Below, one piece after another: positions 1 to 64,000 of a stretch of DNA of 64,000 nt (the first letter of the stretch is position 1; every line of letters begins with the position of its first letter). The stretch comes from Marinicella marina. Its GTDB lineage: Bacteria > Pseudomonadota > Gammaproteobacteria > Xanthomonadales > Marinicellaceae. The stretch is taken from the NCBI RefSeq assembly GCF_030065545.1, contig NZ_JASJNC010000007.1:186001-250000 (forward strand), written 5' to 3'. Made by a program: the position numbers and the translations under genes. The notes under the pieces are model-generated. The model was not told the DNA's origin. It saw only the letters and a program-made list of their open reading frames with translations, and did not search any database.

Positions 1-69
1 AAATCAACGGATGAAGACAAAAAAGCAGGTGACACCACCCAAGAATTCACCTGCGAACCTGAAAGGTGA
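1..69 (+). CDS. possible C-terminal end of an upstream gene (partial)
   Basis: The first frame is open from the window edge to a TGA at 67-69 and would encode the last 22 residues of a protein that starts outside the window. The peptide is hydrophilic, with several Asp, Lys and Thr and one late Cys. No family can be recognised from so little. A second frame is also open here up to 108, so the choice rests only on this stop lying at a sensible distance before the next start. Treat it as tentative. Confidence 0.3.
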   Translation, partial: KSTDEDKKAGDTTQEFTCEPER

Positions 70-105
70 TAAACTCATAATTCATCGATATCTAATTGGC
101 AGTCA

Positions 106-2853
106 ATGAAAAGTAAATGGCTGGTTTTGATGCTGTTTTTGACAGCAAATGCCGTATCAGCTTCAGCAAAAAACAGCACAGATTTAACTGCAGCATTCAG
201 TGCGGCATTTGAGCGCCAGAAAACATTCGAATCAAAACTGCACCCCAACACCCAGCTGACCCAAGCCAAACAAATCAATCAAGATTTAATCATCACTTTT
301 AAATTCCCACCTGGTTACCTCGATAACGATTTCAACGAAGCCACCTTAGAGTTATTGAGCCGAATCATTGACCACGAAATGGACCATTTGGCACCTGCTG
401 CCAGACACATCCACTTTAACACCGCAGAAAACGGCCAATTCAAAGCTTTATCAAACTACCTCAAAATCACTCCTGTGCCGGAAAAAAATGATGACAAAGG
501 GCAAAAAACTTCACATAAATCAGGAATAACCACAGACTTGAGTGATAAGACCTTGTTCATCTCCCAGGCCCACGGTTGGATTGATTATGATGATTTTCGT
601 GAATGGTCCACCCAACGTGGTATCACCAATGACATTGTTGAAGACTTAGTCAATGCCGAGGGCATCAATCAATACTTATTGAAATACCTAGAAAATGCCG
701 GTGCTGAGGTGTTCACATTGCGCGAGCGAGACCTCAATCAAAACATGATCATTGTGGACAACGAGGATGCTAACTATCAGGAAGTGGGTAATGCAACATT
801 GTTCAACGACAGCAATGCCAATGGTTTTGCCAATAATCAAGCCCCTTACGGCTTCCTTACCGATCCTTTTCGTGACAATGGCGGCAGCGACCGCATCATC
901 AGCACCAGCGAGACAGCCACTGCCCAAGCCATTTGGACCCCAGATGTCACTGTCTCAGATTACTATGATGTTTATGTCTCCTACTCGGGTGTTGGTGATC
1001 GTCCCAGCGATGCCCATTACACCATCCGGCACGGTGGTATCGATACCGTCATGGTGGTTGATCAAACCAAACACCGCTATGTGTGGAATTATCTGGGCCA
1101 ATTTTATTTTGTAGCCGGTGGTAATCATGCCATCATCCTCAGTAATCAATCTTCAGAAAGCAACACCACAGTATCCGCTGATGCCATTCGCTTGGGTGGT
1201 GGCATGGGCGACATCATCGGCCAGAACAACGGCACCTTAAGCGGCAAACCGCGCTGGGAAGAAGGCGCTCGCACATGGGTTCAATACCAGGGAGCAACGG
1301 AATCGGTCTACCAATTTGGAGATGTCACCGCACGTTCACGATTTGCTGATTGGGAGCACTATGCCAGCGAAGATTCGTTGTACATATCCTGGCACTCCAA
1401 TGCAGCCAACGGCACTGCTCGCGGCACCAGCTCTTACATCTACTCAGCCAACCCACCAGATGGTACCTATGACATCACCCAAGCCCACCCAGGCTCAGCC
1501 GAGCTGCAAGACGCCATTCATGATGAATTGATCAATGACATCCGTGCTGGCTGGGATGCCAACTGGACCGACCGCGGCAAGCGCTCTGCTTATTTCGGTG
1601 AAATCAACCCCACCCACAATAATGAAATGCCGTCGTTATTACTGGAAATGGCCTTTCATGACAATCCAGCCGACGCCGATGCCTTGCGTCACCCCCAATT
1701 CCGCAAACTTGCCGCCCGTGCCATCTACCAAGGCATTGTTAAATACATTGCTGATCGAGACGGTGTCAGTTATACCCTGATACCAGAACCACCGACACAT
1801 CTACAGGTTACCTCAACTGTTGCTGGCACATTAGACATCCAGTGGCAGCCACCGCAGACAGATGCGGATGACTTAGCTGGTGATGCCGCTGCTGACTATG
1901 TGGTTTACTTGTCAGATGATGGTAAAAATTTTGACAATGGCACGCTCGTCAGCGGCTTGTCATTCTCCTTAAATGATGTGCCAGCTGGCAGCATCAAATA
2001 CGTCAAAGTCAAAGCCAAAAATGCCGGCGGCTTGTCTTTAGCCAGCGAAACTTTGGCAACCCGAATCAGCTACCCCAAAGAAAGTCGGGTTTTGGTGGTC
2101 AATGGCTTTGACCGTTTGAACTCAGGCCAACTGATCTACCAAAACATGGCCGATATTGGTGGTTTTGTTGATCGCATGTATTTGCATCAGATGAATACTT
2201 TTGATTATGTCATCCAACACGGCAGGGCCATTGATGATGCCGGCGTTGGTTTCGATGCCATCAGTAATGAATTGGTTGAGGACATGGACTTCAGTTTGGA
2301 TCCCAACTCATATGCAGCGCTGATCTGGATTCTTGGCGAGGAGTCCAGCGCTGGCAACACCTTAAACAGCAACGAACAAACCGCCCTGAACAATTACCTC
2401 AACGCTGGCGGCAAGTTATTCATCAGCGGCGCTGAAATAGCCTGGGATCTGGACTTTCTGGGATCGGCAGCCGACCAAGCGTTTTATAACAACACCCTAA
2501 TGACAGCCTACCAGTCTGATGATGCACAGACCTATTTTGCCCAAGGCGCAGCCGGTTCAATTTTCGCCAACTTACCACAGATTGAGTTTGATGATGGCAG
2601 CGGCGAGACTTATCAAGTCGATTACCCTGATGTGTTAACACCTTTGAATACAGCCAATGCTTGTCTGAACTACCTTAGCGACCAAGCCGCCTGCAGCTAT
2701 GTTGATACCGGCACCTACCAAGTGATTCACTTGGGCTTTCCCTTTGAAACCATCACCTCAGAGGCTGTGCGCCATGAGATGATGAGTGAGGCCATGAACT
2801 ACTTTGCAGTTCCCTATTTCAGTGATGTGATATTTGAAGATGGTTTTGAATGA
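106..2853 (+). CDS. exported N-acetylmuramoyl-L-alanine amidase with inserted golvesin-like domain, FN3 domain and GFE tail
   Basis: 915 residues. A signal peptide (about 1-21, ending near ANAVSASA) precedes a poorly defined N-terminal domain. An Amidase_3 fold starts near residue 150 (AHGWIDYDD) and resumes with SWHSNA near 428 and LLLEMAFHDN near 510, which supply the His/Glu zinc ligands typical of the family. Between the two halves sits an insert of about 170 residues resembling golvesin/xanthan-lyase CBD-like domains. A fibronectin type III domain (about 565-655) and a roughly 240-residue glutamine-amidotransferase-like domain follow, and the protein ends in DVIFEDGFE. The expected role is cleavage of peptidoglycan amide bonds outside the cytoplasm, for lysis of other cells or wall remodelling. 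Similar architectures are often labelled putative xanthan lyase, but polysaccharide activity is not shown by anything here. No strong ribosome-binding site precedes the ATG. Confidence 0.8.
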   Translation: MKSKWLVLMLFLTANAVSASAKNSTDLTAAFSAAFERQKTFESKLHPNTQLTQAKQINQDLIITFKFPPGYLDNDFNEATLELLSRIIDHEMDHLAPAARHIHFNTAENGQFKALSNYLKITPVPEKNDDKGQKTSHKSGITTDLSDKTLFISQAHGWIDYDDFREWSTQRGITNDIVEDLVNAEGINQYLLKYLENAGAEVFTLRERDLNQNMIIVDNEDANYQEVGNATLFNDSNANGFANNQAPYGFLTDPFRDNGGSDRIISTSETATAQAIWTPDVTVSDYYDVYVSYSGVGDRPSDAHYTIRHGGIDTVMVVDQTKHRYVWNYLGQFYFVAGGNHAIILSNQSSESNTTVSADAIRLGGGMGDIIGQNNGTLSGKPRWEEGARTWVQYQGATESVYQFGDVTARSRFADWEHYASEDSLYISWHSNAANGTARGTSSYIYSANPPDGTYDITQAHPGSAELQDAIHDELINDIRAGWDANWTDRGKRSAYFGEINPTHNNEMPSLLLEMAFHDNPADADALRHPQFRKLAARAIYQGIVKYIADRDGVSYTLIPEPPTHLQVTSTVAGTLDIQWQPPQTDADDLAGDAAADYVVYLSDDGKNFDNGTLVSGLSFSLNDVPAGSIKYVKVKAKNAGGLSLASETLATRISYPKESRVLVVNGFDRLNSGQLIYQNMADIGGFVDRMYLHQMNTFDYVIQHGRAIDDAGVGFDAISNELVEDMDFSLDPNSYAALIWILGEESSAGNTLNSNEQTALNNYLNAGGKLFISGAEIAWDLDFLGSAADQAFYNNTLMTAYQSDDAQTYFAQGAAGSIFANLPQIEFDDGSGETYQVDYPDVLTPLNTANACLNYLSDQAACSYVDTGTYQVIHLGFPFETITSEAVRHEMMSEAMNYFAVPYFSDVIFEDGFE

Positions 2854-2972
2854 TAAATGCTTGCTGAGCAACCAGTGGCACCTGAAACGTACATATTGTG
2901 ATATATATTTAAAACACAATATAGACATTGAAAACTTGGAACTATTTAAGCTTAATCAGTTCTATTGAATAT

Positions 2973-3590
2973 ATGATACAAAAAATTATCACCATCCTAT
3001 TGATCGCCTACACTAACAGCACTCTGGCTATCTCATATCCACAAATGTACCCTCATGAATTACAAAAGGAAGATGCTGCTGCTATTATCAATCAAGCAGA
3101 AAAACTGGATATTCCGCGCACATCATTGATTGAAAAAGTAAAGTCATATGCCTTAAGTCCGGATGGACACGGCGCGCACATTCAAATTCAGTTTGAGCAC
3201 TTAACCATTTCACCGGGATACAAACAGCAATCACATCTCTATTGTGGTCAAGAAAAAACCAATGAAACTGTCTGGAATTGTCAAAGTTATAAAGAATATT
3301 CAATAAAATCTGACTACAACGAAAAATGGATAGACATAAAAAGTAAAGAACAGATGCCGATTGAGTTGTTACAAGAATTTATCTTGTATGCTGAAAAAGT
3401 CAAACCTGTTTCATGGAAAGAACTGAACAACATAAAGGTAACTACAAACTTTGGCTACCAAGCCTGTTTTGGCCCCGTTTCATTCAGGATACCCTCATCA
3501 TGCTTATCAATCGAGAGAACTTTTATTAATGATGAAAACCATTACACAGTCAATTGGAGTTCGCTGTTTCCACTCAGCTGGCATTATTGA
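2973..3590 (+). CDS. hypothetical exported protein
   Basis: 205 residues from the ATG at 2973; the frame continues upstream to a TTG at 2928, but the ATG puts a clean signal peptide at the N-terminus (MIQKIITILLIAYTNSTLA). The mature part is hydrophilic, with paired cysteines near the middle (YCGQ, WNCQS) and again near the end (ACFGPV, SSCLS), which suggests disulfides in the periplasm. I do not recognise a family. The gene stands alone between the amidase and the DUF3429 gene, and its AT-rich codon use differs a little from its neighbours. Confidence 0.6.
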   Translation: MIQKIITILLIAYTNSTLAISYPQMYPHELQKEDAAAIINQAEKLDIPRTSLIEKVKSYALSPDGHGAHIQIQFEHLTISPGYKQQSHLYCGQEKTNETVWNCQSYKEYSIKSDYNEKWIDIKSKEQMPIELLQEFILYAEKVKPVSWKELNNIKVTTNFGYQACFGPVSFRIPSSCLSIERTFINDENHYTVNWSSLFPLSWHY

Positions 3591-3682
3591 TAACAAACTA
3601 TTTTTTCACTGATGAAACCAAATAAACTTCCAAAAAATATTTTTGCACGCAAAATTGACAAGCTTGTTTTAAAATCCAAGCC

Positions 3683-4144
3683 ATGAATCATCAGAAAAAA
3701 GCCACCATACTGACCTTCTTAGGCGTTATCCCTTTTGTTTTTGCGGTATTGATTGCTTTGTACAATCATTTTAACTTAGCAGAGACTTTTGATTACACCA
3801 TCAAGTTCGCGCGTTTCAAATCGTACTTGGTGGCTCACACTTATGGCGCTGTGATCATCAGCTTCTTGGCCGGCATCCAATGGGGTGTATCAATGAGTCA
3901 AGACAATCATAAGGGCTATTTCATCATCAGTAATGTATTGGCTTTATTGGCTTGGTTCAGTTTGTTTGCGCTGGCCACTTTCAATGGCTTGATGGTGATT
4001 GCCTTTGGTATCATCGCCGCTTGGATCATTGACCGACAAATGTACCGTGCCGGTTTGATCCCTGAATGGTTTTGGCTGCTGCGCACCAACATCAGCACCT
4101 TGGTGTTGTTGTCATTGGTGGTTTTGTTGTACATCAATCGCTGA
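3683..4144 (+). CDS. DUF3429 family inner-membrane protein (copy 1)
   Basis: 153 residues with four to five hydrophobic helices. It begins with a helix around LTFLGVIPFVFAVLIAL and carries the short loop motif SFLAGIQWG typical of DUF3429 proteins (PF11911). The function of the family is not known. The opening helix and the GIQ(W/I)G loop are shared with the gene at 6040, so the two are diverged paralogues of identical length. The pair brackets the DNA glycosylase and threonine aldolase genes. The next gene starts 32 bases downstream, so co-transcription is possible. Confidence 0.75.
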   Translation: MNHQKKATILTFLGVIPFVFAVLIALYNHFNLAETFDYTIKFARFKSYLVAHTYGAVIISFLAGIQWGVSMSQDNHKGYFIISNVLALLAWFSLFALATFNGLMVIAFGIIAAWIIDRQMYRAGLIPEWFWLLRTNISTLVLLSLVVLLYINR

Positions 4145-4176
4145 AACCATTCATCCAAACAATGGACTATTAAAAA

Positions 4177-4914
4177 ATGGACAATCACTTGAAATCATTC
4201 CAACACATCTATGAAGTGGCAGCCGAACGCAAAGGCGGCGAAGAAAACCTTTTGTCATTACTGCCATATGTTATGAGCAATGGCCTATTGGCTAAAAAAG
4301 GTGATGACCGGTTTTTGGCCATGATGTGTAAAGCCATCAATCAAGCCGGTTTTAATTGGACTGTGATTGAAAATAAATGGCCACAGTTTGAGGAAGCTTT
4401 TCATGGTTTCGACGTGCCGCGACTGGCATATAAATCACCCGAGGATTGGGAAGCCTACGTGCAAGACAAACGGGTGGTGAGGAATTGGACCAAAATTAAG
4501 GCCATGATGGTCAACGCCAATTTTGTCAATTACACCGCGCAAGAACATGGCAGTTTCGCGCAGTTCATTGCTGACTGGCCAGAGTCTGACCAAATAGGTC
4601 TGATGGCCTACTTAAAGAAAAACGGTTCTCGATTGGGCGGCAATACCGGCTTTTGGTTTCTCAGGTACGTGGGCAAAGATTGTTTCACCACCACGCATGA
4701 CACCATCCAAGCGGTTAAGTGGGCCGGCTATCAAACCAACGACCACCCGACCTCCAAACGTGATTTGATACAGGTACAGCGGGCGTTCAATAACTGGCAT
4801 GAAGAAACAGGTTTACCCTACACCCACTTGAGTAAAATAGCGGCTTATTCTAGCGGTGAAAATTACGCGGTTGATGAAATCAAAAAAAGAACCATCACAG
4901 TCCAAAGGAGCTGA
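4177..4914 (+). CDS. DNA-3-methyladenine glycosylase I family protein
   Basis: 245 residues. The segment FLAMMCKAINQAGFNWTVIE, followed by a phrase ending in FHGFD, matches the signature of Tag-type glycosylases, which excise 3-methyladenine from alkylated DNA and start base-excision repair. The helical domain continues through the region around residues 100-185 (GGNTGFWFLRYVGKD). The protein is longer than E. coli Tag (187 residues) and has an N-terminal extension and a diverged zinc-binding region, so it may belong to the Tag-like subgroup rather than be a strict orthologue. Its stop overlaps the start of the aldolase gene (TGATG), which implies translational coupling. Confidence 0.75.
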   Translation: MDNHLKSFQHIYEVAAERKGGEENLLSLLPYVMSNGLLAKKGDDRFLAMMCKAINQAGFNWTVIENKWPQFEEAFHGFDVPRLAYKSPEDWEAYVQDKRVVRNWTKIKAMMVNANFVNYTAQEHGSFAQFIADWPESDQIGLMAYLKKNGSRLGGNTGFWFLRYVGKDCFTTTHDTIQAVKWAGYQTNDHPTSKRDLIQVQRAFNNWHEETGLPYTHLSKIAAYSSGENYAVDEIKKRTITVQRS

Positions 4915-5978
4915 TGGCATGGCTGAATATGCATAACATAACCCATAGATATTTGGGCATGTCACCCAAAACCCATGAACAGTGGCTAAACATCATGAAT
5001 GCATCGAGATACACATCATATGAGTGTGATATCTACAACCAAGGCCCTTTGGTTGAGCTGATTGAAAACAAAATGGCACAAAAACTGGCCAAACCCAAAG
5101 CCCTGTTTTTCAACAAGGGCACGGTTTGTCAATTGGCCGCTTTGAAAACCATTTGTGAAAAGCAAGACAATCCACTGATTGCCATCCACCCACAGTCCCA
5201 CATTGCTATTGATGAAGATTTGGCCTACCAGCACGTCACCCAATTAAAAGCAGCGAGTCTTGGCGCTCAAGGCAAACCCATTGTCAGTGCAGATTTGGAT
5301 TCTCTGACTCACACACCAGCGGTGCTGGTGATTGAAATGCCTTTGCGACGGGCAGGATTCAAACTTGCTGAGTGGCATGAGTTAAAAGCCATCAGACAAT
5401 GGTGTGATGCCAACCAAGTACATTTACACATGGATGGAGCAAGAATCTGGGAGTCAGCGCCTTATTACCAACTGGATGTGGCAGACATCAGTCAACTTTT
5501 TGATTCTGTTTATGTCTCACTGTACAAAGGCATTGGCGGTCTTAGTGGTGCATTGTTGGCGGGCGATGAGGCTTTGATAACTGACTGTGGCATTTGGCGC
5601 AATCGATTGGGGTCACAAATGTGGAGTAATTTCCCGGCCTTAATCACTGGATTAGAGGGCATTGATAAACAACTTCCAAAAATTAAGTCTTGGGTCTTGC
5701 GCGCGCCAGCATTGGCCGATTGTTTAAGCGCTATAGAAGGTTTGGAGGTGGATACACCACAGACCAATGGCTTTTTAATCAGAACCACAGGCGATTGTGC
5801 TGAGCTCAATCAAAGATTAGACAAGCAAGTGAAACAAACCAACATCAGCCCATGCAAGCCATGGAGCCAAGAAAACAACTCATCAAAACTTTACACAGAA
5901 ATTCAAATTGGTGCAGACCACAACAAAATCAGTGACGATGAACTGTTTGATTTTTTTAATCAATTGATCAACCCTTAA
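4914..5978 (+). CDS. low-specificity threonine aldolase / beta-eliminating lyase family
   Basis: 354 residues. PLP-dependent fold-type I enzyme of the LtaE/beta-eliminating lyase family, which cleaves L-threonine or L-allo-threonine to glycine and acetaldehyde. The substrate and cofactor region HLHMDGARIWESA and the PLP-lysine segment VSLYKGIGGLSGA are both present. The start is well supported by an AAAGGAG ribosome-binding site five bases before the ATG, which overlaps the upstream stop. Pairing with a DNA glycosylase is unusual and probably reflects transcription rather than a shared pathway. Confidence 0.8.
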   Translation: MAWLNMHNITHRYLGMSPKTHEQWLNIMNASRYTSYECDIYNQGPLVELIENKMAQKLAKPKALFFNKGTVCQLAALKTICEKQDNPLIAIHPQSHIAIDEDLAYQHVTQLKAASLGAQGKPIVSADLDSLTHTPAVLVIEMPLRRAGFKLAEWHELKAIRQWCDANQVHLHMDGARIWESAPYYQLDVADISQLFDSVYVSLYKGIGGLSGALLAGDEALITDCGIWRNRLGSQMWSNFPALITGLEGIDKQLPKIKSWVLRAPALADCLSAIEGLEVDTPQTNGFLIRTTGDCAELNQRLDKQVKQTNISPCKPWSQENNSSKLYTEIQIGADHNKISDDELFDFFNQLINP

Positions 5979-6039
5979 GACAGCACCAAAAAGTTTTTGT
6001 TTTCGGTTATGATAAATAGGTATAAAAACCACGACTGCC

Positions 6040-6501
6040 ATGAATAAACAAAAAATACTGTCAGCCTTGATGTTGATCAGCCTGATTCCCATGTTAATTG
6101 GACTGTTTTTTGCTTTACACCACCAATTTGACTGGGGGCTGTTGGCTGCCAACAGAAAACATTTCGCTTGGCTCAGTGGCTATATATATATCCATTACAC
6201 CGCCGCATTCATGTTGGCTTTGATGACAGGCATCCAAATCGGTAAAGATTTAAACAGTGAACGCAACGCTTGGTTCATGTTGCTTAATTTGCTGTTGCTG
6301 ATTTTGCTGTGGCTCAGTTACCGTTCATTCGGTGATTTCAACGGTGTTTTACTGGTTTTTGTGTGTTGGTTGGCCGCCACGGTCATTGATTATCATGCCA
6401 AGCAAAATGATTTGTACCCAAGCTGGTTGGCCCGCAACAAAATGATTTACAACCTAATCAACTTGATCATTATTGGTGCTGTTTTGCTACTCAATCATTG
6501 A
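6040..6501 (+). CDS. DUF3429 family inner-membrane protein (copy 2)
   Basis: 153 residues, multi-helix membrane protein. It shares length, helix spacing and the loop MTGIQIG with the copy at 3683, but overall identity is low, so the duplication is old. The family has no assigned role. It starts 61 bases after the threonine aldolase gene and may be the last gene of the 3683-6501 group. No clear terminator follows; the downstream gap holds only an AT-rich stretch with repeated TTATTTTTC. Confidence 0.7.
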   Translation: MNKQKILSALMLISLIPMLIGLFFALHHQFDWGLLAANRKHFAWLSGYIYIHYTAAFMLALMTGIQIGKDLNSERNAWFMLLNLLLLILLWLSYRSFGDFNGVLLVFVCWLAATVIDYHAKQNDLYPSWLARNKMIYNLINLIIIGAVLLLNH

Positions 6502-6681
6502 GTGACGACTGATTTAAGCGGCATCATCAGACTGTGATTTTAAAAAAGTTAAATCCACCATAAAAGCAATACTTTCAATCAGTTAAATCACCCTTTATTT
6601 TTCTTTATTTTTCTTTAAGCCCTTTTCATGCAAGTTTTTGATGGTGTGTGTAATCTGGAGTTTTATCAACCGAGAAATGCC

Positions 6682-7740
6682 ATGTTACTAAAAACCTTAT
6701 GCTTGATCACACTTTTAACTACCACCCTGACTGATGCCAAAAGTCTCGATAAACTGAGCGCAATACGAGATAACATCAAAACGAATGAATTCAAACAAAT
6801 AACCAGTGTGGTTATCGCTCAAGATCAAAACATCATATATGAACAGTACTTCAATGGCAGTGATGCAGAAACGCAACATGACATGCGCTCAGCCAGTAAA
6901 TCAATCACTTCTCTGGCGGTTGGTTTGGCCATCAAAGATGGTTTAATTAAAACTGTAGAGCAGCCAGTCCTGCCTTACTTCGAAGACAAACTGCCGTTAA
7001 AGAACCCAGATAAGCGAAAGTCAGCAATCACCCTGGAAGATTTGTTAACCATGAGTAGTTTGTTGGAATGTGATGACTGGAACAACGCCTCACGTGGCAA
7101 TGAGGAAAAGATGTACATCATTGAGGACTGGACGCAGTTCATGCTCGATTTACCCATACGTGGTACGGCCCCGTGGCGCCAAACCCCAGCAGATAGTAAA
7201 TACGGCCGAGCCGCTTATTATTGCACCGGTGGGGTTCAAGTATTGGCTGATGTGGTTGAACGAGTAACGCAACAAAAAATGTCAGCCTACTTACAAGCTA
7301 AATTATTCAATCCTTTGGGCATCAAACCACCAATCAATAGCTTCACCCCTTTGGGCGTCACCAATGGCGGCGGCGGCATGCGCTTGCGCAGCATGGACTG
7401 GATTAAAATCGGACAAATGATGATGGACGGAGGCCAATTCGACCAGCAGAAGGTATTAGACAAACAGTGGATTGATGACTCGTTGAGCCGCAAAGCAGTG
7501 ATTGATGTCAACCGCGGTATTGAGTATGGTTATTTGTGGTGGATTTTTGACTTTGTCGTTGAAGAACAAAACATCACAGCTTTTGCTGCTGCTGGAAACG
7601 GTGGCAACTACCTGTTCATGTTACCGGCGCTGAATGCCCAAGTGGTGATTACCAGCCAAGCATACAACACAAACTATGCCCACCCACAGTCACAAAAAAT
7701 ACTCACCGAACATGTCATACCGGCTTTGTTGAAACGCTAA
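6682..7740 (+). CDS. exported serine hydrolase, class C beta-lactamase-like
   Basis: 352 residues from the ATG at 6682, chosen because it begins a signal peptide (MLLKTLCLITLLTTTLTDA); an ATG at 6628 would add 18 non-hydrophobic residues. The SxxK nucleophile motif is SASK (in MRSASKSITS). The YxN-type motif is replaced by YYCTGG, and the third motif is likely AAGNGGNYL near the C-terminus. Such proteins act in the periplasm as D,D-peptidases, esterases or related hydrolases. Resistance activity should not be assumed. The 3' end overlaps the convergent regulator gene by four bases. Confidence 0.8.
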   Translation: MLLKTLCLITLLTTTLTDAKSLDKLSAIRDNIKTNEFKQITSVVIAQDQNIIYEQYFNGSDAETQHDMRSASKSITSLAVGLAIKDGLIKTVEQPVLPYFEDKLPLKNPDKRKSAITLEDLLTMSSLLECDDWNNASRGNEEKMYIIEDWTQFMLDLPIRGTAPWRQTPADSKYGRAAYYCTGGVQVLADVVERVTQQKMSAYLQAKLFNPLGIKPPINSFTPLGVTNGGGGMRLRSMDWIKIGQMMMDGGQFDQQKVLDKQWIDDSLSRKAVIDVNRGIEYGYLWWIFDFVVEEQNITAFAAAGNGGNYLFMLPALNAQVVITSQAYNTNYAHPQSQKILTEHVIPALLKR

Positions 7741-9284
7741 TTTTTGGGGTTCAAAAATGATGTGGGTAACCAGTCGGCGTTGAGAATGACTTGGCGCTGT
7801 GCTGCCACATCTGCCTGTATCTGTAACAACAATTCAGCCCACCGATCATCGGTCTTTAGTGGCTCAAATGCCGGTGACCAAGTTAACCAAGCATGATCAC
7901 GATAGCCCCGATCAAAAGCCAACGACAAAGCTTGGTAGGCCAAATCCGTTTCTCCCACCACGGCATAATATTGTGCTTGGTAGACAGATTGATCTGGCCA
8001 ACTGAACGTACCACTTAACCAACCATGCTGCTGCATCTGCTGGTCATTGCCCAACAGGGCTTGCAGAAGCAGGTAACTGCGCATGTCACTCTCATCAATC
8101 ATTTGGGCTGTTTTGAAGTGATTAATAGCCAATGGTATATCGCTCTTTTTCCATGCCATCAGACCCTGCAACGTGGGCAGTTCAGGTCTCAGTATGCCAC
8201 GTTGTTGGGCTTGTTCAATGACTGTTGCAGCTTGGCTTGGTTGGTTTTGTGCCAGGTAAAATTGCGCCCTTTGGTGGGTCGCGAAAACATTGTCTGGACC
8301 CAGTACGTCTGCTTTGTGGTACCACTGCTCAGCCATTACGTCAAAACCCAGCAGATTCATAACTTGGGCAATTTGTAAATCCAAATACAGTTGCTGCGAA
8401 CCGAGTACCGAAAGGTTCAATTGCAAAGCATCGACCAATTGACCTTTTACGGCATACAAATAAGCCAAAGAACTGACAGTTGATGTGTTTTTCGGTGCCA
8501 ACTCAATGGCTTTTTCATAACCGGCAATGGCTGCATCAATGTCACCTGCCGCATCATCAACAAATGCCAAGGCAGCCCACGCTTGGGCGTGTGATGGCGT
8601 CAATTCAGTGGCCTGTTGCGCCCGTTCTCGCGCTTCGGTCAATAACTTGGCATCTTGATTGAATTTAGTCACTTGATGAGACAATGCAATAGACAATCCA
8701 GTCAACGCATTGACCTCATCTTTGTCTATGGCCAATGCTTGCCTGAACAGCCCGATGGCCAATTGATTACTGTGTGCACTGTGTTTGTCTAAGTAGCTCC
8801 AAGCTTGTTGTGACAAATCTTCAGCAGAGACTGTTGCCGTGGCTTTGATGGGCAAATTGGGCCTTGCTTGATCGCTCCAATATAACCAAGAACCGATACC
8901 AATGAATGCACAGACAAATACTGAAATAGCCACTTTCTTAAATGTGGATTTGCTGTTACTTTGGCTGATGGGTTTTAACCAACGGTAACCGACGTGCCGA
9001 GTGGCAGCAATGTAAGTTTTGGCATCCAAACCAACCTCATTGAATGCTTTGCGTATCAACGCGATTCTCTGTGTCACAGTCTCTGGGCTGACCGCAGTGT
9101 GCTGCCAGACCTGCTCAATCAAATCATCATTCGACAAAGGCTCTGGGAATGCATTGATCAACGCTTTCATGGTTTTGAAAGACAAATCCGACAATTGGAT
9201 TTCATTGTGGTTGTGATAGGACTTTTGGGTGACTGCGTCGATTCGAATATCACCCGTCAGCCAAAATCTAGCGGTCGATGGCAT
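7737..9284 (-). CDS. CadC/ToxR-like transmembrane winged-helix regulator with TPR repeats
   Basis: 515 residues from the ATG at 9284 (a TTG lies one codon upstream). An OmpR/PhoB-type winged helix occupies residues 1-105, with the recognition segment around SPETVTQRIALIRKAF and the wing TRHVGYRW. One transmembrane helix follows (VAISVFVCAFIGIGSWLYW, near 120-140). The rest is a periplasmic array of TPR-like repeats rich in Ala, Gln and Leu, a layout known for one-component membrane regulators. The target is unknown. The convergent serine hydrolase is not an obvious regulon member. Confidence 0.8.
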   Translation of the reverse strand: MPSTARFWLTGDIRIDAVTQKSYHNHNEIQLSDLSFKTMKALINAFPEPLSNDDLIEQVWQHTAVSPETVTQRIALIRKAFNEVGLDAKTYIAATRHVGYRWLKPISQSNSKSTFKKVAISVFVCAFIGIGSWLYWSDQARPNLPIKATATVSAEDLSQQAWSYLDKHSAHSNQLAIGLFRQALAIDKDEVNALTGLSIALSHQVTKFNQDAKLLTEARERAQQATELTPSHAQAWAALAFVDDAAGDIDAAIAGYEKAIELAPKNTSTVSSLAYLYAVKGQLVDALQLNLSVLGSQQLYLDLQIAQVMNLLGFDVMAEQWYHKADVLGPDNVFATHQRAQFYLAQNQPSQAATVIEQAQQRGILRPELPTLQGLMAWKKSDIPLAINHFKTAQMIDESDMRSYLLLQALLGNDQQMQQHGWLSGTFSWPDQSVYQAQYYAVVGETDLAYQALSLAFDRGYRDHAWLTWSPAFEPLKTDDRWAELLLQIQADVAAQRQVILNADWLPTSFLNPKN

Positions 9285-9367
9285 CAAGCATGTTCAGTTA
9301 AATTAGCTTGAATATTGTGCCTGAATCAAAGCCTAAAAAACAATGTCAAAAGACATGAAATTTTCAA

Positions 9368-10042
9368 TCATCCCTCAGCTTTGTACCTGACCATCACTTC
9401 ATTGCGCCTGAAGAATGGGGGTGTTATCGGTGGGTTGTACCTGGCCAATTCTGGTGTTCCAATCGGTGTGAGGCTCATTTGTTGCATCCAATCGAGTAAC
9501 TCTTGGGTTTTCTTCGCCACTTTTTTATCACCGGTAAAACCTGAAAATCGAATGACGGCATAGTCTTGCGGCGCCACTTCTCGAATATTGACTCGTGAAT
9601 TATTGGGTTTGGGTAAGGTATCCATGTTGTATTCTGATGGCATCACAAAATGCACCCGCCATGAGTCTGTACCATTGTTCTGTTCCATCGTAACTGGTGC
9701 CGTCATGCTGATTTTTTCTGACTGGGCTTCCATGGTTACCGGTGCCGTCATGCTGATTTTCGAACTGTCTCCATCTCTGGCGGTGTTGTTACCAAAAATA
9801 AAATCTGCTATCAACCTGAAACCTCGATTGGATGCTTCTTTCATGTCACCCGACACTTCCACTTCGGCCACAATCATGGGTTCATAAGCCCGCAATTCAA
9901 AAGGTTTGTCTTTTTTGATCAAGGTGAATTCAGGTTCTTCAATGGCCATGGCAGTTCCAACAAATAACAATGAAGCCAGCATCAATGCGAAAAAACCGAA
10001 TAAAACCGTTTTTCCCTTCCAAGTCATGTTTTTAAGTTTCAT
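9368..10042 (-). CDS. SOUL family heme-binding protein, exported
   Basis: 224 residues with an N-terminal hydrophobic signal segment ending near GTAMA. The body matches the SOUL/HBP family: FELRAYEPMIVAEVEV at the start of the domain, the KISMTAPVTME motif, VHFVMPSEY, and RFSGF near the end. The KISMTAPVTME motif occurs twice in a row with a 45-bp period (9696 and 9741). Bacterial members are thought to bind heme or porphyrins; the exact role is unproven. It lies 68 bases downstream of gltX on the same strand. Confidence 0.85.
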   Translation of the reverse strand: MKLKNMTWKGKTVLFGFFALMLASLLFVGTAMAIEEPEFTLIKKDKPFELRAYEPMIVAEVEVSGDMKEASNRGFRLIADFIFGNNTARDGDSSKISMTAPVTMEAQSEKISMTAPVTMEQNNGTDSWRVHFVMPSEYNMDTLPKPNNSRVNIREVAPQDYAVIRFSGFTGDKKVAKKTQELLDWMQQMSLTPIGTPELARYNPPITPPFFRRNEVMVRYKAEG

Positions 10043-10110
10043 TTTTTCTGTTTGATAAAAACAATCAATATGCCATCACACCCGTCAAATACAGATGAAA
10101 CAAAAAAACG

Positions 10111-11514
10111 TTAACTGAATTTTTCAGTCAAGTAGCTCAGTGCATTTTGTAATCTATTGATGGTTTCATCTTTGCCCAATACCTGCATGATTTCATCATT
10201 GGCAGGTCCCTGGGCTTGACCAGATAAGGCCAACCTAACCGGCATGCCAACCTTGCCAAAGCCAACCTCTAATTCAGCCACCACATCAGCAATCAGTTGG
10301 TGTAAATCAGCACCAGCCCAATCATCAATCGCCTCACATTTGGCGATGACCGCTTGCAAAGGCTCAATGGCAGATTCTTTGAAGGCCTTCTTTTCGGCCT
10401 TTTCGTCGTAGCCATCAAGTGGCTGCAGCAGGAATAAACCTAAATCAACCAACTCATTGATGGTATGCGCCCGCTCTTTGAACATTTCGACCACTTGAGT
10501 CAAATTCAATTCAGTAGGTAAGTGCACACCCAGTGTTTCTAAGCGTTTTTGCACCAAACCAACCAACCTCAAATCATCGGCTTGTTGCAGGTATTGTTGG
10601 TTGATCCAGTTGAGTTTGGTGGTGTTGAAAGCGCTGGGTGCTTTGTTCACACCGGATAAATCAAACAACTCAATCATTTCAGCTTTACTGAACAACTCTT
10701 GGTCGCCATGGGACCAGCCTAAACGCACCAAATAATTCAGCACCGCTTCTGGTAAGTAGCCATCATCGCTGTATTGCATCACACTCACGGCCCCATGGCG
10801 TTTGGACAAACGTGCGCCGTCATCACCTAATATCATCGGTACATGGGCAAATTCTGGCACCGGTAAATCAAGTGCTTTATAAATATTAATTTGTCTGGGT
10901 GTGTTGTTGATGTGGTCATCACCACGAATCACATGGGTGATGCCCATGTCCGCATCATCAATAACCACACTGAAATTATAGGTGGGCATACCATCGGCGC
11001 GAGCGATTACCAAATCATCTAATTCGGCATTCGCCACTGTGATGTCACCCCGAACGCCGTCTTTAAAATGCACTTCGCCTGACTGAGGGGTTTTGAATCG
11101 AATGATGGTATCAGCTGATTTTTCAAGGCCTGCGTTGCGACATTTACCGTCGTACCTTGGCTTTTCACCCTTTTTCATTTGTGCCTCACGCATTTCATCT
11201 AAGCGCGCTTTTGAACAATCACAATAATAAGCCTGATCATTGGCCAGTAATTGCTCAATCACCTCATGGTAGCGAGCCAGATTTTTGCTTTGGTATTTCA
11301 CTTCTGAATCATGCTCAAGACCCAACCAATTCATACCTTCAAAGATAGCGTTTACAGACGCTTCTGTGGATCGTTCGGTGTCGGTGTCCTCAATTCGCAA
11401 CTCAAATTGACCACCATGGTGGCGGGCATAGAGGTATGAAAAAAGCGCTGTTCTGGCGCCGCCTACATGCAGGTAACCAGTAGGACTGGGAGCAAATCGA
11501 GTTATGACTTTCAT
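10111..11514 (-). CDS. gltX: glutamyl-tRNA synthetase
   Basis: 467 residues, the usual length for bacterial GltX. It charges tRNA-Glu with glutamate in the cytoplasm. The class I HIGH-type signature is PSPTGYLHVGGARTALF at residues 8-24 and the KMSKS-type loop is ARLSKRHG near 240. A cysteine cluster (CDC near 98, a later C) fits the zinc-binding insert of many bacterial enzymes. The helical anticodon-binding domain fills the C-terminal third. No glutamate tRNA gene is visible nearby. Confidence 0.95.
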   Translation of the reverse strand: MKVITRFAPSPTGYLHVGGARTALFSYLYARHHGGQFELRIEDTDTERSTEASVNAIFEGMNWLGLEHDSEVKYQSKNLARYHEVIEQLLANDQAYYCDCSKARLDEMREAQMKKGEKPRYDGKCRNAGLEKSADTIIRFKTPQSGEVHFKDGVRGDITVANAELDDLVIARADGMPTYNFSVVIDDADMGITHVIRGDDHINNTPRQINIYKALDLPVPEFAHVPMILGDDGARLSKRHGAVSVMQYSDDGYLPEAVLNYLVRLGWSHGDQELFSKAEMIELFDLSGVNKAPSAFNTTKLNWINQQYLQQADDLRLVGLVQKRLETLGVHLPTELNLTQVVEMFKERAHTINELVDLGLFLLQPLDGYDEKAEKKAFKESAIEPLQAVIAKCEAIDDWAGADLHQLIADVVAELEVGFGKVGMPVRLALSGQAQGPANDEIMQVLGKDETINRLQNALSYLTEKFS

Positions 11515-11591
11515 GTATTAATCCTTCATTGAGATGGTTTGAAGCCTGAATTTTAATTGATTTACAGGATTCGGTGTTGAAATATTGGTGC

Positions 11592-11613
11592 ATCGCCGAA
11601 CCAAGCCGGCGAT
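11592..11613 (-). terminator. short hairpin between the DUF442 phosphatase gene and gltX
   Basis: A perfect 7-bp inverted repeat (ATCGCCG/CGGCGAT) with an 8-base loop lies 26 bases downstream of the phosphatase stop. No T-tract follows on the minus strand, so it is at best a weak intrinsic terminator or an mRNA 3'-end stabiliser. Confidence 0.3.
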
Positions 11614-11638
11614 AACCATGAACAGAGGGGGAGTTGCT

Positions 11639-12145
11639 TCAGCGACCCAACAATGCCTTCACGGCATCGTTCAGCTCATCACTTTTGGAGCCAACTGCCT
11701 GCAACGCCTCGGCTGCAGATTTGCCTTGGTGCTTAATCAGCCAAGCAGTATATAGCTGAGTGGCTCGATTGCCTGAACGACAATGCAACAACATCTTCTT
11801 ACCGGCATTGGCTGTCATCAGTTGGTCAAACTCACTTAACTTCGCTGGAGAATAAGCATGACCTTCACCGATTTCTAATAAGTCGTAATTCATGTTGAAT
11901 TGACTGGCTTGTTCAACTTCTTTGAATGGCATGTCGGCCATTTCAGCGGCAGTTCTGGTATTGATCACTGCACCAATCTCTTCAGCGGCCAATTCATTGA
12001 AATCTTGTTCAGAAGGCTGCGGACCAATCCAAACATTTTCACCCACTTGAGTGGCCTTAGATAGGTAATTCTTGGCTTCTTCTTGCTCTTGTGCCATGGT
12101 GATCTGAGCAAAAAACAAGCCCAGTAACAGGACGAACTTATACAT
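11639..12145 (-). CDS. exported DUF442/dual-specificity-like phosphatase
   Basis: 168 residues: signal peptide (MYKFVLLLGLFFAQITMAQ) followed by a small cysteine-phosphatase-like domain. The CX5R loop is HCRSGNRA near residue 125, which fits the beta-lactamase-hydrolase-like/DUF442 phosphatase family. An upstream Asp was not certain by eye. Export to the periplasm is unusual for a tyrosine phosphatase but common in this subgroup, whose substrates are unknown. It lies 37 bases downstream of the thioredoxin-like gene on the same strand. Confidence 0.75.
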   Translation of the reverse strand: MYKFVLLLGLFFAQITMAQEQEEAKNYLSKATQVGENVWIGPQPSEQDFNELAAEEIGAVINTRTAAEMADMPFKEVEQASQFNMNYDLLEIGEGHAYSPAKLSEFDQLMTANAGKKMLLHCRSGNRATQLYTAWLIKHQGKSAAEALQAVGSKSDELNDAVKALLGR

Positions 12146-12182
12146 TTATTTTTCTCCAGTTTATTTTGTTATCAATTTATGA

Positions 12183-12980
12183 TTAATTAAGCAGCGAGCC
12201 CATGCGGCGGCGGTATTTAGCAGCTAATTTGGCATCACCCAGCAGGCTGAATGAAGACAACAACAATTGCCTGACATCAGCATCGTCCTTTTGCTGTTGC
12301 AATAAAACCAATAATGCTTCAATCGCTGGCTCTACCCGGCCTTGGGTGATTTGTTGTTTGATGCCGGCTAATTGATCATTGGCATCTACACCCGCAAGCT
12401 GAATTTTGGCTTTGGCTTGATCTGACTCAGGCAATTTCAATTGTTCTTCTGAGAGGCCATCGTATAGTTTTTGTGCTGCATCGATATTGTTCATCAACAA
12501 ATGAACTTCTATCATCTGCCAAACAGCTTGTTCTTGTGGCAGCTCCATTAATGCCGCCAACGCCGCTTCATATTGTTCTGCCTCAATCAAAACTTGAACA
12601 TCGGTGTTCACTTCAGGTTCGGCCTCAACTGCACCCAGTGTTATGTGCTCAGTGAGCCAAGTAATGATTTCACTTTTTGGCTTAACGCCCATGAAATTAT
12701 CAACAATCTGTCCATCTTTCAATAAAGCCACGGTTGGTAAGCTTTGAACACCCATTTGTTGCGCCAACATCTGTTCTTGATCGGTATTCACCTTGGCCAG
12801 CATCAGCTGACCTGGGTGCTGTTCAATGATGTCATGCAGGATTGGTGTCAGATTTTTACATGGCTCACACCAGTCAGCCCAAAAATCGAGCAACACCGGT
12901 ATGTCTTTTGATTTCTCAATGACCTCTGCCATGAATGTATCGGCAGTGACATCTACAATGTTCGGGTTATCAGTCATCAT
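12183..12980 (-). CDS. YbbN/CnoX-like thioredoxin-TPR protein
   Basis: 265 residues. An N-terminal thioredoxin domain with DFWADWCEPCKNLTPIL (active site CEPC rather than CGPC) is joined to a C-terminal TPR-like region (about 115-265). This is the layout of YbbN/CnoX, which protects proteins from oxidation and delivers clients to GroEL or DnaK. E. coli CnoX has lost the redox-active pair, while this protein keeps two cysteines, so thiol chemistry is plausible. Its start overlaps the nfuA stop (TGATG), tying it to Fe-S cluster maintenance. Confidence 0.85.
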   Translation of the reverse strand: MMTDNPNIVDVTADTFMAEVIEKSKDIPVLLDFWADWCEPCKNLTPILHDIIEQHPGQLMLAKVNTDQEQMLAQQMGVQSLPTVALLKDGQIVDNFMGVKPKSEIITWLTEHITLGAVEAEPEVNTDVQVLIEAEQYEAALAALMELPQEQAVWQMIEVHLLMNNIDAAQKLYDGLSEEQLKLPESDQAKAKIQLAGVDANDQLAGIKQQITQGRVEPAIEALLVLLQQQKDDADVRQLLLSSFSLLGDAKLAAKYRRRMGSLLN

Positions 12981-13555
12981 CAGTAGTAAGGGTTTTCACC
13001 TTGGGCGTGATCGGTGGCATCCAGCACGTCGTTGATTTCCGGAAAGGTGTTGGTTATTTGTGTTTGCATGCCTTGTGACAAGGTTTGTTTAGCCATGCCA
13101 CAACCTTGACAGCCGCCACCAAATTCAATGTAGGCTTTATCCGCTTCAATCGCAGTCAAAGTAGCCCTACCTCCATGTGATGCCAGCATTGGATTGATGG
13201 TGGCATCAATGAAATAAGACAAACGCTCAAATAAAGGTGCATCGTCATCAGGCGATTGACCCTTGAGCATTGGCGCTTTGATGTTCAGTTGACCACTGGC
13301 ACCTTGCACTTCATAGTCAATTTCAGCATCAACAAAGTAAGCCTCATCCGCCTTGGCCAAATACAAATTAAACGGTCCCAGCTCTTGGATGTCATAGTCA
13401 TCATCCATCTCATCGGCTTCACAAAAACCCAGGTGACAATCGGCCGCCGGGGTGCCAGCATTTTGCACATCAACCTTTAAATGCAAATCGTCGATGTCTT
13501 GTTCACTGATCACGCCAGACAAAAATTCTATGGCTGATTCACTGACTTTTATCAT
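12980..13555 (-). CDS. nfuA: Fe-S biogenesis protein NfuA
   Basis: 191 residues, the E. coli NfuA length. The N-terminal half is a degenerate A-type scaffold domain and the C-terminal half an Nfu domain with the cluster-binding CxxC in GGGCQGCGMAKQTL. It delivers [4Fe-4S] clusters to target enzymes, especially under oxidative stress or iron limitation. The start overlaps the end of the esterase gene by four bases (ATGA), and its own stop overlaps ybbN, so the three genes form one translationally coupled set. Confidence 0.92.
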   Translation of the reverse strand: MIKVSESAIEFLSGVISEQDIDDLHLKVDVQNAGTPAADCHLGFCEADEMDDDYDIQELGPFNLYLAKADEAYFVDAEIDYEVQGASGQLNIKAPMLKGQSPDDDAPLFERLSYFIDATINPMLASHGGRATLTAIEADKAYIEFGGGCQGCGMAKQTLSQGMQTQITNTFPEINDVLDATDHAQGENPYY

Positions 13556-14583
13556 TTTATTTTCTCGTACAAATAGGGTAAGGATTCATCCAGTCGGTAA
13601 TCTATGCCCGAATGGGTGCCATTAAACTCAGTATAAGTGTGTTCAATTTGGGCTTTTTCAAGCTTTTTCGATAGCTGTCGCATGCCATAGTGAATGTAAT
13701 ATTGATCACGAAATCCACAATCCATATACAAGCCATTCAGCTGTTGCAGTGCAGTGACCGATTGCGTAACTCGATTGACCGGATCATGTGCCAACCATTT
13801 TTGCCAACGCACCGCATCCAGTTCACAGGTATCAAGGTCAAATGGTAATTTAACATCGTTGGCATCCTCACCATCGTACGTGGCAGCCATACACAGGTGC
13901 ATCATCGCCAATATGTGTGAGCCCATGACTTTTTTGGCTTTCCAGAAACGTTTGATGAACTTTTCAATATCGCCATTGAACTGAGCTAAAATATCAGCCA
14001 CTGCAGGAAAATCACGTTGGTACAATAAATCAAAACCAGCATCACCCGAATGATTGGCAATGGCACCCCACTGCCCCGGAAAATCCATGGCAAAACGAAT
14101 CGCCGCAAAGCCACCAGAAGATTTACCCAACACAGCACGGTGGGAAGCACCTTTTTTCACCGCATAGGTTGATTCCACCAGGGGGATCAATTCATCGTGA
14201 ATGTGGCTGGCATAAGCGCCCATGGCCGGCGAATCTAAATATTGATTGCCGCCCAGACGAGTAAAACATTCTGGAAACACCACCACAGTCGGGCCCATTT
14301 TCTGCTCGTGAATCATCCGATCTAAGCGTTCTGGTATGCTCTCCCCGAAGGCGCGCCATTCAACCACACCCTGACCACTGTTGGTGTAAGCCGCCAGGTA
14401 ATACATCACTGGGTATGAACCATTCTCATCAGCATCACAAGCATCATAGGCATGCGGCAAATACACCGGCACTTGGCGCACGTGTGGGTCACCCAAGGGA
14501 TTGCCTTTGAGGCATTCAGAAGTTATTTCCAGTTGCTGTATACAGCCGCGAGGCAGGTCATTGTTTTGGTTATGGATTGACAT
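13552..14583 (-). CDS. alpha/beta-hydrolase of the esterase D / enterochelin-esterase family
   Basis: 343 residues, no signal peptide. The nucleophile elbow is GKSSGGFAA near residue 155, and an HSGD segment follows as in S-formylglutathione hydrolase/Fes-like esterases (PF00756). A likely catalytic His lies in NGTHSGIDY near the C-terminus. The substrate cannot be read from the sequence. It is first in the overlapping esterase-nfuA-ybbN set. Confidence 0.8.
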   Translation of the reverse strand: MSIHNQNNDLPRGCIQQLEITSECLKGNPLGDPHVRQVPVYLPHAYDACDADENGSYPVMYYLAAYTNSGQGVVEWRAFGESIPERLDRMIHEQKMGPTVVVFPECFTRLGGNQYLDSPAMGAYASHIHDELIPLVESTYAVKKGASHRAVLGKSSGGFAAIRFAMDFPGQWGAIANHSGDAGFDLLYQRDFPAVADILAQFNGDIEKFIKRFWKAKKVMGSHILAMMHLCMAATYDGEDANDVKLPFDLDTCELDAVRWQKWLAHDPVNRVTQSVTALQQLNGLYMDCGFRDQYYIHYGMRQLSKKLEKAQIEHTYTEFNGTHSGIDYRLDESLPYLYEKIK

Positions 14584-14663
14584 GGTTGCGTCGATTGAAA
14601 AAAACCATATTTTAATCGACGCAAACCATCAATCCAAGATGTAAGTCAGATAGGTGAATAACA

Positions 14664-16712
14664 TCAATCACAGGCAAAAGTGTCCAACTGTTGACCGATG
14701 TTGTTACCCGGGCTGCCACCCACTGCAGGCCCCTGGCTGTCAAACTGCGTGTCCTGATCTAAATTCAAGGTAGATGAGTCCAGACACACGATGCCTATTG
14801 CTGCACCACCAGCGCCACCACCGCCAGTACCACCATCGCCACCGCGTCCACCATCGCCGCCATCGCCACCACTTCCAGAATCATCTTCCGCATCACCACC
14901 AGGGCGACCAAAGCCTCCTCGACCTCCAGTCCCGGGGCTGCCACCATCACCACCGGCACCACCCAATGCATTGTTGATGTTCGATTGATTCACGGTGGCA
15001 TTTGAATTAACCAATCGCAAACCGATACTGGCACCACCACTCATACCACCTTCTGAACCTGAGCCACCACAACCGCCCGAGCCACCGCCACCACCGGCAC
15101 CACCATATGAATCACAGGCAAAAGCACCGCCGCCACCGCCACCGCCGCCACCGCCGCCCAGGCCATTAGCGCCGTTGGAACCGGTTTCACCCACCGTGAT
15201 GACGTAATTAGAGTTAACAAATTCGATGGCATTACTGGCAGGCTCGCCGTTACTGCCTGGTCCACCTGGGCTGCCACCATCAGCATCCCTACCGTTCCTG
15301 GTGTTTTGTGAACCATTACCAACACCAGCAGCACCACCATCACCACCGCCAGACAAGCCATCACCACCAGGAAAACCATTGTTTTCTCCCAATCCTGAAA
15401 GCCCACCTGTGCCGCCACCAATAAAAATACTGCAAGAGGCATTACCTGCCTGACCAACCGTTGGCCGGCTGCCTGAAGCACAACCAAAACCATCACTCTC
15501 AACACCATCACCACCAGCGGTACCATTAACACCGACAGCACCATTGGTACCATTACTTCCTCGAGTTCCATTGCCGCCATTACCGGAATTAAGTGCAACT
15601 TTTTCCAGTCTGATTTGATCGACATCTCGCACGGTCAAAGCATAACTGCTGGTTAATAATGGCGCATCATCAGCACTGTTGATGCGCAAATACTGATAGG
15701 TGTGCGGCTCCAGTGACAGCTCCAGCTGCAGGCCTTGATAGGGCACATCCAGCGTCGTTTCTATCGCTTGGATCCGGTTTTGAAATGCATTCACATAGCT
15801 CCCAGCCAGGTTCACACCAACGGGTAAAGCATTATTGAATTCATCACCATAAGAAAAATTACCCGCAGCCATCAACACCCAGCTTTTGTTCTGATCAAGG
15901 GCCAATTGAAAGGCAGCATCTGGGCTACCAATAGGATCATCTGCGCCCAAGCCTGAACCATTGCCTCCAACTGCCAAAAATACGCTATCAGTCACATCAC
16001 CATCTATGCCATCGCAGTTACTGTCAATAAAATTCAAATCGGGTAAATCCTCATTACCAGGAAACACATTGTTATTGGTGTCATTACAGTCGCTGTTATC
16101 TACCACATAACCAGCCTCGAGCTGGCAGGATGAGATGGCATTGAACGGATTGCCAAAGCCATCAACGTCATTGTCACTGTATTGAACAATGGGTTTTTTA
16201 CAAAATTCAAAACCATCAAAAAACAAAGGCGGTTCTGGTAGTTGACCGACTTCTCCTGCATTGTTGGTCGGTGAATTGGGCACAAACTCCAAGTTGCGAT
16301 TGAGCGCCAAAAATTCATCATCAGGTAAAATCAAAGGATCTATGACAAAAGGAGGATCGAAACCAAAAGCAATTGATAAAGTAGTTGAGTTAACATCGAA
16401 CAATGGCCCTGCCACCGTAAATAGTGGTTGTACCGAGCCAACTGACTGCACAAAACCCTGATCAGAGATGAGAAACTGTGTGGGCTCTGTTACCGCAAAT
16501 GGAATGATAATTTCTTTGGTGGTAAAATCATCAGTGATGGTGATTTGAGTGCCAACAATGTCTAATTGAGCGGTGTCAATATAATTAAACTCAATGTATT
16601 GCACGGTGCCAGCTTGATTGGAATAAACCTCATTGACAAACCAGCCATTATTTCCAAGCGCCATGGCATGGACGTTGAAAAACAGCATCCCAAATAAAAT
16701 CAGCTTCTTCAT
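14664..16712 (-). CDS. exported glycine-rich protein with lamin-tail-like and MopE metal-binding motifs (paralogue 1)
   Basis: 682 residues. A signal peptide (1-19) precedes a lamin-tail-like domain (WFVNEVYSNQAGTVQYIEF), then a GFE motif FFDGFEFC at 164-171. A MopE-type putative metal-binding stretch (about 178-239) runs from YSDNDVDGFGNP to DSNCDGIDGD. A pectate-lyase/DUF1565-like lead-in (VFLAVGGNGSGLGADDP) leads to a long Gly-rich region (about 375-640) with a run of ten glycines and the cysteine phrase AFACDSYGGAGG. The end is LDTFACD. A GGGGGA ribosome-binding site precedes the ATG. It is probably a surface or matrix protein; Ca2+ or Cu binding is inferred from the motif family only. 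The gene at 21737 is a full-length paralogue. Confidence 0.75.
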   Translation of the reverse strand: MKKLILFGMLFFNVHAMALGNNGWFVNEVYSNQAGTVQYIEFNYIDTAQLDIVGTQITITDDFTTKEIIIPFAVTEPTQFLISDQGFVQSVGSVQPLFTVAGPLFDVNSTTLSIAFGFDPPFVIDPLILPDDEFLALNRNLEFVPNSPTNNAGEVGQLPEPPLFFDGFEFCKKPIVQYSDNDVDGFGNPFNAISSCQLEAGYVVDNSDCNDTNNNVFPGNEDLPDLNFIDSNCDGIDGDVTDSVFLAVGGNGSGLGADDPIGSPDAAFQLALDQNKSWVLMAAGNFSYGDEFNNALPVGVNLAGSYVNAFQNRIQAIETTLDVPYQGLQLELSLEPHTYQYLRINSADDAPLLTSSYALTVRDVDQIRLEKVALNSGNGGNGTRGSNGTNGAVGVNGTAGGDGVESDGFGCASGSRPTVGQAGNASCSIFIGGGTGGLSGLGENNGFPGGDGLSGGGDGGAAGVGNGSQNTRNGRDADGGSPGGPGSNGEPASNAIEFVNSNYVITVGETGSNGANGLGGGGGGGGGGGAFACDSYGGAGGGGGSGGCGGSGSEGGMSGGASIGLRLVNSNATVNQSNINNALGGAGGDGGSPGTGGRGGFGRPGGDAEDDSGSGGDGGDGGRGGDGGTGGGGAGGAAIGIVCLDSSTLNLDQDTQFDSQGPAVGGSPGNNIGQQLDTFACD

Positions 16713-16867
16713 ATTTCCCCCTTATTGTTGCACCAGCTACCAATGCTCAGTGAGAGTCAATCAATCTGGTTTACACTGTTTATTTTAAAGCATGTCGGTA
16801 TCGAGTTCAATTAAGTCAGAAACCAGCCGTTTTAAAATGTTGATAACACAATGACAGCTTGATGGAT

Positions 16868-16902
16868 AAAAAAAGCCCCCAACAATTAAATCGCTGAGGG
16901 CT
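16868..16902 (-). terminator. intrinsic terminator of the metalloprotease gene
   Basis: On the minus strand a 5-bp G+C-rich stem (AGCCC/GGGCT, with further partial pairing) is followed directly by seven T. It sits 45 bases past the stop of the metalloprotease gene and separates it from the Gly-rich gene downstream. Confidence 0.7.
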
Positions 16903-16946
16903 CATTTTCACACACCCATAGGTGTGTTTAGATCGTTGTTAACTGC

Positions 16947-18185
16947 TTATCTGAAACCAGCAACAAAGGCCGCACGTAAATCATGCACGCGTTTGTTGTT
17001 GCGGCTTGAAGTACCAAATGGACGACCACCAGCTGTCTGGTTGGGGTTGGAGAAACCACCCAAACGAGGTTGTGGATTTGAACTAACAGCCATTACTGAT
17101 CTAAAGTTACCCACAGCATCGACATAACCGCGACCAAAACTGTATGGCGTTCCTGTTGGATCGTTGTCATGACGTGCACCAAACAAATGGCCAGCCTCAT
17201 GCACGAAAGTGAAATCAGTACAATCGTGATCAATGATGAAGAAAGCGTTGGCCTGACCGACACCGATGCCATCAGCTTGGCCACACAAACCTTGGTTCCT
17301 CAAACGACTGGTAACCAAAACCACCAAATCGGCATTGGTTTGGTTCCTGAGTGTGCCGGGAACGTTGTCCAAATAACCATCATTGGTTCTTCGCAAACGC
17401 GACAACATGTTGGATGAACTGGTATTCAACTCAGCGCCAGCACGGTACAAGCCTGCATTGCGCATTTCTAAATCTATGCCGTTGGTGTTGTAAACCTGAT
17501 TAGATTGGGTGATGAAAAAACGCATGGCATCTACTGCTGATGAGACACCGCCTTCATCATTGATGGCTTGGTCAGTAATCAATTGAATCACATCAACCAC
17601 GTTAGAGGCCATTTTTTGATTCACTGTACTGGTTGGTTTGACGTTGAATGTTTGCGCAGGTGTGTCATCTTTGTGACTTAAAACACTGAAATCACGTTTC
17701 ACCAATAAATAACCATCACCCTTCTCCATGGTACGCACTTCATAAACCAAACCTTCAATAATGATTTGTCCAAAGACGCGATCACCATTGACCATAAATA
17801 CGGCTTGGTTGGCGTTGATTTCTTTGCCGTAGTCGATTGGCTCTTTGCTGATTTTCTTCAGCCCCAGATCAATCTCTCCCACCCACGCATAGGATTCATC
17901 ATCAATCGGAAAGGTGCGCACTTGAGTGGTTTTGAAGTTCAAGTCACTGGCAAAATTTAAATTAAGTGCTCCAGTACTCTTTTGCAGGGCATTGACATTC
18001 AAGCCAATCGGCTCAATGTATTCAACACTGTCATTGGCTGACAAAGCTCGAATCACACTTGAAGTGGGCTCAAGGCCAGCTTTGGTTCGTGTTTCAGGAT
18101 AAAATAAATCTGTTTGTGCCAACGCCGTTGAACACATGCCTCCAACTAACAAGCCAAAGGTGGTTAATTTACTGATGGTTTTCAT
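16947..18185 (-). CDS. exported reprolysin-like zinc metalloprotease (M12)
   Basis: 412 residues from the ATG at 18185, preceded by an AGAGGAAG ribosome-binding site and starting a signal peptide (MKTISKLTTFGLLVGG, cleavage near ALAQ); a longer frame to 18257 lacks both. The zinc motif is HEAGHLFGARHD (HExxHxxGxxH) and a Met-turn follows in RSVMAVS, so this is a metzincin of the reprolysin/adamalysin type. The 200 or so N-terminal residues probably form a propeptide. It is a secreted endopeptidase of unknown substrate. It has its own terminator at 16868 and is divergent from fabR. Confidence 0.85.
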   Translation of the reverse strand: MKTISKLTTFGLLVGGMCSTALAQTDLFYPETRTKAGLEPTSSVIRALSANDSVEYIEPIGLNVNALQKSTGALNLNFASDLNFKTTQVRTFPIDDESYAWVGEIDLGLKKISKEPIDYGKEINANQAVFMVNGDRVFGQIIIEGLVYEVRTMEKGDGYLLVKRDFSVLSHKDDTPAQTFNVKPTSTVNQKMASNVVDVIQLITDQAINDEGGVSSAVDAMRFFITQSNQVYNTNGIDLEMRNAGLYRAGAELNTSSSNMLSRLRRTNDGYLDNVPGTLRNQTNADLVVLVTSRLRNQGLCGQADGIGVGQANAFFIIDHDCTDFTFVHEAGHLFGARHDNDPTGTPYSFGRGYVDAVGNFRSVMAVSSNPQPRLGGFSNPNQTAGGRPFGTSSRNNKRVHDLRAAFVAGFR

Positions 18186-18630
18186 TTTGTACTTCCTCTT
18201 AGTATAGTGAGGACCAAAATTGATGTATCGTCCAGTCTTAGGACGCAATAACCGCATCAGCTATGGCTGAAGATCTTTGAGATGTTGTCAGCATCAAGAC
18301 GTGGGTTCGTGCTTTACTCCATTAATTAAAATCAATTGTATGATCCAATTAAAGGCGTTGTTTCATGTTTTATGTTTTTTATTTTTATGACTTAACAACA
18401 CCACTCTTTAAAAATGACCTGGCCTACATCGTCTAAACACCTCTAAAACAATGCACCTAATGGCACAAATCACCTGTCATTCTGTCAGCAAGTTTGTTGC
18501 AAAATTGTTAACAGCTTCACAAATATAACAACTTTATGACAATCACACAATTATTATCAGCTTAAAGAACTTGCTTGATTCCAAATGCGCAAGTTGATAG
18601 GCTGTTTATTTTCTATGACCTCATAAACGT
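18186..18630 (+). promoter_or_regulatory. AT-rich divergent control region between the metalloprotease gene and fabR
   Basis: About 445 bases without a credible gene. It must carry the promoters of both divergent genes, but I cannot place convincing -35/-10 pairs. One structured element is visible: a perfect 7-bp inverted repeat (AACTTGC/GCAAGTT) at 18568-18574 and 18589-18595, 35 bases before the fabR start, which could be an operator or a leader hairpin. No copy of the FabR-type palindrome found at 19367 occurs here. Confidence 0.4.
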
Positions 18631-19236
18631 TTGACCTTATCCAGATCACAACAAAAAGAACGCACCCGTCGTGCCATCATTGATGCCGCCATCGGCCAGC
18701 TGGGGGAAAGTAAAAGTTTTGCCAGTTTGTCGTTACGCGAGGTGGCCAGAGAGGCAGGCATTGCACCCACTTCTTTTTATCGGCATTTCAAAGACATGGA
18801 AGAGTTGGGATTGACTTTGGTCGACGAATCAGGGCTGGCGTTGCGCCAAGTGATGCGCAAAGCACGGCAAAGAATCAAGAAAAAAGGCAGTGTCATTGCC
18901 AGTTCGGTCAGCACTTTCATGGAGTTCACCCAAGCCAATCCCAATATTTTCAGAATCCTGTTTCATGAGCGCTCAGGTACTACCCGGGCTTTGCGGGTGG
19001 CTGTGGCCAGAGAAATACAGTATTTCGTGGTGGAATTAACAGACTACATCCAAACTGCTGGTTTCAACCATGATTCAGCCTACGCCCAAGCAGAAGCCAT
19101 GGTGGCAGTTATCTTCAATGCGGGCGCCGAATCCATAGCCAGCAAACCCAATCAAAGGCAACAACTACAAGACCGTGCGATCACTCAGTTGCGTTACATC
19201 GCAGCTGGCGCTGCGGATTTGGAAGACCACTCTTAA
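18631..19236 (+). CDS. fabR: FabR/DesT-type TetR family repressor of unsaturated fatty acid genes
   Basis: 201 residues. The helix-turn-helix segment ([20 protein letters not shown]) and the following [17 protein letters not shown] are near-identical to FabR of enterics and vibrios. FabR binds acyl-CoA/ACP pools and represses unsaturated-fatty-acid synthesis genes; the related DesT of Pseudomonas controls a desaturase operon. Here the downstream genes are a reductase and a desaturase with a palindromic operator at 19367, which fits the DesT arrangement. The only start between the in-frame stop at 18616 and the domain is TTG at 18631, an uncommon initiator that would keep the level low. Confidence 0.9.
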
Positions 19237-19348
19237 AATTTCTTTGCTTACATTTGTAAGCACTACCTGAAAACTCATTTGATGCAGTTTCACCGCACCT
19301 ACAGTTAATTATTGTTGCTTTTAATTCATTAGAAATTCTCGTTTTCCC

Positions 19349-19376
19349 TTGCATTAAAATTATTTAAGAGTACACT
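19349..19376 (+). promoter_or_regulatory. candidate promoter of the reductase-desaturase operon
   Basis: TTGCAT (19349-19354) and TACACT (19371-19376) are separated by 16 bases and resemble sigma-70 -35 and -10 boxes, four of six bases each. The -10 box lies inside the palindromic FabR site, so repressor binding would block the polymerase. Confidence 0.4.
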
Positions 19377-19384
19377 TGTACGCT
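19367..19384 (+). promoter_or_regulatory. FabR/DesT operator palindrome
   Basis: An 18-bp inverted repeat, AGAGTACA-CT-TGTACGCT, with one mismatch between arms, lies 16 bases before the reductase start. It is close to the FabR-type consensus built on GTACA/TGTAC half-sites with AGC/GCT flanks. Its position directly upstream of desaturase genes and downstream of fabR makes repression by the adjacent regulator the natural reading. Confidence 0.7.
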
Positions 19385-19400
19385 CAAAATGAGATGTATA

Positions 19401-20492
19401 ATGAAAGCAACAATGACAAAAAATAGGTGGTTGACCAAAGCGCTGACCAACCAAAGTAGCTTTAAATCCTATCTTGAACCCTTGGCCCAACTGGTTCGAC
19501 CTAAGTGGCAAGCCAATGGTTTCAATGCAGTGGTTATAGAAAACAGGGTTGAGAGCGAACAAGTGTTCAGCTTAATCATCAGACCACAGCGTAAATGGCC
19601 TGGCTTCATTGCTGGACAGCATCTCGACCTACAAGTTGAAATTGCTGGTGTCAGATACCTGAGAACTTTCAGCCTTTCCTGCGCGCCGAAATACCAGCAA
19701 CAAACTGGCTTGATAGAGCTCACCATCCGCCAACAAGAACAAGGTAAAGTCACTCCTTTTTTAGCCAATAACATCGCAGCTGGTGATGCCATCAATATTT
19801 CTGCTCCCAGGGGTCAATTCACTCTGCCCAAAAACAACCAGCCACTTTTATTTATTGCTGGTGGCAGTGGTGTCACGCCATTCAGAAGCTTCATTCAAGA
19901 ATTGTCATTGAGCGAACCCCAACGTGATGTGCACTTGATTTATTACAACCAAGCAACTAAGCCTTTGTTCGCGCTCGAATGGCCACTGTTGATGAATACC
20001 ATGCCTCATCTGAAAGTCACCATGATAGACACAGCACAAAAGGGATTGATCAATGAGCAGCAATTATTAGACCATTGTAAAGACTTAGAAAAACGCGTGG
20101 CCTACCTGTGCGGTCCACACGGATTAATCACCACCAGCAGAGAAATATTGTTACAACTGGGTGTTGCAGAAAATAACATCCACCATGAATTATTTGGCCC
20201 CAAACCGATTGAGAACTTCACCATCGATAACGATGCTGAGGTTGTTTTTGCCTCCAGTCAAACCACAGTGAACACCGAAAAAGACCACCCCCAAACTTTA
20301 TTAGAACTGGCTGAAGCGGCTGAACTCAATCCCACCAGCGGTTGTCGCATGGGTGTATGCCACCAATGCAAATGTCGCAAAAAACAGGGTGTGGTTTATA
20401 ACACTTTAACCGAACAATTTTCAGACACTGGCGAGGAGGACATACAACTTTGTGTGTCAGTCGCTGCCGGTGACGTTACCTTGGACTTATAA
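19401..20492 (+). CDS. ferredoxin-NAD(P)H oxidoreductase, electron donor to the desaturase
   Basis: 363 residues from the ATG at 19401; ATGs at 19389 and 19413 are alternatives. The order is an FAD-binding domain (RTFSLS for flavin binding), an NAD-binding domain (FIAGGSGVTPFRS; YLCGPHGL), and a C-terminal plant-type 2Fe-2S domain with CRMGVCHQCKC and a fourth Cys in IQLCVS. This is the layout of Pseudomonas DesC and of other three-domain flavoprotein reductases. It passes electrons from NAD(P)H to the membrane desaturase encoded two bases downstream. FabR-type control is expected through the 19367 operator. Confidence 0.88.
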   Translation: MKATMTKNRWLTKALTNQSSFKSYLEPLAQLVRPKWQANGFNAVVIENRVESEQVFSLIIRPQRKWPGFIAGQHLDLQVEIAGVRYLRTFSLSCAPKYQQQTGLIELTIRQQEQGKVTPFLANNIAAGDAINISAPRGQFTLPKNNQPLLFIAGGSGVTPFRSFIQELSLSEPQRDVHLIYYNQATKPLFALEWPLLMNTMPHLKVTMIDTAQKGLINEQQLLDHCKDLEKRVAYLCGPHGLITTSREILLQLGVAENNIHHELFGPKPIENFTIDNDAEVVFASSQTTVNTEKDHPQTLLELAEAAELNPTSGCRMGVCHQCKCRKKQGVVYNTLTEQFSDTGEEDIQLCVSVAAGDVTLDL

Positions 20493-20493
20493 G

Positions 20494-21594
20494 ATGAATA
20501 AAAAAGCGCAAATAAACTTTCAACAGTTAGAGCAAGACTTCAACCAGCTGCGCGCTGAGACTGTTGCTCAAGTGGGCGAAAAAGACGCCAGATACATCAG
20601 GCGAGTGATCACCGTACAAAGAACCGCCGAATTGATCTCAAGGGTGTTGATGCTGCTGTGCTTTTTCAGCCTGTGGTTTTTAATGGCCGGCATGTTATTG
20701 CTCGCTTTTGCCAAGATATTAGAGAACATGGAAATTGGTCATAATGTCCTGCATGGCCAGTATGACTGGATGAACGACCCCAACATCAACTCAAAAACTT
20801 ATGAGTGGGACATTGCCAGCGATGCTGGCTCATGGAAACGCATCCATAACCACGAACACCACACCTACACCAACATCATCGGTAAAGACCGCGATTTTGG
20901 CTACGGTCTGTTACGCATGAGTGACGATTTACCCTGGCGCAGAAAAAATTGCTGGCAGTTCCTGACCTACTTCAACCTCAGCCTGATGTTTGAATGGGGT
21001 GTTGCTTACCATGAACTGGCAGCCGAGCGGGTGTTCATCGGTAAAAAGAAAAAGAATCGCACCAGCACCCTGAGTGACAAACAACTTAAAAAGATGTTTT
21101 TCAGCAAAGCCGGTAGACAAATCTTCAAAGATTACCTGTTTTTCCCCTTACTGGCAGGCCCCATGTTTTTTTTCGTGCTGGCCGCTAACATTGGCGCCAA
21201 CCTACTCAGAAACTTATGGACCTCAACCATCATATTTTGTGGTCATTTTACCGGTGATGTGGAAACCTTCACCGAGGCAGAATGCGAGGGTGAGTCCAAA
21301 GGCCAGTGGTATTATCGACAAATGCTGGGCTCATCGGATTTAACTGGTCATCGCTGGTTTCACATCTTGACCGGTCATTTGAGTTGCCAAATTGAACACC
21401 ATTTGTTTCCTGATATCCCGGCACACCGTTATTATGACATGGCACCCCAAGTGGCTGCCATAGCCGAGAAACATGGGATACCCTATAACACCGGCTCTTT
21501 TTTCAAACAGTACGGCAGTGTGTTGAAAAGGATTTGGACCTATTCATGGCCCACCAATAAACCGGTTCCATTAAAGGAAAACAAATCACTATGA
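20494..21594 (+). CDS. membrane fatty acid (acyl-CoA) desaturase
   Basis: 366 residues from the ATG at 20494, just after the reductase stop. The three histidine boxes of the di-iron desaturases are visible: HNVLHGQYDW, HNHEHHTYTN and QIEHHLFPD. Hydrophobic segments around residues 55-75 and 215-245 give the expected membrane hairpins. It introduces a double bond into saturated acyl chains using O2 and electrons from the reductase. Together with fabR this equals the desT-desC-desB logic of Pseudomonas, letting the cell adjust membrane fluidity aerobically. Confidence 0.9.
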   Translation: MNKKAQINFQQLEQDFNQLRAETVAQVGEKDARYIRRVITVQRTAELISRVLMLLCFFSLWFLMAGMLLLAFAKILENMEIGHNVLHGQYDWMNDPNINSKTYEWDIASDAGSWKRIHNHEHHTYTNIIGKDRDFGYGLLRMSDDLPWRRKNCWQFLTYFNLSLMFEWGVAYHELAAERVFIGKKKKNRTSTLSDKQLKKMFFSKAGRQIFKDYLFFPLLAGPMFFFVLAANIGANLLRNLWTSTIIFCGHFTGDVETFTEAECEGESKGQWYYRQMLGSSDLTGHRWFHILTGHLSCQIEHHLFPDIPAHRYYDMAPQVAAIAEKHGIPYNTGSFFKQYGSVLKRIWTYSWPTNKPVPLKENKSL

Positions 21595-21624
21595 AGAACT
21601 AAAGAACTGAAGAACTGAAGAATT
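21595..21624 (+). repeat. 8-bp tandem repeat after the desaturase gene
   Basis: Just past the stop codon an AGAACTGA-type unit is repeated about 3.75 times (AGAACTAA, AGAACTGA, AGAACTGA, AGAATT). It provides the left arm of the hairpin described in the next entry and looks like a slippage product. Confidence 0.6.
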
Positions 21625-21693
21625 ACTTTTAACTTGCGCCTTCAGTTCTGACATTTATACAGACCACTTGAGACTGAGCAAAGTCTTGAGTGG
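21611..21693. terminator. two hairpins between convergent genes
   Basis: A perfect 10-bp stem (AGAACTGAAG/CTTCAGTTCT, 21611-21620 with 21640-21649) is followed by a 12-bp stem with two G-U pairs and a six-base loop (21664-21675 with 21682-21693). Neither has a good T-tract. Their place between the desaturase gene and the convergent Gly-rich gene suggests transcript ends for both strands. Confidence 0.45.
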
Positions 21694-21736
21694 CTCATAC
21701 CTCCAGCTGAACAGAACCCATGTGATTATGTACTGA

Positions 21737-23797
21737 TTAATCACATTGATAAGTTTCTAAAATCTGACCGTCTTGACCAGATGGACTTCCTGAACCGCCA
21801 CTGCCTGCATTGGTAACATTGATTTGGGTGGCAACATCAACGTTCAGAGACGAACCGTCTAAACAGACCACCCCGATGACTGCACCGCCTGCACCGCCGC
21901 CACCATTGCCGCCGCTACCACCATCACCGCCATCGCCACCTGCTCCTCCTTCGCCGGAATCATCTTCATCACTGCCACCGCCCCGACCAAAACCACCCAA
22001 TCCTCTTTGACCGCCAAACCCGCCGCTACCACCATTACCACCATTTTGAGCATTAAAATTTGAGTTAACCACATCAACATTTGAATTGATCAGCCGCAAC
22101 GCTATGCTCGCACCGCCTCCAGTACCTGCCGAGCCTGCCGAACCGCCACAGCCTCCAGACCCACCGCCGCCGCCGGCACCACCATAAGAATCACAAGCAA
22201 AAGCACCACCGCCGCCACCGCCGCCACCGCCACCACCTCGACCGTTGCTTCCAGCAGTACCAGCGCTCCCAGATGAGGGTGAGAATTCATTATTTATAAA
22301 TTCAATGAAATTAATACCCCCAAGACCATTGGTGCCGGAATCTCCGTCAGTACCATTGCTGCCATTGCCTCCATCACGAGAAGACTGTCCACTGTTACCT
22401 ATACCACCGCCTCCACCGGCTCCGCCTATATTTTCTGCAGCTGACCCAGAGCTGCCATTACCTGAGCCAAGCCCGGCACTGCCTCCACGTCCACCCGCTT
22501 GATTGCATGCACTGACACCACCAGAACCCCTGGAAGGCGCAGAGCCAGAACTACAACTGAAACCATCATCGTTTTCAACACCACTGCCACCAGTGCCGCC
22601 ATTGTTGCCATTGATGCCAGCACTGCCGTCTGATCCATCAATACCGTTACCACCACTGCTGGCAATTAACGAAACATTTTGTAGGTTGACCTGCAAAGAA
22701 TCCTCAATCGTTAAGGCATAGTTTGTTGCTTCAGGTGGCGTTCCACCGCCACCGAAAAACACATTTTGATAGGTTTGACCAGCAGAGCCGCCAACCAATT
22801 TGGCCCCATGAAAAGGTGTGGAAAGGCGAGAATCATAATTAAAAGGATCGATGTGGCGATTCTCAAATTCATTGAGGTACTTGCCAGCCATGTTAACACC
22901 TGGTAACAAATCCGCATCATTAACAACACCAAAAGAATACACCCCTGAGCCCAACAGCAACCATTGCCTGTTATTATCAATGGCCAGTTGTTGCGCTGCA
23001 TAAGCATCGCCCATTGGGTCATCTGCTGTTAACCCGGATCCATCAGCACCTACTGCAACGAAAATACTGTTGGCCCTGTCACCATCAATGCCATCACAGT
23101 TACTGTCGATAAAATCCACATCTGGATCGTCTGAACTACTTGGATTAATTTGCGCATCATTGTCATCACAATCACTGGCATCTAAAACAAAGCCCGGCTC
23201 TAAGGCACATGAAGTTATTGAATTAAATGGATTGCCGGTTAAATCTTGGTCTGCATCCCGGTATTGAATGATTGGATTGCCACAAAACTCAAAACCATCT
23301 TGGAAAATTGGGCTTTCTAACAATTGCCCCTCCTCACCCATGTTGTTTGTTGGGCTATTAACCACAATGGCTTGATCAAAACTTATGGCAAGAAAATCAT
23401 CCTCGGGAAGTACCAAAGGATTCAGCTCGAATAAATCACCATCCATGTTGATGGTTAACATTGATGAAGAAGCATTGAAAATTGAACCTTGAATGATCAA
23501 ATCAGGAAGCACACTTCCTGGTGATTGTGAGAACCCTTGTGTGGCAATTAAATATTGAGTGGTATCAATAAAATCTGCTGGTATGACATAAACGCTATTC
23601 TGACCATCTGAATTAAATGCTATGACGCTGCCACCGATGTTTGCATTGGCATTCTCCCCAGCAACTATTTCAATGTACTGAACTGTGCCAGTCTGATTCG
23701 AATATATTTCATTCACAGACCAGCCATTCCATCCAGCACCAGATTGTGCCTGCGCACAGATAACCACACCAACAATGAATTGAACCAAATTTTTCAT
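21737..23797 (-). CDS. exported glycine-rich protein with lamin-tail-like and MopE metal-binding motifs (paralogue 2)
   Basis: 686 residues from the ATG at 23797, preceded by a GGGGGAAAG ribosome-binding site as in paralogue 1; a TTG seven codons upstream is not needed. Order: signal peptide, lamin-tail-like domain (WSVNEIYSNQTGTVQYIEI), IFQDGFEFC at 164-172, MopE-type motif (YRDADQDLTGNP to DSNCDGIDGD), DUF1565-like lead-in (IFVAVGADGSGL), and a Gly-rich region with a ten-glycine run and AFACDSYGGAGGGGG. It ends ILETYQCD. The Gly-rich cores of the two paralogues are nearly identical over long stretches, whereas the N-terminal domains have diverged, suggesting recent exchange or strong constraint in the core. 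Confidence 0.75.
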   Translation of the reverse strand: MKNLVQFIVGVVICAQAQSGAGWNGWSVNEIYSNQTGTVQYIEIVAGENANANIGGSVIAFNSDGQNSVYVIPADFIDTTQYLIATQGFSQSPGSVLPDLIIQGSIFNASSSMLTINMDGDLFELNPLVLPEDDFLAISFDQAIVVNSPTNNMGEEGQLLESPIFQDGFEFCGNPIIQYRDADQDLTGNPFNSITSCALEPGFVLDASDCDDNDAQINPSSSDDPDVDFIDSNCDGIDGDRANSIFVAVGADGSGLTADDPMGDAYAAQQLAIDNNRQWLLLGSGVYSFGVVNDADLLPGVNMAGKYLNEFENRHIDPFNYDSRLSTPFHGAKLVGGSAGQTYQNVFFGGGGTPPEATNYALTIEDSLQVNLQNVSLIASSGGNGIDGSDGSAGINGNNGGTGGSGVENDDGFSCSSGSAPSRGSGGVSACNQAGGRGGSAGLGSGNGSSGSAAENIGGAGGGGGIGNSGQSSRDGGNGSNGTDGDSGTNGLGGINFIEFINNEFSPSSGSAGTAGSNGRGGGGGGGGGGGAFACDSYGGAGGGGGSGGCGGSAGSAGTGGGASIALRLINSNVDVVNSNFNAQNGGNGGSGGFGGQRGLGGFGRGGGSDEDDSGEGGAGGDGGDGGSGGNGGGGAGGAVIGVVCLDGSSLNVDVATQINVTNAGSGGSGSPSGQDGQILETYQCD

Positions 23798-23918
23798 AAT
23801 ACTTTCCCCCTCAATCAATTTATTTCATCCAAGCGATATTAATCTTTCAAGGAAAACTTAAAACAGGATAGCTTAAAAAAACAGATTCTTCAAATTCTAG
23901 CCAGTTATAAACACCCTT

Positions 23919-25541
23919 TTATTGTTCATCGATGGTGGCAAAAAAGCTGTCCTTATTCCACTGAGGACGTGCTTCAGCATTGGCAATTTCCGTTGCAATT
24001 GCGGCATTGATAGCAACGAATTTGGCTGCAACATCGTAGTTAATCGGCAAGTCCAATTGATCGCTGGGTTTGTGATAATGTTCAACCAAAAATTCCGCAC
24101 TGGATATTTCATGGTCATCGAATTTCATATCGGCTTGGTCAGCAGGCACCAAATAAACCGCAGGAATGCCTTTTTTGACAAAGCTGTATTGGTCACTGCG
24201 CACGAAAATACTTTGTTCAGGCATTGGATCTGGAATCAGGCGCATGCCATTTTTGATGGTTGCTTGCTCAATCACTGTACCCATTGAACTGTGTTCTGAA
24301 CCAAAACCAATCAACTGATCAAAGGCATTGGTCAACACCGGCATGTCCAGATTCACGTTAGCCACAATACTTTCTAATGGCACCGTGGGGTTGTTGGCAA
24401 AGTAATCAGAACCCAACAAACCTTTTTCCTCGGCCGTTACCATGGTCAATAAAATGGAGCGTTTGGGACGTTTTCCAGATTGGGTGATTTGGTGAGCCAT
24501 TTCCAATAAAGTAGAGACCCCCGCCGCATTATCCATGGCACCGTTATTTATTTTGTCGCCAATATCGATGTGACTTGAGACCCCTATGTGGTCGGTGTGC
24601 GCACTGAGCAGCACATACTCATGTTTCAACACCTCATCAGAACCCTCGAGAATACCAACCACATTGGGACTGTCTGTGACATCGTGCGTGGATGCATAAC
24701 TGATGTCAGCTGATACGTTCATGACTTGAGCTTGGGGTTTTTCACCTGCTTCAATCTGCGCAAACACTTTTTCCAAATCCAAACCAGCCAGCGCAAAGAG
24801 TTTTTTACCGGCATCTATACTCAGCGATGCTGATGCTTGTATTTCTGGGTTGCCTTTATGTACCGCACCACCTTTGTTGACCCACTTGATTCTGGGTTTA
24901 TCAATGTATTCCTTGGCCCGCGAAAACGCCCAAATTTTCTCAATGGTAGGCGTGCTTATAGCAATCACCCCAATGGCGCCACGATCGATCATTGATTCGG
25001 TACTGGTTCTGGCATAATGTGAGCCCTCCTCACTGGGAAAGTGATTGGGTTTGCCCCTCAGGACCACAGCAATTTTGCCTTTTACATCAACCCCAGTAAA
25101 ATCGTTATAGTTCAAAAACGGTGCATCAATACCAAAGCCAACAAAAACCAATTCACCTGAGACCATTGATTGTAAGCGGTTGACATCGGCACTCACCGCA
25201 AACTCTTCCAAAAATTCCAGCTCCAGCTCATCTTTACCATGACGCAATGACATTTTGGGTGAATCCAAATCCAACACAGCTGATTTGAAGTCTATGCGTT
25301 GCATATAACCCCCATCATCACCCGCTGGCAAAATACCCATTTTGGCAAACTCGGTGGCTATGTATTGGGAAGCTATTTCGTGGCCAACGCTACCGGTATC
25401 TCTCCCTTGCAACAAGTCAGAAGCCAAAAAATCCATGTGCGCCTCAAACCGTTTGGCGGTTTGGGCATGACTTGAATAAGGCAAGTTAATAAGCAGCGTC
25501 AAAATCAGCAGTTGAATCAATCTAGATGTATTGTGTGGCAT
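23919..25541 (-). CDS. exported M28 family zinc aminopeptidase with PA domain
   Basis: 540 residues from the ATG at 25541, chosen because it starts a signal peptide (MPHNTSRLIQLLILTLLINL, then PYSSHA); the frame extends to 25625. A protease-associated domain lies in the middle (FVGFGIDAPFLNYNDFTG onward). The metal-binding motifs of M28 follow: SAHTDHIG, NGAMDNAAGVSTLLEMA with the bridging Asp, and TAEEKGLLGSDYF with the catalytic Glu pair. It removes N-terminal residues from peptides outside the cytoplasm, complementing the metalloprotease at 16947 in protein scavenging. Confidence 0.88.
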   Translation of the reverse strand: MPHNTSRLIQLLILTLLINLPYSSHAQTAKRFEAHMDFLASDLLQGRDTGSVGHEIASQYIATEFAKMGILPAGDDGGYMQRIDFKSAVLDLDSPKMSLRHGKDELELEFLEEFAVSADVNRLQSMVSGELVFVGFGIDAPFLNYNDFTGVDVKGKIAVVLRGKPNHFPSEEGSHYARTSTESMIDRGAIGVIAISTPTIEKIWAFSRAKEYIDKPRIKWVNKGGAVHKGNPEIQASASLSIDAGKKLFALAGLDLEKVFAQIEAGEKPQAQVMNVSADISYASTHDVTDSPNVVGILEGSDEVLKHEYVLLSAHTDHIGVSSHIDIGDKINNGAMDNAAGVSTLLEMAHQITQSGKRPKRSILLTMVTAEEKGLLGSDYFANNPTVPLESIVANVNLDMPVLTNAFDQLIGFGSEHSSMGTVIEQATIKNGMRLIPDPMPEQSIFVRSDQYSFVKKGIPAVYLVPADQADMKFDDHEISSAEFLVEHYHKPSDQLDLPINYDVAAKFVAINAAIATEIANAEARPQWNKDSFFATIDEQ

Positions 25542-25730
25542 GGTCAGTGGGTTCTGTAGTTGAAAGAGAGTCATCATATAGAAATTAAAACCACATATAA
25601 ACATCCTTTTAGTCACAATCCACAAAAATTCAATTGATTGGTTGTGATAAAAGGGCTTGATTTGTGAACTGAACGAAAAAATATTAACAAAAATAAGCTA
25701 GAATCTTACGCTTTTGAATTTGAGCGTGTC

Positions 25731-27191
25731 ATGAAGAAAGCCTCCGCATTGATCATCATCAGCCTACTTTTGATATTCAGCCACAGCAATGAGGGCTTGG
25801 CAGGCGGCATTCCATTGACCACCAATGATGTGCTCACTGCTGCCATTAACAGCAATAACAGCCCATTGGATGTATTGAGTAACGACAACAGTGGCATCAG
25901 CAACGACAATTTCAAAGAGGTCGTTGCGGTTTGCGCCATTGGCACCAGTGACTTGGACTGTACCAACAACAGTTATACTGATGGCATCGGCACCGTCAGC
26001 GTCAACGGCTCAGGTAACGACAACAATGTGTTATTCGCATCCAACCACAACCAAACCCACACTTTTGAATTCAAATACTTGATGCAAAACAGTGCCAACA
26101 ACCAAAGTGCTGGCACAGTTAATCTGACGCTGACTTATTTTGAAGTGAACAGCCTCAATGATGGCGCTGAAAATGGCTGTGATGCCAGTGATTGCACCTT
26201 AAGAGAAGCCATGACAGCGGCAGAAAACGACAACCAGGCCTCATTGATAAACTTCAAACGCGATATGAATGGCACCATTGCACTGAACAATGGTCTTGTG
26301 GTTAATTCCAATGACCTCACTGTAGTTGGTACTGGGGCTGATAAAATCACCCTTTCGGGCAATGACCTATTCCGCGTACTTTCTATCCCAACAGGTACAG
26401 AGCGCTTCAGCCTTTCAGGCCTGACCATCGCCAATGGCCAAACGCCGAACCAAGGTAATGGTGGTGGCATATTAATAGAGTCAGCATTAGAAACCCGACT
26501 AGAAAACATCAGAGTCATTAACAATGTGGCAGAAAACAATGGCGGCGGTATTTTCACTGACAATGCGGGTTTGGTTTTAATCAACAGCGAAATCAGCAAT
26601 AACACAGCCAATAACCAAGGCGGCGGCATTGGTGTCTCAGGAGGTTTTGGCAGTGATGTCACCATTGAAAACACCACCATAAGCAATAACCAAGCCACCG
26701 ACGCTGCCACCAGCGGACTTGAAATCAACACCACCTTTGGACAAACCACCACCCTGAGGTTCATCACCGTTGCTTTTAACCAAGGGTTTAATGGTGTAGA
26801 CAGCAGCATTGATGGAACTGGTAACATCATCATTGATGCATCCGTATTTGAACCAGGTTTAGCCATCACCAATAACAACAACGTAACCAACAATTCCATC
26901 TTTCAAAGTCTGGCTGATGGCAGCATTTTTGGTGACAATAACCTCACAGAATTGGGCTCGGTATTGAACCAATCATTGGTTGAAATCAATGACTCAGGCT
27001 TATATGGTCATAAATTTGGTACTGGTGATTTACCATACAACCACGTCGATGACATGTTTGGCACGGCCAGCTGCGGTAATCAAGTCACTACAGACCAGTT
27101 TGGCACGCCTCGCCCCATCGATCAGTCATGTGATGCCGGAGCTTATGAATACATCTTCATTGATGTGATTTTTCAAGCCGGTTTTGAATAA
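25731..27191 (+). CDS. exported CSLREA-type parallel beta-helix protein with GFE tail
   Basis: 486 residues, signal peptide 1-25. The CSLREA-like signature appears as FEVNSLNDGAENGCDASDC followed by TLREAMTAAEND, and beyond it Asn/Gly-rich repeats (GNGGGILIES, NNGGGIFTDNAG, NQGGGIGVSG) form a predicted right-handed beta-helix of the kind found in polysaccharide-acting or adhesive exoproteins. The C-terminus reads IDVIFQAGFE. Function unknown; secretion is well supported. Its stop lies three bases from the stop of the convergent G8-domain gene. Confidence 0.75.
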   Translation: MKKASALIIISLLLIFSHSNEGLAGGIPLTTNDVLTAAINSNNSPLDVLSNDNSGISNDNFKEVVAVCAIGTSDLDCTNNSYTDGIGTVSVNGSGNDNNVLFASNHNQTHTFEFKYLMQNSANNQSAGTVNLTLTYFEVNSLNDGAENGCDASDCTLREAMTAAENDNQASLINFKRDMNGTIALNNGLVVNSNDLTVVGTGADKITLSGNDLFRVLSIPTGTERFSLSGLTIANGQTPNQGNGGGILIESALETRLENIRVINNVAENNGGGIFTDNAGLVLINSEISNNTANNQGGGIGVSGGFGSDVTIENTTISNNQATDAATSGLEINTTFGQTTTLRFITVAFNQGFNGVDSSIDGTGNIIIDASVFEPGLAITNNNNVTNNSIFQSLADGSIFGDNNLTELGSVLNQSLVEINDSGLYGHKFGTGDLPYNHVDDMFGTASCGNQVTTDQFGTPRPIDQSCDAGAYEYIFIDVIFQAGFE

Positions 27192-27194
27192 AAC

Positions 27195-29768
27195 CTATTC
27201 AGCAAAATCATTGATGAAAATTAGATCATCTAAGACATTGATGGTGACATCGGCAACGCTGTAGTTGCCATTTTGATCGGTGACCCAATAGCGAAAATTA
27301 TCAATGCCTTGATAACCAAAATCTGAAACATAACTGACTGCGCCATTATCACGCATAAAAACCCGACCACGCTCTGGTTGTTGTATACCGTCAATCAGCA
27401 GCAAGTCATTTTCAGGGTCGCTGTCATTGACTAATAGATCCAACAAAATGGGTCTTTCTGAGGTCACTGTGAACAGATCATTGACTGCAACGGGTGGCAA
27501 ACTGTTTAAGTCGATGGAGCCGACTTCAAAAGCTTCCGACCAAGCGGTAAAAGGATCACCCAAAACACCATCCACTGCAGGCCCCAATAAGGTTTTTAAA
27601 CCCAGTTTATGAATTTCACCCGTGGCTCTGTTAGTAAAAAACTCCTCAATCACCGCATAGGGTGTGCCATCAGATGTCCTGAAATAACCATCCTCACTCA
27701 CCACAGCAATCATATCAAAGACCGGTACACCAACCTGGTCAGTCCCAGCTGGCACTGGCGTGGGTCCTATACTGTCAGTTTTGGTCCCCTGCCAATAAAC
27801 ACCGGAGCCAGCTGTGGTGGCAGGAGAAAGGAATTCATAATTGCCATTGTTGATAGATACTGCAAACTGATCAAGCTGCAAATCTGCTCCTTGTAACACC
27901 TGATCAAGCAGTGGATCAAAAAACTCATAATCTAAATTCACGTCCTCAAAAGTGGCATCAATAAGCACATATTGGTTGGTTTCTGGTGGCGGCACAGGCT
28001 CGGTATAATGCTTACTCAAAATCACTCCGATTGGCATGTTGCTGATGTGTGCCTGGTTAATCACCATGTCACTGGTATTGGTGCCAAACTCAATGCCAAA
28101 TGCGGCGGTACTGAAAGCCTCAGGTGTTTTACCAATGACATCAAAATCCTCTAACAGATAATGCGAGGTATACTCCATAGCCGCTCCCGCGCGGACCTCC
28201 CAGGCTTTGAACTTTTTAAAATGGCTGTGAATGTCATGTTGTTGGTTGGGGTTGGCTTTCACCACATACAACCCAACCGTTGAGGCAAAACTTTCATTGT
28301 CAGCAAAAGACAAAATGGGTGCATCATCCACACCAGACAGACCATTTCGAGTTAAGGCCTCAGGAAACATAAAAGCCGAACCTGGAAACGGCAACATGCC
28401 GCTGCCACGATGCAAATAAACGAACCCATGGTTGACACTCGCAGCAATGTTATTGATGCTCCTGACCATGCGACCTTGGAACCAGAAACCATCACCCGTG
28501 CGACCCATATCGAATAATTCACGGTCATTGCCATTTTTGGGATTGAAGGCGCTGTTGCCCTCAGCTTTGATTGCCAGATTATTCGACCAAGTACCAATTT
28601 CATTACCCGTTTCAGCCACAAACCCAGCACCAAATGTATCAAAAGAAACATTGTTATGAAAAATGGCATTGCTGTCATGATGCACATAGCCCCAACCAGG
28701 AGAGCCAAAAACAGCATTGCCTATTGCAATGGCTGGTTTTTCCTCATCGTTGATGCCTTTGCGGTGCAAATGAAAGGCATAACGACCACGCACATTACTC
28801 TCTGGCAGTATTACTTCAAAATCTTCAGCCTCCAGCGTCAAAAATGACTTGTCGGTGCGGCCCAGTTGCAAAAAAGAGGCATAACGAACATCAACAATGG
28901 ATTCTCCCATAAACATCACATGACCACGCTGATGGGTTGGTGTGGTTTCAGGTATTTGGGTGGCAAAGGTGATGTTCCTACTCATGTTCGCCACAGATGT
29001 TTTCAGGTCTTCACGAGGGGTTATGTGGTCGTACTGAAGGGCTGGTTCAAAAGATACCAAACCACCGTCAATGGCTGTAACAGTTACCACCTCATCTTGG
29101 GTGCCATGGTACCTGACAGCTTGAATTTGGTTGTCCCACTTCCACCCTGAAAATTTAGTTCCTGCAATCACCAAAACATCACCAACCCGCCAATTCAATG
29201 GTGTTTCAACCAATTGCAATGTTGTGTCACCTGAACGCGGGTCACTCGAGACTTTCATGTGTGGGGTCTTTTCCACACCATGTATCACCACATCACCCCT
29301 ACCCAATAAACCCCGGCCCATCAAGCTTGGGTCTTTCATAACATCCAGATCCCCATCATTGCTGAATAAGACATCTACATTGATGGCCGCTGGTATTGGA
29401 TTGTTTGCAGTACCAACAGTTAATCGCGCTGAGCCTTCAATCAATAAAGTATCAACTATCATTTGACTGGAGGAAGTCGTTGAAAATTTCAGGTGCCCAT
29501 CGACTTTGACTGCTTTGAGCACGTTGTTACTGACTTGGTCATAAACCAATTCGATCCCTGTTGGCACATGCACCCAAGCACCCTCACCAGGCACATTACC
29601 TCCTTGCCAATTGATTGGATTGAACCAAGAACCACTGACAACAGCGGTATGCGTTATGTCTTCATCATTGATCAATGCCCTTGTCATTGAGCTGTGATCA
29701 TGATCACCAGCAGCAACAACTTGAAAAGCACAAAAGATCAAAATACCACCAAAAATTTTATCAATCAT
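27195..29768 (-). CDS. exported G8-domain protein resembling CEMIP/PKHD1L1, with Ig-like C-terminal domain and GFE-like tail
   Basis: 857 residues, signal peptide 1-20, good AGGAG ribosome-binding site. A G8 domain covers about residues 35-160 (SGSWFNPINWQGGNVPGEG, then LKFSTTSSSQMIVDTLLIEG). A long beta-helix-like region follows, with phrases such as GRGDVVIHGVEKTPHM and FHLHRKGIND, known from vertebrate hyaluronan-depolymerising CEMIP/TMEM2 and their bacterial relatives. The end is a cadherin/Big_9-like repeat (PPVAVNDLFTV to VADVTINV) and the tail DDLIFINDFAE. A glycan-degrading or glycan-binding role is inferred from the family, not shown. Confidence 0.75.
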   Translation of the reverse strand: MIDKIFGGILIFCAFQVVAAGDHDHSSMTRALINDEDITHTAVVSGSWFNPINWQGGNVPGEGAWVHVPTGIELVYDQVSNNVLKAVKVDGHLKFSTTSSSQMIVDTLLIEGSARLTVGTANNPIPAAINVDVLFSNDGDLDVMKDPSLMGRGLLGRGDVVIHGVEKTPHMKVSSDPRSGDTTLQLVETPLNWRVGDVLVIAGTKFSGWKWDNQIQAVRYHGTQDEVVTVTAIDGGLVSFEPALQYDHITPREDLKTSVANMSRNITFATQIPETTPTHQRGHVMFMGESIVDVRYASFLQLGRTDKSFLTLEAEDFEVILPESNVRGRYAFHLHRKGINDEEKPAIAIGNAVFGSPGWGYVHHDSNAIFHNNVSFDTFGAGFVAETGNEIGTWSNNLAIKAEGNSAFNPKNGNDRELFDMGRTGDGFWFQGRMVRSINNIAASVNHGFVYLHRGSGMLPFPGSAFMFPEALTRNGLSGVDDAPILSFADNESFASTVGLYVVKANPNQQHDIHSHFKKFKAWEVRAGAAMEYTSHYLLEDFDVIGKTPEAFSTAAFGIEFGTNTSDMVINQAHISNMPIGVILSKHYTEPVPPPETNQYVLIDATFEDVNLDYEFFDPLLDQVLQGADLQLDQFAVSINNGNYEFLSPATTAGSGVYWQGTKTDSIGPTPVPAGTDQVGVPVFDMIAVVSEDGYFRTSDGTPYAVIEEFFTNRATGEIHKLGLKTLLGPAVDGVLGDPFTAWSEAFEVGSIDLNSLPPVAVNDLFTVTSERPILLDLLVNDSDPENDLLLIDGIQQPERGRVFMRDNGAVSYVSDFGYQGIDNFRYWVTDQNGNYSVADVTINVLDDLIFINDFAE

Positions 29769-29887
29769 GGGCGCTTACTCCTCAGAAAATTAATACCATG
29801 CTTTCAGCAATAATAAGTGGAGTGGAAAACAATTAACAACCCCAAAAACACTTTAGCAGCAATCATCATTAAAAAAGGATAAATCCA

Positions 29888-30787
29888 TCACATAGATGAC
29901 TGTAAAAGTTTAAATTCAGCCGGCACAGGTGCCAGCCAAGTCATTCCATTGAAGTTCAGTTGGTGGGCATGCAAGTAGAGCTTTCTGGATAAATCAGCTT
30001 GTTTTTTACCATAAAATTCATCTCCTACCACTGGGTGGCCGATGTGTTTGGCGTGCACCCTGATTTGATGGGTTCGACCTTGAGATATTTCACACTCAAC
30101 CAAGGTGTATTGCCGAAAATGTTTCAGGGGTTTGAATCTGGTCTGTGCTGATTTACCACTTTGGCTGACAATCACATGCCTGAAGCCATTGACTCGATAA
30201 TCAACGTCCAGTGAAGCATTCACTTCGACAGGTTGTTCAACAGCGCCAGTTAAAACCGCCAAATATGTTTTCTCTACCACGCCATCAATCAAGCCTTGTT
30301 GAAAACGCAATAAAGCGGCTCTGTTTTTGCTCAATAACAGACAACCACTGGTATCCTTGTCCAAACGATGGGCTAATTGGACTGCTTCGTAGCCAGAAAT
30401 TGAGTTGATCACTTCAATTATCCCAAAATCGTGACCAGATCCTTTGTGTACAGGTGTTCCAGCTGGTTTATCTAAAACCAAATAATCCTCATCCTCAAAA
30501 ATTTTAGTTTGTAAAACCATGTGTTGTTCTTGCTCAGAAACATTGACAGGTTCCTTATCCACATAAAACACAAACGGCGGTACCCTAATTTGGTCACCAC
30601 ATTGCAATTTCAATGTTGGTTTGATGCGTTTGCCATTGACTCGGATTTGTCCTTTGCGCATTAATTTATAACAAGTAGACTTGGCCAATTGTTTGCGCTG
30701 TTTCAACAAATAGTTATCCACCCGCTGTCCAGCATCGTTTTGAGTCACAGTAAAAATCGGCTTTTTGTCGGGTATATTGGGCATCAT
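29888..30787 (-). CDS. rluC: 23S rRNA pseudouridine synthase RluC
   Basis: 299 residues. The N-terminal S4 domain (RVDNYLLKQRKQLAKSTCYK, then IRVNGKRIKP) binds RNA. The RsuA/RluA catalytic domain carries AHRLDKDTSGCLLLSKN with the nucleophilic Asp, and ISQGRTHQIRVHAKHIGHP. RluC isomerises uridines 955, 2504 and 2580 of 23S rRNA in E. coli. It is divergent from rne exactly as in E. coli, which supports RluC over RluD. The start is one of two adjacent ATGs (30787 or 30784). Confidence 0.92.
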   Translation of the reverse strand: MMPNIPDKKPIFTVTQNDAGQRVDNYLLKQRKQLAKSTCYKLMRKGQIRVNGKRIKPTLKLQCGDQIRVPPFVFYVDKEPVNVSEQEQHMVLQTKIFEDEDYLVLDKPAGTPVHKGSGHDFGIIEVINSISGYEAVQLAHRLDKDTSGCLLLSKNRAALLRFQQGLIDGVVEKTYLAVLTGAVEQPVEVNASLDVDYRVNGFRHVIVSQSGKSAQTRFKPLKHFRQYTLVECEISQGRTHQIRVHAKHIGHPVVGDEFYGKKQADLSRKLYLHAHQLNFNGMTWLAPVPAEFKLLQSSM

Positions 30788-31277
30788 CTCGCTGTTTTAA
30801 CAGATAATCATGTGAATGAGACAAAAAAATGTTAAAATCTGCCAAATCTCAGAACCAGCTGTTCTGATGACATGAAATTTTCGGTAATCGAATTGAATTT
30901 TTACCGAACAAAAAGATTAAAAAACTGCCTGGTTCCAAGGACGCGATACAACATTCGCAGGAACAGACAATCATTGGATGGATGATAGGCACTACTGAAT
31001 GGAACGAGACCATTTCAGTCAAAAAATAACATGAAATCTGGTTATCACTGCAATCAAATAACCAACGATAAGCGAAAAGCAAAACAACGCGAGTGGGAAC
31101 TGAGTGGCTGATGAACTTCAATCATTCAAACAGTGTCTGAAACAATTGACACAACTTAAATATCTGCGACATCGAAAACAGCTTTCAACCGCCCAATTGG
31201 CTTGTTGAGAGCACTATTGTGCTTATTTGGCATCACTGAATGGATCATCGTTCCTTTAAATATAAAAAGGAACACAA
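30788..31277 (+). promoter_or_regulatory. rne leader (5' UTR) with several hairpins
   Basis: About 490 bases upstream of rne with no gene but dense inverted repeats: TCAGAAC/GTTCTGA (30849-30867), TTCGGTAA/TTACCGAA (30880-30908), a compound stem built on GTTCC/GGAAC with inner GCGA/TCGC (30928-30966), TGGTTAT/ATAACCA (31039-31064) and AGCAC/GTGCT (31210-31223). In E. coli the rne 5' UTR is long and structured, and RNase E binds it to limit its own mRNA. The same autoregulation is likely here. The promoters of rne and rluC must lie at the left end, but I cannot fix them. Confidence 0.6.
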
Positions 31278-34200
31278 ATGAAAAGAATGTTAATCAACGC
31301 GACCCACACCGATGAAATTCGTGTGGCTATCGCCGATGGTCAAAAACTCTACGATTTAGACATCGACTCGGCGGGACATTACCGCAAAAAAGGCAACATC
31401 TACAAAGCCAAAATCACCCGCATAGAACCCTCATTAGAAGCCTGTTTTGTCAATTACGGCTCAGAAAGACACGGTTTCCTGCCTTACAAAGAAATCAGCC
31501 CTGCTTATTGTAAACAAGCACCTCGAGGCAAAGCCAGACTACCCATCAATGAAGCCTTAAACGAAGGCGATGAAATCATTGTTCAAGTTAACAAAGAAGA
31601 AAGAGGCAACAAAGGGGCCGCACTGAGCACTTTTATTTCCTTGGCCGGTAGGTACCTGGTTTACATGCCCGGCAACCACCGTGCTGGTGGTATTTCCCGC
31701 CAAATCAGGGGTGAAAAAAGAACCCATTTACAAGACATCATGCGACGTTTGGAAATTCCAAAGAATGATGGGGTAATCATCAGAACGGCAGGTTTAGGCA
31801 GAACATTTGAAGAACTGCATTGGGACTTCAACTACCTGAAACAAGTATGGGAAGCCATTCAGTCAACAGCCAAACAGAAAAAAGGTCCATTCTTTATCTA
31901 CCAAGAAAGTGATTTATTCATCAGAGCGCTGCGAGACTACTTACAGCCTGACATTGGTGAGATTTTGATTGATGACCGTGAGTCTTACGAGAAGGCACGC
32001 GAATTCATGCAGCAAGTCATGCCGCACAACCTGAAAAAACTATCTTATTACAATGACAACACACCACTGTTTTCAAGGTATCAAATAGAACGCCAAATTC
32101 AGTCTGCCTTTGAACGTGAGGTCAAATTACCATCTGGTGGCGCCCTGGTGATAGATCAAACCGAAGCTTTGCTATCAATCGATATCAACTCAGCCAAAGC
32201 AACCAAAGGCATTGATGTAGAAACCACTGCACTGAACACCAATTTAGAAGCGGCTGATGAAATTGCCCGCCAATTAAAAATTCGTGATTTAGGTGGCTTG
32301 GTGGTCATTGACTTCATCGATATGCGCAACCACAAAAACCAGCGCGAAGTAGAAAACCGCATGCGAGATGCGGCTGAATCAGATCGTGCTCGCGTTCAAA
32401 TCGGTAAAATATCGAAATTTGGCTTGCTTGAAATGTCGCGCCAAAGATTGCGTTCATCGATTTCTGACTCAAGCCAAATCACCTGCCCTACTTGTGGCGG
32501 CCACGGTTACATCCGCTCCATGGAATCGTTGGTGATTTCAGTCATCCGACTGACTGAAGAAGAAATGATCAAGCCCAAAACGGGTCGCGTGGTCATTCAA
32601 GCTCCAGTTGAGACAGCCAACAAAATACTCAACGAAAAACGCACCGAATTGTCAGAAATGGAAAGTCGCCATGGTGTAGAAGTTTCAATCATTTCAAACG
32701 AAAACTTGAGCTTCCCAGATTTTCATGTACAACGCTTGAACACCAACGAATCTAACATCAACGTAGATGCCATTGAGCTGGTTAAACCTGAGGATTGTCA
32801 CAAACCAGTATCTATTGATCCACCTGCTCCAACGGTTGAGAGCCCGGCTTTAAGAATGGTTAAACCCGAAAACCAAGCACCAAAACGTTCTTTGGGCTTG
32901 GCCATCACATCGTGGTTCAAGGGTATTTTTGCTGGCAACAAAGAAAGCAACAAGAAAAAGCCTCAGAGAAAAGCACCACACAAGAAAAATCCTCACCAGA
33001 GAACAGCCAAAGGGGGTCAACAAAAAAATAACCGCAATCAAAAGCAAGGTGCTAAAAAGCCAACCCACCAAAAACAGAACAACAGGCAGCAGCCCAATAA
33101 GCAGCAGCAAAACAAACAACAACATAATAAGCAGCAGCCTAATAAGCAAAACAAAAAGAAACAGCCACAAAAAAACCAAAAACCTGTCAATCAAGCTGGA
33201 AAACCGGCGCAAAACAAGCAACAACCACAAAAAGCGCAGAACAAGAACCAACAGCAAAACCAAGCTGCAAACAATAAACAAGGCACTAAAAAAGTCAGCA
33301 ACAACAATAACAGCAACAACAATAACAGTGGCAACAAGAACCAAAACAACAAACCACAACAGCAAAAGGCCACTAAGTCGATTTATGGCAACAAAAATCA
33401 AAATCGTGGCAAAAATAATGAGACCAATGAGGGCAATAACAGCACAGTAGATGCCAAAAAGATGAGCCGCCCATTGGGCAGCGTTGCTGAATTGGCTGCC
33501 AAAAAAGAGCCCAAAGTGCCATCAGGTGCGAAAAAACCAAGACCCATTGACAGCATCAACGTAGAAGGCAAATCTTTACAAGACAATCAAGCCAACCAAC
33601 CTGTCAATAAGAAACCAGCTGATAAAAAACCTGTCGATAAAAAACCTGTCGATAAAAAACCTGTCGATAAAAAACCTGTCGATAAAAAACCTGTCGATAA
33701 AAAACCTGTCGATAAAAAACCTGTCGATAAAAAACCTGTCGATAAAAAACCTGTCGATAAAAAACCTGTCGATAAGAAACCTGTCGATAAGACACCTGTC
33801 GATAAGAAACCTGTCGATAAGAAACCTGTCGATAAGAAACCTGTCGATAAGAAACCAGCTGATAAGAAACCTGTCGATAAGAAACCGGCTGATAAGAAAC
33901 CGGCTGATAAGAAACCGGCTGATAAGAAACCGGCTGATAAGAAACCGGCTGATAAGAAACCGGCTGATAAGAAACCGGCTGATAAGAAACCGGCTGATAA
34001 AAAACTGGCTGATAAGCAACCAGCTGATAAGCAACCAGCTGAAAAGAAACCAGCTGATAAGAAACCAGCTGATAAGAAACCAGCTGATAAGAAACCAGCT
34101 GATAAGAAACCAGCTGATAAGAAACCAGCTGATAAGCAACCAGCTGATAAGCAACCAGCTGATAAAAAACCAGTTGATAAAAAACCAGTTGATAAAAAAC

Positions 34201-34283
34201 CAGCTGATAAGAAACCAGCTGAATCAAATATCACCGCGAAGATGATTAAGCCTGGTTTATACCAAGCCAAAAAGAAAGATTGA
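31278..34283 (+). CDS. rne: ribonuclease E
   Basis: 1001 residues. The catalytic half is canonical: S1 domain near 35-125, RNase H-like and 5'-sensor parts, the two metal Asp residues in LLSIDINSAKAT and VVIDFIDM, and a zinc-link CPTCGGHGYIRS. A membrane-binding amphipathic helix is likely at SLGLAITSWFKGIFAG (near 537-552). The C-terminal scaffold is Lys/Gln/Asn-rich (about 550-720) and then consists of 41 pentapeptides PVDKK/PADKK (775-979). It is the core endonuclease of mRNA decay and rRNA/tRNA processing. The start has an AGGA site. The repeat tail replaces the usual enolase/PNPase-binding region, and no recognisable degradosome motifs were found in it. Confidence 0.95.
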   Translation: MKRMLINATHTDEIRVAIADGQKLYDLDIDSAGHYRKKGNIYKAKITRIEPSLEACFVNYGSERHGFLPYKEISPAYCKQAPRGKARLPINEALNEGDEIIVQVNKEERGNKGAALSTFISLAGRYLVYMPGNHRAGGISRQIRGEKRTHLQDIMRRLEIPKNDGVIIRTAGLGRTFEELHWDFNYLKQVWEAIQSTAKQKKGPFFIYQESDLFIRALRDYLQPDIGEILIDDRESYEKAREFMQQVMPHNLKKLSYYNDNTPLFSRYQIERQIQSAFEREVKLPSGGALVIDQTEALLSIDINSAKATKGIDVETTALNTNLEAADEIARQLKIRDLGGLVVIDFIDMRNHKNQREVENRMRDAAESDRARVQIGKISKFGLLEMSRQRLRSSISDSSQITCPTCGGHGYIRSMESLVISVIRLTEEEMIKPKTGRVVIQAPVETANKILNEKRTELSEMESRHGVEVSIISNENLSFPDFHVQRLNTNESNINVDAIELVKPEDCHKPVSIDPPAPTVESPALRMVKPENQAPKRSLGLAITSWFKGIFAGNKESNKKKPQRKAPHKKNPHQRTAKGGQQKNNRNQKQGAKKPTHQKQNNRQQPNKQQQNKQQHNKQQPNKQNKKKQPQKNQKPVNQAGKPAQNKQQPQKAQNKNQQQNQAANNKQGTKKVSNNNNSNNNNSGNKNQNNKPQQQKATKSIYGNKNQNRGKNNETNEGNNSTVDAKKMSRPLGSVAELAAKKEPKVPSGAKKPRPIDSINVEGKSLQDNQANQPVNKKPADKKPVDKKPVDKKPVDKKPVDKKPVDKKPVDKKPVDKKPVDKKPVDKKPVDKKPVDKTPVDKKPVDKKPVDKKPVDKKPADKKPVDKKPADKKPADKKPADKKPADKKPADKKPADKKPADKKPADKKLADKQPADKQPAEKKPADKKPADKKPADKKPADKKPADKKPADKQPADKQPADKKPVDKKPVDKKPADKKPAESNITAKMIKPGLYQAKKKD
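33600..34214 (+). repeat. 41 tandem copies of a 15-bp unit within rne
   Basis: The units have the form CCTGTCGATAAAAAA or CCAGCTGATAAGAAA and encode Pro-(Val/Ala)-Asp-Lys-Lys. The variants occur in blocks: Val units with AAAAAA first, then Val with AAGAAA, then Ala with GGCT, then Ala with AGCT and scattered CAA (Gln) variants. Block homogeneity is what repeated slippage or unequal exchange leaves. The unit is a multiple of three without stops in most frames, which explains long open frames on the opposite strand. Confidence 0.97.
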
Positions 34284-34306
34284 TTGATTTTCAATCAGCC
34301 AAAATA

Positions 34307-34335
34307 AAGCCTGAACTTCAATTCAGGCTTTTTTT
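34307..34335 (+). terminator. intrinsic terminator of rne
   Basis: A perfect 9-bp stem (AAGCCTGAA/TTCAGGCTT) with a six-base loop is followed directly by a run of T (34329-34335). It lies 24 bases past the rne stop and before the convergent clp-type gene. Confidence 0.9.
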
Positions 34336-34353
34336 ATGTTTGTGTTTAATTAA

Positions 34354-35082
34354 TCAGCTGATGGATGGCTTGTCTTCTCGGTCATGCAAAACCACAATGG
34401 TGTGACCTTTGACTGCAAGATTACCCTGCTCTTGTAAATCTTTTAACACCCGGCCAGCCATTTCCCGTGAACAACCCACAATGCGTGATATTTCCTGGCG
34501 TGATATTTTTATTTGGGTACCATCTGGGTGAGACAAAGCATTGGGTTCTTTGCATAAATCCATCAATGTTCGTGCAATCCTGCCAGTCACATCAAGAAAC
34601 GCCAAGCGATGGACTTTGCGTGAAGTTTGCAACAAACGATGGGTTAATTGAGTCCCGATGGCATATAAGATGTGCTTGGCATCGTCTTTTAATTCAGACT
34701 CAAACAATTGGCCCAAACGCAGGTAGCCAATCTCAGCCACTTCGGTTTTCTCTTTGGCTTTAACCATCACTTCACGGCGCTCAGTTTTCATAAACAAACC
34801 CATTTCGCCGATGAAATCACCTTTATTCAAATAAGCAAGTACCAGCTCTTTGCCTTCCTCGTTTTCATAGGAAATGGTCACAGATCCACTGACGATATAA
34901 TACAGTGTATTGGCCAAGTCGCCGGGGCGAATGATGGTGGTTTTGTTGGGGAATTTGCGGCGATGACACATCGAAAGAAAACGATTCAAAGACTCAACGT
35001 TTAATTTAAAAAAACTTGAGTTTTGAAAACGTTCGCTTAAATACAGCTCATCAAAGGTTGCATTATCAAATGCGTCTGACAT
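34354..35082 (-). CDS. Crp/Clp-type global transcription regulator
   Basis: 242 residues: cyclic-nucleotide-binding fold (about 25-145), dimer helix, and a C-terminal HTH with ISRQEISRIVGCSREMAGRV, nearly the E. coli Crp recognition helix. The ligand loop reads GEMGLFMKTERREVMVKA. The Arg that contacts the cAMP phosphate is kept (Arg103), but the next residue, Ser83 in E. coli Crp, is Glu104, as in Xanthomonas Clp, where the equivalent Glu is important for binding c-di-GMP instead of cAMP. This protein is therefore more likely to be a Clp-type c-di-GMP-responsive regulator; the DNA target should resemble TGTGA-N6-TCACA. Confidence 0.88.
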   Translation of the reverse strand: MSDAFDNATFDELYLSERFQNSSFFKLNVESLNRFLSMCHRRKFPNKTTIIRPGDLANTLYYIVSGSVTISYENEEGKELVLAYLNKGDFIGEMGLFMKTERREVMVKAKEKTEVAEIGYLRLGQLFESELKDDAKHILYAIGTQLTHRLLQTSRKVHRLAFLDVTGRIARTLMDLCKEPNALSHPDGTQIKISRQEISRIVGCSREMAGRVLKDLQEQGNLAVKGHTIVVLHDREDKPSIS

Positions 35083-35176
35083 ATCTTTTCTCTCTTTTCA
35101 TGCAGATAGTTACTGAGACTTGGAAACAGTACAACCCAACACTTACACATACCTAAGCATTAAGTTTACTCCTTTT

Positions 35177-36130
35177 TTACTCCTTTTGGAATACTGCTTC
35201 GCATTCAATCAACAGGTCTTCACGACAGATATCACCCTCGAGGATGACAAAAGAATCTATATTGCGCTGCTGCAAGTGATCAATGACCAGCTGCAAATCA
35301 TGCCCATTGCGCAAATAAAAACGAAACATACCCGAACTTATCGCTTGTTTGATGCCGCCCTCGTCCATCAAAGCTTGGATGTTGGTCAAACATTCGTGAA
35401 ATTGGGCGCTCAAATCATTCAAGTGTTTGGTTTCATGCCCCACCACGCTGGCCGTACCACTGCACATCAACAAATCACCATAAAGCATTGCTCTGGAGAA
35501 CCGAGGCTGTTTGGGTGCGTATTTTTTGGGGTACTCCCAGGCAGATATTTGCCTTTTATTTTCAATCACTTGACCAGGCGCTTGGCTGAACAGGAAAACA
35601 AAACTGTGGCGACCATTGTGACAGCCAATAGCAGTAGCTGCAGGATTTGGTTGCTGCAACTGATCGAGTTTTTCCATCACTTCATGCCTGGCAACACAAA
35701 ACCCTTGGTAGCGCTCCATGCCATTGGTCTTACCATGGATGTCATTGAGGTAATTCCATGTTCTTAACAAATTCGGATAACCCAGTTCTTGGCTCAAAGT
35801 ATAGGCATGGTGGTACACCTCATGGGTGGTTGAGGCCAAATCTTGATCTGCTACATCACAGGAAATAACCAGGTGCTGAGCAGACTGGGTGATTTGCACT
35901 GGCAATGGCGCGTTTGCGACAACCCGATTGACTTTTGAAGCATCGAACCAATATTCCATGTAGTTGTTTGAACAAGCCAATTTCTCTAATGGCATCAATG
36001 CTTGAATAGCGTCAGTTGAATCACCTGATGGCGCCTCAGTGCTGGCATCAACCACCAACAAAACATCGCGATTAGACGTCAGACCCACATGTAATTGGTT
36101 TTGACTTTTTGTGGAAGATTCTGGCTTCAT
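35177..36130 (-). CDS. FkbO/Hyg5/XanB2-like chorismatase
   Basis: 317 residues. The segments HEVYHHAYTLSQELGYPNLL, RTWNYLNDIH, GMERYQGFCVARHEVM and PAATAIG are characteristic of the chorismatase family, which hydrolyses chorismate to a dihydroxy acid or to 3-/4-hydroxybenzoate. In Xanthomonas, XanB2 makes 3-HBA for xanthomonadin and 4-HBA for ubiquinone, replacing UbiC. A similar supply role is plausible here but the product cannot be called from sequence. It is upstream of the clp-type gene on the same strand, 94 bases away. Confidence 0.75.
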   Translation of the reverse strand: MKPESSTKSQNQLHVGLTSNRDVLLVVDASTEAPSGDSTDAIQALMPLEKLACSNNYMEYWFDASKVNRVVANAPLPVQITQSAQHLVISCDVADQDLASTTHEVYHHAYTLSQELGYPNLLRTWNYLNDIHGKTNGMERYQGFCVARHEVMEKLDQLQQPNPAATAIGCHNGRHSFVFLFSQAPGQVIENKRQISAWEYPKKYAPKQPRFSRAMLYGDLLMCSGTASVVGHETKHLNDLSAQFHECLTNIQALMDEGGIKQAISSGMFRFYLRNGHDLQLVIDHLQQRNIDSFVILEGDICREDLLIECEAVFQKE

Positions 36131-36259
36131 ATACTCAAAAAAAAGATGTTCTGGTAGCTCAATTTATAGCGGTCTGCCATTATCGTCAATTCAACAACAT
36201 TTAACAATGGCTGAAGATAATAATTCAAATTAGCCGACAATCTTTTGTGCTTAATTCAT

Positions 36260-36287
36260 TTGATTCACTTAAAATAGGTACCATACT
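36260..36287 (+). promoter_or_regulatory. candidate cysS promoter
   Basis: TTGATT (36260-36265) and CATACT (36282-36287) are spaced by 16 bases and lie 34 bases before the cysS ATG, giving a short leader. The match is moderate and no operator is visible. Confidence 0.3.
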
Positions 36288-36320
36288 ACTAACCTGCTAA
36301 TAATTTAAATCAATTACATC

Positions 36321-37703
36321 ATGGCCTTGTATTTACATAACACCCTCAGCGGTAACAAAGAACAATTTAAACCCATAGACCCCAATCGCGTGACCATGTA
36401 CCTATGTGGCCCAACTGTCTATAACTATGCCCACATTGGCAATGCCAGACCAGCTGTGGTGTTTGATGTATTGAATCGTTTGTTGCGTCACCATTATCCC
36501 CACGTGGTATTCGCGCGCAACATCACCGACATCGACGACAAAATCAACAACTCGGCCAAAGCACTCAATTGTGACATCAAAGACATTTCATCCAAGTATG
36601 CTGCTGCCTATAACGAAGATTTAAAGGCGCTGGGTGTGCTGATGCCCGACATCGAACCACACGCCACCGATCACTTGGTCGAAATGATTGACATGATTGA
36701 GGTGTTGATTGAAAAGGGCCATGCCTATGAATCCGAAGGTCATGTTTTGTTCGATGTAACCACTTATGACAAATACGGCAAGCTTTCTAACCGCTCATTG
36801 GATGACATGTTGGCTGGTGCCCGAGTTGAGGTCGCCAGTTACAAGCGCAATCCAGGTGATTTCATCTTGTGGAAACCATCTGATGATTCCCTGCCGGGTT
36901 GGGACAGCCCGTGGGATCGCGGCCGCCCAGGCTGGCACATTGAATGTTCAGCCATGGCAGCGAAACATTTGGCCGAGACCATTGACATCCATTGTGGCGG
37001 CAAAGACCTGATCTTTCCGCATCATGAAAACGAAGTGGCCCAAAGCTGCTGTGCCAACAACACCCAAAACTTTGCCAACTATTGGGTTCACAATGGCTTC
37101 ATCACCATGAGTGATCAGAAAATGTCCAAATCACTGGGAAACATCCAGTTGATTCGTGAAGTATTGGCCGAAATTGGCGGCGAAGTGGCGCGGTGGGTTT
37201 TGTTATCAGCCCATTACCGCCAATCAGTGGATTGGACGCCTGAGACGGTGGCTCAAGCCAGCAAAACCATCGATCGCATATACAGCACTTTGCGTGATGT
37301 GGCAGACCTTGAATTGGATGCATCGATGCCAGTAGATGCGGAAATTTTGAGCGCCTTGGATGATGACATCAACACGCCAAAAGCCTTTGCCCGCATCAAT
37401 CAATTGGCCAAGCAATTGGCCAATGCCGAGGGTGATGAGTTAAAGACCCGACTGAAAAGTACCTTATTGAATTCAGCGGCCTTGCTGGGCGTTCTGCAAA
37501 CCGACCCTGAAGCATGGTTCGCTCAGAAACAAAGCGGTGGTGAAGACATCAAAGAACAAGTTGAACAATTAATCGCGGCCCGCAATCAAGCAAGGGCGGA
37601 TAAAGATTGGGCCAAATCAGATGAAATTCGCGATGAACTGGATGCCCTGGGCGTGGTTTTAGAAGACTCACCCGAAGGTACCCGTTGGAGTATGAAATCA
37701 TGA
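36321..37703 (+). CDS. cysS: cysteinyl-tRNA synthetase
   Basis: 460 residues, the standard length. The class I HIGH motif is YAHIGNARPAVVFDVL and the KMSKS loop KMSKSLGN. The zinc ligands include CGPTVYNY at the start, HIECSAMA, and HHENE in the catalytic insert. It charges tRNA-Cys in the cytoplasm. Its stop overlaps the start of sufE (ATGA), an uncommon but sensible pairing of two cysteine-using functions. Confidence 0.95.
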   Translation: MALYLHNTLSGNKEQFKPIDPNRVTMYLCGPTVYNYAHIGNARPAVVFDVLNRLLRHHYPHVVFARNITDIDDKINNSAKALNCDIKDISSKYAAAYNEDLKALGVLMPDIEPHATDHLVEMIDMIEVLIEKGHAYESEGHVLFDVTTYDKYGKLSNRSLDDMLAGARVEVASYKRNPGDFILWKPSDDSLPGWDSPWDRGRPGWHIECSAMAAKHLAETIDIHCGGKDLIFPHHENEVAQSCCANNTQNFANYWVHNGFITMSDQKMSKSLGNIQLIREVLAEIGGEVARWVLLSAHYRQSVDWTPETVAQASKTIDRIYSTLRDVADLELDASMPVDAEILSALDDDINTPKAFARINQLAKQLANAEGDELKTRLKSTLLNSAALLGVLQTDPEAWFAQKQSGGEDIKEQVEQLIAARNQARADKDWAKSDEIRDELDALGVVLEDSPEGTRWSMKS

Positions 37704-38116
37704 ACAATTCATTACAAAATCAACAAGAGGAAATCATCGATACATTTGACATGTTTGATGATTGGTTAGAAAAGTACCAGTACATCATCGATCTGGGTAA
37801 ACAGTTAGAGCCAATGGATGATGCCTTAAAAGTGGATGAAAACATCTTACACGGTTGCCAGTCACAAGTGTGGTTGGTACACGATTTTAACAATGGTCAC
37901 CTGAACTTCCAAGCCAGCTCTGATGCAGCCATCGTCTCTGGACTGATTCATTTGGTGATGACCATTTATTCAGGCCAAACACCTGAAAAAATCATCGCAA
38001 CCGAGCCTGAGTTCATCGAACGCATCGGCCTGTCTTCGCACCTCTCATCGACCCGCAGCAACGGACTGAATGCCATGATTGAGAAAATCAAAGCGACCGC
38101 ACAATCATACAAATGA
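37700..38116 (+). CDS. sufE: SufE-family sulfur acceptor
   Basis: 138 residues from the ATG at 37700, whose ATGA overlap with cysS decides the start over a TTG at 37685. The active cysteine lies in ILHGCQSQVWL, with the family phrase SDAAIVSGLIHLVM. SufE takes persulfide sulfur from the cysteine desulfurase SufS and passes it to the SUF scaffold; the CsdE paralogue serves CsdA. No suf genes are in the window, so CsdE-like use is possible. Linkage with cysS may join cysteine supply to Fe-S assembly. Confidence 0.88.
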   Translation: MNNSLQNQQEEIIDTFDMFDDWLEKYQYIIDLGKQLEPMDDALKVDENILHGCQSQVWLVHDFNNGHLNFQASSDAAIVSGLIHLVMTIYSGQTPEKIIATEPEFIERIGLSSHLSSTRSNGLNAMIEKIKATAQSYK

Positions 38117-38140
38117 CATTTCTCTGCGCAGCAAAATAAA

Positions 38141-38215
38141 GGCTTAATAATAATTAAAGTTATTATTCATGCAGCATGAACTCAAGCCCATTTCGAAGGC
38201 GCCTGTTATTAAGCC
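38141..38215 (+). other. 75-nt structured intergenic element between sufE and nagZ
   Basis: The ends form a perfect 10-bp inverted repeat (GGCTTAATAA/TTATTAAGCC, 38141-38150 and 38206-38215). Inside lie an AT-only arm (AATAATAA/TTATTATT) partly overlapping the outer stem, and a tight hairpin TTCATG-CAG-CATGAA. It could be the transcript end of cysS-sufE, a small RNA, or a single copy of a palindromic repeat family. No second copy was seen in the window. Confidence 0.5.
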
Positions 38216-38273
38216 AATATGTGCAAAACTTTGAATGCTGGCGCAGGCAAAGGGATTCGATTACAATCTTCAG

Positions 38274-39338
38274 ATGACATACATAATGACCGGAATCGAA
38301 GGATTCGAACTGACTGCACAAGATCTTGAAAACATCAATCATCCACTGACGTGTGGGGTGATTTTTTTCAAACGAAACTTCAAGAATTACCAGCAGTTAA
38401 AACGACTGATTCAGCACATCAGGGCGCTTAAAGGCCACGATTTCATCCTGGCAGTGGACCAAGAAGGCGGTCGAGTGATTCGTTTTGGCCTGCCCTTCAC
38501 CCAATTACCACCCTTGGGCTTGATTGGTGAATCACTCAAGCAAGATGCCGATGCGGCCAAAACCTTGTGCCACCTACATGGCTGGCTGATGGCCAGTGAA
38601 TTATTAAGCATCGATGTAGACATCAGTTTTGCACCAGTTTTGGATATTGATAATGGCTCGAATGTGATTGGCGACCGGGCTTTTGCCAAGCAAGCCGCTG
38701 AGGTAACTGCCATGGCGCAGATTTACTGCGGTGCGATGCAATCTGCTGGCATGAAAACCACCGCCAAACACTACCCTGGACATGGCACAGTGGTGGCCGA
38801 CTCACATTTTGAATTACCGATTGATGAGCGCAGTGAGACCGACATCAAGCAGCTTGATATGCGGCCGTTCTCAGCACTCATACCAACCGGTTGTTTGGAT
38901 GCGATGATGTTATCACATGTGATTTACAGTCAGGTATGTGATTTACCGGCTGGATACTCAACCCATTGGCACCAAAAAATCCTGCGTGAACAACAATGCT
39001 TCCAAGGCGTAACCATCAGCGATGATCTGGGCATGAAAGCCGCGGAATGTGTGGGTGACATCCATCAACGATACCAAGCCTGTCTCGACGCCGATATTGA
39101 TATGACATTATTATGTGAGCCCAAACTGTGCTCCACACTGTATTCAAACAAGCGTTTGAAATATTTACCCAAAAATGACTCTAAATTGTTTAGAATAACT
39201 GACTTGCGTGGTCAATCAACTTTGAGCACATCACAACCCTTTTGGGAACAACGGCGCTGGCAACAAGCCAGAAAGGCCTTGGTAAGCATCTTGGCCATCA
39301 TAAAAAACAATCAGATAACAAGCAACGAAGCACAGTAG
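38274..39338 (+). CDS. nagZ: beta-N-acetylhexosaminidase NagZ (GH3)
   Basis: 354 residues from the ATG at 38274, giving an N-terminus (MTYIMTGIEGFELTAQD) that aligns with known NagZ; an ATG at 38235 adds 13 residues of no clear use. Motifs: FILAVDQEGGRV, the general-acid loop KHYPGHGTV, and the nucleophile Asp in GVTISDDLGMKAA. It removes GlcNAc from 1,6-anhydro-muropeptides in the cytoplasm during peptidoglycan recycling. The C-terminus is a little longer than usual. Confidence 0.9.
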   Translation: MTYIMTGIEGFELTAQDLENINHPLTCGVIFFKRNFKNYQQLKRLIQHIRALKGHDFILAVDQEGGRVIRFGLPFTQLPPLGLIGESLKQDADAAKTLCHLHGWLMASELLSIDVDISFAPVLDIDNGSNVIGDRAFAKQAAEVTAMAQIYCGAMQSAGMKTTAKHYPGHGTVVADSHFELPIDERSETDIKQLDMRPFSALIPTGCLDAMMLSHVIYSQVCDLPAGYSTHWHQKILREQQCFQGVTISDDLGMKAAECVGDIHQRYQACLDADIDMTLLCEPKLCSTLYSNKRLKYLPKNDSKLFRITDLRGQSTLSTSQPFWEQRRWQQARKALVSILAIIKNNQITSNEAQ

Positions 39339-41360
<2,022 letters not shown>

Positions 41361-41375
41361 TAGGATCAACAAAGT

Positions 41376-41401
41376 AAGCCAGCTGATCAATAGGCTGGCT
41401 T
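41376..41401 (+). terminator. hairpin after fadH
   Basis: A perfect 8-bp stem (AAGCCAGC/GCTGGCTT) with a ten-base loop begins 15 bases past the fadH stop. The downstream sequence is CACAATAAATTG, not a T-run, so termination would be weak or factor-dependent. Confidence 0.45.
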
Positions 41402-41483
41402 CACAATAAATTGATTGTAGTGCGTTTAAACTTCATGACTTATTATCTATTGATGATGACTGTCTCAGTCATATTATTTGGAC

Positions 41484-42254
41484 ATGGAATATACCGCATT
41501 AAAACAACTGGATTCAAACAAACACTCAACCAAACGAACCCTGCTACTGACGTTGCTGTGCCTGTTAATCAGCGCCTGTAACAACGAAACCAGCCATTCG
41601 CAAAACACCCCCAACCAGACAATCACAACTGACACCGAAGACAACGCAATCAAGGATGTTGTCACTGCGGATGAGTACATCATTTTAGCCATTGGCGACT
41701 CCCTGACAGAAGGCTTGAATGTCAACAAAAATGCCAACTACCCAGCCCAATTACAACAAGCACTGCATGAAAAAGGCTACAAACAAGTCAAAGTGGTCAA
41801 CTCAGGTTTGAGTGGAGAAACCTCCAGTGGACTTAAAAACCGCTTGGACTGGGTGCTACAGATCAAACCAGATTTAACCATCCTTAATATCGGTGCTAAT
41901 GATGCCATTCGGGGCTTGCCTTTGGATTTGACTGCTGCCAACATCAACAACATCATCGAAAGAATCAAAGCATCTGGTTCTGATGTGGTCTTGGCCGGTA
42001 TGGAAATCTATGACAACCTTGGTCCTGAATACGTTGAAGGGTTCAAAAGCATCTACCCAAAGATGGCCGATGAACACCAAGTACCACTGATTCCGTTTTT
42101 TCTTGAACATGTCGCCGGTGATGCACAATACAACCAAGCCGACATGATTCACCCAACAGCCGAAGGCTACACTTTGATTGTCAACCGCAACATCATGCCC
42201 GTAATACAACCCATCGTGTCACAACACCTTAACAACCCATTGAGAAGTAAATAA
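41484..42254 (+). CDS. tesA: TesA-like SGNH esterase/thioesterase, lipoprotein
   Basis: 256 residues from the ATG at 41484. SGNH blocks: GDSLTEG (catalytic Ser), the Gly in SGLSGETS, IGANDA (Asn), and DMIHPTAEGY (Asp/His). The N-terminus has a lipobox, LISAC at residues 28-32, and a Thr/Asn-rich linker, so the enzyme is a membrane-anchored lipoprotein rather than the soluble periplasmic TesA of E. coli. It hydrolyses acyl thioesters and esters. Two bases separate it from the ABC ATPase gene, giving a tesA-ybbA-ybbP operon. Confidence 0.85.
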   Translation: MEYTALKQLDSNKHSTKRTLLLTLLCLLISACNNETSHSQNTPNQTITTDTEDNAIKDVVTADEYIILAIGDSLTEGLNVNKNANYPAQLQQALHEKGYKQVKVVNSGLSGETSSGLKNRLDWVLQIKPDLTILNIGANDAIRGLPLDLTAANINNIIERIKASGSDVVLAGMEIYDNLGPEYVEGFKSIYPKMADEHQVPLIPFFLEHVAGDAQYNQADMIHPTAEGYTLIVNRNIMPVIQPIVSQHLNNPLRSK

Positions 42255-42256
42255 AA

Positions 42257-42922
42257 ATGAACCAAACTGTTTTAGAAGCCAACCAAATTCACAAGTCCTT
42301 CCAACTTGAAAGAAGCCAAATCGATGTTCTCACAGACATCAACTTAAGCGTCAAATCGGGTGAATTTGTGGCCATCATGGGTAAGTCAGGTTCAGGCAAA
42401 TCAACCCTGCTCAGCTTGTTGGCTGGACTTGACCAACCCAGTGCCGGGCACATCACGCTCAATGGTGAAGACATCACCAATTTCAGCGAGGAGGAATTGG
42501 CACTAAAAAGACAATCAGACATCGGCTTTGTGTTTCAGTCTTTTCATTTGATACCCACACTTTCAGTGCGTGAAAACATAGAATTTCCATTAAGTATTGC
42601 ACGTCATCAGGATGACGAAAAGGTCAATGAACTGTTATCAGCGGTGGAGTTAGAGCACCGCCGAGACAGTTTCCCTCACCAACTCTCAGGCGGCGAAAAG
42701 CAACGCACCGCCATTGCCAGGGCATTGGTGGCCAACCCAAAAATTCTATTTGCTGATGAACCCACCGGTAATTTGGATGAGAAAAATGCCAACCAAGTGA
42801 TGCAGCTGTTGCTTAATCTACAACAAGCTTTCAACACCGCATTGGTAATTGTTACCCATGATCCTGAACTGGCCAAGCTGGCCGATCGCACCATTCATAT
42901 TGTTGATGGAAAGCTGCAGTGA
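42257..42922 (+). CDS. ybbA: ABC transporter ATP-binding protein (YbbA family)
   Basis: 221 residues of the LolD/MacB-like type VII ATPases. Walker A is MGKSGSGKSTLL, the signature is LSGGEKQRTAIARAL, and Walker B ILFADEPTGNLDE. It pairs with the long FtsX-type permease encoded next; the system is a mechanotransducing exporter-like complex rather than an importer. A GTGA overlap joins it to the permease gene. Substrate unknown; linkage to tesA is conserved in many proteobacteria. Confidence 0.9.
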   Translation: MNQTVLEANQIHKSFQLERSQIDVLTDINLSVKSGEFVAIMGKSGSGKSTLLSLLAGLDQPSAGHITLNGEDITNFSEEELALKRQSDIGFVFQSFHLIPTLSVRENIEFPLSIARHQDDEKVNELLSAVELEHRRDSFPHQLSGGEKQRTAIARALVANPKILFADEPTGNLDEKNANQVMQLLLNLQQAFNTALVIVTHDPELAKLADRTIHIVDGKLQ

Positions 42923-45438
42923 ACAATCGACTGCATCATGCCATCATTCGCCGCGAGTGGTTTGGCCACTGGATTTATCCTTTGTTGTTTTGTTTCAGCT
43001 TGCTGATTTCTTTGGGTGCCTATCTGACCCTGGATTCTTTGCAGAAAGCCGTCGATAACTACATTGACGACAACCAAAAAGCCATGGTAGGTGGCGACAT
43101 CATTGTCTCAGCCAGACAAATATTACCTGATTCAATCAATGACTGGGTGGCTACAAAACCCAATGACATCATAGTTAAGGAGCGCCAGTTCAACGCCATG
43201 ACTTACCCGGTCATTAACGACAGCGAAACATCCTTATTGGTCAGGGTTAAGTCAGTTGATAGGAGCTATCCACTTTATGGTGATTTGGTGCTGGCCAGCG
43301 GCATGGATAAATCAGAGGCATTAAAACCAGGCCAAGTACTGGTTGAAAGGCAGGTAATGACCGGATTGGATGTTGCCATTGGGGACTCAATCAAGCTGGG
43401 GGACTCAAACTTCATCATTGCCGATGAAATCACCGAAGAACCAGATCGACCTTTAACTGCCTTTGGTTTTGGTGCCAGAGTCATGATGCTCAATGAGGAC
43501 CTTGAGTCCACAGGCCTTTTGGGCCAACGCAGTCGCATCAATTACCGAGTCGAAATCAAAGCTGATGGTGAAATTCGCAACCAATGGTTACAAGAATTAA
43601 GGACTTTGGCTGGTGACAGTCGCATCAATGTGACGGCCGTAGAAGATGCGCAGACCAGTATTTCCGCCTTATCTGGTAATTTTTTGGTGTTCCTGAAATT
43701 GTTGGTGGTGGCCGTTATAGTGCTGTCCGGTGTCGGTTTGATGAGTGTGGTTAAAGCTTTTGTTAACCGCCAACAACAAACCAATGCCATCAGGCGCGCT
43801 ATCGGTGAACCCGTGGCGCATTTGAAACGCAGTTATTATCAGTTATTTATGATGATGACCGTTTTGGCTGTTTTTCTTTCTTGGGGCGTCAGCTGGATAG
43901 TTTTACAGCTTGGGCATGATGCTTTTGCCTCAATACTGCCAGCTCAAGTCAGCTTGAACATCAGTCTTTTCAGTGTTTTGAAGGTACTGATCATTGCCCT
44001 GGCACTGACTTGGTTGATGACACACAACACCATCCAATCACTTTCAAAAGTCAAACCAGTTGCGGTGTTGCAACAACAAACCACTAACACTGCCCAGTTC
44101 ACAGCCTCAAAATATTGGCTCGCCTTATCGGCTTTGGCACTCTACCTGTTGCTCTCATTGGAATTAGATTCATGGTGGCAAGGACTTCAGGTAGCAAGTG
44201 GCTTATTGGCAATCAGTGCGGTTTTTTGGCTGTTCAGCCGCTTGATTCTGCTGGGTCTAAAAGCCTTGATCAACAAAGGCATGATTAAACAATGGTTGGT
44301 TAAATTATCACTACAAAATATATTCCGCAAAGGCAATCAATCCATGTTGTTTTTCAGCACCATGTCAATGGCGGTTATGGTGATGTGGAGCATCACCGCT
44401 TTGAACCACACCATTGATCAACAACTGATCAGTACCTACCCAGAAGATTCGCCTAACATGTTCATGCTGGATGTACAAAGCGATCAACACCAAGTACTGA
44501 ATGAAATCATTGAAACACAAGCCACCTATTATCCAGTGATCAGGGCCCGAATTGCCAGTGTTAACGGCGTCGACCCAGAAACTTTGAAGTCACAACTGGG
44601 TAACTATGACAACATTTCACGCATCTTCAATTTAAGTTACGGCAACGAAATCTTAGCCACCGAACAAATGATCGATTCGATTGATCCCGATCAGTTGTAC
44701 AGTGTGAAACAAAACAGCGATGCGCACCCCATTTCAATCCTTGACAGCATTGCCGAATACTTGCAGGTTTCACTACACGATGAAATTATTTTTGATGTCC
44801 AAGGTGTACCTATACGAACCTACATCAGTAGTATCAGAAGTCGTTTCCAGCGTGGCCCAAGCCCGTTTTTTTATTTCATGTTCCAACCAGAAGTAATGGC
44901 CAATGCACCGCAGATTCAATTTGCCACGGCGCAGGTCAATGCCACCGACATCCCGCAGTTCCAGACCACTATTGCGCGCAAATTCCCAGGCATAACTACC
45001 CTCGATGGCGCCAGTATTGCCAAACAGTTGAAAGGGTTTGTTGATCAGTTAACTCAACTGGTGCAAATATTTACAGGTTTAAGTTTGTTGGCAGGCATCA
45101 TGATTTTGATCACTTCTCTGGTCTCAACCTCCCAGGATCGCTTACAAGAAAGTGCTTATTTTCGCTTGATGGGCATGCTCACCAAAGACCTGTACGCCAT
45201 TAATTTGATTGAATTGATTATCTTGGGATTATTGGCCTTCCTGGCGGGTGGCGTATTGGGCTGGTTGGTATCATACAGCATCACCACTTTCTGGTTTGCT
45301 TTGCCATTTGTTTTTCCTTGGGCAGTCAGTTTGTGGTCGTTATTGGCTTTGGTTGGCGCCCTGGTTTTGGTGGGCTTGGCATATGGTCGATTGGTTATCA
45401 AAAGTAACGTCATGAACTTAGTCAGACAAATGATATAA
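42919..45438 (+). CDS. ybbP: FtsX-type ABC transporter permease (YbbP family)
   Basis: 839 residues starting with GTG inside the ybbA stop. One N-terminal helix (YPLLFCFSLLISLGAYLTL) leads to a large periplasmic domain, then three FtsX helices, two more central helices, a second periplasmic domain and the final three-helix FtsX unit. About ten helices is the expected topology for the YbbP family. It is thought to act with YbbA and TesA on lipids or lipoproteins in the periplasm; the substrate is not established. Confidence 0.88.
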   Translation: MNNRLHHAIIRREWFGHWIYPLLFCFSLLISLGAYLTLDSLQKAVDNYIDDNQKAMVGGDIIVSARQILPDSINDWVATKPNDIIVKERQFNAMTYPVINDSETSLLVRVKSVDRSYPLYGDLVLASGMDKSEALKPGQVLVERQVMTGLDVAIGDSIKLGDSNFIIADEITEEPDRPLTAFGFGARVMMLNEDLESTGLLGQRSRINYRVEIKADGEIRNQWLQELRTLAGDSRINVTAVEDAQTSISALSGNFLVFLKLLVVAVIVLSGVGLMSVVKAFVNRQQQTNAIRRAIGEPVAHLKRSYYQLFMMMTVLAVFLSWGVSWIVLQLGHDAFASILPAQVSLNISLFSVLKVLIIALALTWLMTHNTIQSLSKVKPVAVLQQQTTNTAQFTASKYWLALSALALYLLLSLELDSWWQGLQVASGLLAISAVFWLFSRLILLGLKALINKGMIKQWLVKLSLQNIFRKGNQSMLFFSTMSMAVMVMWSITALNHTIDQQLISTYPEDSPNMFMLDVQSDQHQVLNEIIETQATYYPVIRARIASVNGVDPETLKSQLGNYDNISRIFNLSYGNEILATEQMIDSIDPDQLYSVKQNSDAHPISILDSIAEYLQVSLHDEIIFDVQGVPIRTYISSIRSRFQRGPSPFFYFMFQPEVMANAPQIQFATAQVNATDIPQFQTTIARKFPGITTLDGASIAKQLKGFVDQLTQLVQIFTGLSLLAGIMILITSLVSTSQDRLQESAYFRLMGMLTKDLYAINLIELIILGLLAFLAGGVLGWLVSYSITTFWFALPFVFPWAVSLWSLLALVGALVLVGLAYGRLVIKSNVMNLVRQMI

Positions 45439-45529
45439 ATTGTGACAATATTTTACCAAACTGACACTAAACTGTTCATTGCAATCACAGCTAATACAGT
45501 GAACTTGTTAATTTAAACATTTGGCTTTA

Positions 45530-45576
45530 TTTTCACACATTTGTGTCGCAAAAATGGCACAATAGTTATGTGAAAA
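45530..45576 (+). promoter_or_regulatory. spaced inverted repeat upstream of the DUF1631 gene
   Basis: TTTTCACA (45530-45537) and TGTGAAAA (45569-45576) are perfect inverted arms 31 bases apart. Between them lies ACACATTTGTGT, an imperfect palindrome, and TTGTGT with TAGTTA spaced 16 bases, a weak promoter-like pair. TGTGA half-sites are those used by Crp/Clp proteins, but the spacing is not the standard one. Confidence 0.25.
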
Positions 45577-45690
45577 TAAAATGCCTGCCGCCTGTGCCAG
45601 CATTTCGCCAATACCTTTTGCTCGAAGGTTTGATGAATCATTATTAAAAAAGAGGTTTTTCTAGCTAAATTGAATTACACAACTGAATGA

Positions 45691-47934
45691 ATGAAAAAGG
45701 AAACTGAAAACCAAAAACAGCCAGTAAGCGACAAAAACACTGAACGAGTCGATAGCCAAGCCATTGACCAATCAGTTAAAGTCAGTGGTGCAGCTGATTT
45801 CAATCAAATCCTACATGAAACCCACCGCATTTTCGTTCAGTACCTGCATCCCAGGTTGAAACATTTTTTTGAGGGTCTCAATGACTTTTTCTTTGACATG
45901 GCTGAACAAGCAGAATCAAATGCCATGCAGAACGCATATTTTACGGCCATCGGCGATACCAGAAAAAACAAAGCCGATTTAACCCGCCAGTTTGCCAAAA
46001 ACGTTAATGTCATTTTTCAAAAATTTAAAAGCAAAGACTACATATATTTCATCGAAAATAAAGAGCAAGCCAAAGACCAGAAAAAAGCACTGACTCTGAT
46101 CAAAGAAGATGACTTGGACCAAAAATTGGCCATCAATAATGTATCTGCCAAAATCAGTCAGGTATACACCAAAGAACTATTCCTGTTGAATGCCCGTTTC
46201 AGTGAATTGGCTGGTGCAGATGAGGATTTAAAGAACAACGAAAACCCAATCGGACCCGATGCAATTGTTAATGCCTTTGCTTCATCACTGAAATTACTCA
46301 AATCTGAAAATAACATCAAATTGATGATCATTAAATTATTTGAAAAAGACATGGTGGAAAGCCTGGGGCCCGCTTATCGCCTGGTTAATAAGTTTTTCAA
46401 GAAAAATGACATCTTGCCTGATTTAAAGTTTGAAATAAAACACAAATCAGCAGGCAACCATGCTGTGAATAATTCGATCAATTACCTGGCACAGGCCTTA
46501 AGTGAAGAAGATGAGAATTATAAGAAAATTGCCAACATACTTGAGCACGATCGAGAAAAATCACCGCAACAAAGCTATACCCCTGAAAATATTGTTCAGT
46601 TTTCACAACTCAGTGATGCCTTGAACCAAATCACTGTTGAGTTATTCAGTGACAGTGAACTTGAAAATAAAGAAATCATCAGTCCACTTGATCTCAAAGA
46701 TGAGTTATTGAAGAAACTTAAAACCCTCAAAGCCATATCTGAGGGCCAACAAATCTCTGCTGCTGATGAAAACACCATTGACCTGATAGCAGAATTATTT
46801 CAGTTCATGGTCGAAGACCGTAATTTGCCAGAAACCATTCAGTTGATATTATCGAAGCTACAACTGCCTTTTTTACAGATTGCACTGAAAGACAAAACTT
46901 TCTTTTCCGACAAGCACAACAACGCCAGAAAATTACTCAACATAATCGCCGAATGCTCTGTGGGCTGGTCGCCAGAAACTGATGACAATGGTGTATTCGT
47001 TAAGAAAGTCAAAGAAATCGTCGATTTCATTCTCAAAAACCATGAAAAAAGCATCAATTATGAAAAACTGATTGAGCGATTCATTACCTTCGATCAGAAG
47101 TTAAAAAAACGTTCTGCCATCACTGAAAGACGAACCACCGCACAAGTCTCAGGTCGAGAAAGACTTAATATGGCTAAGCAAAAAACAGCCGAAACCCTCA
47201 AACGTCATTTAAAAGGGCAAAAAATACCGGCTTTGGTCAGAGAAATTTTGCTAAAACCTTGGGCCAATGTGTTGGTTTTATCGGAACTTAGAAAAGAAGA
47301 GTCACCCGAGTTATTAACCAAACACCGCGATTTTGTGCGCCGACTGGTCAGTGCTTCAAACCCTGAAAATACCGACAAACGTTCTGATGATGCCATCAAA
47401 GATATTTGTAATGAAATGATAGATGGATTGAAACTGGTTGCCTATGACATCCAAGAATTGAGAGTCAAATCGAAAGAAATTGAAACCTGTTTAAAAGAGA
47501 TCAATGGCATCAGCCAGGAAGAAAAATCCATTGATTTTATCGAGCCAGCAGACATCCTTAAACTTTCAAAAGAATTCAATCAAGAGTCCAGCGTGGGTGA
47601 TTTGATTCAAAATCCTGATCCTGACATGCGACCACCTCAGGGGTTACCTGAATTGGACGATGTTCACAACCAAGCCTCTCAGACTTTGGTATTGGGGGAA
47701 TGGATTGAAATTGATGCCAAAACCAATCCACGCAGGGTCAAATTGTCATGGGTCAGCCCCATCAGTGGCAAAATGCTGTTCGTGGATGCCAAAGGCAACA
47801 AAATGATCGATATTTTCCCCATAGAGTTGGCTGACAAATTTCGCCGTGAAGAATTCTTAACCATGCAACAAATTCCATTGATAGATCGCGCCATGTCTAA
47901 GATTGCAGAAAAAATGTCTAAAAAAACAGCCTGA
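45691..47934 (+). CDS. DUF1631 family protein
   Basis: 747 residues, cytoplasmic, mostly helical and charged. It resembles DUF1631 proteins (PF07793), which occur in Pseudomonas and Xanthomonas relatives and have no settled role (some database entries wrongly call them thymidine phosphorylase). The C-terminal 80 residues (LVLGEWIEIDAKTNPRRVKLSWV) look like a small beta-barrel domain; the rest carries coiled-coil-like stretches. It is monocistronic with a 252-base leader region upstream. Confidence 0.75.
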   Translation: MKKETENQKQPVSDKNTERVDSQAIDQSVKVSGAADFNQILHETHRIFVQYLHPRLKHFFEGLNDFFFDMAEQAESNAMQNAYFTAIGDTRKNKADLTRQFAKNVNVIFQKFKSKDYIYFIENKEQAKDQKKALTLIKEDDLDQKLAINNVSAKISQVYTKELFLLNARFSELAGADEDLKNNENPIGPDAIVNAFASSLKLLKSENNIKLMIIKLFEKDMVESLGPAYRLVNKFFKKNDILPDLKFEIKHKSAGNHAVNNSINYLAQALSEEDENYKKIANILEHDREKSPQQSYTPENIVQFSQLSDALNQITVELFSDSELENKEIISPLDLKDELLKKLKTLKAISEGQQISAADENTIDLIAELFQFMVEDRNLPETIQLILSKLQLPFLQIALKDKTFFSDKHNNARKLLNIIAECSVGWSPETDDNGVFVKKVKEIVDFILKNHEKSINYEKLIERFITFDQKLKKRSAITERRTTAQVSGRERLNMAKQKTAETLKRHLKGQKIPALVREILLKPWANVLVLSELRKEESPELLTKHRDFVRRLVSASNPENTDKRSDDAIKDICNEMIDGLKLVAYDIQELRVKSKEIETCLKEINGISQEEKSIDFIEPADILKLSKEFNQESSVGDLIQNPDPDMRPPQGLPELDDVHNQASQTLVLGEWIEIDAKTNPRRVKLSWVSPISGKMLFVDAKGNKMIDIFPIELADKFRREEFLTMQQIPLIDRAMSKIAEKMSKKTA

Positions 47935-47978
47935 CATCATCTGACTGAGACATTTTACCCGATTCAAGTCATCTTCAA

Positions 47979-49226
47979 TCAATCGTATTTCATTTTACTG
48001 TCAATGAATCGCAATACGGTGATCAATACCATGACGGCCAGAAACGGTATACAAGTCAATAATATGCCCTGCCATTGGTAGTGGTACAAAACCCAGCCAG
48101 CCATCAAAGATGACAGACCTTGGAAAGTAAAAATGCTGAAATCGTTGAGGGCTTGGACTTTATGCCGCTCTTCATCGCGGTAACTCAACGGCAACAAGGT
48201 CGTACCCGAATAGAACAAGAAGTTCCAACCAATACCCAACAAAATCAAAGCCCACCAATAATGCAGTAATTCATGGCCTTGATTGGCTATGATATAAACG
48301 CCGATATACATCAATGTACCAATGAATAAAAAATACTTGGTCTTGATCCTCGAGCCCAACCAAATGGTCAACAAGGAAGGTAAGTACATCGCTGCCACAT
48401 GAGATTGAATCACCCACTTGGTGTGCTCCAATGAGTGGTTATGTAATTGGTGCATACTCAATGGCGTGGCAGTCATTACCAAACTCATCAAGCCAAAACC
48501 CAAAGCGGCAGCCACGATAGCCACAATAAATACTGGCTGCTTAATGATTTGGCTTAAAGGTCTGGCACCACCCGCGACAACGCTTACTTTAATTGCAGGC
48601 GCTTTAAAGCGCGATACCAATAAAATCGCCAGCAATCCTAATACCATGATACCAATAAAAGCGCCTGCATATTGCGCCTCGAAAGCCAGCCATTGTTGAC
48701 TGACAAAAGCCAGCTCCGGTCCAATCATGGCAGCAAATATACCGGTGAGCATCAATACCGAAACGGCTTTAGGAATGTCTTTGGCATCAGATAAGGACTC
48801 AATCGCAGCAAATCTGAGCTGTTGAGCAAATGCACCACTGAATCCCATGATAAATGCAGCCAAGGTGAAAACAACAAACCAACCATTGAGGACCGCAATA
48901 AAACCTAATAACCCGCCGAGGATACCAGAACTGAAACCCAGCATGGTGGCAGTGCGTCGCCCCAACTTTCGTGCCAGAAAAGCCGCAGGTATGGTGGCAA
49001 CCGCAGTACCCGCTATCATCATTGATAAAGGCAATGTCACCACACTGGGACTGGGCGCCATGTTTTGCGTAACCATGCCACCAATGAATACCATCATCGG
49101 AGCAGCAGCCGTTATCAGGGGTTGTGCGAGGAACAATAAACTGATGTTTTTAGGCAAACCTGAGAACCGCTTGATCAACCAAGTACTTAAGATCAAAGCC
49201 AAAAATATAATGAATAACTGAAACAT
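47979..49226 (-). CDS. MFS transporter
   Basis: 415 residues from the ATG at 49226, which starts directly at the first helix (MFQLFIIFLALILSTWLIKR); the frame upstream reaches only a TTG that overlaps the divergent gene. Twelve hydrophobic helices, the loop ARKLGRRTATMLGFSSG between helices 2 and 3 matching the MFS signature, and a central cytoplasmic loop before GGARPLSQIIKQP. The substrate is not evident. It is divergent from the CDF exporter gene. Confidence 0.85.
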   Translation of the reverse strand: MFQLFIIFLALILSTWLIKRFSGLPKNISLLFLAQPLITAAAPMMVFIGGMVTQNMAPSPSVVTLPLSMMIAGTAVATIPAAFLARKLGRRTATMLGFSSGILGGLLGFIAVLNGWFVVFTLAAFIMGFSGAFAQQLRFAAIESLSDAKDIPKAVSVLMLTGIFAAMIGPELAFVSQQWLAFEAQYAGAFIGIMVLGLLAILLVSRFKAPAIKVSVVAGGARPLSQIIKQPVFIVAIVAAALGFGLMSLVMTATPLSMHQLHNHSLEHTKWVIQSHVAAMYLPSLLTIWLGSRIKTKYFLFIGTLMYIGVYIIANQGHELLHYWWALILLGIGWNFLFYSGTTLLPLSYRDEERHKVQALNDFSIFTFQGLSSLMAGWVLYHYQWQGILLTCIPFLAVMVLITVLRFIDSKMKYD

Positions 49227-49304
49227 GTGTTGATGCAATACCTGTGTTGAAAGTGAGCAATGTTGAACCAATTGTAAATCTGATGCGTTAAAATAGCGAC
49301 CATC

Positions 49305-50180
49305 ATGCAAGAATCAAACACCAAGAAAGACAAAAAAGTGCAACAAATCATTATGGTTGAGGGCTTTTATAATGTGGTTGTATTGGTGTTAAAACTGATA
49401 GTTGGGCTCACCACCAACTCTTTGGCCATCATCAGCGATGCGATTCATTCGCTGACCGATGTCTTGAACAATGTGGTGATCTGGATGGTGATGCGAGTGG
49501 CTGGAAAACCAGCCGATAAAGAACACCCCTATGGTCACCGTAAATTTGAAACCATAGCAGTCTTCGCTTTGGCTTCTTTATTGGTGGTTTTGGCGGTGCA
49601 ATTGATTATTCAGGCTTTCACCAGCGATACAAATGAAATCACCAATGAAGCTTGGGGTTTGGTATTGATGTTGTTGGTTTTGGCCATGAACTTTTCAGTT
49701 TCCATGTGGGAACGTAATTGGGCCAAAAAATTAAACTCTGACATCCTTCATGCCGATGCACAGCACACCTTGGTCGATGTGTTAACCACCTTTTTAGTCA
49801 TCATCAGCTGGCAACTTTCAGCCATGGGACTGGTGTGGTTGGATAAGTTATGTGCAATTGCTGTGGCCTTACTGGTTTTTTATTTTGCTTTTGGCTTGTT
49901 TCAAAAAGTCATTCCAATTTTGGTAGATGGGTTCGCCATTGACCCAACGCTTTTAAGCAAAGAAGCCGAACAAGTCAACGGTGTAAAAACAGTCAGAAAA
50001 GTTCGCTCAAGATGGATTGGCAACAACAAAGCAGTGGATTTAATCATCACTGTTGATGCCAGCTTGAACATCACTGATTCACACGATATAGCGCATGCAG
50101 TGGAAGACCTGTTGGTAGCGCGATTCAATGTGGCAGATGTCTCAATTCATGTTGAGCCACACCAAGATGATGACCAATGA
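49305..50180 (+). CDS. cation diffusion facilitator (CDF) family transporter
   Basis: 291 residues with six helices. Metal-site motifs: SDAIHSLTDVLNN in helix 2, the conserved HPYGHRKFE loop, and HADAQHTLVDV in helix 5. The C-terminal cytoplasmic domain (VNGVKTVRKVRSRWIGNN) is of the ferredoxin-like type. CDF proteins export Zn2+, Fe2+, Mn2+ or Cd2+ using the proton gradient; the metal cannot be fixed by eye. It precedes hemH by 88 bases. Confidence 0.88.
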   Translation: MQESNTKKDKKVQQIIMVEGFYNVVVLVLKLIVGLTTNSLAIISDAIHSLTDVLNNVVIWMVMRVAGKPADKEHPYGHRKFETIAVFALASLLVVLAVQLIIQAFTSDTNEITNEAWGLVLMLLVLAMNFSVSMWERNWAKKLNSDILHADAQHTLVDVLTTFLVIISWQLSAMGLVWLDKLCAIAVALLVFYFAFGLFQKVIPILVDGFAIDPTLLSKEAEQVNGVKTVRKVRSRWIGNNKAVDLIITVDASLNITDSHDIAHAVEDLLVARFNVADVSIHVEPHQDDDQ

Positions 50181-50225
50181 ACAGGACCAAAATCAAAAAC
50201 TCTTTCACCCTGTCATCACCATAAT

Positions 50226-50240
50226 TGATTAAAATAATCA
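50226..50240 (+). promoter_or_regulatory. small palindrome upstream of hemH
   Basis: TGATTA-AAA-TAATCA is a perfect 6+3+6 inverted repeat, 29 bases before the hemH start. It may be an operator (its AT-rich TAATCA arms recall iron-responsive boxes) but the match to any consensus is too short to name a regulator. Confidence 0.2.
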
Positions 50241-50268
50241 GACATTACTTAAGTGGAAATACAGTTCA

Positions 50269-51357
50269 GTGAAATACAAAAACACCACCGACTACCAACA
50301 CGGCGACACCTTAAAAGTAGGTGTTTTACTGGTCAATTTGGGCACACCTGATGCACCCACAAAACAAGCCTTAAAGGTGTATTTAAAAGAGTTCCTGTCT
50401 GATCCAAGGGTGGTTGAACCAACCTTCCCACGCTGGATTTGGTGGCTGGTGCTCAATGGCATCATTCTGAACATCAGGCCAAAGAAGTCGGCTGAAGCCT
50501 ATGCCACCATTTGGGATGAGGTCGGTGAGGGTTCACCTTTAATGGCCATCAGTAAAGACCAAAAGACTGCCATCAGTGAGCATTTCAAGACACAGAATAT
50601 TGAGATCGTTACGGAACTCGCCATGCGCTATGGCAATCCTTCTATCCCACACGGTTTGGCCCAACTGAAAAAGCAAAATGTTGATCGCCTGTTGGTTTTA
50701 CCGCTGTATCCACAATACTCAGCTGCCACCACAGCGTCTATTTTTGACGCGGTCACTGCAGAACTACAAACTTGGCGCTTGATACCAGAGACTCGTTTCG
50801 TGAATCATTACCACGACCACCCCGGTTACATTGAAGCTTTGGCCGAAAGTGTCAAAAAACATTGGCAGCAACACAGCCAGCCCGACCAATTGGTGATGTC
50901 ATTTCACGGTGTACCCAAAAGATACTTAATTAATGGTGACCCATACCACTGCGAATGTCATAAAACCGGTCGTTTGTTGGCGGAAAAACTGGGCCTGAGT
51001 AAAGACCAATATCGGGTGACTTTCCAATCCATCTTTGGTCGGGAAGAATGGCTCAAACCCTACACCATGGACACCTTAAAAGCATTACCGAATGAGGGTC
51101 ACAAACACGTACAAGTTATCTGCCCTGGGTTTGCTGCAGATTGTTTGGAGACATTGGAAGAAATTGCAGAAGAGAACATGGAGTATTTCATCGAAGCCGG
51201 CGGTAATGAATTCAGTTATATACCCGCTTTAAATTCAGACCCATCACACATCATTTTATTGGCTGAAATCATTACCACGCATTGTGGTCATTGGTTAAAA
51301 AAAGATGCTCCTAATTACAAATTAACTGCAAAATTATTTAAGCAAATGGATGAATAA
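50269..51357 (+). CDS. hemH: ferrochelatase
   Basis: 362 residues starting with GTG. VGVLLVNLGTPDAP opens the domain. The metal-site His is in MSFHGVPKRYL and the acidic site in CPGFAADCLETLEEIAEEN. The cysteine phrase YHCECHKTG occurs where several gammaproteobacterial enzymes carry Cys. HemH inserts Fe2+ into protoporphyrin IX, the last step of protoheme synthesis. The short N-terminal extension of about 15 residues is common in marine gammaproteobacteria. Confidence 0.93.
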   Translation: MKYKNTTDYQHGDTLKVGVLLVNLGTPDAPTKQALKVYLKEFLSDPRVVEPTFPRWIWWLVLNGIILNIRPKKSAEAYATIWDEVGEGSPLMAISKDQKTAISEHFKTQNIEIVTELAMRYGNPSIPHGLAQLKKQNVDRLLVLPLYPQYSAATTASIFDAVTAELQTWRLIPETRFVNHYHDHPGYIEALAESVKKHWQQHSQPDQLVMSFHGVPKRYLINGDPYHCECHKTGRLLAEKLGLSKDQYRVTFQSIFGREEWLKPYTMDTLKALPNEGHKHVQVICPGFAADCLETLEEIAEENMEYFIEAGGNEFSYIPALNSDPSHIILLAEIITTHCGHWLKKDAPNYKLTAKLFKQMDE

Positions 51358-51368
51358 ATGAACCAAAA

Positions 51369-51417
51369 TTGATTCTTCTTATGCCCTAAGAATCAATAAT
51401 TTATGCGTTTTGATTCT
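51369..51417. terminator. three-arm alternating palindrome between hemH and the HxlR gene
   Basis: TTGATTCTT (51369-51377), AAGAATCAA (51388-51396) and TTGATTCT (51410-51417) occur in series, so the middle arm can pair with either neighbour. The first pair makes a perfect 9-bp hairpin that serves both convergent transcripts, with TTTT following on the minus strand. The middle arm covers the HxlR stop codon. Confidence 0.5.
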
Positions 51418-52121
51418 GGCCTTTTTTTAATGCCCGACACGATGCTTTGACCCAGCCAATCTTTGGCCACGGATGTGTATTGATGGTCACCCATGATTTT
51501 CAATTGTTTTGATTGTACCGCTGATTCAAAATCATCCCAACCCATCCAGACAGATGTCAGAACTTTTGAATCAACAATGATCTGCACATCCACATCATAA
51601 TCATTGTCTTTGTTACATAAATCCACTGCATCATTTTCAAATACCAACCAATAATCATTGAGTCCTTCTTCGATGTCACTCAAATGAATGTGAGTGATGA
51701 ACGGGTTGGGTAATATTTCAATATTTTGGGCATTTCGCATGATGTCCCACATTAAGAATCTCGGGTCTAAATCTTCTAAGGAGGGTGCCGTTTGTAACCA
51801 TTCTTGGCCCCAACCCGCCATGCCAATTATCACCGGTTCCAAAGCCTCACCTGCCTCGGTGAGTTGGTAATTAATTTGATTCCCTTTGAGGTTACTCTGT
51901 TTAGTAATGACACCAATTTGAACCAGCTCTTTCAAGCGTTTAGACAACAAAGTTCGCGACATGCGCGGCACGCCTCGACTGATGTCATTAAATGTGCTGG
52001 AACCAAACAACAATTCACGCAAGACCAATACCGTCCATCGGTTACAGAGTATTTCACTGGCCATGGCCAAAGGACAGTATTGGCCATAACTGATGTATTT
52101 TACTTGGTCTGAATCATTCAC
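51393..52121 (-). CDS. HxlR-family regulator with SCP2-like ligand domain
   Basis: 242 residues from a GTG. The N-terminal winged helix (CPLAMASEILCNRWTVLVLR, then TFNDISRGVPRMSRTLLSKR) is typical of HxlR proteins, with a conserved Cys at the start. The extra C-terminal 110 or so residues (WMGWDDFESAVQSKQLKIMG) resemble the SCP2 sterol-carrier fold attached to a subset of these regulators, suggesting a hydrophobic ligand. It is divergent from the DUF4242 gene and probably controls it and itself. Confidence 0.85.
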   Translation of the reverse strand: MNDSDQVKYISYGQYCPLAMASEILCNRWTVLVLRELLFGSSTFNDISRGVPRMSRTLLSKRLKELVQIGVITKQSNLKGNQINYQLTEAGEALEPVIIGMAGWGQEWLQTAPSLEDLDPRFLMWDIMRNAQNIEILPNPFITHIHLSDIEEGLNDYWLVFENDAVDLCNKDNDYDVDVQIIVDSKVLTSVWMGWDDFESAVQSKQLKIMGDHQYTSVAKDWLGQSIVSGIKKRPESKRINY

Positions 52122-52139
52122 CTAATGAACCCCTTATCT

Positions 52140-52152
52140 GGTAATTTTTACC
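52140..52152. promoter_or_regulatory. GGTAA-TTT-TTACC palindrome in the HxlR/DUF4242 intergenic region
   Basis: A perfect 5+3+5 inverted repeat lies 19 bases upstream of the HxlR start. Further imperfect GTAC/AGTAC elements occur around 52180-52200. HxlR proteins bind short two-fold sites near their own promoters, so this is the best operator candidate. Confidence 0.35.
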
Positions 52153-52278
52153 ATGCTATCACCCATAAAACCATCATTCCAGTACTGTTTCTGTACCCAG
52201 CAGTAAAAAAACTACACTGGATGTAAGCTGTTTGACTTTCATAAACTAAGGACACCATTAAACAACCAGGAAAATAAA

Positions 52279-52551
52279 ATGAAAAAATTTATTATCGAAA
52301 GAGACATTCCAAGTATCGGCACAATGGATCAAATCGCTTTACAAGCTGCTGCCGCTCAATCATGTGATGCGCTGAATAGGATTGGTCCGAAAATACAGTG
52401 GCTGGAGTCATTTGTTGCAGGCAATAAAACGTTCTGTGTTTATCTTGCAGAGGATAAGGCCTTGATCAGGCAACATGCTGAGTTTTCAGGCTTTCCAGCC
52501 AATCAAGTGACTGAAATTTTGAATACAATCAGCCCACTAACCGCTGGTTAA
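52279..52551 (+). CDS. DUF4242 (SCO4226-like) small protein
   Basis: 90 residues, no signal peptide, AGGA ribosome-binding site. MKKFIIERDIPSIGTMD and the late phrase HAEFSGFPANQVTEI are typical of DUF4242, a ferredoxin-like alpha/beta fold; a Streptomyces member binds nickel. Whether this one binds metal is unknown. It is divergent from, and likely regulated by, the HxlR-SCP2 protein. Confidence 0.8.
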   Translation: MKKFIIERDIPSIGTMDQIALQAAAAQSCDALNRIGPKIQWLESFVAGNKTFCVYLAEDKALIRQHAEFSGFPANQVTEILNTISPLTAG

Positions 52552-52578
52552 TTACGTATTATTGGGTATTAAATTCAA

Positions 52579-53733
52579 TCAGTTGATGTTATGTGCTTGT
52601 AATTCAAACAGCCAAGGCGAGTAAATCACTTCAATTTTTACTACCTTGGCCTGTTTTTTATCTATCCAGAAATATTGTGACGGGGCGCCACCGGCGTATT
52701 TAATTTTGTAGGTTTCAAAGGTGCCGGCTGGCACCGTTACCTGTTCTTCACCTTGGTATGAAATATCAATCAAACGTTGATCACCATCATAACCATTGAA
52801 CCAATTAATCAACAATGGCTGATCTGCTTTAACTGGCATCATATGGGCCAACATGAGGGTACTGGTTCGCTCTAATGTGTGCGCACTAAGTGAACGGTTC
52901 AGACTGATTTTTCCTTGTTGCTTGAACTTATCTCTGGGAATTTCGCTGTGACCTGTAACCAATTGATCCTGCCACATAAGCTCAATATCAACAGGACTTC
53001 CCATTGAACCATTCATGAATAAACTCATTGGTTGTAAATTTTCCTTACTGACCGTTGCTTTAATCACTGCATCGATTTCCATGTCTGCTATGCGGGTATG
53101 TTCTTGCAAAGCATAAACATCACCTTGTGCCTCAAACTGATGTTTGGATTGGCCAACCACATCGCCTTTGTATTTCATGTTGAAAATCAATTCACCAGTA
53201 AAAAAATGTTCATTCATCGGGGTGAGTTTTTGCCGTGTTTGTGTGGCTTTACTGGGAAGGCTTTTTAACACATTCAAACGGGCTTCATCAGCCGAAAAAA
53301 CAACTTGAAACAGGTTATCAAAATCTGATTCATCTAAATTAAATACTGGCTTGTTTGAGAGCATATGAGTCAACATTGGAGTGGTGTTGCTGTGGCCAAC
53401 AATCAAGGCGTTGCCTTTTTGTTTTTTTATTTCTGCAGCAAATGCCGTTAAGTCACTGGCATCATAGGTTTTCACTGTTGTGCCTAAATAGGTTGCCAGC
53501 GGTTTGGCTGTGAGCTGTGTGCGTTGGTAGTTGGTGGCATAGATGTGTTCGATGTTGGCAGCCGATAACATGTCAGCCAGGTTTTCGGCACGCTGTTGCC
53601 CTAGTGCGGTCAAAACCGGATCTTTACTGCCATCATTCGCTTTTTCTGCATGTCTGGTTAAATAAACTGTCTTCCCTGAAATCACTGGAGAAATCACAAT
53701 CATCACAACCAACAAAACCAAAACTTTATTCAT
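52579..53733 (-). CDS. exported histidine-phosphatase domain fused to a DUF3108-like domain
   Basis: 384 residues with signal peptide (MNKVLVLLVVMIVISPVISG). Residues 20-165 form a SixA/phosphoglycerate-mutase-like domain: the phosphohistidine motif TRHAEKAND and the second His in IVGHSNTTPM. From about 180 the chain is a beta-rich DUF3108-like domain ending VPAGTFETYKIKYAGGAP and YFWIDKKQAKVVKIEV. DUF3108 domains are periplasmic and of unknown role. Joining the two in one exported chain is unusual; the boundary near residue 170 is clean and no frameshift is evident. Confidence 0.75.
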   Translation of the reverse strand: MNKVLVLLVVMIVISPVISGKTVYLTRHAEKANDGSKDPVLTALGQQRAENLADMLSAANIEHIYATNYQRTQLTAKPLATYLGTTVKTYDASDLTAFAAEIKKQKGNALIVGHSNTTPMLTHMLSNKPVFNLDESDFDNLFQVVFSADEARLNVLKSLPSKATQTRQKLTPMNEHFFTGELIFNMKYKGDVVGQSKHQFEAQGDVYALQEHTRIADMEIDAVIKATVSKENLQPMSLFMNGSMGSPVDIELMWQDQLVTGHSEIPRDKFKQQGKISLNRSLSAHTLERTSTLMLAHMMPVKADQPLLINWFNGYDGDQRLIDISYQGEEQVTVPAGTFETYKIKYAGGAPSQYFWIDKKQAKVVKIEVIYSPWLFELQAHNIN

Positions 53734-53859
53734 GCCACACCCGATCTAAGAATACCTTGATTCTAGCAGCTTCAACATGCAAAGTAACATCACAAAAGTA
53801 ATGGATGCTTTGAAAACACGTGATAGAATTTATCTATTAAAATAAAAAAAGGGGTCACC

Positions 53860-55299
53860 ATGAGTAAGCTAATTTGTTTAATTCTTTTTGCATCGGCATC
53901 ACAAGCAGGTGGTATTGACCTCATTATCTCTCCCAACAACGGTCCGACTGCGGGAGGTAACACCCTCTTAATTGATATCATTGGTGACTTCAACGAACAA
54001 AGTTTCAGCCAAGTCTTTGTCGGGCAAAACGAATGCAGTAACGCACAAGTTTCAGGTAACACAGTGACTTGCACGGTACCACCTGGCACCGGTGATGCAG
54101 CAGTGCTTTTAATCAGTGACAGTCCTCAAAACACTGGTACCGGTAGCAACGTCTACAGTTATGATTCACCCGTGGTGTTCTCAGCCTTGCCAAATCAGTT
54201 GAATCAACAAGGTGGTGAAGTATTATCACTTACTGGGATTAATTTCGGCAGTAATCAAGCCCAAGTATTGGTTGGTGGTCAAGTTTGTAACACGCTTTTT
54301 GTCACAGACAGCCAAATTGACTGCCTTACCCCACCTGGCCAGGGCCAAAACCAACCCTTGACAGTGGTACAAAACAATGGCGCCGTTTCAGCCAGTTTTG
54401 CTATATCTTATGCTGATTGTCAGCCGGGGAATTTTTTAGATAACGGTCAATGTATCGCCTGCCCGCCTGGCCGGTTTCAAGACCAAGCCAATCAAACCAG
54501 TTGTGAGATTTGTCAGCCCGGCACTTTCAATGATATGGTAGGAGCTGCTTCGTGCCAACCTTGTTCAGTTGGGACCTTCAGTGCAACAGCAGGTGCGGTT
54601 CAATGCAATGCATGCCAAGTAGGCAGATTCCAAGACCAACCAGGACAATCTGAATGCCTGAATTGTGCCACCGGCACAATCAGCCCCAATATCGGCGCAG
54701 CCAGTTGCACCGCTTGTCCAGCAGGCACATTTTCCGATATCGAGGGTGGTATACAATGTAACTTATGTCAAGCCGGCGAATTTCAAAACCAAGCAGGTCA
54801 AGACAGTTGTTCGCTTTGCCCGCCTGGATTTATCAGCTCGGGTACGGGTAACCAAGCCTGTACAGCTTGTGCAGCCGGTTTCTTTGCTGCCAACTCGGGT
54901 TCAGAGTCTTGTACCGCTTGTAACGAAGGCACATTCCAAGATACAACCGGACAGTCCAGTTGTCAATCCTGTGCACCAGGGACTGTTGCGGCATCAACCG
55001 GCGCCGCAGCCTGCACTTTGTGCGCACCAGGGACTTACCAAAATGACATTGGCCAAAACAGCTGTTTCAGTTGTGATGCGGGAAGTTTCGCCCCATTCAG
55101 TGGCAGTTTAGCCTGCACGTTATGCCCAGCAGGTACGTTCCAATCTGAATTGGGACAAACCAGTTGTACATCATGTCCAGACAGTGAATTACAACCTGCC
55201 GAAGGCCAAACCCAGTGTCTCGGTCCTGGCCAATGCGATGCGTTATACGGCATCTTTTTCTCTGAATTCGAAGATAGGTCAGTAGACCCTGGAAACTGA
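53860..55299 (+). CDS. exported protein with two TIG/IPT domains and about 16 ephrin-receptor-like Cys-rich units
   Basis: 479 residues, signal peptide 1-16, GGGG ribosome-binding site. Two IPT/TIG folds (about 20-100 and 105-185) carry Cys pairs. From C187 to about C450 there are some 16 units of the form CxxGxF...GxxxCxxC, 17-18 residues each, matching the ephrin-receptor-like/GCC2-GCC3 repeats common in eukaryotic surface proteins. Units fall into a higher-order repeat of three (FQDQ..GQ, then GAASC, then FS..G), about 53 residues. The end, GIFFSEFEDRSVDPGN, contains a degenerate form of the GFE motif. It is likely a disulfide-rich cell-surface or secreted protein; role unknown. Confidence 0.75.
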   Translation: MSKLICLILFASASQAGGIDLIISPNNGPTAGGNTLLIDIIGDFNEQSFSQVFVGQNECSNAQVSGNTVTCTVPPGTGDAAVLLISDSPQNTGTGSNVYSYDSPVVFSALPNQLNQQGGEVLSLTGINFGSNQAQVLVGGQVCNTLFVTDSQIDCLTPPGQGQNQPLTVVQNNGAVSASFAISYADCQPGNFLDNGQCIACPPGRFQDQANQTSCEICQPGTFNDMVGAASCQPCSVGTFSATAGAVQCNACQVGRFQDQPGQSECLNCATGTISPNIGAASCTACPAGTFSDIEGGIQCNLCQAGEFQNQAGQDSCSLCPPGFISSGTGNQACTACAAGFFAANSGSESCTACNEGTFQDTTGQSSCQSCAPGTVAASTGAAACTLCAPGTYQNDIGQNSCFSCDAGSFAPFSGSLACTLCPAGTFQSELGQTSCTSCPDSELQPAEGQTQCLGPGQCDALYGIFFSEFEDRSVDPGN

Positions 55300-55310
55300 G
55301 TCATAAGGAC

Positions 55311-55868
55311 GTGTTCAGAAAATCAATCACTTTTTTTATCTTGGTAGGCTTACTTTGGCTGCTGTTATGGACATACGTACCAGACTGGTCACCTGAACAG
55401 CTCTCTGTGACCGATTTTCTGCGAGGGTTTTGGTTGTTATTCGCGGTGATGGCCTGGGCGTTTGCGCTTTTGATTGCCGTCATCAGATTCAAAGGAATCG
55501 ACTTGTTGGCGGCTGTATTTCCTCAATCAAGGATCGCTTTGTGGTTGGGCAAACAGGCATATGCTTTCAGTCAGCCAAAAACCGTCATTCACATCACCTA
55601 CCATGGGCCCGATGAGGAATGCCACATTGTTTTAAAAGTGAACCAACAGCGTTTTGAATACAGTTTGTCTCAAAAAAAACAGCAATCTGTCGCACTGGGA
55701 TACATCAAAGATAATCCAACCATCAAATGGCAACAAGCACATTCAGGCACCAACAAACAAGTTCTGATGATCAATACGCATTTGAAGAAATTAGGTCGAA
55801 ATCAAAGTTTTGAGCTGCACATCACCGATAACCAATTACAAATAGCGATGGTCAATCAGGACAGTTAG
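55311..55868 (+). CDS. hypothetical inner-membrane protein
   Basis: 185 residues from a GTG. Two helices (FFILVGLLWLLLWTYV; FWLLFAVMAWAFALLIAVI) are followed by a cytoplasmic or periplasmic domain of about 110 residues with beta-like alternation (TVIHITYHGPDEECHIVL). No family recognised. An AAGGA precedes the GTG with an unusually short spacing, so the true start could be a few codons on. It lies 11 bases after the Cys-rich gene and overlaps the dnaE 3' end by four bases in convergence. Confidence 0.55.
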   Translation: MFRKSITFFILVGLLWLLLWTYVPDWSPEQLSVTDFLRGFWLLFAVMAWAFALLIAVIRFKGIDLLAAVFPQSRIALWLGKQAYAFSQPKTVIHITYHGPDEECHIVLKVNQQRFEYSLSQKKQQSVALGYIKDNPTIKWQQAHSGTNKQVLMINTHLKKLGRNQSFELHITDNQLQIAMVNQDS

Positions 55869-58800
55869 TTTTTAGTCAAAACCTGTTGAATGGAGGGTTT
55901 TGTTAGCGCTTCTTCAATCAACTGGTAGGAAGGTCTGATTTTGAATTGTTCTGACAATTTCAAGTTAACTTTTTGAGATTGGTTCTTGTAGTGGATATAA
56001 AGTTGCGCTTTACCTTTGCCATGTTTGGCCAACAACTCATCAATGTGTGCGCCTAGCTGATCACTGTTTTTTGAGCTCACGAAACAGATACGATCACAAA
56101 ACAAAGCCACTGCTTCATCCAGACTATACAGGTTATTGATCGATGAAATGAAAATTTCATTGTCGGCTTTGCCATCCCTGCCTTTGAAGGTTTTCATGCC
56201 TGCTGTACCTTCAATCAATATCATTGCATTGGTTTCAAGTTTGTCTTGGTTATCATAATAAAACGCTTCACTTAAATTGAATTCAAAGGCACCGGATTGA
56301 TCGACAATCCTGACTTTCATCTTGCCTTTGAACCCTGGCCTGACACCAGTTACCAAACCAACCACTCTGAAATCCTTGGTTGGGGCGTTGGTGATGTTCA
56401 TTTCATGAAACTTATTCAGTTCAAATGTGGTCACATGAGATAAGCACTGACTGGCCAGTTGCAATGGATGATCACTGAGAAAAGTACCGGTGACAGTCTT
56501 TTCAGCCAGTAATCGTTCAAGCCTCTCATCCTCTTTGACCAGCGGTAATTTTATCGACTGATATGAACTGTTGCCAGCGGCATTACCAAACAGATCAAAC
56601 TGTCCAGCATCTCTGTCTTTACTCATCTGATCTGCCGCTTTAACCACCCGCTCCATGCCATCCAGCAGCTGTCTGCGGTTATCATGTAATTGATCAAATG
56701 CACCGGCCCTGATTAAGGCCTCTAAGGTTCTTTTATTAACTTTACGCAGATTGACTCGGGTACATAAATCTTGGAACGATTCGAAAGAGCCATTTTGTTC
56801 TCGTGCCGTGATGATTTCTTCTATCGCACCCTCACCCACGCCTTTGATGGCGCCCAAGCCATAGATGATCGCTCCATCTTTGGCCTTGAACTTGTACACC
56901 GACTCATTCACATAAGGTGGTTTGACCGCAATTTTAAAGCCTCGGATATCAAACAGTTGATTGACCACTTTATCGGTATTGTCCATGTCAGCCGAGAGTA
57001 CTGCAGCCATAAAATGTACAGGATAATGCGCCTTTAAATATGCCGTCTGATAGGAAACCAAGGCGTATGCTGCTGAATGTGATTTATTAAAACCATAACC
57101 AGCAAATGTTTCTATTTGGGCAAAAATATCAGCTGCCAATTGCGCATCAACATCACGTTCAACTGCCCCATCAATGAATATTTGTTTCTGTTCCTCCATC
57201 ACCGAAGCAATTTTCTTACCCATGGCTTTACGCAGGATATCAGCGCCACCCAAGGTGTATCCAGAGAGCACTTGTGCTATTTGCATGACCTGCTCCTGAT
57301 ACAAAATCACCCCATAAGTGGGTTCAAGAATTTCTTTCAATGAATCATGCATGTAATTAGGCGTTTCCATACCATGTTTACACTTCACATAAGTATCCAC
57401 CATTCCTGAATCGAGTGGCCCAGGTCGATACAAGGCCACCAAAGCAATGATGTCCTCAAAGCTGTCCGGTCGCAAACGACCGATCAATGCTTGCATGCCC
57501 GATGACTCTAATTGAAAAACTGAAGTGGTTTTTGCCGACCTGAGCAAAGCAAACGTTTTTTTATCATCCAAGGGGATATCAGCGATATCCAGCTTATTCC
57601 CCGTCTCCTTCTCAATTGACTGTAAGGCCCAATCAATGATGGTCAGCGTTCTCAAACCCAAGAAATCAAACTTAACCAAGCCAATGGACTCGACATCGTC
57701 TTTATCAAATTGAGAAACCACTGACTGCGAGTTTTCCTCAACATAAACGGGACAAAAATCACTGATGGCGCTTGGCGCTATGACCACCCCTCCGGCATGT
57801 TTACCAACGTTTCTTTTCAAGCCTTCCAATTTCAATGACAAATCAATGACTTCTTGTGCTTCCTCGTCTTCTTCATAAAGCAATGCCATCTCTGGCGCTT
57901 TTTTCAATGACTCAGTCAAGGTGATGCCTAAATCATTAGGAATTAACTTGGCAATACCATCAACCACCGGATACGGATAACCCAGGACCCTGCCAGCATC
58001 CCTGATCACAGCTTTGGCATTCATTGAACCGTAAGTGATGATTTGACTGACTTTTTCTTTGCCATACTTATCTGCCACATAAGCGATCACTTCATCACGC
58101 CTGTCCATGCAAAAATCGACATCGAAATCAGGCATGGATATCCGCTCTGGGTTCAGAAAACGTTCAAACAGCAGCTCATACTTCAACGGGTCTAAATCGG
58201 TGATGTGCAATACATAAGCCACCAAAGAACCAGCACCAGAGCCTCGACCTGGCCCTACTGGAATTTGATTGTCTTTTGACCATTTGATGAAATCAGAAAC
58301 AATCAAGAAGTAACCCGGGAAACCCATGTCCAAGATCACTTTGATTTCGTGGTCCAGTCGATCATGGTAATCGGCTTCGGTATAATCAGGATCAGGACCG
58401 TTGCTTGCTAAGAATTGATTCAGGTTGTCACGGCATAACAAGGCAAAGTAACTGTCAATGGTTTGACCATCTGGTACCGGAAAATCCGGCAAATAATAGT
58501 CTTTGAAATTAAAATCCAAATTACAGCGCTGGGCAATGGCATAGCTGTTGTCAATCAAACTGGGGTATTCGGTAAACGCCTCAACCATCTCCTTACTTGA
58601 TTTGATATATTGCTCACCGGTGTATTCTTTGGGTCGTTTGGTGTCTGCCAGTACATAGCCCCGGTTAATACATATCCTGGCTTCGTGGGCATTAAAATCA
58701 TCGGCTTCCAAGAAACGACATCGGCCTGTGGCCACCATTGGTATGCCTTGATGTGAGGCCATATACATCACTGCTGCGTTGAAGCTGGCTTCATGTTCAC

Positions 58801-59320
58801 GGTCGATATCGGCCAGAGCCAAATAGTACCTGTCAGCAAAAACTTGTTGCCATTGCAGCATACAACTCACAGCCTCATCAAGCTTTTGGCTGGCAATCAA
58901 GCGACCCACATCACTGAACATGCTATCAGCCAATACAATCAAACCCTCGTTGTGTTGAAAAATATAGTCGCTATCAACACAGGGCTGGTGGTGGTTATTG
59001 CGGTGGTACTGAGCATGGGAGATGATTTGGCTGAGGTTGAGGTAACCAGCGCGGTTCTGACACAGCAGAGTCAATTCAAAAACCAATTCCGGATCATTCG
59101 GATCAGTGACCCAAACATCGGCACCAATGATCGGTTTGATACCGGCTTTTTTGGCTGCATTGAAAAACTTAATGGTGGCAAAAACATTGTTCATGTCAGT
59201 GATGGCCACAGCAGGCATGCCCAAGGCCTTCACTTTCTCAATCAATTGTGGAATCCTGATGGTGGAATCCACAATGGCATATTCGCTGTGCACATTTAAA
59301 TGAACAAATTGCTTATCCAT
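55865..59320 (-). CDS. dnaE: DNA polymerase III alpha subunit
   Basis: 1151 residues. A PHP domain opens the protein (HLNVHSEYAIVDSTIRIPQL). The polymerase active site has PDFDVDFCMDRRDEV, with the catalytic Asp pair, and GPGRGSGAGSLVAYVL. A beta-clamp-binding motif QFDLFG lies near residue 907, and the OB and C-terminal tau-binding domains follow. This is the replicative polymerase. It is the distal gene of the bamA-to-dnaE cluster, three bases after rnhB. Confidence 0.97.
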   Translation of the reverse strand: MDKQFVHLNVHSEYAIVDSTIRIPQLIEKVKALGMPAVAITDMNNVFATIKFFNAAKKAGIKPIIGADVWVTDPNDPELVFELTLLCQNRAGYLNLSQIISHAQYHRNNHHQPCVDSDYIFQHNEGLIVLADSMFSDVGRLIASQKLDEAVSCMLQWQQVFADRYYLALADIDREHEASFNAAVMYMASHQGIPMVATGRCRFLEADDFNAHEARICINRGYVLADTKRPKEYTGEQYIKSSKEMVEAFTEYPSLIDNSYAIAQRCNLDFNFKDYYLPDFPVPDGQTIDSYFALLCRDNLNQFLASNGPDPDYTEADYHDRLDHEIKVILDMGFPGYFLIVSDFIKWSKDNQIPVGPGRGSGAGSLVAYVLHITDLDPLKYELLFERFLNPERISMPDFDVDFCMDRRDEVIAYVADKYGKEKVSQIITYGSMNAKAVIRDAGRVLGYPYPVVDGIAKLIPNDLGITLTESLKKAPEMALLYEEDEEAQEVIDLSLKLEGLKRNVGKHAGGVVIAPSAISDFCPVYVEENSQSVVSQFDKDDVESIGLVKFDFLGLRTLTIIDWALQSIEKETGNKLDIADIPLDDKKTFALLRSAKTTSVFQLESSGMQALIGRLRPDSFEDIIALVALYRPGPLDSGMVDTYVKCKHGMETPNYMHDSLKEILEPTYGVILYQEQVMQIAQVLSGYTLGGADILRKAMGKKIASVMEEQKQIFIDGAVERDVDAQLAADIFAQIETFAGYGFNKSHSAAYALVSYQTAYLKAHYPVHFMAAVLSADMDNTDKVVNQLFDIRGFKIAVKPPYVNESVYKFKAKDGAIIYGLGAIKGVGEGAIEEIITAREQNGSFESFQDLCTRVNLRKVNKRTLEALIRAGAFDQLHDNRRQLLDGMERVVKAADQMSKDRDAGQFDLFGNAAGNSSYQSIKLPLVKEDERLERLLAEKTVTGTFLSDHPLQLASQCLSHVTTFELNKFHEMNITNAPTKDFRVVGLVTGVRPGFKGKMKVRIVDQSGAFEFNLSEAFYYDNQDKLETNAMILIEGTAGMKTFKGRDGKADNEIFISSINNLYSLDEAVALFCDRICFVSSKNSDQLGAHIDELLAKHGKGKAQLYIHYKNQSQKVNLKLSEQFKIRPSYQLIEEALTKPSIQQVLTKN

Positions 59321-59323
59321 GAT

Positions 59324-59887
59324 TTATAACAATTCCATTTGTATCAGTTGTTTAACGGGTGCAAAACTTTTACGATGATGCTCACAAGGACCGTACTTCT
59401 TCAAAGCATCTAAATGTTGTTGGGTGCCATAGCCCTTGTGCTGTGCAAAACCGTATTCTGGATAATCCTCTGCTATGCGCTGCATCAAATGATCTCGTTC
59501 AGTTTTGGCGATGATTGAAGCAGCACTGATGGCTGCCACTTTGCCATCACCTCCTATTATGGCCTCACTGGCCACATCGAACTCTGGGCACTTGTTTCCA
59601 TCCACTAAAATTTTCTCAGGAGAAATACTCAGTTGTTTTACCGCTTGTTGCATGCCTTGCATAGTCGCTTGTAGTATATTGATTTGATCAATGCGTTCAA
59701 CTGAAACGTGAACCACTGACCAGCACAAGGCTTTGGTTTTGATTTCATCCACCAATAACAGACGCTTTGCTTCAGATAATTTTTTTGAATCATCTAAACC
59801 TTCAATCGTATCACCAAGTACCACTGCAGCCACAGTCACAGGACCTGCCAGTGGTCCACGACCAGCTTCATCAACACCGACAATCAT
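59324..59887 (-). CDS. rnhB: ribonuclease HII
   Basis: 187 residues. VGVDEAGRGPLAGPV carries the first catalytic Asp-Glu pair; a third acidic residue lies in ILVDGNKCPEF. The phrase KGYGTQQHLDALKKYGPCEHHRKSF is the family C-terminal signature. It nicks DNA 5' of misincorporated ribonucleotides. The start overlaps the lpxB stop (ATGA). Confidence 0.96.
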   Translation of the reverse strand: MIVGVDEAGRGPLAGPVTVAAVVLGDTIEGLDDSKKLSEAKRLLLVDEIKTKALCWSVVHVSVERIDQINILQATMQGMQQAVKQLSISPEKILVDGNKCPEFDVASEAIIGGDGKVAAISAASIIAKTERDHLMQRIAEDYPEYGFAQHKGYGTQQHLDALKKYGPCEHHRKSFAPVKQLIQMELL

Positions 59888-61026
59888 GACCTTTGCTCCA
59901 AAAACTGTTGCACCGCCAATGCCGCTTGATGGGGATGTGGTGGTAACAGCGTTTGGTGTAATTGCTCAAACTCAGCAATTAACATTTCAGGATCTGGTCG
60001 ATTGATAACCTCCTCACAAGCGCTTGTCAGATTTTCAATCGTGAGTGCTGTTTGCATCACTTCAGGGACCAGAAAATCACCATGCAGTACATTCGGCAGT
60101 GAATAGTAATCTAGTTGCATCATTTTAAATGTTTTCACCAGCCACCAAGTCACAGCAGATATTTTATAAGCAACCACCATAGGGGTTTTGCACAACATCG
60201 ACTCCAAAGCCACAGTACCCGAGCCTAACAAAGCAAAATCTGCTGCTTGTAACAATTCAGTGGCATCATCGATCCACTTAACCTGTAAGCCCTCAGACTG
60301 CGTCAGCGACTCAGTCAAAGCAATTTTCTCAGCACTGATGTTGCTGCTGCAAATGACCCAATCATCACCCAAATTAAGCTGTTTGATGGTGCGGGCGAAC
60401 AACGGTACCAATGTTTTTATTTCACGGTTGCGACTGCCAGGCAACATGGCCAGGACTTTTTTATCAGCCATACCCAATGTCGTTTTGTGTTGCTTTTTAT
60501 TGACCTTAACAGGAATCTGTTGAGCCAGTGGATGACCCACAAATTGCGCTTTGATCGATGTCTGCTCATAAATGCGCACTTCAAATGGGAACAGGGTTAA
60601 CAAAGCATCTATGAATTTTTGCATCTTAAAAATGCGTTTAGGGCGCCAAGCCCAAACCGAGGGGCTGACATAATGAATCACTGGAATGGCATTTTTCTTC
60701 ATCGCCTTGGCGATTGAAAAATTCAAATCAGGTGAATCTATGCCAATAAACACATCCGGTTTAAAAGCAATGATTTGTTCGACGATGTGTTTTTTCACTT
60801 TCAACAAACTGGGCAAATCTTTCAATACTTCCACCAAACCCATCACTGAAAAAACTTCATTGTCTTGAATGATGCGCGCTTGGGTCGCTCTGATTTTATT
60901 ACCACCCACTGCGATGACTTCAATCTGTAAGTTAACTTGCACTAAATCTTTGAGTAATGCCGCACCCAGCATATCACTGGAAGCCTCGCCAGCCACCACA
61001 GCTATCTTTACCGGTCTTGCTGGCAT
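59884..61026 (-). CDS. lpxB: lipid-A-disaccharide synthase
   Basis: 380 residues from the ATG at 61026, which overlaps the lpxA stop (TGATG). GT19 family: VAGEASSDMLGAALLKDL near the N-terminus, GIDSPDLNFSIAKAMKK, YVSPSVWAWRPKRI, and MLPGSRNREIKTLVPLF in the nucleotide-binding half. It condenses UDP-diacylglucosamine with lipid X to the lipid A disaccharide on the inner membrane. Confidence 0.96.
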   Translation of the reverse strand: MPARPVKIAVVAGEASSDMLGAALLKDLVQVNLQIEVIAVGGNKIRATQARIIQDNEVFSVMGLVEVLKDLPSLLKVKKHIVEQIIAFKPDVFIGIDSPDLNFSIAKAMKKNAIPVIHYVSPSVWAWRPKRIFKMQKFIDALLTLFPFEVRIYEQTSIKAQFVGHPLAQQIPVKVNKKQHKTTLGMADKKVLAMLPGSRNREIKTLVPLFARTIKQLNLGDDWVICSSNISAEKIALTESLTQSEGLQVKWIDDATELLQAADFALLGSGTVALESMLCKTPMVVAYKISAVTWWLVKTFKMMQLDYYSLPNVLHGDFLVPEVMQTALTIENLTSACEEVINRPDPEMLIAEFEQLHQTLLPPHPHQAALAVQQFLEQRS

Positions 61027-61796
61027 CAACGAATGATGCTTCTGGATGAGTTTGTTATGAACTCAACCATCAATTTAACATCAGCTGATTCTTGCCCCAT
61101 TTGTTGTAACTCATCAACTGCCTGTTCTAATTTGAGATCTGATTTGTATAGAATTCGGTAGGCTTTTTTGATTTGAGAAATCCTGTTCTTATCAAAACCC
61201 CGCCGTTTCAAGCCTTCAAAGTTTATGGCTCTGGGTTTGGCAGGGTTGCCTTGAGCCATAACAAAGGGCGGTAAATCTTTTTGGAATCCTGAATCCATGG
61301 CTGAAAAAGCATGGGCACCTATGCGACAAAATTGATGGATTTTAGTGAACCCACCGAGAATGGCGTGATCGCCCACATGAACATGTCCTGCCAGCGAACT
61401 ACAATTGGCTAAGATGGTGTGACTGCCCAAAATACAGTCATGAGCAATGTGTACATAGGCCATGATCCAGTTGTTATCACCCACTTGGGTGAGGCCTTTA
61501 TCATCAACAGTTCCTCTGTTGATGGTGACGTATTCGCGTATGGTGTTGTTATCACCGATAATCAGCTGTGTCGGTTCATCGGCAAACTTTTTATCTTGCG
61601 GGTCTTCACCAATCGAGGCAAATGGATAAACTTTGTTACCACTGCCGAGCTGTGTTTGTTTGGCAACAACCACGTGAGACTTGAGCTCACAATCATTCCC
61701 AATAACAGTGTCTTTTTCGATGATGCAATAGGGTCCTATTTTGACATTTTCACCTATTTCAGCTGATGGATCGATGATGGCAGTGGGATGAATCAT
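61026..61796 (-). CDS. lpxA: UDP-N-acetylglucosamine acyltransferase
   Basis: 256 residues of left-handed beta-helix hexapeptide repeats (IHPTAIIDPSAEIGENVKIG). The catalytic His is in MAYVHIAHDCILGSHT. The C-terminal helical part (LKRRGFDKNRISQIKKAYR) is typical of LpxA. It performs the first acylation of lipid A synthesis. The start overlaps the fabZ stop by four bases. Confidence 0.97.
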   Translation of the reverse strand: MIHPTAIIDPSAEIGENVKIGPYCIIEKDTVIGNDCELKSHVVVAKQTQLGSGNKVYPFASIGEDPQDKKFADEPTQLIIGDNNTIREYVTINRGTVDDKGLTQVGDNNWIMAYVHIAHDCILGSHTILANCSSLAGHVHVGDHAILGGFTKIHQFCRIGAHAFSAMDSGFQKDLPPFVMAQGNPAKPRAINFEGLKRRGFDKNRISQIKKAYRILYKSDLKLEQAVDELQQMGQESADVKLMVEFITNSSRSIIR

Positions 61797-62245
61797 TTAC
61801 TTTTCTCTGCGCATAAAATATCTGCTTTGGCCACGACTTTGCCGTCGACTGTGGCTTTGCATTGGTATTGTGTCATGTTTCTGATGACTTTTTTAATTTG
61901 ACATTCAAACACCAATTGATCACCGGGTGTGACGATTTGAGTGAATTTGGCATTGTCGACCTTGACCAAATAGAACAAAGCATCATTGGCAGAACCATCG
62001 CGAGACAGCTGGGTCAGAACACCAGCTGCTTGAGCCATCGCTTCAACCAACATCACCCCTGGCATCACTGGGTGGCCAGGGAAGTGGCCTTCAAATTGAG
62101 GTTCATTGAATGTGACGTTCTTTATGGCTTTGATCCACTCACCTGGCTCATAATCAATTACCTTGTCCACCAATAAAAAGGGATACCTGTGAGGAATGAG
62201 CTGCATGATTTGCTCAACACCTATGGTTTTATTATCCTCAGTCAT
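61793..62245 (-). CDS. fabZ: 3-hydroxyacyl-ACP dehydratase FabZ
   Basis: 150 residues from the ATG at 62245, with GGAG upstream at a somewhat long spacing; the frame continues nine codons upstream into lpxD. The hot-dog fold has GHFPGHPVMPGVMLVEAMAQ, holding the catalytic His and Glu, and IPHRYPFLLVDKVI. It dehydrates 3-hydroxyacyl-ACP in fatty acid elongation and competes with LpxA for 3-hydroxymyristoyl-ACP, so the linkage balances phospholipid and LPS supply. Confidence 0.95.
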   Translation of the reverse strand: MTEDNKTIGVEQIMQLIPHRYPFLLVDKVIDYEPGEWIKAIKNVTFNEPQFEGHFPGHPVMPGVMLVEAMAQAAGVLTQLSRDGSANDALFYLVKVDNAKFTQIVTPGDQLVFECQIKKVIRNMTQYQCKATVDGKVVAKADILCAEKSK

Positions 62246-63263
62246 TAATCTTTTTCTCCAAAAGTCTGACACGTTTTGCCAGTTGATCTAATTGTTTGGC
62301 TCGGACCGCATTGCGGCGCCACTGTTTGGTTGGTTGTAATGGCGCCACTGAACTGTAAGAATCGGCCTGATTGATTGAGTGGGTGACCAGCGCCATCGCC
62401 TGAATGGTTACACCATCGCATATTTCTATGTGACCAACAATCCCGACACCGCCACCGATGAAGCAATTCTTACCAATTTTGGCAGATCCAGCAACCGCAG
62501 TACATCCAGCAATCACCGTGTGGTCACCAATTTGAACATTGTGACCAATTTGAATTTGGTTATCCAAACGCACATCGTCACCGAGCACAGTGTTTTCTAT
62601 GGCACCACAATCTATGGTCGTGTTAGCGCCAATTTCACAATCGTTACCAATCTCGACCACCCCTGTTTGTGGAATTTTAACCCAGCCTTGTGCATCCCGC
62701 GCTAAACCAAAACCATCGGCACCTATCACCGCACCTGGATGAACGATGACCCGATCTCCGATACGGGTTCCTGCTTCAATCTTAACTCCTGATTTGATTT
62801 GGCAATCCTCACCAATGTGAACATCCTGACCGATATAAACATGTGAGCCAATGCAACAGTTATCAGCCACCTTACTGGCAGCATCAATGTGAGTCAGCGG
62901 CCCTACTGAAACCGAAGCTGCCACTTCAGCAGCCTCCGATACCACAGCACTTGGGTGAATACCTGGTTCAACTTGCTGACCCTCATGCTTGGCTTGTTGA
63001 AAAAATTGTGCAACGTGCGCAAATGTGACATAAGGGTCTGCAGCAATCAATGCATTACCGGTATAGTTTTCCGCTGTCTTGGCATCAAGGATGACTGCAC
63101 CAGCTGCCGTGTTTTCTAAGTATTTTGTGTAATTGGGGTTAGCCAAAAAGGCAATATCTTCAGCGCCGGCATTGATTAATGTAGCCACTGCACGCAGTAC
63201 CACATCACCATCACCTTTGAATGTTTTATTTTGGCTGTGGGCCAATTCGGCTAAGGTAATCAT
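62238..63263 (-). CDS. lpxD: UDP-3-O-(3-hydroxymyristoyl)glucosamine N-acyltransferase
   Basis: 341 residues. An N-terminal uridine-binding domain (GAEDIAFLANPNYTKYL) leads to hexapeptide repeats; the catalytic His lies in DNQIQIGHNVQIGDHTVIAG. A C-terminal helix (LDQLAKRVRLLEKKI) is the ACP-binding element. It adds the second acyl chain to the lipid A precursor. The end overlaps the start of fabZ by eight bases. Confidence 0.96.
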   Translation of the reverse strand: MITLAELAHSQNKTFKGDGDVVLRAVATLINAGAEDIAFLANPNYTKYLENTAAGAVILDAKTAENYTGNALIAADPYVTFAHVAQFFQQAKHEGQQVEPGIHPSAVVSEAAEVAASVSVGPLTHIDAASKVADNCCIGSHVYIGQDVHIGEDCQIKSGVKIEAGTRIGDRVIVHPGAVIGADGFGLARDAQGWVKIPQTGVVEIGNDCEIGANTTIDCGAIENTVLGDDVRLDNQIQIGHNVQIGDHTVIAGCTAVAGSAKIGKNCFIGGGVGIVGHIEICDGVTIQAMALVTHSINQADSYSSVAPLQPTKQWRRNAVRAKQLDQLAKRVRLLEKKIND

Positions 63264-63272
63264 ACATTCACC

Positions 63273-63791
63273 CTATTGGTCAGATGAATAATTAACCCGC
63301 AATTGTTGCAAAATCTCTTCGGTGATATCGATTTTTTCATTGGCATATAAAATGGCATTGATGAGTATGGCATCATAACCATTTTCTTGCGCATAAGCTG
63401 CAACCACAGCACGTATTTCTTGTTGTACATCATCCACCAATTGAGAGTTTCGAATCGTGATGGCGTCTTTCATGTCTTCTTTAGCGCGTCTGACTTGTCG
63501 CTCCAAGATGCGTGCCCGCTCTTGCAATTCAGCCAATTTATCAGGTGTCATAAAATTACCTTCTTTTGAAATGGTATTTTCTAATTCCTGTAAATTGGCT
63601 TCTTGCTCTGAAATTCGAGAATTTTGTTCTTCGAATTCGGTAGTTAAAGTTTGGTTTGCTGCAAGGATTTGTGGCGATTGGCTGATCAATGTATTCATAT
63701 CAACATAACCAATCTTGCCTTCGGCCACAGCGTCACCCAAACTCAACAAACTGAGTTTAATCACGATAACTTGTAGCCACAGCTTACGCAT
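63273..63791 (-). CDS. skp: periplasmic chaperone Skp (OmpH)
   Basis: 172 residues from the ATG at 63791; the TTG codon just before it directly follows the bamA stop. A signal peptide (MRKLWLQVIVIKLSLLSLG) is followed by KIGYVDMNTLISQSPQI and a long coiled coil rich in Glu, Gln and Arg (about 50-125). Skp forms a trimeric jellyfish-shaped holdase that carries unfolded outer-membrane proteins to BamA. Nine bases separate it from lpxD. Confidence 0.92.
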   Translation of the reverse strand: MRKLWLQVIVIKLSLLSLGDAVAEGKIGYVDMNTLISQSPQILAANQTLTTEFEEQNSRISEQEANLQELENTISKEGNFMTPDKLAELQERARILERQVRRAKEDMKDAITIRNSQLVDDVQQEIRAVVAAYAQENGYDAILINAILYANEKIDITEEILQQLRVNYSSDQ

Positions 63792-63794
63792 CAA

Positions 63795-64000
63795 TCAGAA
63801 GGTATTACCAAAGGTGAACTGTAATCGCTCTGTTCGATCAAGGCGGTCTTTGTTAAATGGATAAGCATATGAAATAACAATCGGACCAACTGGGGCTTGC
63901 CACTTCAGAGCGATACCAGTGGACATCCTTAACTCACGTGCTTCAAATGAATCGGTGTCATCAAAGACGTTACCCACATCAACAAACCAAGCCAAACGAG
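63795..64000 (-). CDS. bamA: outer-membrane assembly factor BamA, C-terminal end (partial)
   Basis: Only the last 68 or so codons are in the window; the gene continues to the right. The visible strands (FVDVGNVFD, LRMSTGIALKWQAPVGPIVI, SYAYPFNK) and the end RLQFTFGNTF with a terminal Phe are typical of the BamA barrel, whose last strand carries the beta-signal. The context before skp confirms the call. Confidence 0.92.
   Translation of the reverse strand, partial: RLAWFVDVGNVFDDTDSFEARELRMSTGIALKWQAPVGPIVISYAYPFNKDRLDRTERLQFTFGNTF

Follow-up and report, generated by a model that had tools for sequence, protein, structure and literature searches.

Why should exported proteins of unrelated fold carry the same few residues at or near their C-termini? 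This question is raised by a stretch of 64,000 nucleotides from Marinicella marina (the window, taken at its full length), where a sequence-only reading had noticed a shared FxxGFE motif in six exported proteins. The motif observation is confirmed, and its reading as a C-terminal signal without a name, borne by exported proteins whose folds are unrelated, is supported, but the six proteins do not have the equal standing they had been given: two are canonical, two have an internal copy, and two are degenerate (Table 1).

Table 1. Motif copies and tagged genes in the window
Feature	Positions	Strand	Gene	Basis
Canonical C-terminal tag DVIFEDGFE of the amidase/golvesin/Fn3-like protein	2824..2850	+	106-2853	direct reading
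N-acetylmuramoyl-L-alanine amidase (Amidase_3), exported and tagged; Golvesin_C, weak Fn3-like match	106..2853	+		Pfam; signal peptide by script
Internal copy PLFFDGFE between the LTD-like domain and the MopE/Gly-rich part	16206..16229	-	14664-16712	
Internal copy PIFQDGFE in the Gly-rich paralogue	23288..23311	-	21737-23818	
CSLREA protein, exported; residues 450-474 match choice-of-anchor Q, residues 478-486 form the tag	25731..27191	+		NCBIfam
Canonical C-terminal tag DVIFQAGFE of the CSLREA/choice-of-anchor Q protein	27162..27188	+	25731-27191	direct reading
Degenerate tag DLIFINDFAE, end of the G8/Big_9 protein	27198..27227	-	27195-29768	direct reading; Pfam domains
Variant IFFSEFE, 8 residues from the end of the Cys-rich TIG/ephrin-repeat protein	55252..55272	+	53860-55299	

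The two ends described as IF(E/Q)(D/A)GFE and the close variant closing the G8 protein were found as claimed. The amidase tail is kept, with drift, in eight aligned relatives and in a ninth (L232), and the CSLREA protein scores 24.3 bits against its NCBIfam family, just below the cut-off of 25. Both Gly-rich paralogues have their internal copies, FFDGFEFC at residues 164-171 of the first and IFQDGFEFC at residues 171-179 of the second (numbered from TTG). A shorter relative consisting of the LTD-like part only (L246) ends VFASGFESPPVTAVQAP, and its C-terminus matches the internal copy of the Gly-rich pair. In the Cys-rich protein IFFSEFED is present, followed by seven residues and not twelve; relatives from four genomes (L234, L235, L236, L237) have the variant at the corresponding position, as [IL]F-x-[SA]-[EQ]-F-[EK]. 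All six proteins have a signal-like start by eye, the amidase and the CSLREA protein also by script, and the motif is absent from the ends of the other 45 listed open reading frames (ORFs) of the window. Among the best Pfam and NCBIfam stretches listed for the six proteins, none extends into the motif at the tagged ends, which goes against the refuting condition set earlier, that the motif belongs to a known C-terminal domain.

Beyond the window, F-x-x-G-F-E followed by TAA or TGA ends 21 ORFs of the same genome and the reversed pattern none, so the tag exceeds chance there. Its form in this genome is [DE]-[LVI]-I-F-x-x-G-F-E, around a core that reads [ILV]-F-x-[DN mostly]-G-F-E. At position -7, which the search pattern left free, I, L or V stands in every one of the 21 tails of the genome itself, in 27 of 29 from the relative G046, and in all 30 from four other genomes; the tail logo is biased at the pattern positions, as most loci were fetched with the pattern, and the freer tail sets were counted separately. 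Upstream of position -9 no conservation is seen in 130 tails, and 111 of 122 tail references (the remaining 11 were left out of the alignment) have a mean column identity of 8%, in agreement with the claim of unrelated folds. Many tags end exactly at E, 1-12 residues trail some of them, and internal copies also occur. Tandem tags are present in five proteins, four of them alike, and there are long forms at C-termini, one of which runs into a longer domain (L163, L180). Among relatives (Marinicella, Lysobacterales), matches occur in 51 of 61 genomes, the genome itself included, and reach 48 per genome; a tag-bearing ORF was found in 29 of the 30 loci taken, out of 56 matches, from G471, G575, G492 and G518. 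Of the 364 genomes of the class that lie outside this order, 24 have one or two matches and none has more. The tag is therefore nearly restricted to one bacterial order.

The tag prefers exported proteins. A first signal-peptide rule was too lenient, passing 252 of 577 untagged and 81 of 92 tagged ORFs, and a stricter rule was used instead. Of the tagged ORFs of the genome, all 16 with a visible start begin export-like: the script recognised 15, and L183 was assigned by eye; one of the 16 is of Tat type. Among untagged ORFs of the window the share is 12 of 44; the motif is thus no marker of cytoplasmic proteins, as had been stated. In G046 the rule was passed by 20 of 26 visible starts and in four other genomes by 9 of 11; four of the six failures in G046 look like late starts by eye, while L207 and L220 do not. 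Tat-type starts also occur (L187, and L303 by eye), and the tagged proteins thus have the N-terminal Sec or Tat signal expected of type II secretion system (T2SS) cargo.

Does the tag correspond to a known C-terminal signal? In the tails read, neither a transmembrane helix nor a basic cluster follows the motif, as had been claimed; the motif is the end itself (L111 is a different case), and the succession of motif, helix and basic cluster of GlyGly-CTERM, PEP-CTERM and MYXO-CTERM is not found. No C-terminal signal of such form appears among the NCBIfam families listed for 111 tails (25 of 34; 25 of 74), and no C-terminal signal model among the Pfam families listed (25 of 45); a model of a nine-residue signal would score weakly in family searches. 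The papers that several literature searches listed looked unrelated, judged by title and opening of the abstract, and other searches gave none. The C-terminal domains of the type IX system (T9SS) of Bacteroidota are folded and about 70-100 residues long, and likewise take Sec-exported proteins across the outer membrane. The tag differs from them in being 7-9 residues long, and no conserved folded domain of tens of residues is seen in 130 tails.

A close parallel is GlyGly-CTERM (TIGR03501), which the available parts of its description present as a tail that recurs on many unrelated exported proteins and is built of a motif, a transmembrane helix and a basic cluster, in species generally possessing a T2SS, paired with an intramembrane protease (rhombosortase) for which the authors saw no tie to a particular T2SS subclass (PMC3237569). 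The tag likewise sits on many unrelated exported proteins, some of families with the same names, but it has neither helix nor basic cluster and is linked to one T2SS subclass. In MYXO-CTERM, a genome has dozens of proteins with one common C-terminal sorting tag (PMC11980579, as far as available), which is tripartite with an invariant Cys and occurs in a different phylum; again, some M36 families have the same NCBIfam name as tagged ones. Of the 111 tails, by the names of the NCBIfam families listed (E up to 10), 24 are assigned to choice-of-anchor Q, three to ExeM/NucH, and six to myxosortase-dependent and five to rhombosortase-dependent M36. To judge from these names, the same families bear other C-terminal signals elsewhere, which would suggest that signals have been swapped.

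Co-occurrence with a dedicated gene, proposed earlier as a check, was found with a particular T2SS module, gspC-gspD-gspE, which gspF adjoins in some genomes; no pseudopilin or gspL/M genes were seen beside it. The HR and PDZ folds of its GspC are supported by fold search. Most of the set encodes a T2SS, as 56 of 61 genomes have a GspD above cut-off; the other five include the tagged G014, G015 and G030, each in 310-470 contigs, and the tag-less G018 and G033. The genome itself has two GspD classes, the second belonging to an Xps-like T2SS, and the tag-poor G039, G049, G057, G052 and G044 have the Xps-like class only. T2SS in general is thereby ruled out as partner, and the tag follows the other class only.

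Over 249 genomes of the order, at least two tags occur in 69 of 96 with a GspC matching profile A2 (E below about 1e-12) versus 5 of 153 without, a tally in which the 17 genomes not listed in the GspC search and the borderline G585, G595, G613, G469, G532 and G568 count as negative, although two of these six pass the E value; alternative tallies count them as positive. At genus level the figures are 28 of 35 versus 1 of 48. Within family f12 (65 genomes), all seven with a clear GspC have at least two tags versus none of 58 without, and within f2 (67 genomes) both with GspC versus none of 65; under a looser GspC rule these become 7/10 versus 0/55 and 2/3 versus 0/64. Family f8 by itself gives no significant association (p 0.12); the Fisher tests of this association take no account of phylogeny. 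The G575 row of the GspC alignment is not used. Changes in tag and module coincide in f1/g2, in two f2 genera, in four genera of f12 and, in part, in f8, and the co-occurrence is thus shown in several separate lineages. A GspC of this kind is nevertheless not sufficient for the tag: at least two tags are found in only 7 of 29 f9 genomes with a divergent GspC copy, and in f7 the GspC-bearing G038 has none and G048 two. Conversely, G014, G439, G451, G488 and G532 have at least two tags without a counted GspC, and single matches occur in 20 of the 58 f12 genomes without one. G053 has a class-A-like GspD, but neither such a GspC nor the tag. Gene neighbourhoods offered no other partner, as no evident protease or receptor was seen by eye among the recurrent clusters listed (841 ORFs, clusters in at least four loci), which are tagged families and others, such as an ECF sigma/kinase pair.

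The motif is thus probably a short C-terminal sorting tag for proteins handled by the gspC-gspD-gspE module, a link known solely from genome co-occurrence. The proteins would first pass the inner membrane through Sec or Tat. The tag, lying open in a flexible tail, would then direct this cargo, folded in the periplasm, to the T2SS of the module and not to the Xps-like one that the same cells have. Strand addition, either to GspC at its PDZ domain or to GspD, would be the simplest mode of recognition; that the PDZ domain reads the tag is an inference. Binding of a free carboxylate in the strict manner of a PDZ ligand is disfavoured by trailing residues and internal copies, even though many tags end at E. 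The wider proposal has about an even chance of being right, namely a general linear T2SS signal of 7-9 residues, read by one PDZ-GspC subclass on dozens of unrelated Sec and Tat cargos, with routing between two T2SSs and a module that can be swapped.

A role of GspC in choosing cargo has precedents: in the sections at hand, the PDZ domain of EpsC takes part in the choice of VesB (PMC12369372), and a nine-residue loop of PelI acts as a signal towards OutC (PMC7949064). These signals sit in folded Ig/Fn3 domains of single proteins, and those sections name no shared linear tag, unlike the case described here. DegS structures with YxF peptides also appear in the fold search with GspC. The DegS PDZ domain and the C-termini of outer-membrane proteins form a misfolding alarm for beta-barrels, in which a short aromatic C-terminal peptide is read by a periplasmic PDZ domain, as the tag would be; the tag differs in ending in the acidic E and in being carried by soluble exported proteins.

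Two alternatives are unlikely, to much the same degree. The tag might act after passage of the outer membrane, anchoring T2SS-delivered proteins at the surface or being processed there, like GlyGly-CTERM in Vibrio: according to the accessible text, the GlyGly-CTERM tail of VesB is dispensable for secretion and needed for surface location (PMC12369372), and the families listed for tagged proteins share names with GlyGly-CTERM and MYXO-CTERM families and with choice-of-anchor domains. Such a role fits poorly with tails that have no hydrophobic helix or basic cluster and with the extra residues after some tags, and processing also with the lack, by eye, of an evident protease among the recurrent neighbours listed. 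Alternatively, another receptor or protease co-inherited with the module may read the tag, the T2SS correlation being indirect; the association is indeed one by genome, and most f9 genomes with GspC have few tags or none. The joint changes of tag and module in separate genera speak against this, and a T2SS, known as the machine by which folded cargo of Sec and Tat passes the outer membrane, itself suits the tagged set.

It is quite improbable that the tag is a structural element spread by recombination and with no sorting role, either a capping strand or strand one of a jelly-roll-like domain (GFE[ST]GDxSxW...). The long forms at C-termini, with the one extending into a longer domain, and the internal copies kept in several relatives would fit, but many copies stop at E, the proteins carrying them are unrelated in fold and mostly exported, the tag tracks a secretion module, and in the predicted amidase model (weak, mean pLDDT 58) secondary structure is missing from residues 900-915 and pLDDT is under 50 at 907-915. 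An artefact of chance or base composition, to which the sporadic matches outside the order and in GspC-less f12 genomes could be ascribed, is already refuted by the reversed-pattern count and by the numbers reached in relatives.

If the motif is indeed a sorting tag for this module, the cargo of one T2SS subclass would become predictable from sequence, its recognition would be open to test by peptides and tag swaps, and the tag would provide a portable secretion signal for folded proteins.

Direct reading of the window placed the six motif sites where the sequence-only reading, which had noticed a shared FxxGFE motif in six exported proteins of different folds, had put them, with small corrections only. 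The window lies on contig C21, and the genome to which it belongs measures 3.46 Mb; F-x-x-G-F-E followed by TAA or TGA occurs 21 times in the whole of that genome, while the reversed pattern occurs zero times. All 21 tagged ORFs were read; the starts of five lie beyond the stretch read, and an export-like signal was present at each of the 16 visible starts (15 by script and one, L183, by eye). The L187 protein has a twin-arginine signal and DUF1501. The same export rule was passed by 12 of the 44 untagged window ORFs, membrane proteins included (Fisher p 2e-7 for tagged own-genome versus untagged window ORFs).

Because the search pattern fixes F, G, F, and E alone, the other positions of the tail were free to vary in the tallies. 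Of the 21 own tails, 20 carry D or E at -9, 20 have I at -7, and 14 have D or N at -4. Genome G046 belongs to another family; of the 29 tails obtained from 28 of its 41 matches, 27 have L, V, or I at -7 and 27 have N or D at -4, and position -9 is not fixed. In a further 30 tails, taken from four genomes (G471, G575, G492, and G518), position -7 is always I, V, or L and position -4 is D or N in 23, and the residues upstream of -9 are not conserved among 130 tails. In G046 the export rule was passed by 20 of the 26 visible starts, and in the other four genomes together by 9 of 11; four of the G046 failures resemble late starts by eye, whereas L207 and L220 do not.

Several variants of the ending were found. 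The tag is doubled in L050, L077, L132, and L159, which look alike, and in L146, and it is followed by a few residues in L005, L008, L012, L017, and L046. A long form, IFxDGFESG..S.W plus a few residues, stands at the very end of L164-L169, L171, and L180. A string resembling it in L163 stands at the start of a longer region that has no significant Pfam or NCBIfam match. Genome G041, from family f10 of the same order, gave zero by the stop pattern, yet long forms are present (L163 and L180). In the L111 protein the tag lies 90 residues upstream of the protein end, where a hydrophobic stretch and a basic cluster lie, as if two sorting signals were carried on one protein; NCBIfam gave no hit for it.

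Coordinates of individual features
Feature	Location	Strand	Observation
Cys-rich exported protein	window, 53860-55299		TIG domains followed by eight ephrin-receptor-like Cys-rich stretches, on a protein exported by a bacterium
Large protein	window, 31278-34283		repeated DKKPV units at its end
Protein with upstream tag	L111 (Dokdonella MAG), 6618-7877	-	

Relatives of the amidase keep the tail with some drift, their identity to the window protein being 75% over the last nine residues and 46% over the preceding 20; in nine rows D, I, F, and F of the tail are invariant, and G is not. In both Gly-rich paralogues an LTD-like domain is followed by the motif and then by MopE-like and Gly-rich parts, and a relative from family f5 (L246) has the first part alone, with the C-terminus VFASGFESPPVTAVQAP. 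The internal copy is best read as a former C-terminus that predates a fusion, though it is kept inside several relatives. The Cys-rich protein has a motif variant at the equivalent site in relatives from four genomes, and the ending of the G8 protein is degenerate.

The families that bear the tag are diverse. Among 111 tagged C-termini, 24 match choice-of-anchor Q, and there are M36 peptidases, six myxosortase-dependent and five rhombosortase-dependent; the other families include choice-of-anchor J and D, ExeM/NucH nucleases, Mep72 and CpaA metalloproteases, Endonuclease I, a cellulase, and a subtilase. Judging by NCBIfam name, several of them bear another C-terminal signal elsewhere, and no model of the tag itself was among the families listed for these 111 C-termini.

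A gene pair, ECF-sigma-like and serine/threonine-kinase-like (named by eye), lies no more than a few kb from a tagged gene at six loci (L057, L084, L122, L124, L140, and L142) and is present too at L006 and L009 of the own genome; L118 has the kinase only, and L092 and L093 the sigma factor only. The pair may be a regulator of the tagged genes or merely a numerous paralogue pair.

When named genomes were searched with the tag pattern, which gave at least 80 records, the matches listed came mostly from Marinicella, Dokdonella, Pseudofulvimonas, and other Lysobacterales. The three of these 80 labelled otherwise, a Bacillota (L071), a planctomycete (L127), and an Alcanivoracaceae (L074), are draft or metagenome genomes, and the tagged ORF was confirmed in L074 alone. 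In a class-wide search of 369 genomes for F-x-[DN]-G-F-E-stop (codon pattern RAY), 24 of the 364 genomes outside the own order had one or two matches and none had more than two; within the order, F-x-x-G-F-E-stop gave 0 to 48 matches per genome.

By GspD (TIGR02517), many genomes contain two T2SS classes, which a tree of 39 GspD from 23 genomes splits into A and B with full support. Class B of the own genome (L251) is an Xps-like operon in which NCBIfam identifies GspE, GspM, XpsN, and GspD, with others of the kind expected between them. Class A is a compact gspC-gspD-gspE cluster; gspF adjoins it in the own genome and in G492, and ftsEX is nearby in the own genome and in G518. No pseudopilin or gspL/M was recognised beside the cluster when L250 was inspected by eye and when L322, L323, and L326 were compared by BLAST with the Xps-like operon of the own genome, and the class A module may borrow these components.

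The tag follows class A. No GspD above the cut-off was found in the tag-less G018 and G033, and the tag-poor G039, G049, G057, G052, and G044 have class B only; as a counter-case, the tagged G014, G015, and G030, whose assemblies are in 310-470 contigs, also lack GspD above the cut-off. A class A GspC profile (A2), built from three genomes, was then searched together with the tag in 249 genomes of the own order that are at least 85% complete. At least two tags were present in 69 of 96 genomes with GspC versus 5 of 153 without it (p 1e-32, not corrected for phylogeny), and the figures at genus level are 28/35 versus 1/48. In family f12 one and the same set of seven genomes, of 65, has GspC and is tagged (4/22 genera), and in f2 this holds for two of 67 (2/20 genera); in f8 the difference (2/5 versus 2/25) is not significant. 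With a looser GspC rule the association is somewhat weaker (f12, p 1.7e-7; f2, p 0.0014). From the 56 matches in G471, G575, G492, and G518, 30 loci were sampled, and 29 of these contain an ORF that ends with the tag. Class A GspC is near-necessary for the tag and not sufficient, because f9 and f7 have it (divergent in f9) with few or no tags. Perhaps the tag of these families differs; they may have either such a different tag or a different use of the module.

The structure predicted for class A GspC combines a membrane helix with HR and PDZ domains (mean pLDDT 77, pTM 0.38). The two best matches of the model among solved structures are both the EpsC PDZ domain, and its HR part is presumed to account for the matches to a GspC-GspD complex (rank 4) and to the PulC HR domain (rank 11). 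GspC PDZ domains have been linked to cargo choice: VesB requires the EpsC PDZ, and a chimera with the VesB Ig fold was captured by it (PMC12369372); PMC7949064 describes a nine-residue loop of PelI that acts with GspC and GspD, and the review PMC10128026 calls T2SS recognition unresolved. The simplest PDZ reading is opposed by the tags with trailing residues and by the internal copies.

C-terminal sorting tags, each paired with one machine, are already known. A short tag that lacks a helix or charge cluster and is tied to a T2SS subclass was absent among the Pfam and NCBIfam families listed, and none of the same kind was met in the titles and abstract openings listed in a literature search. 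As a mechanism, Sec or Tat would export the cargo, in keeping with the export signals found; the cargo would then fold in the periplasm with its tag exposed, the tail being unstructured in one weak model. The class A module, with which the tag co-occurs, would bind the cargo through GspC, GspD, or both, and we infer that the cargo would leave by way of this module.
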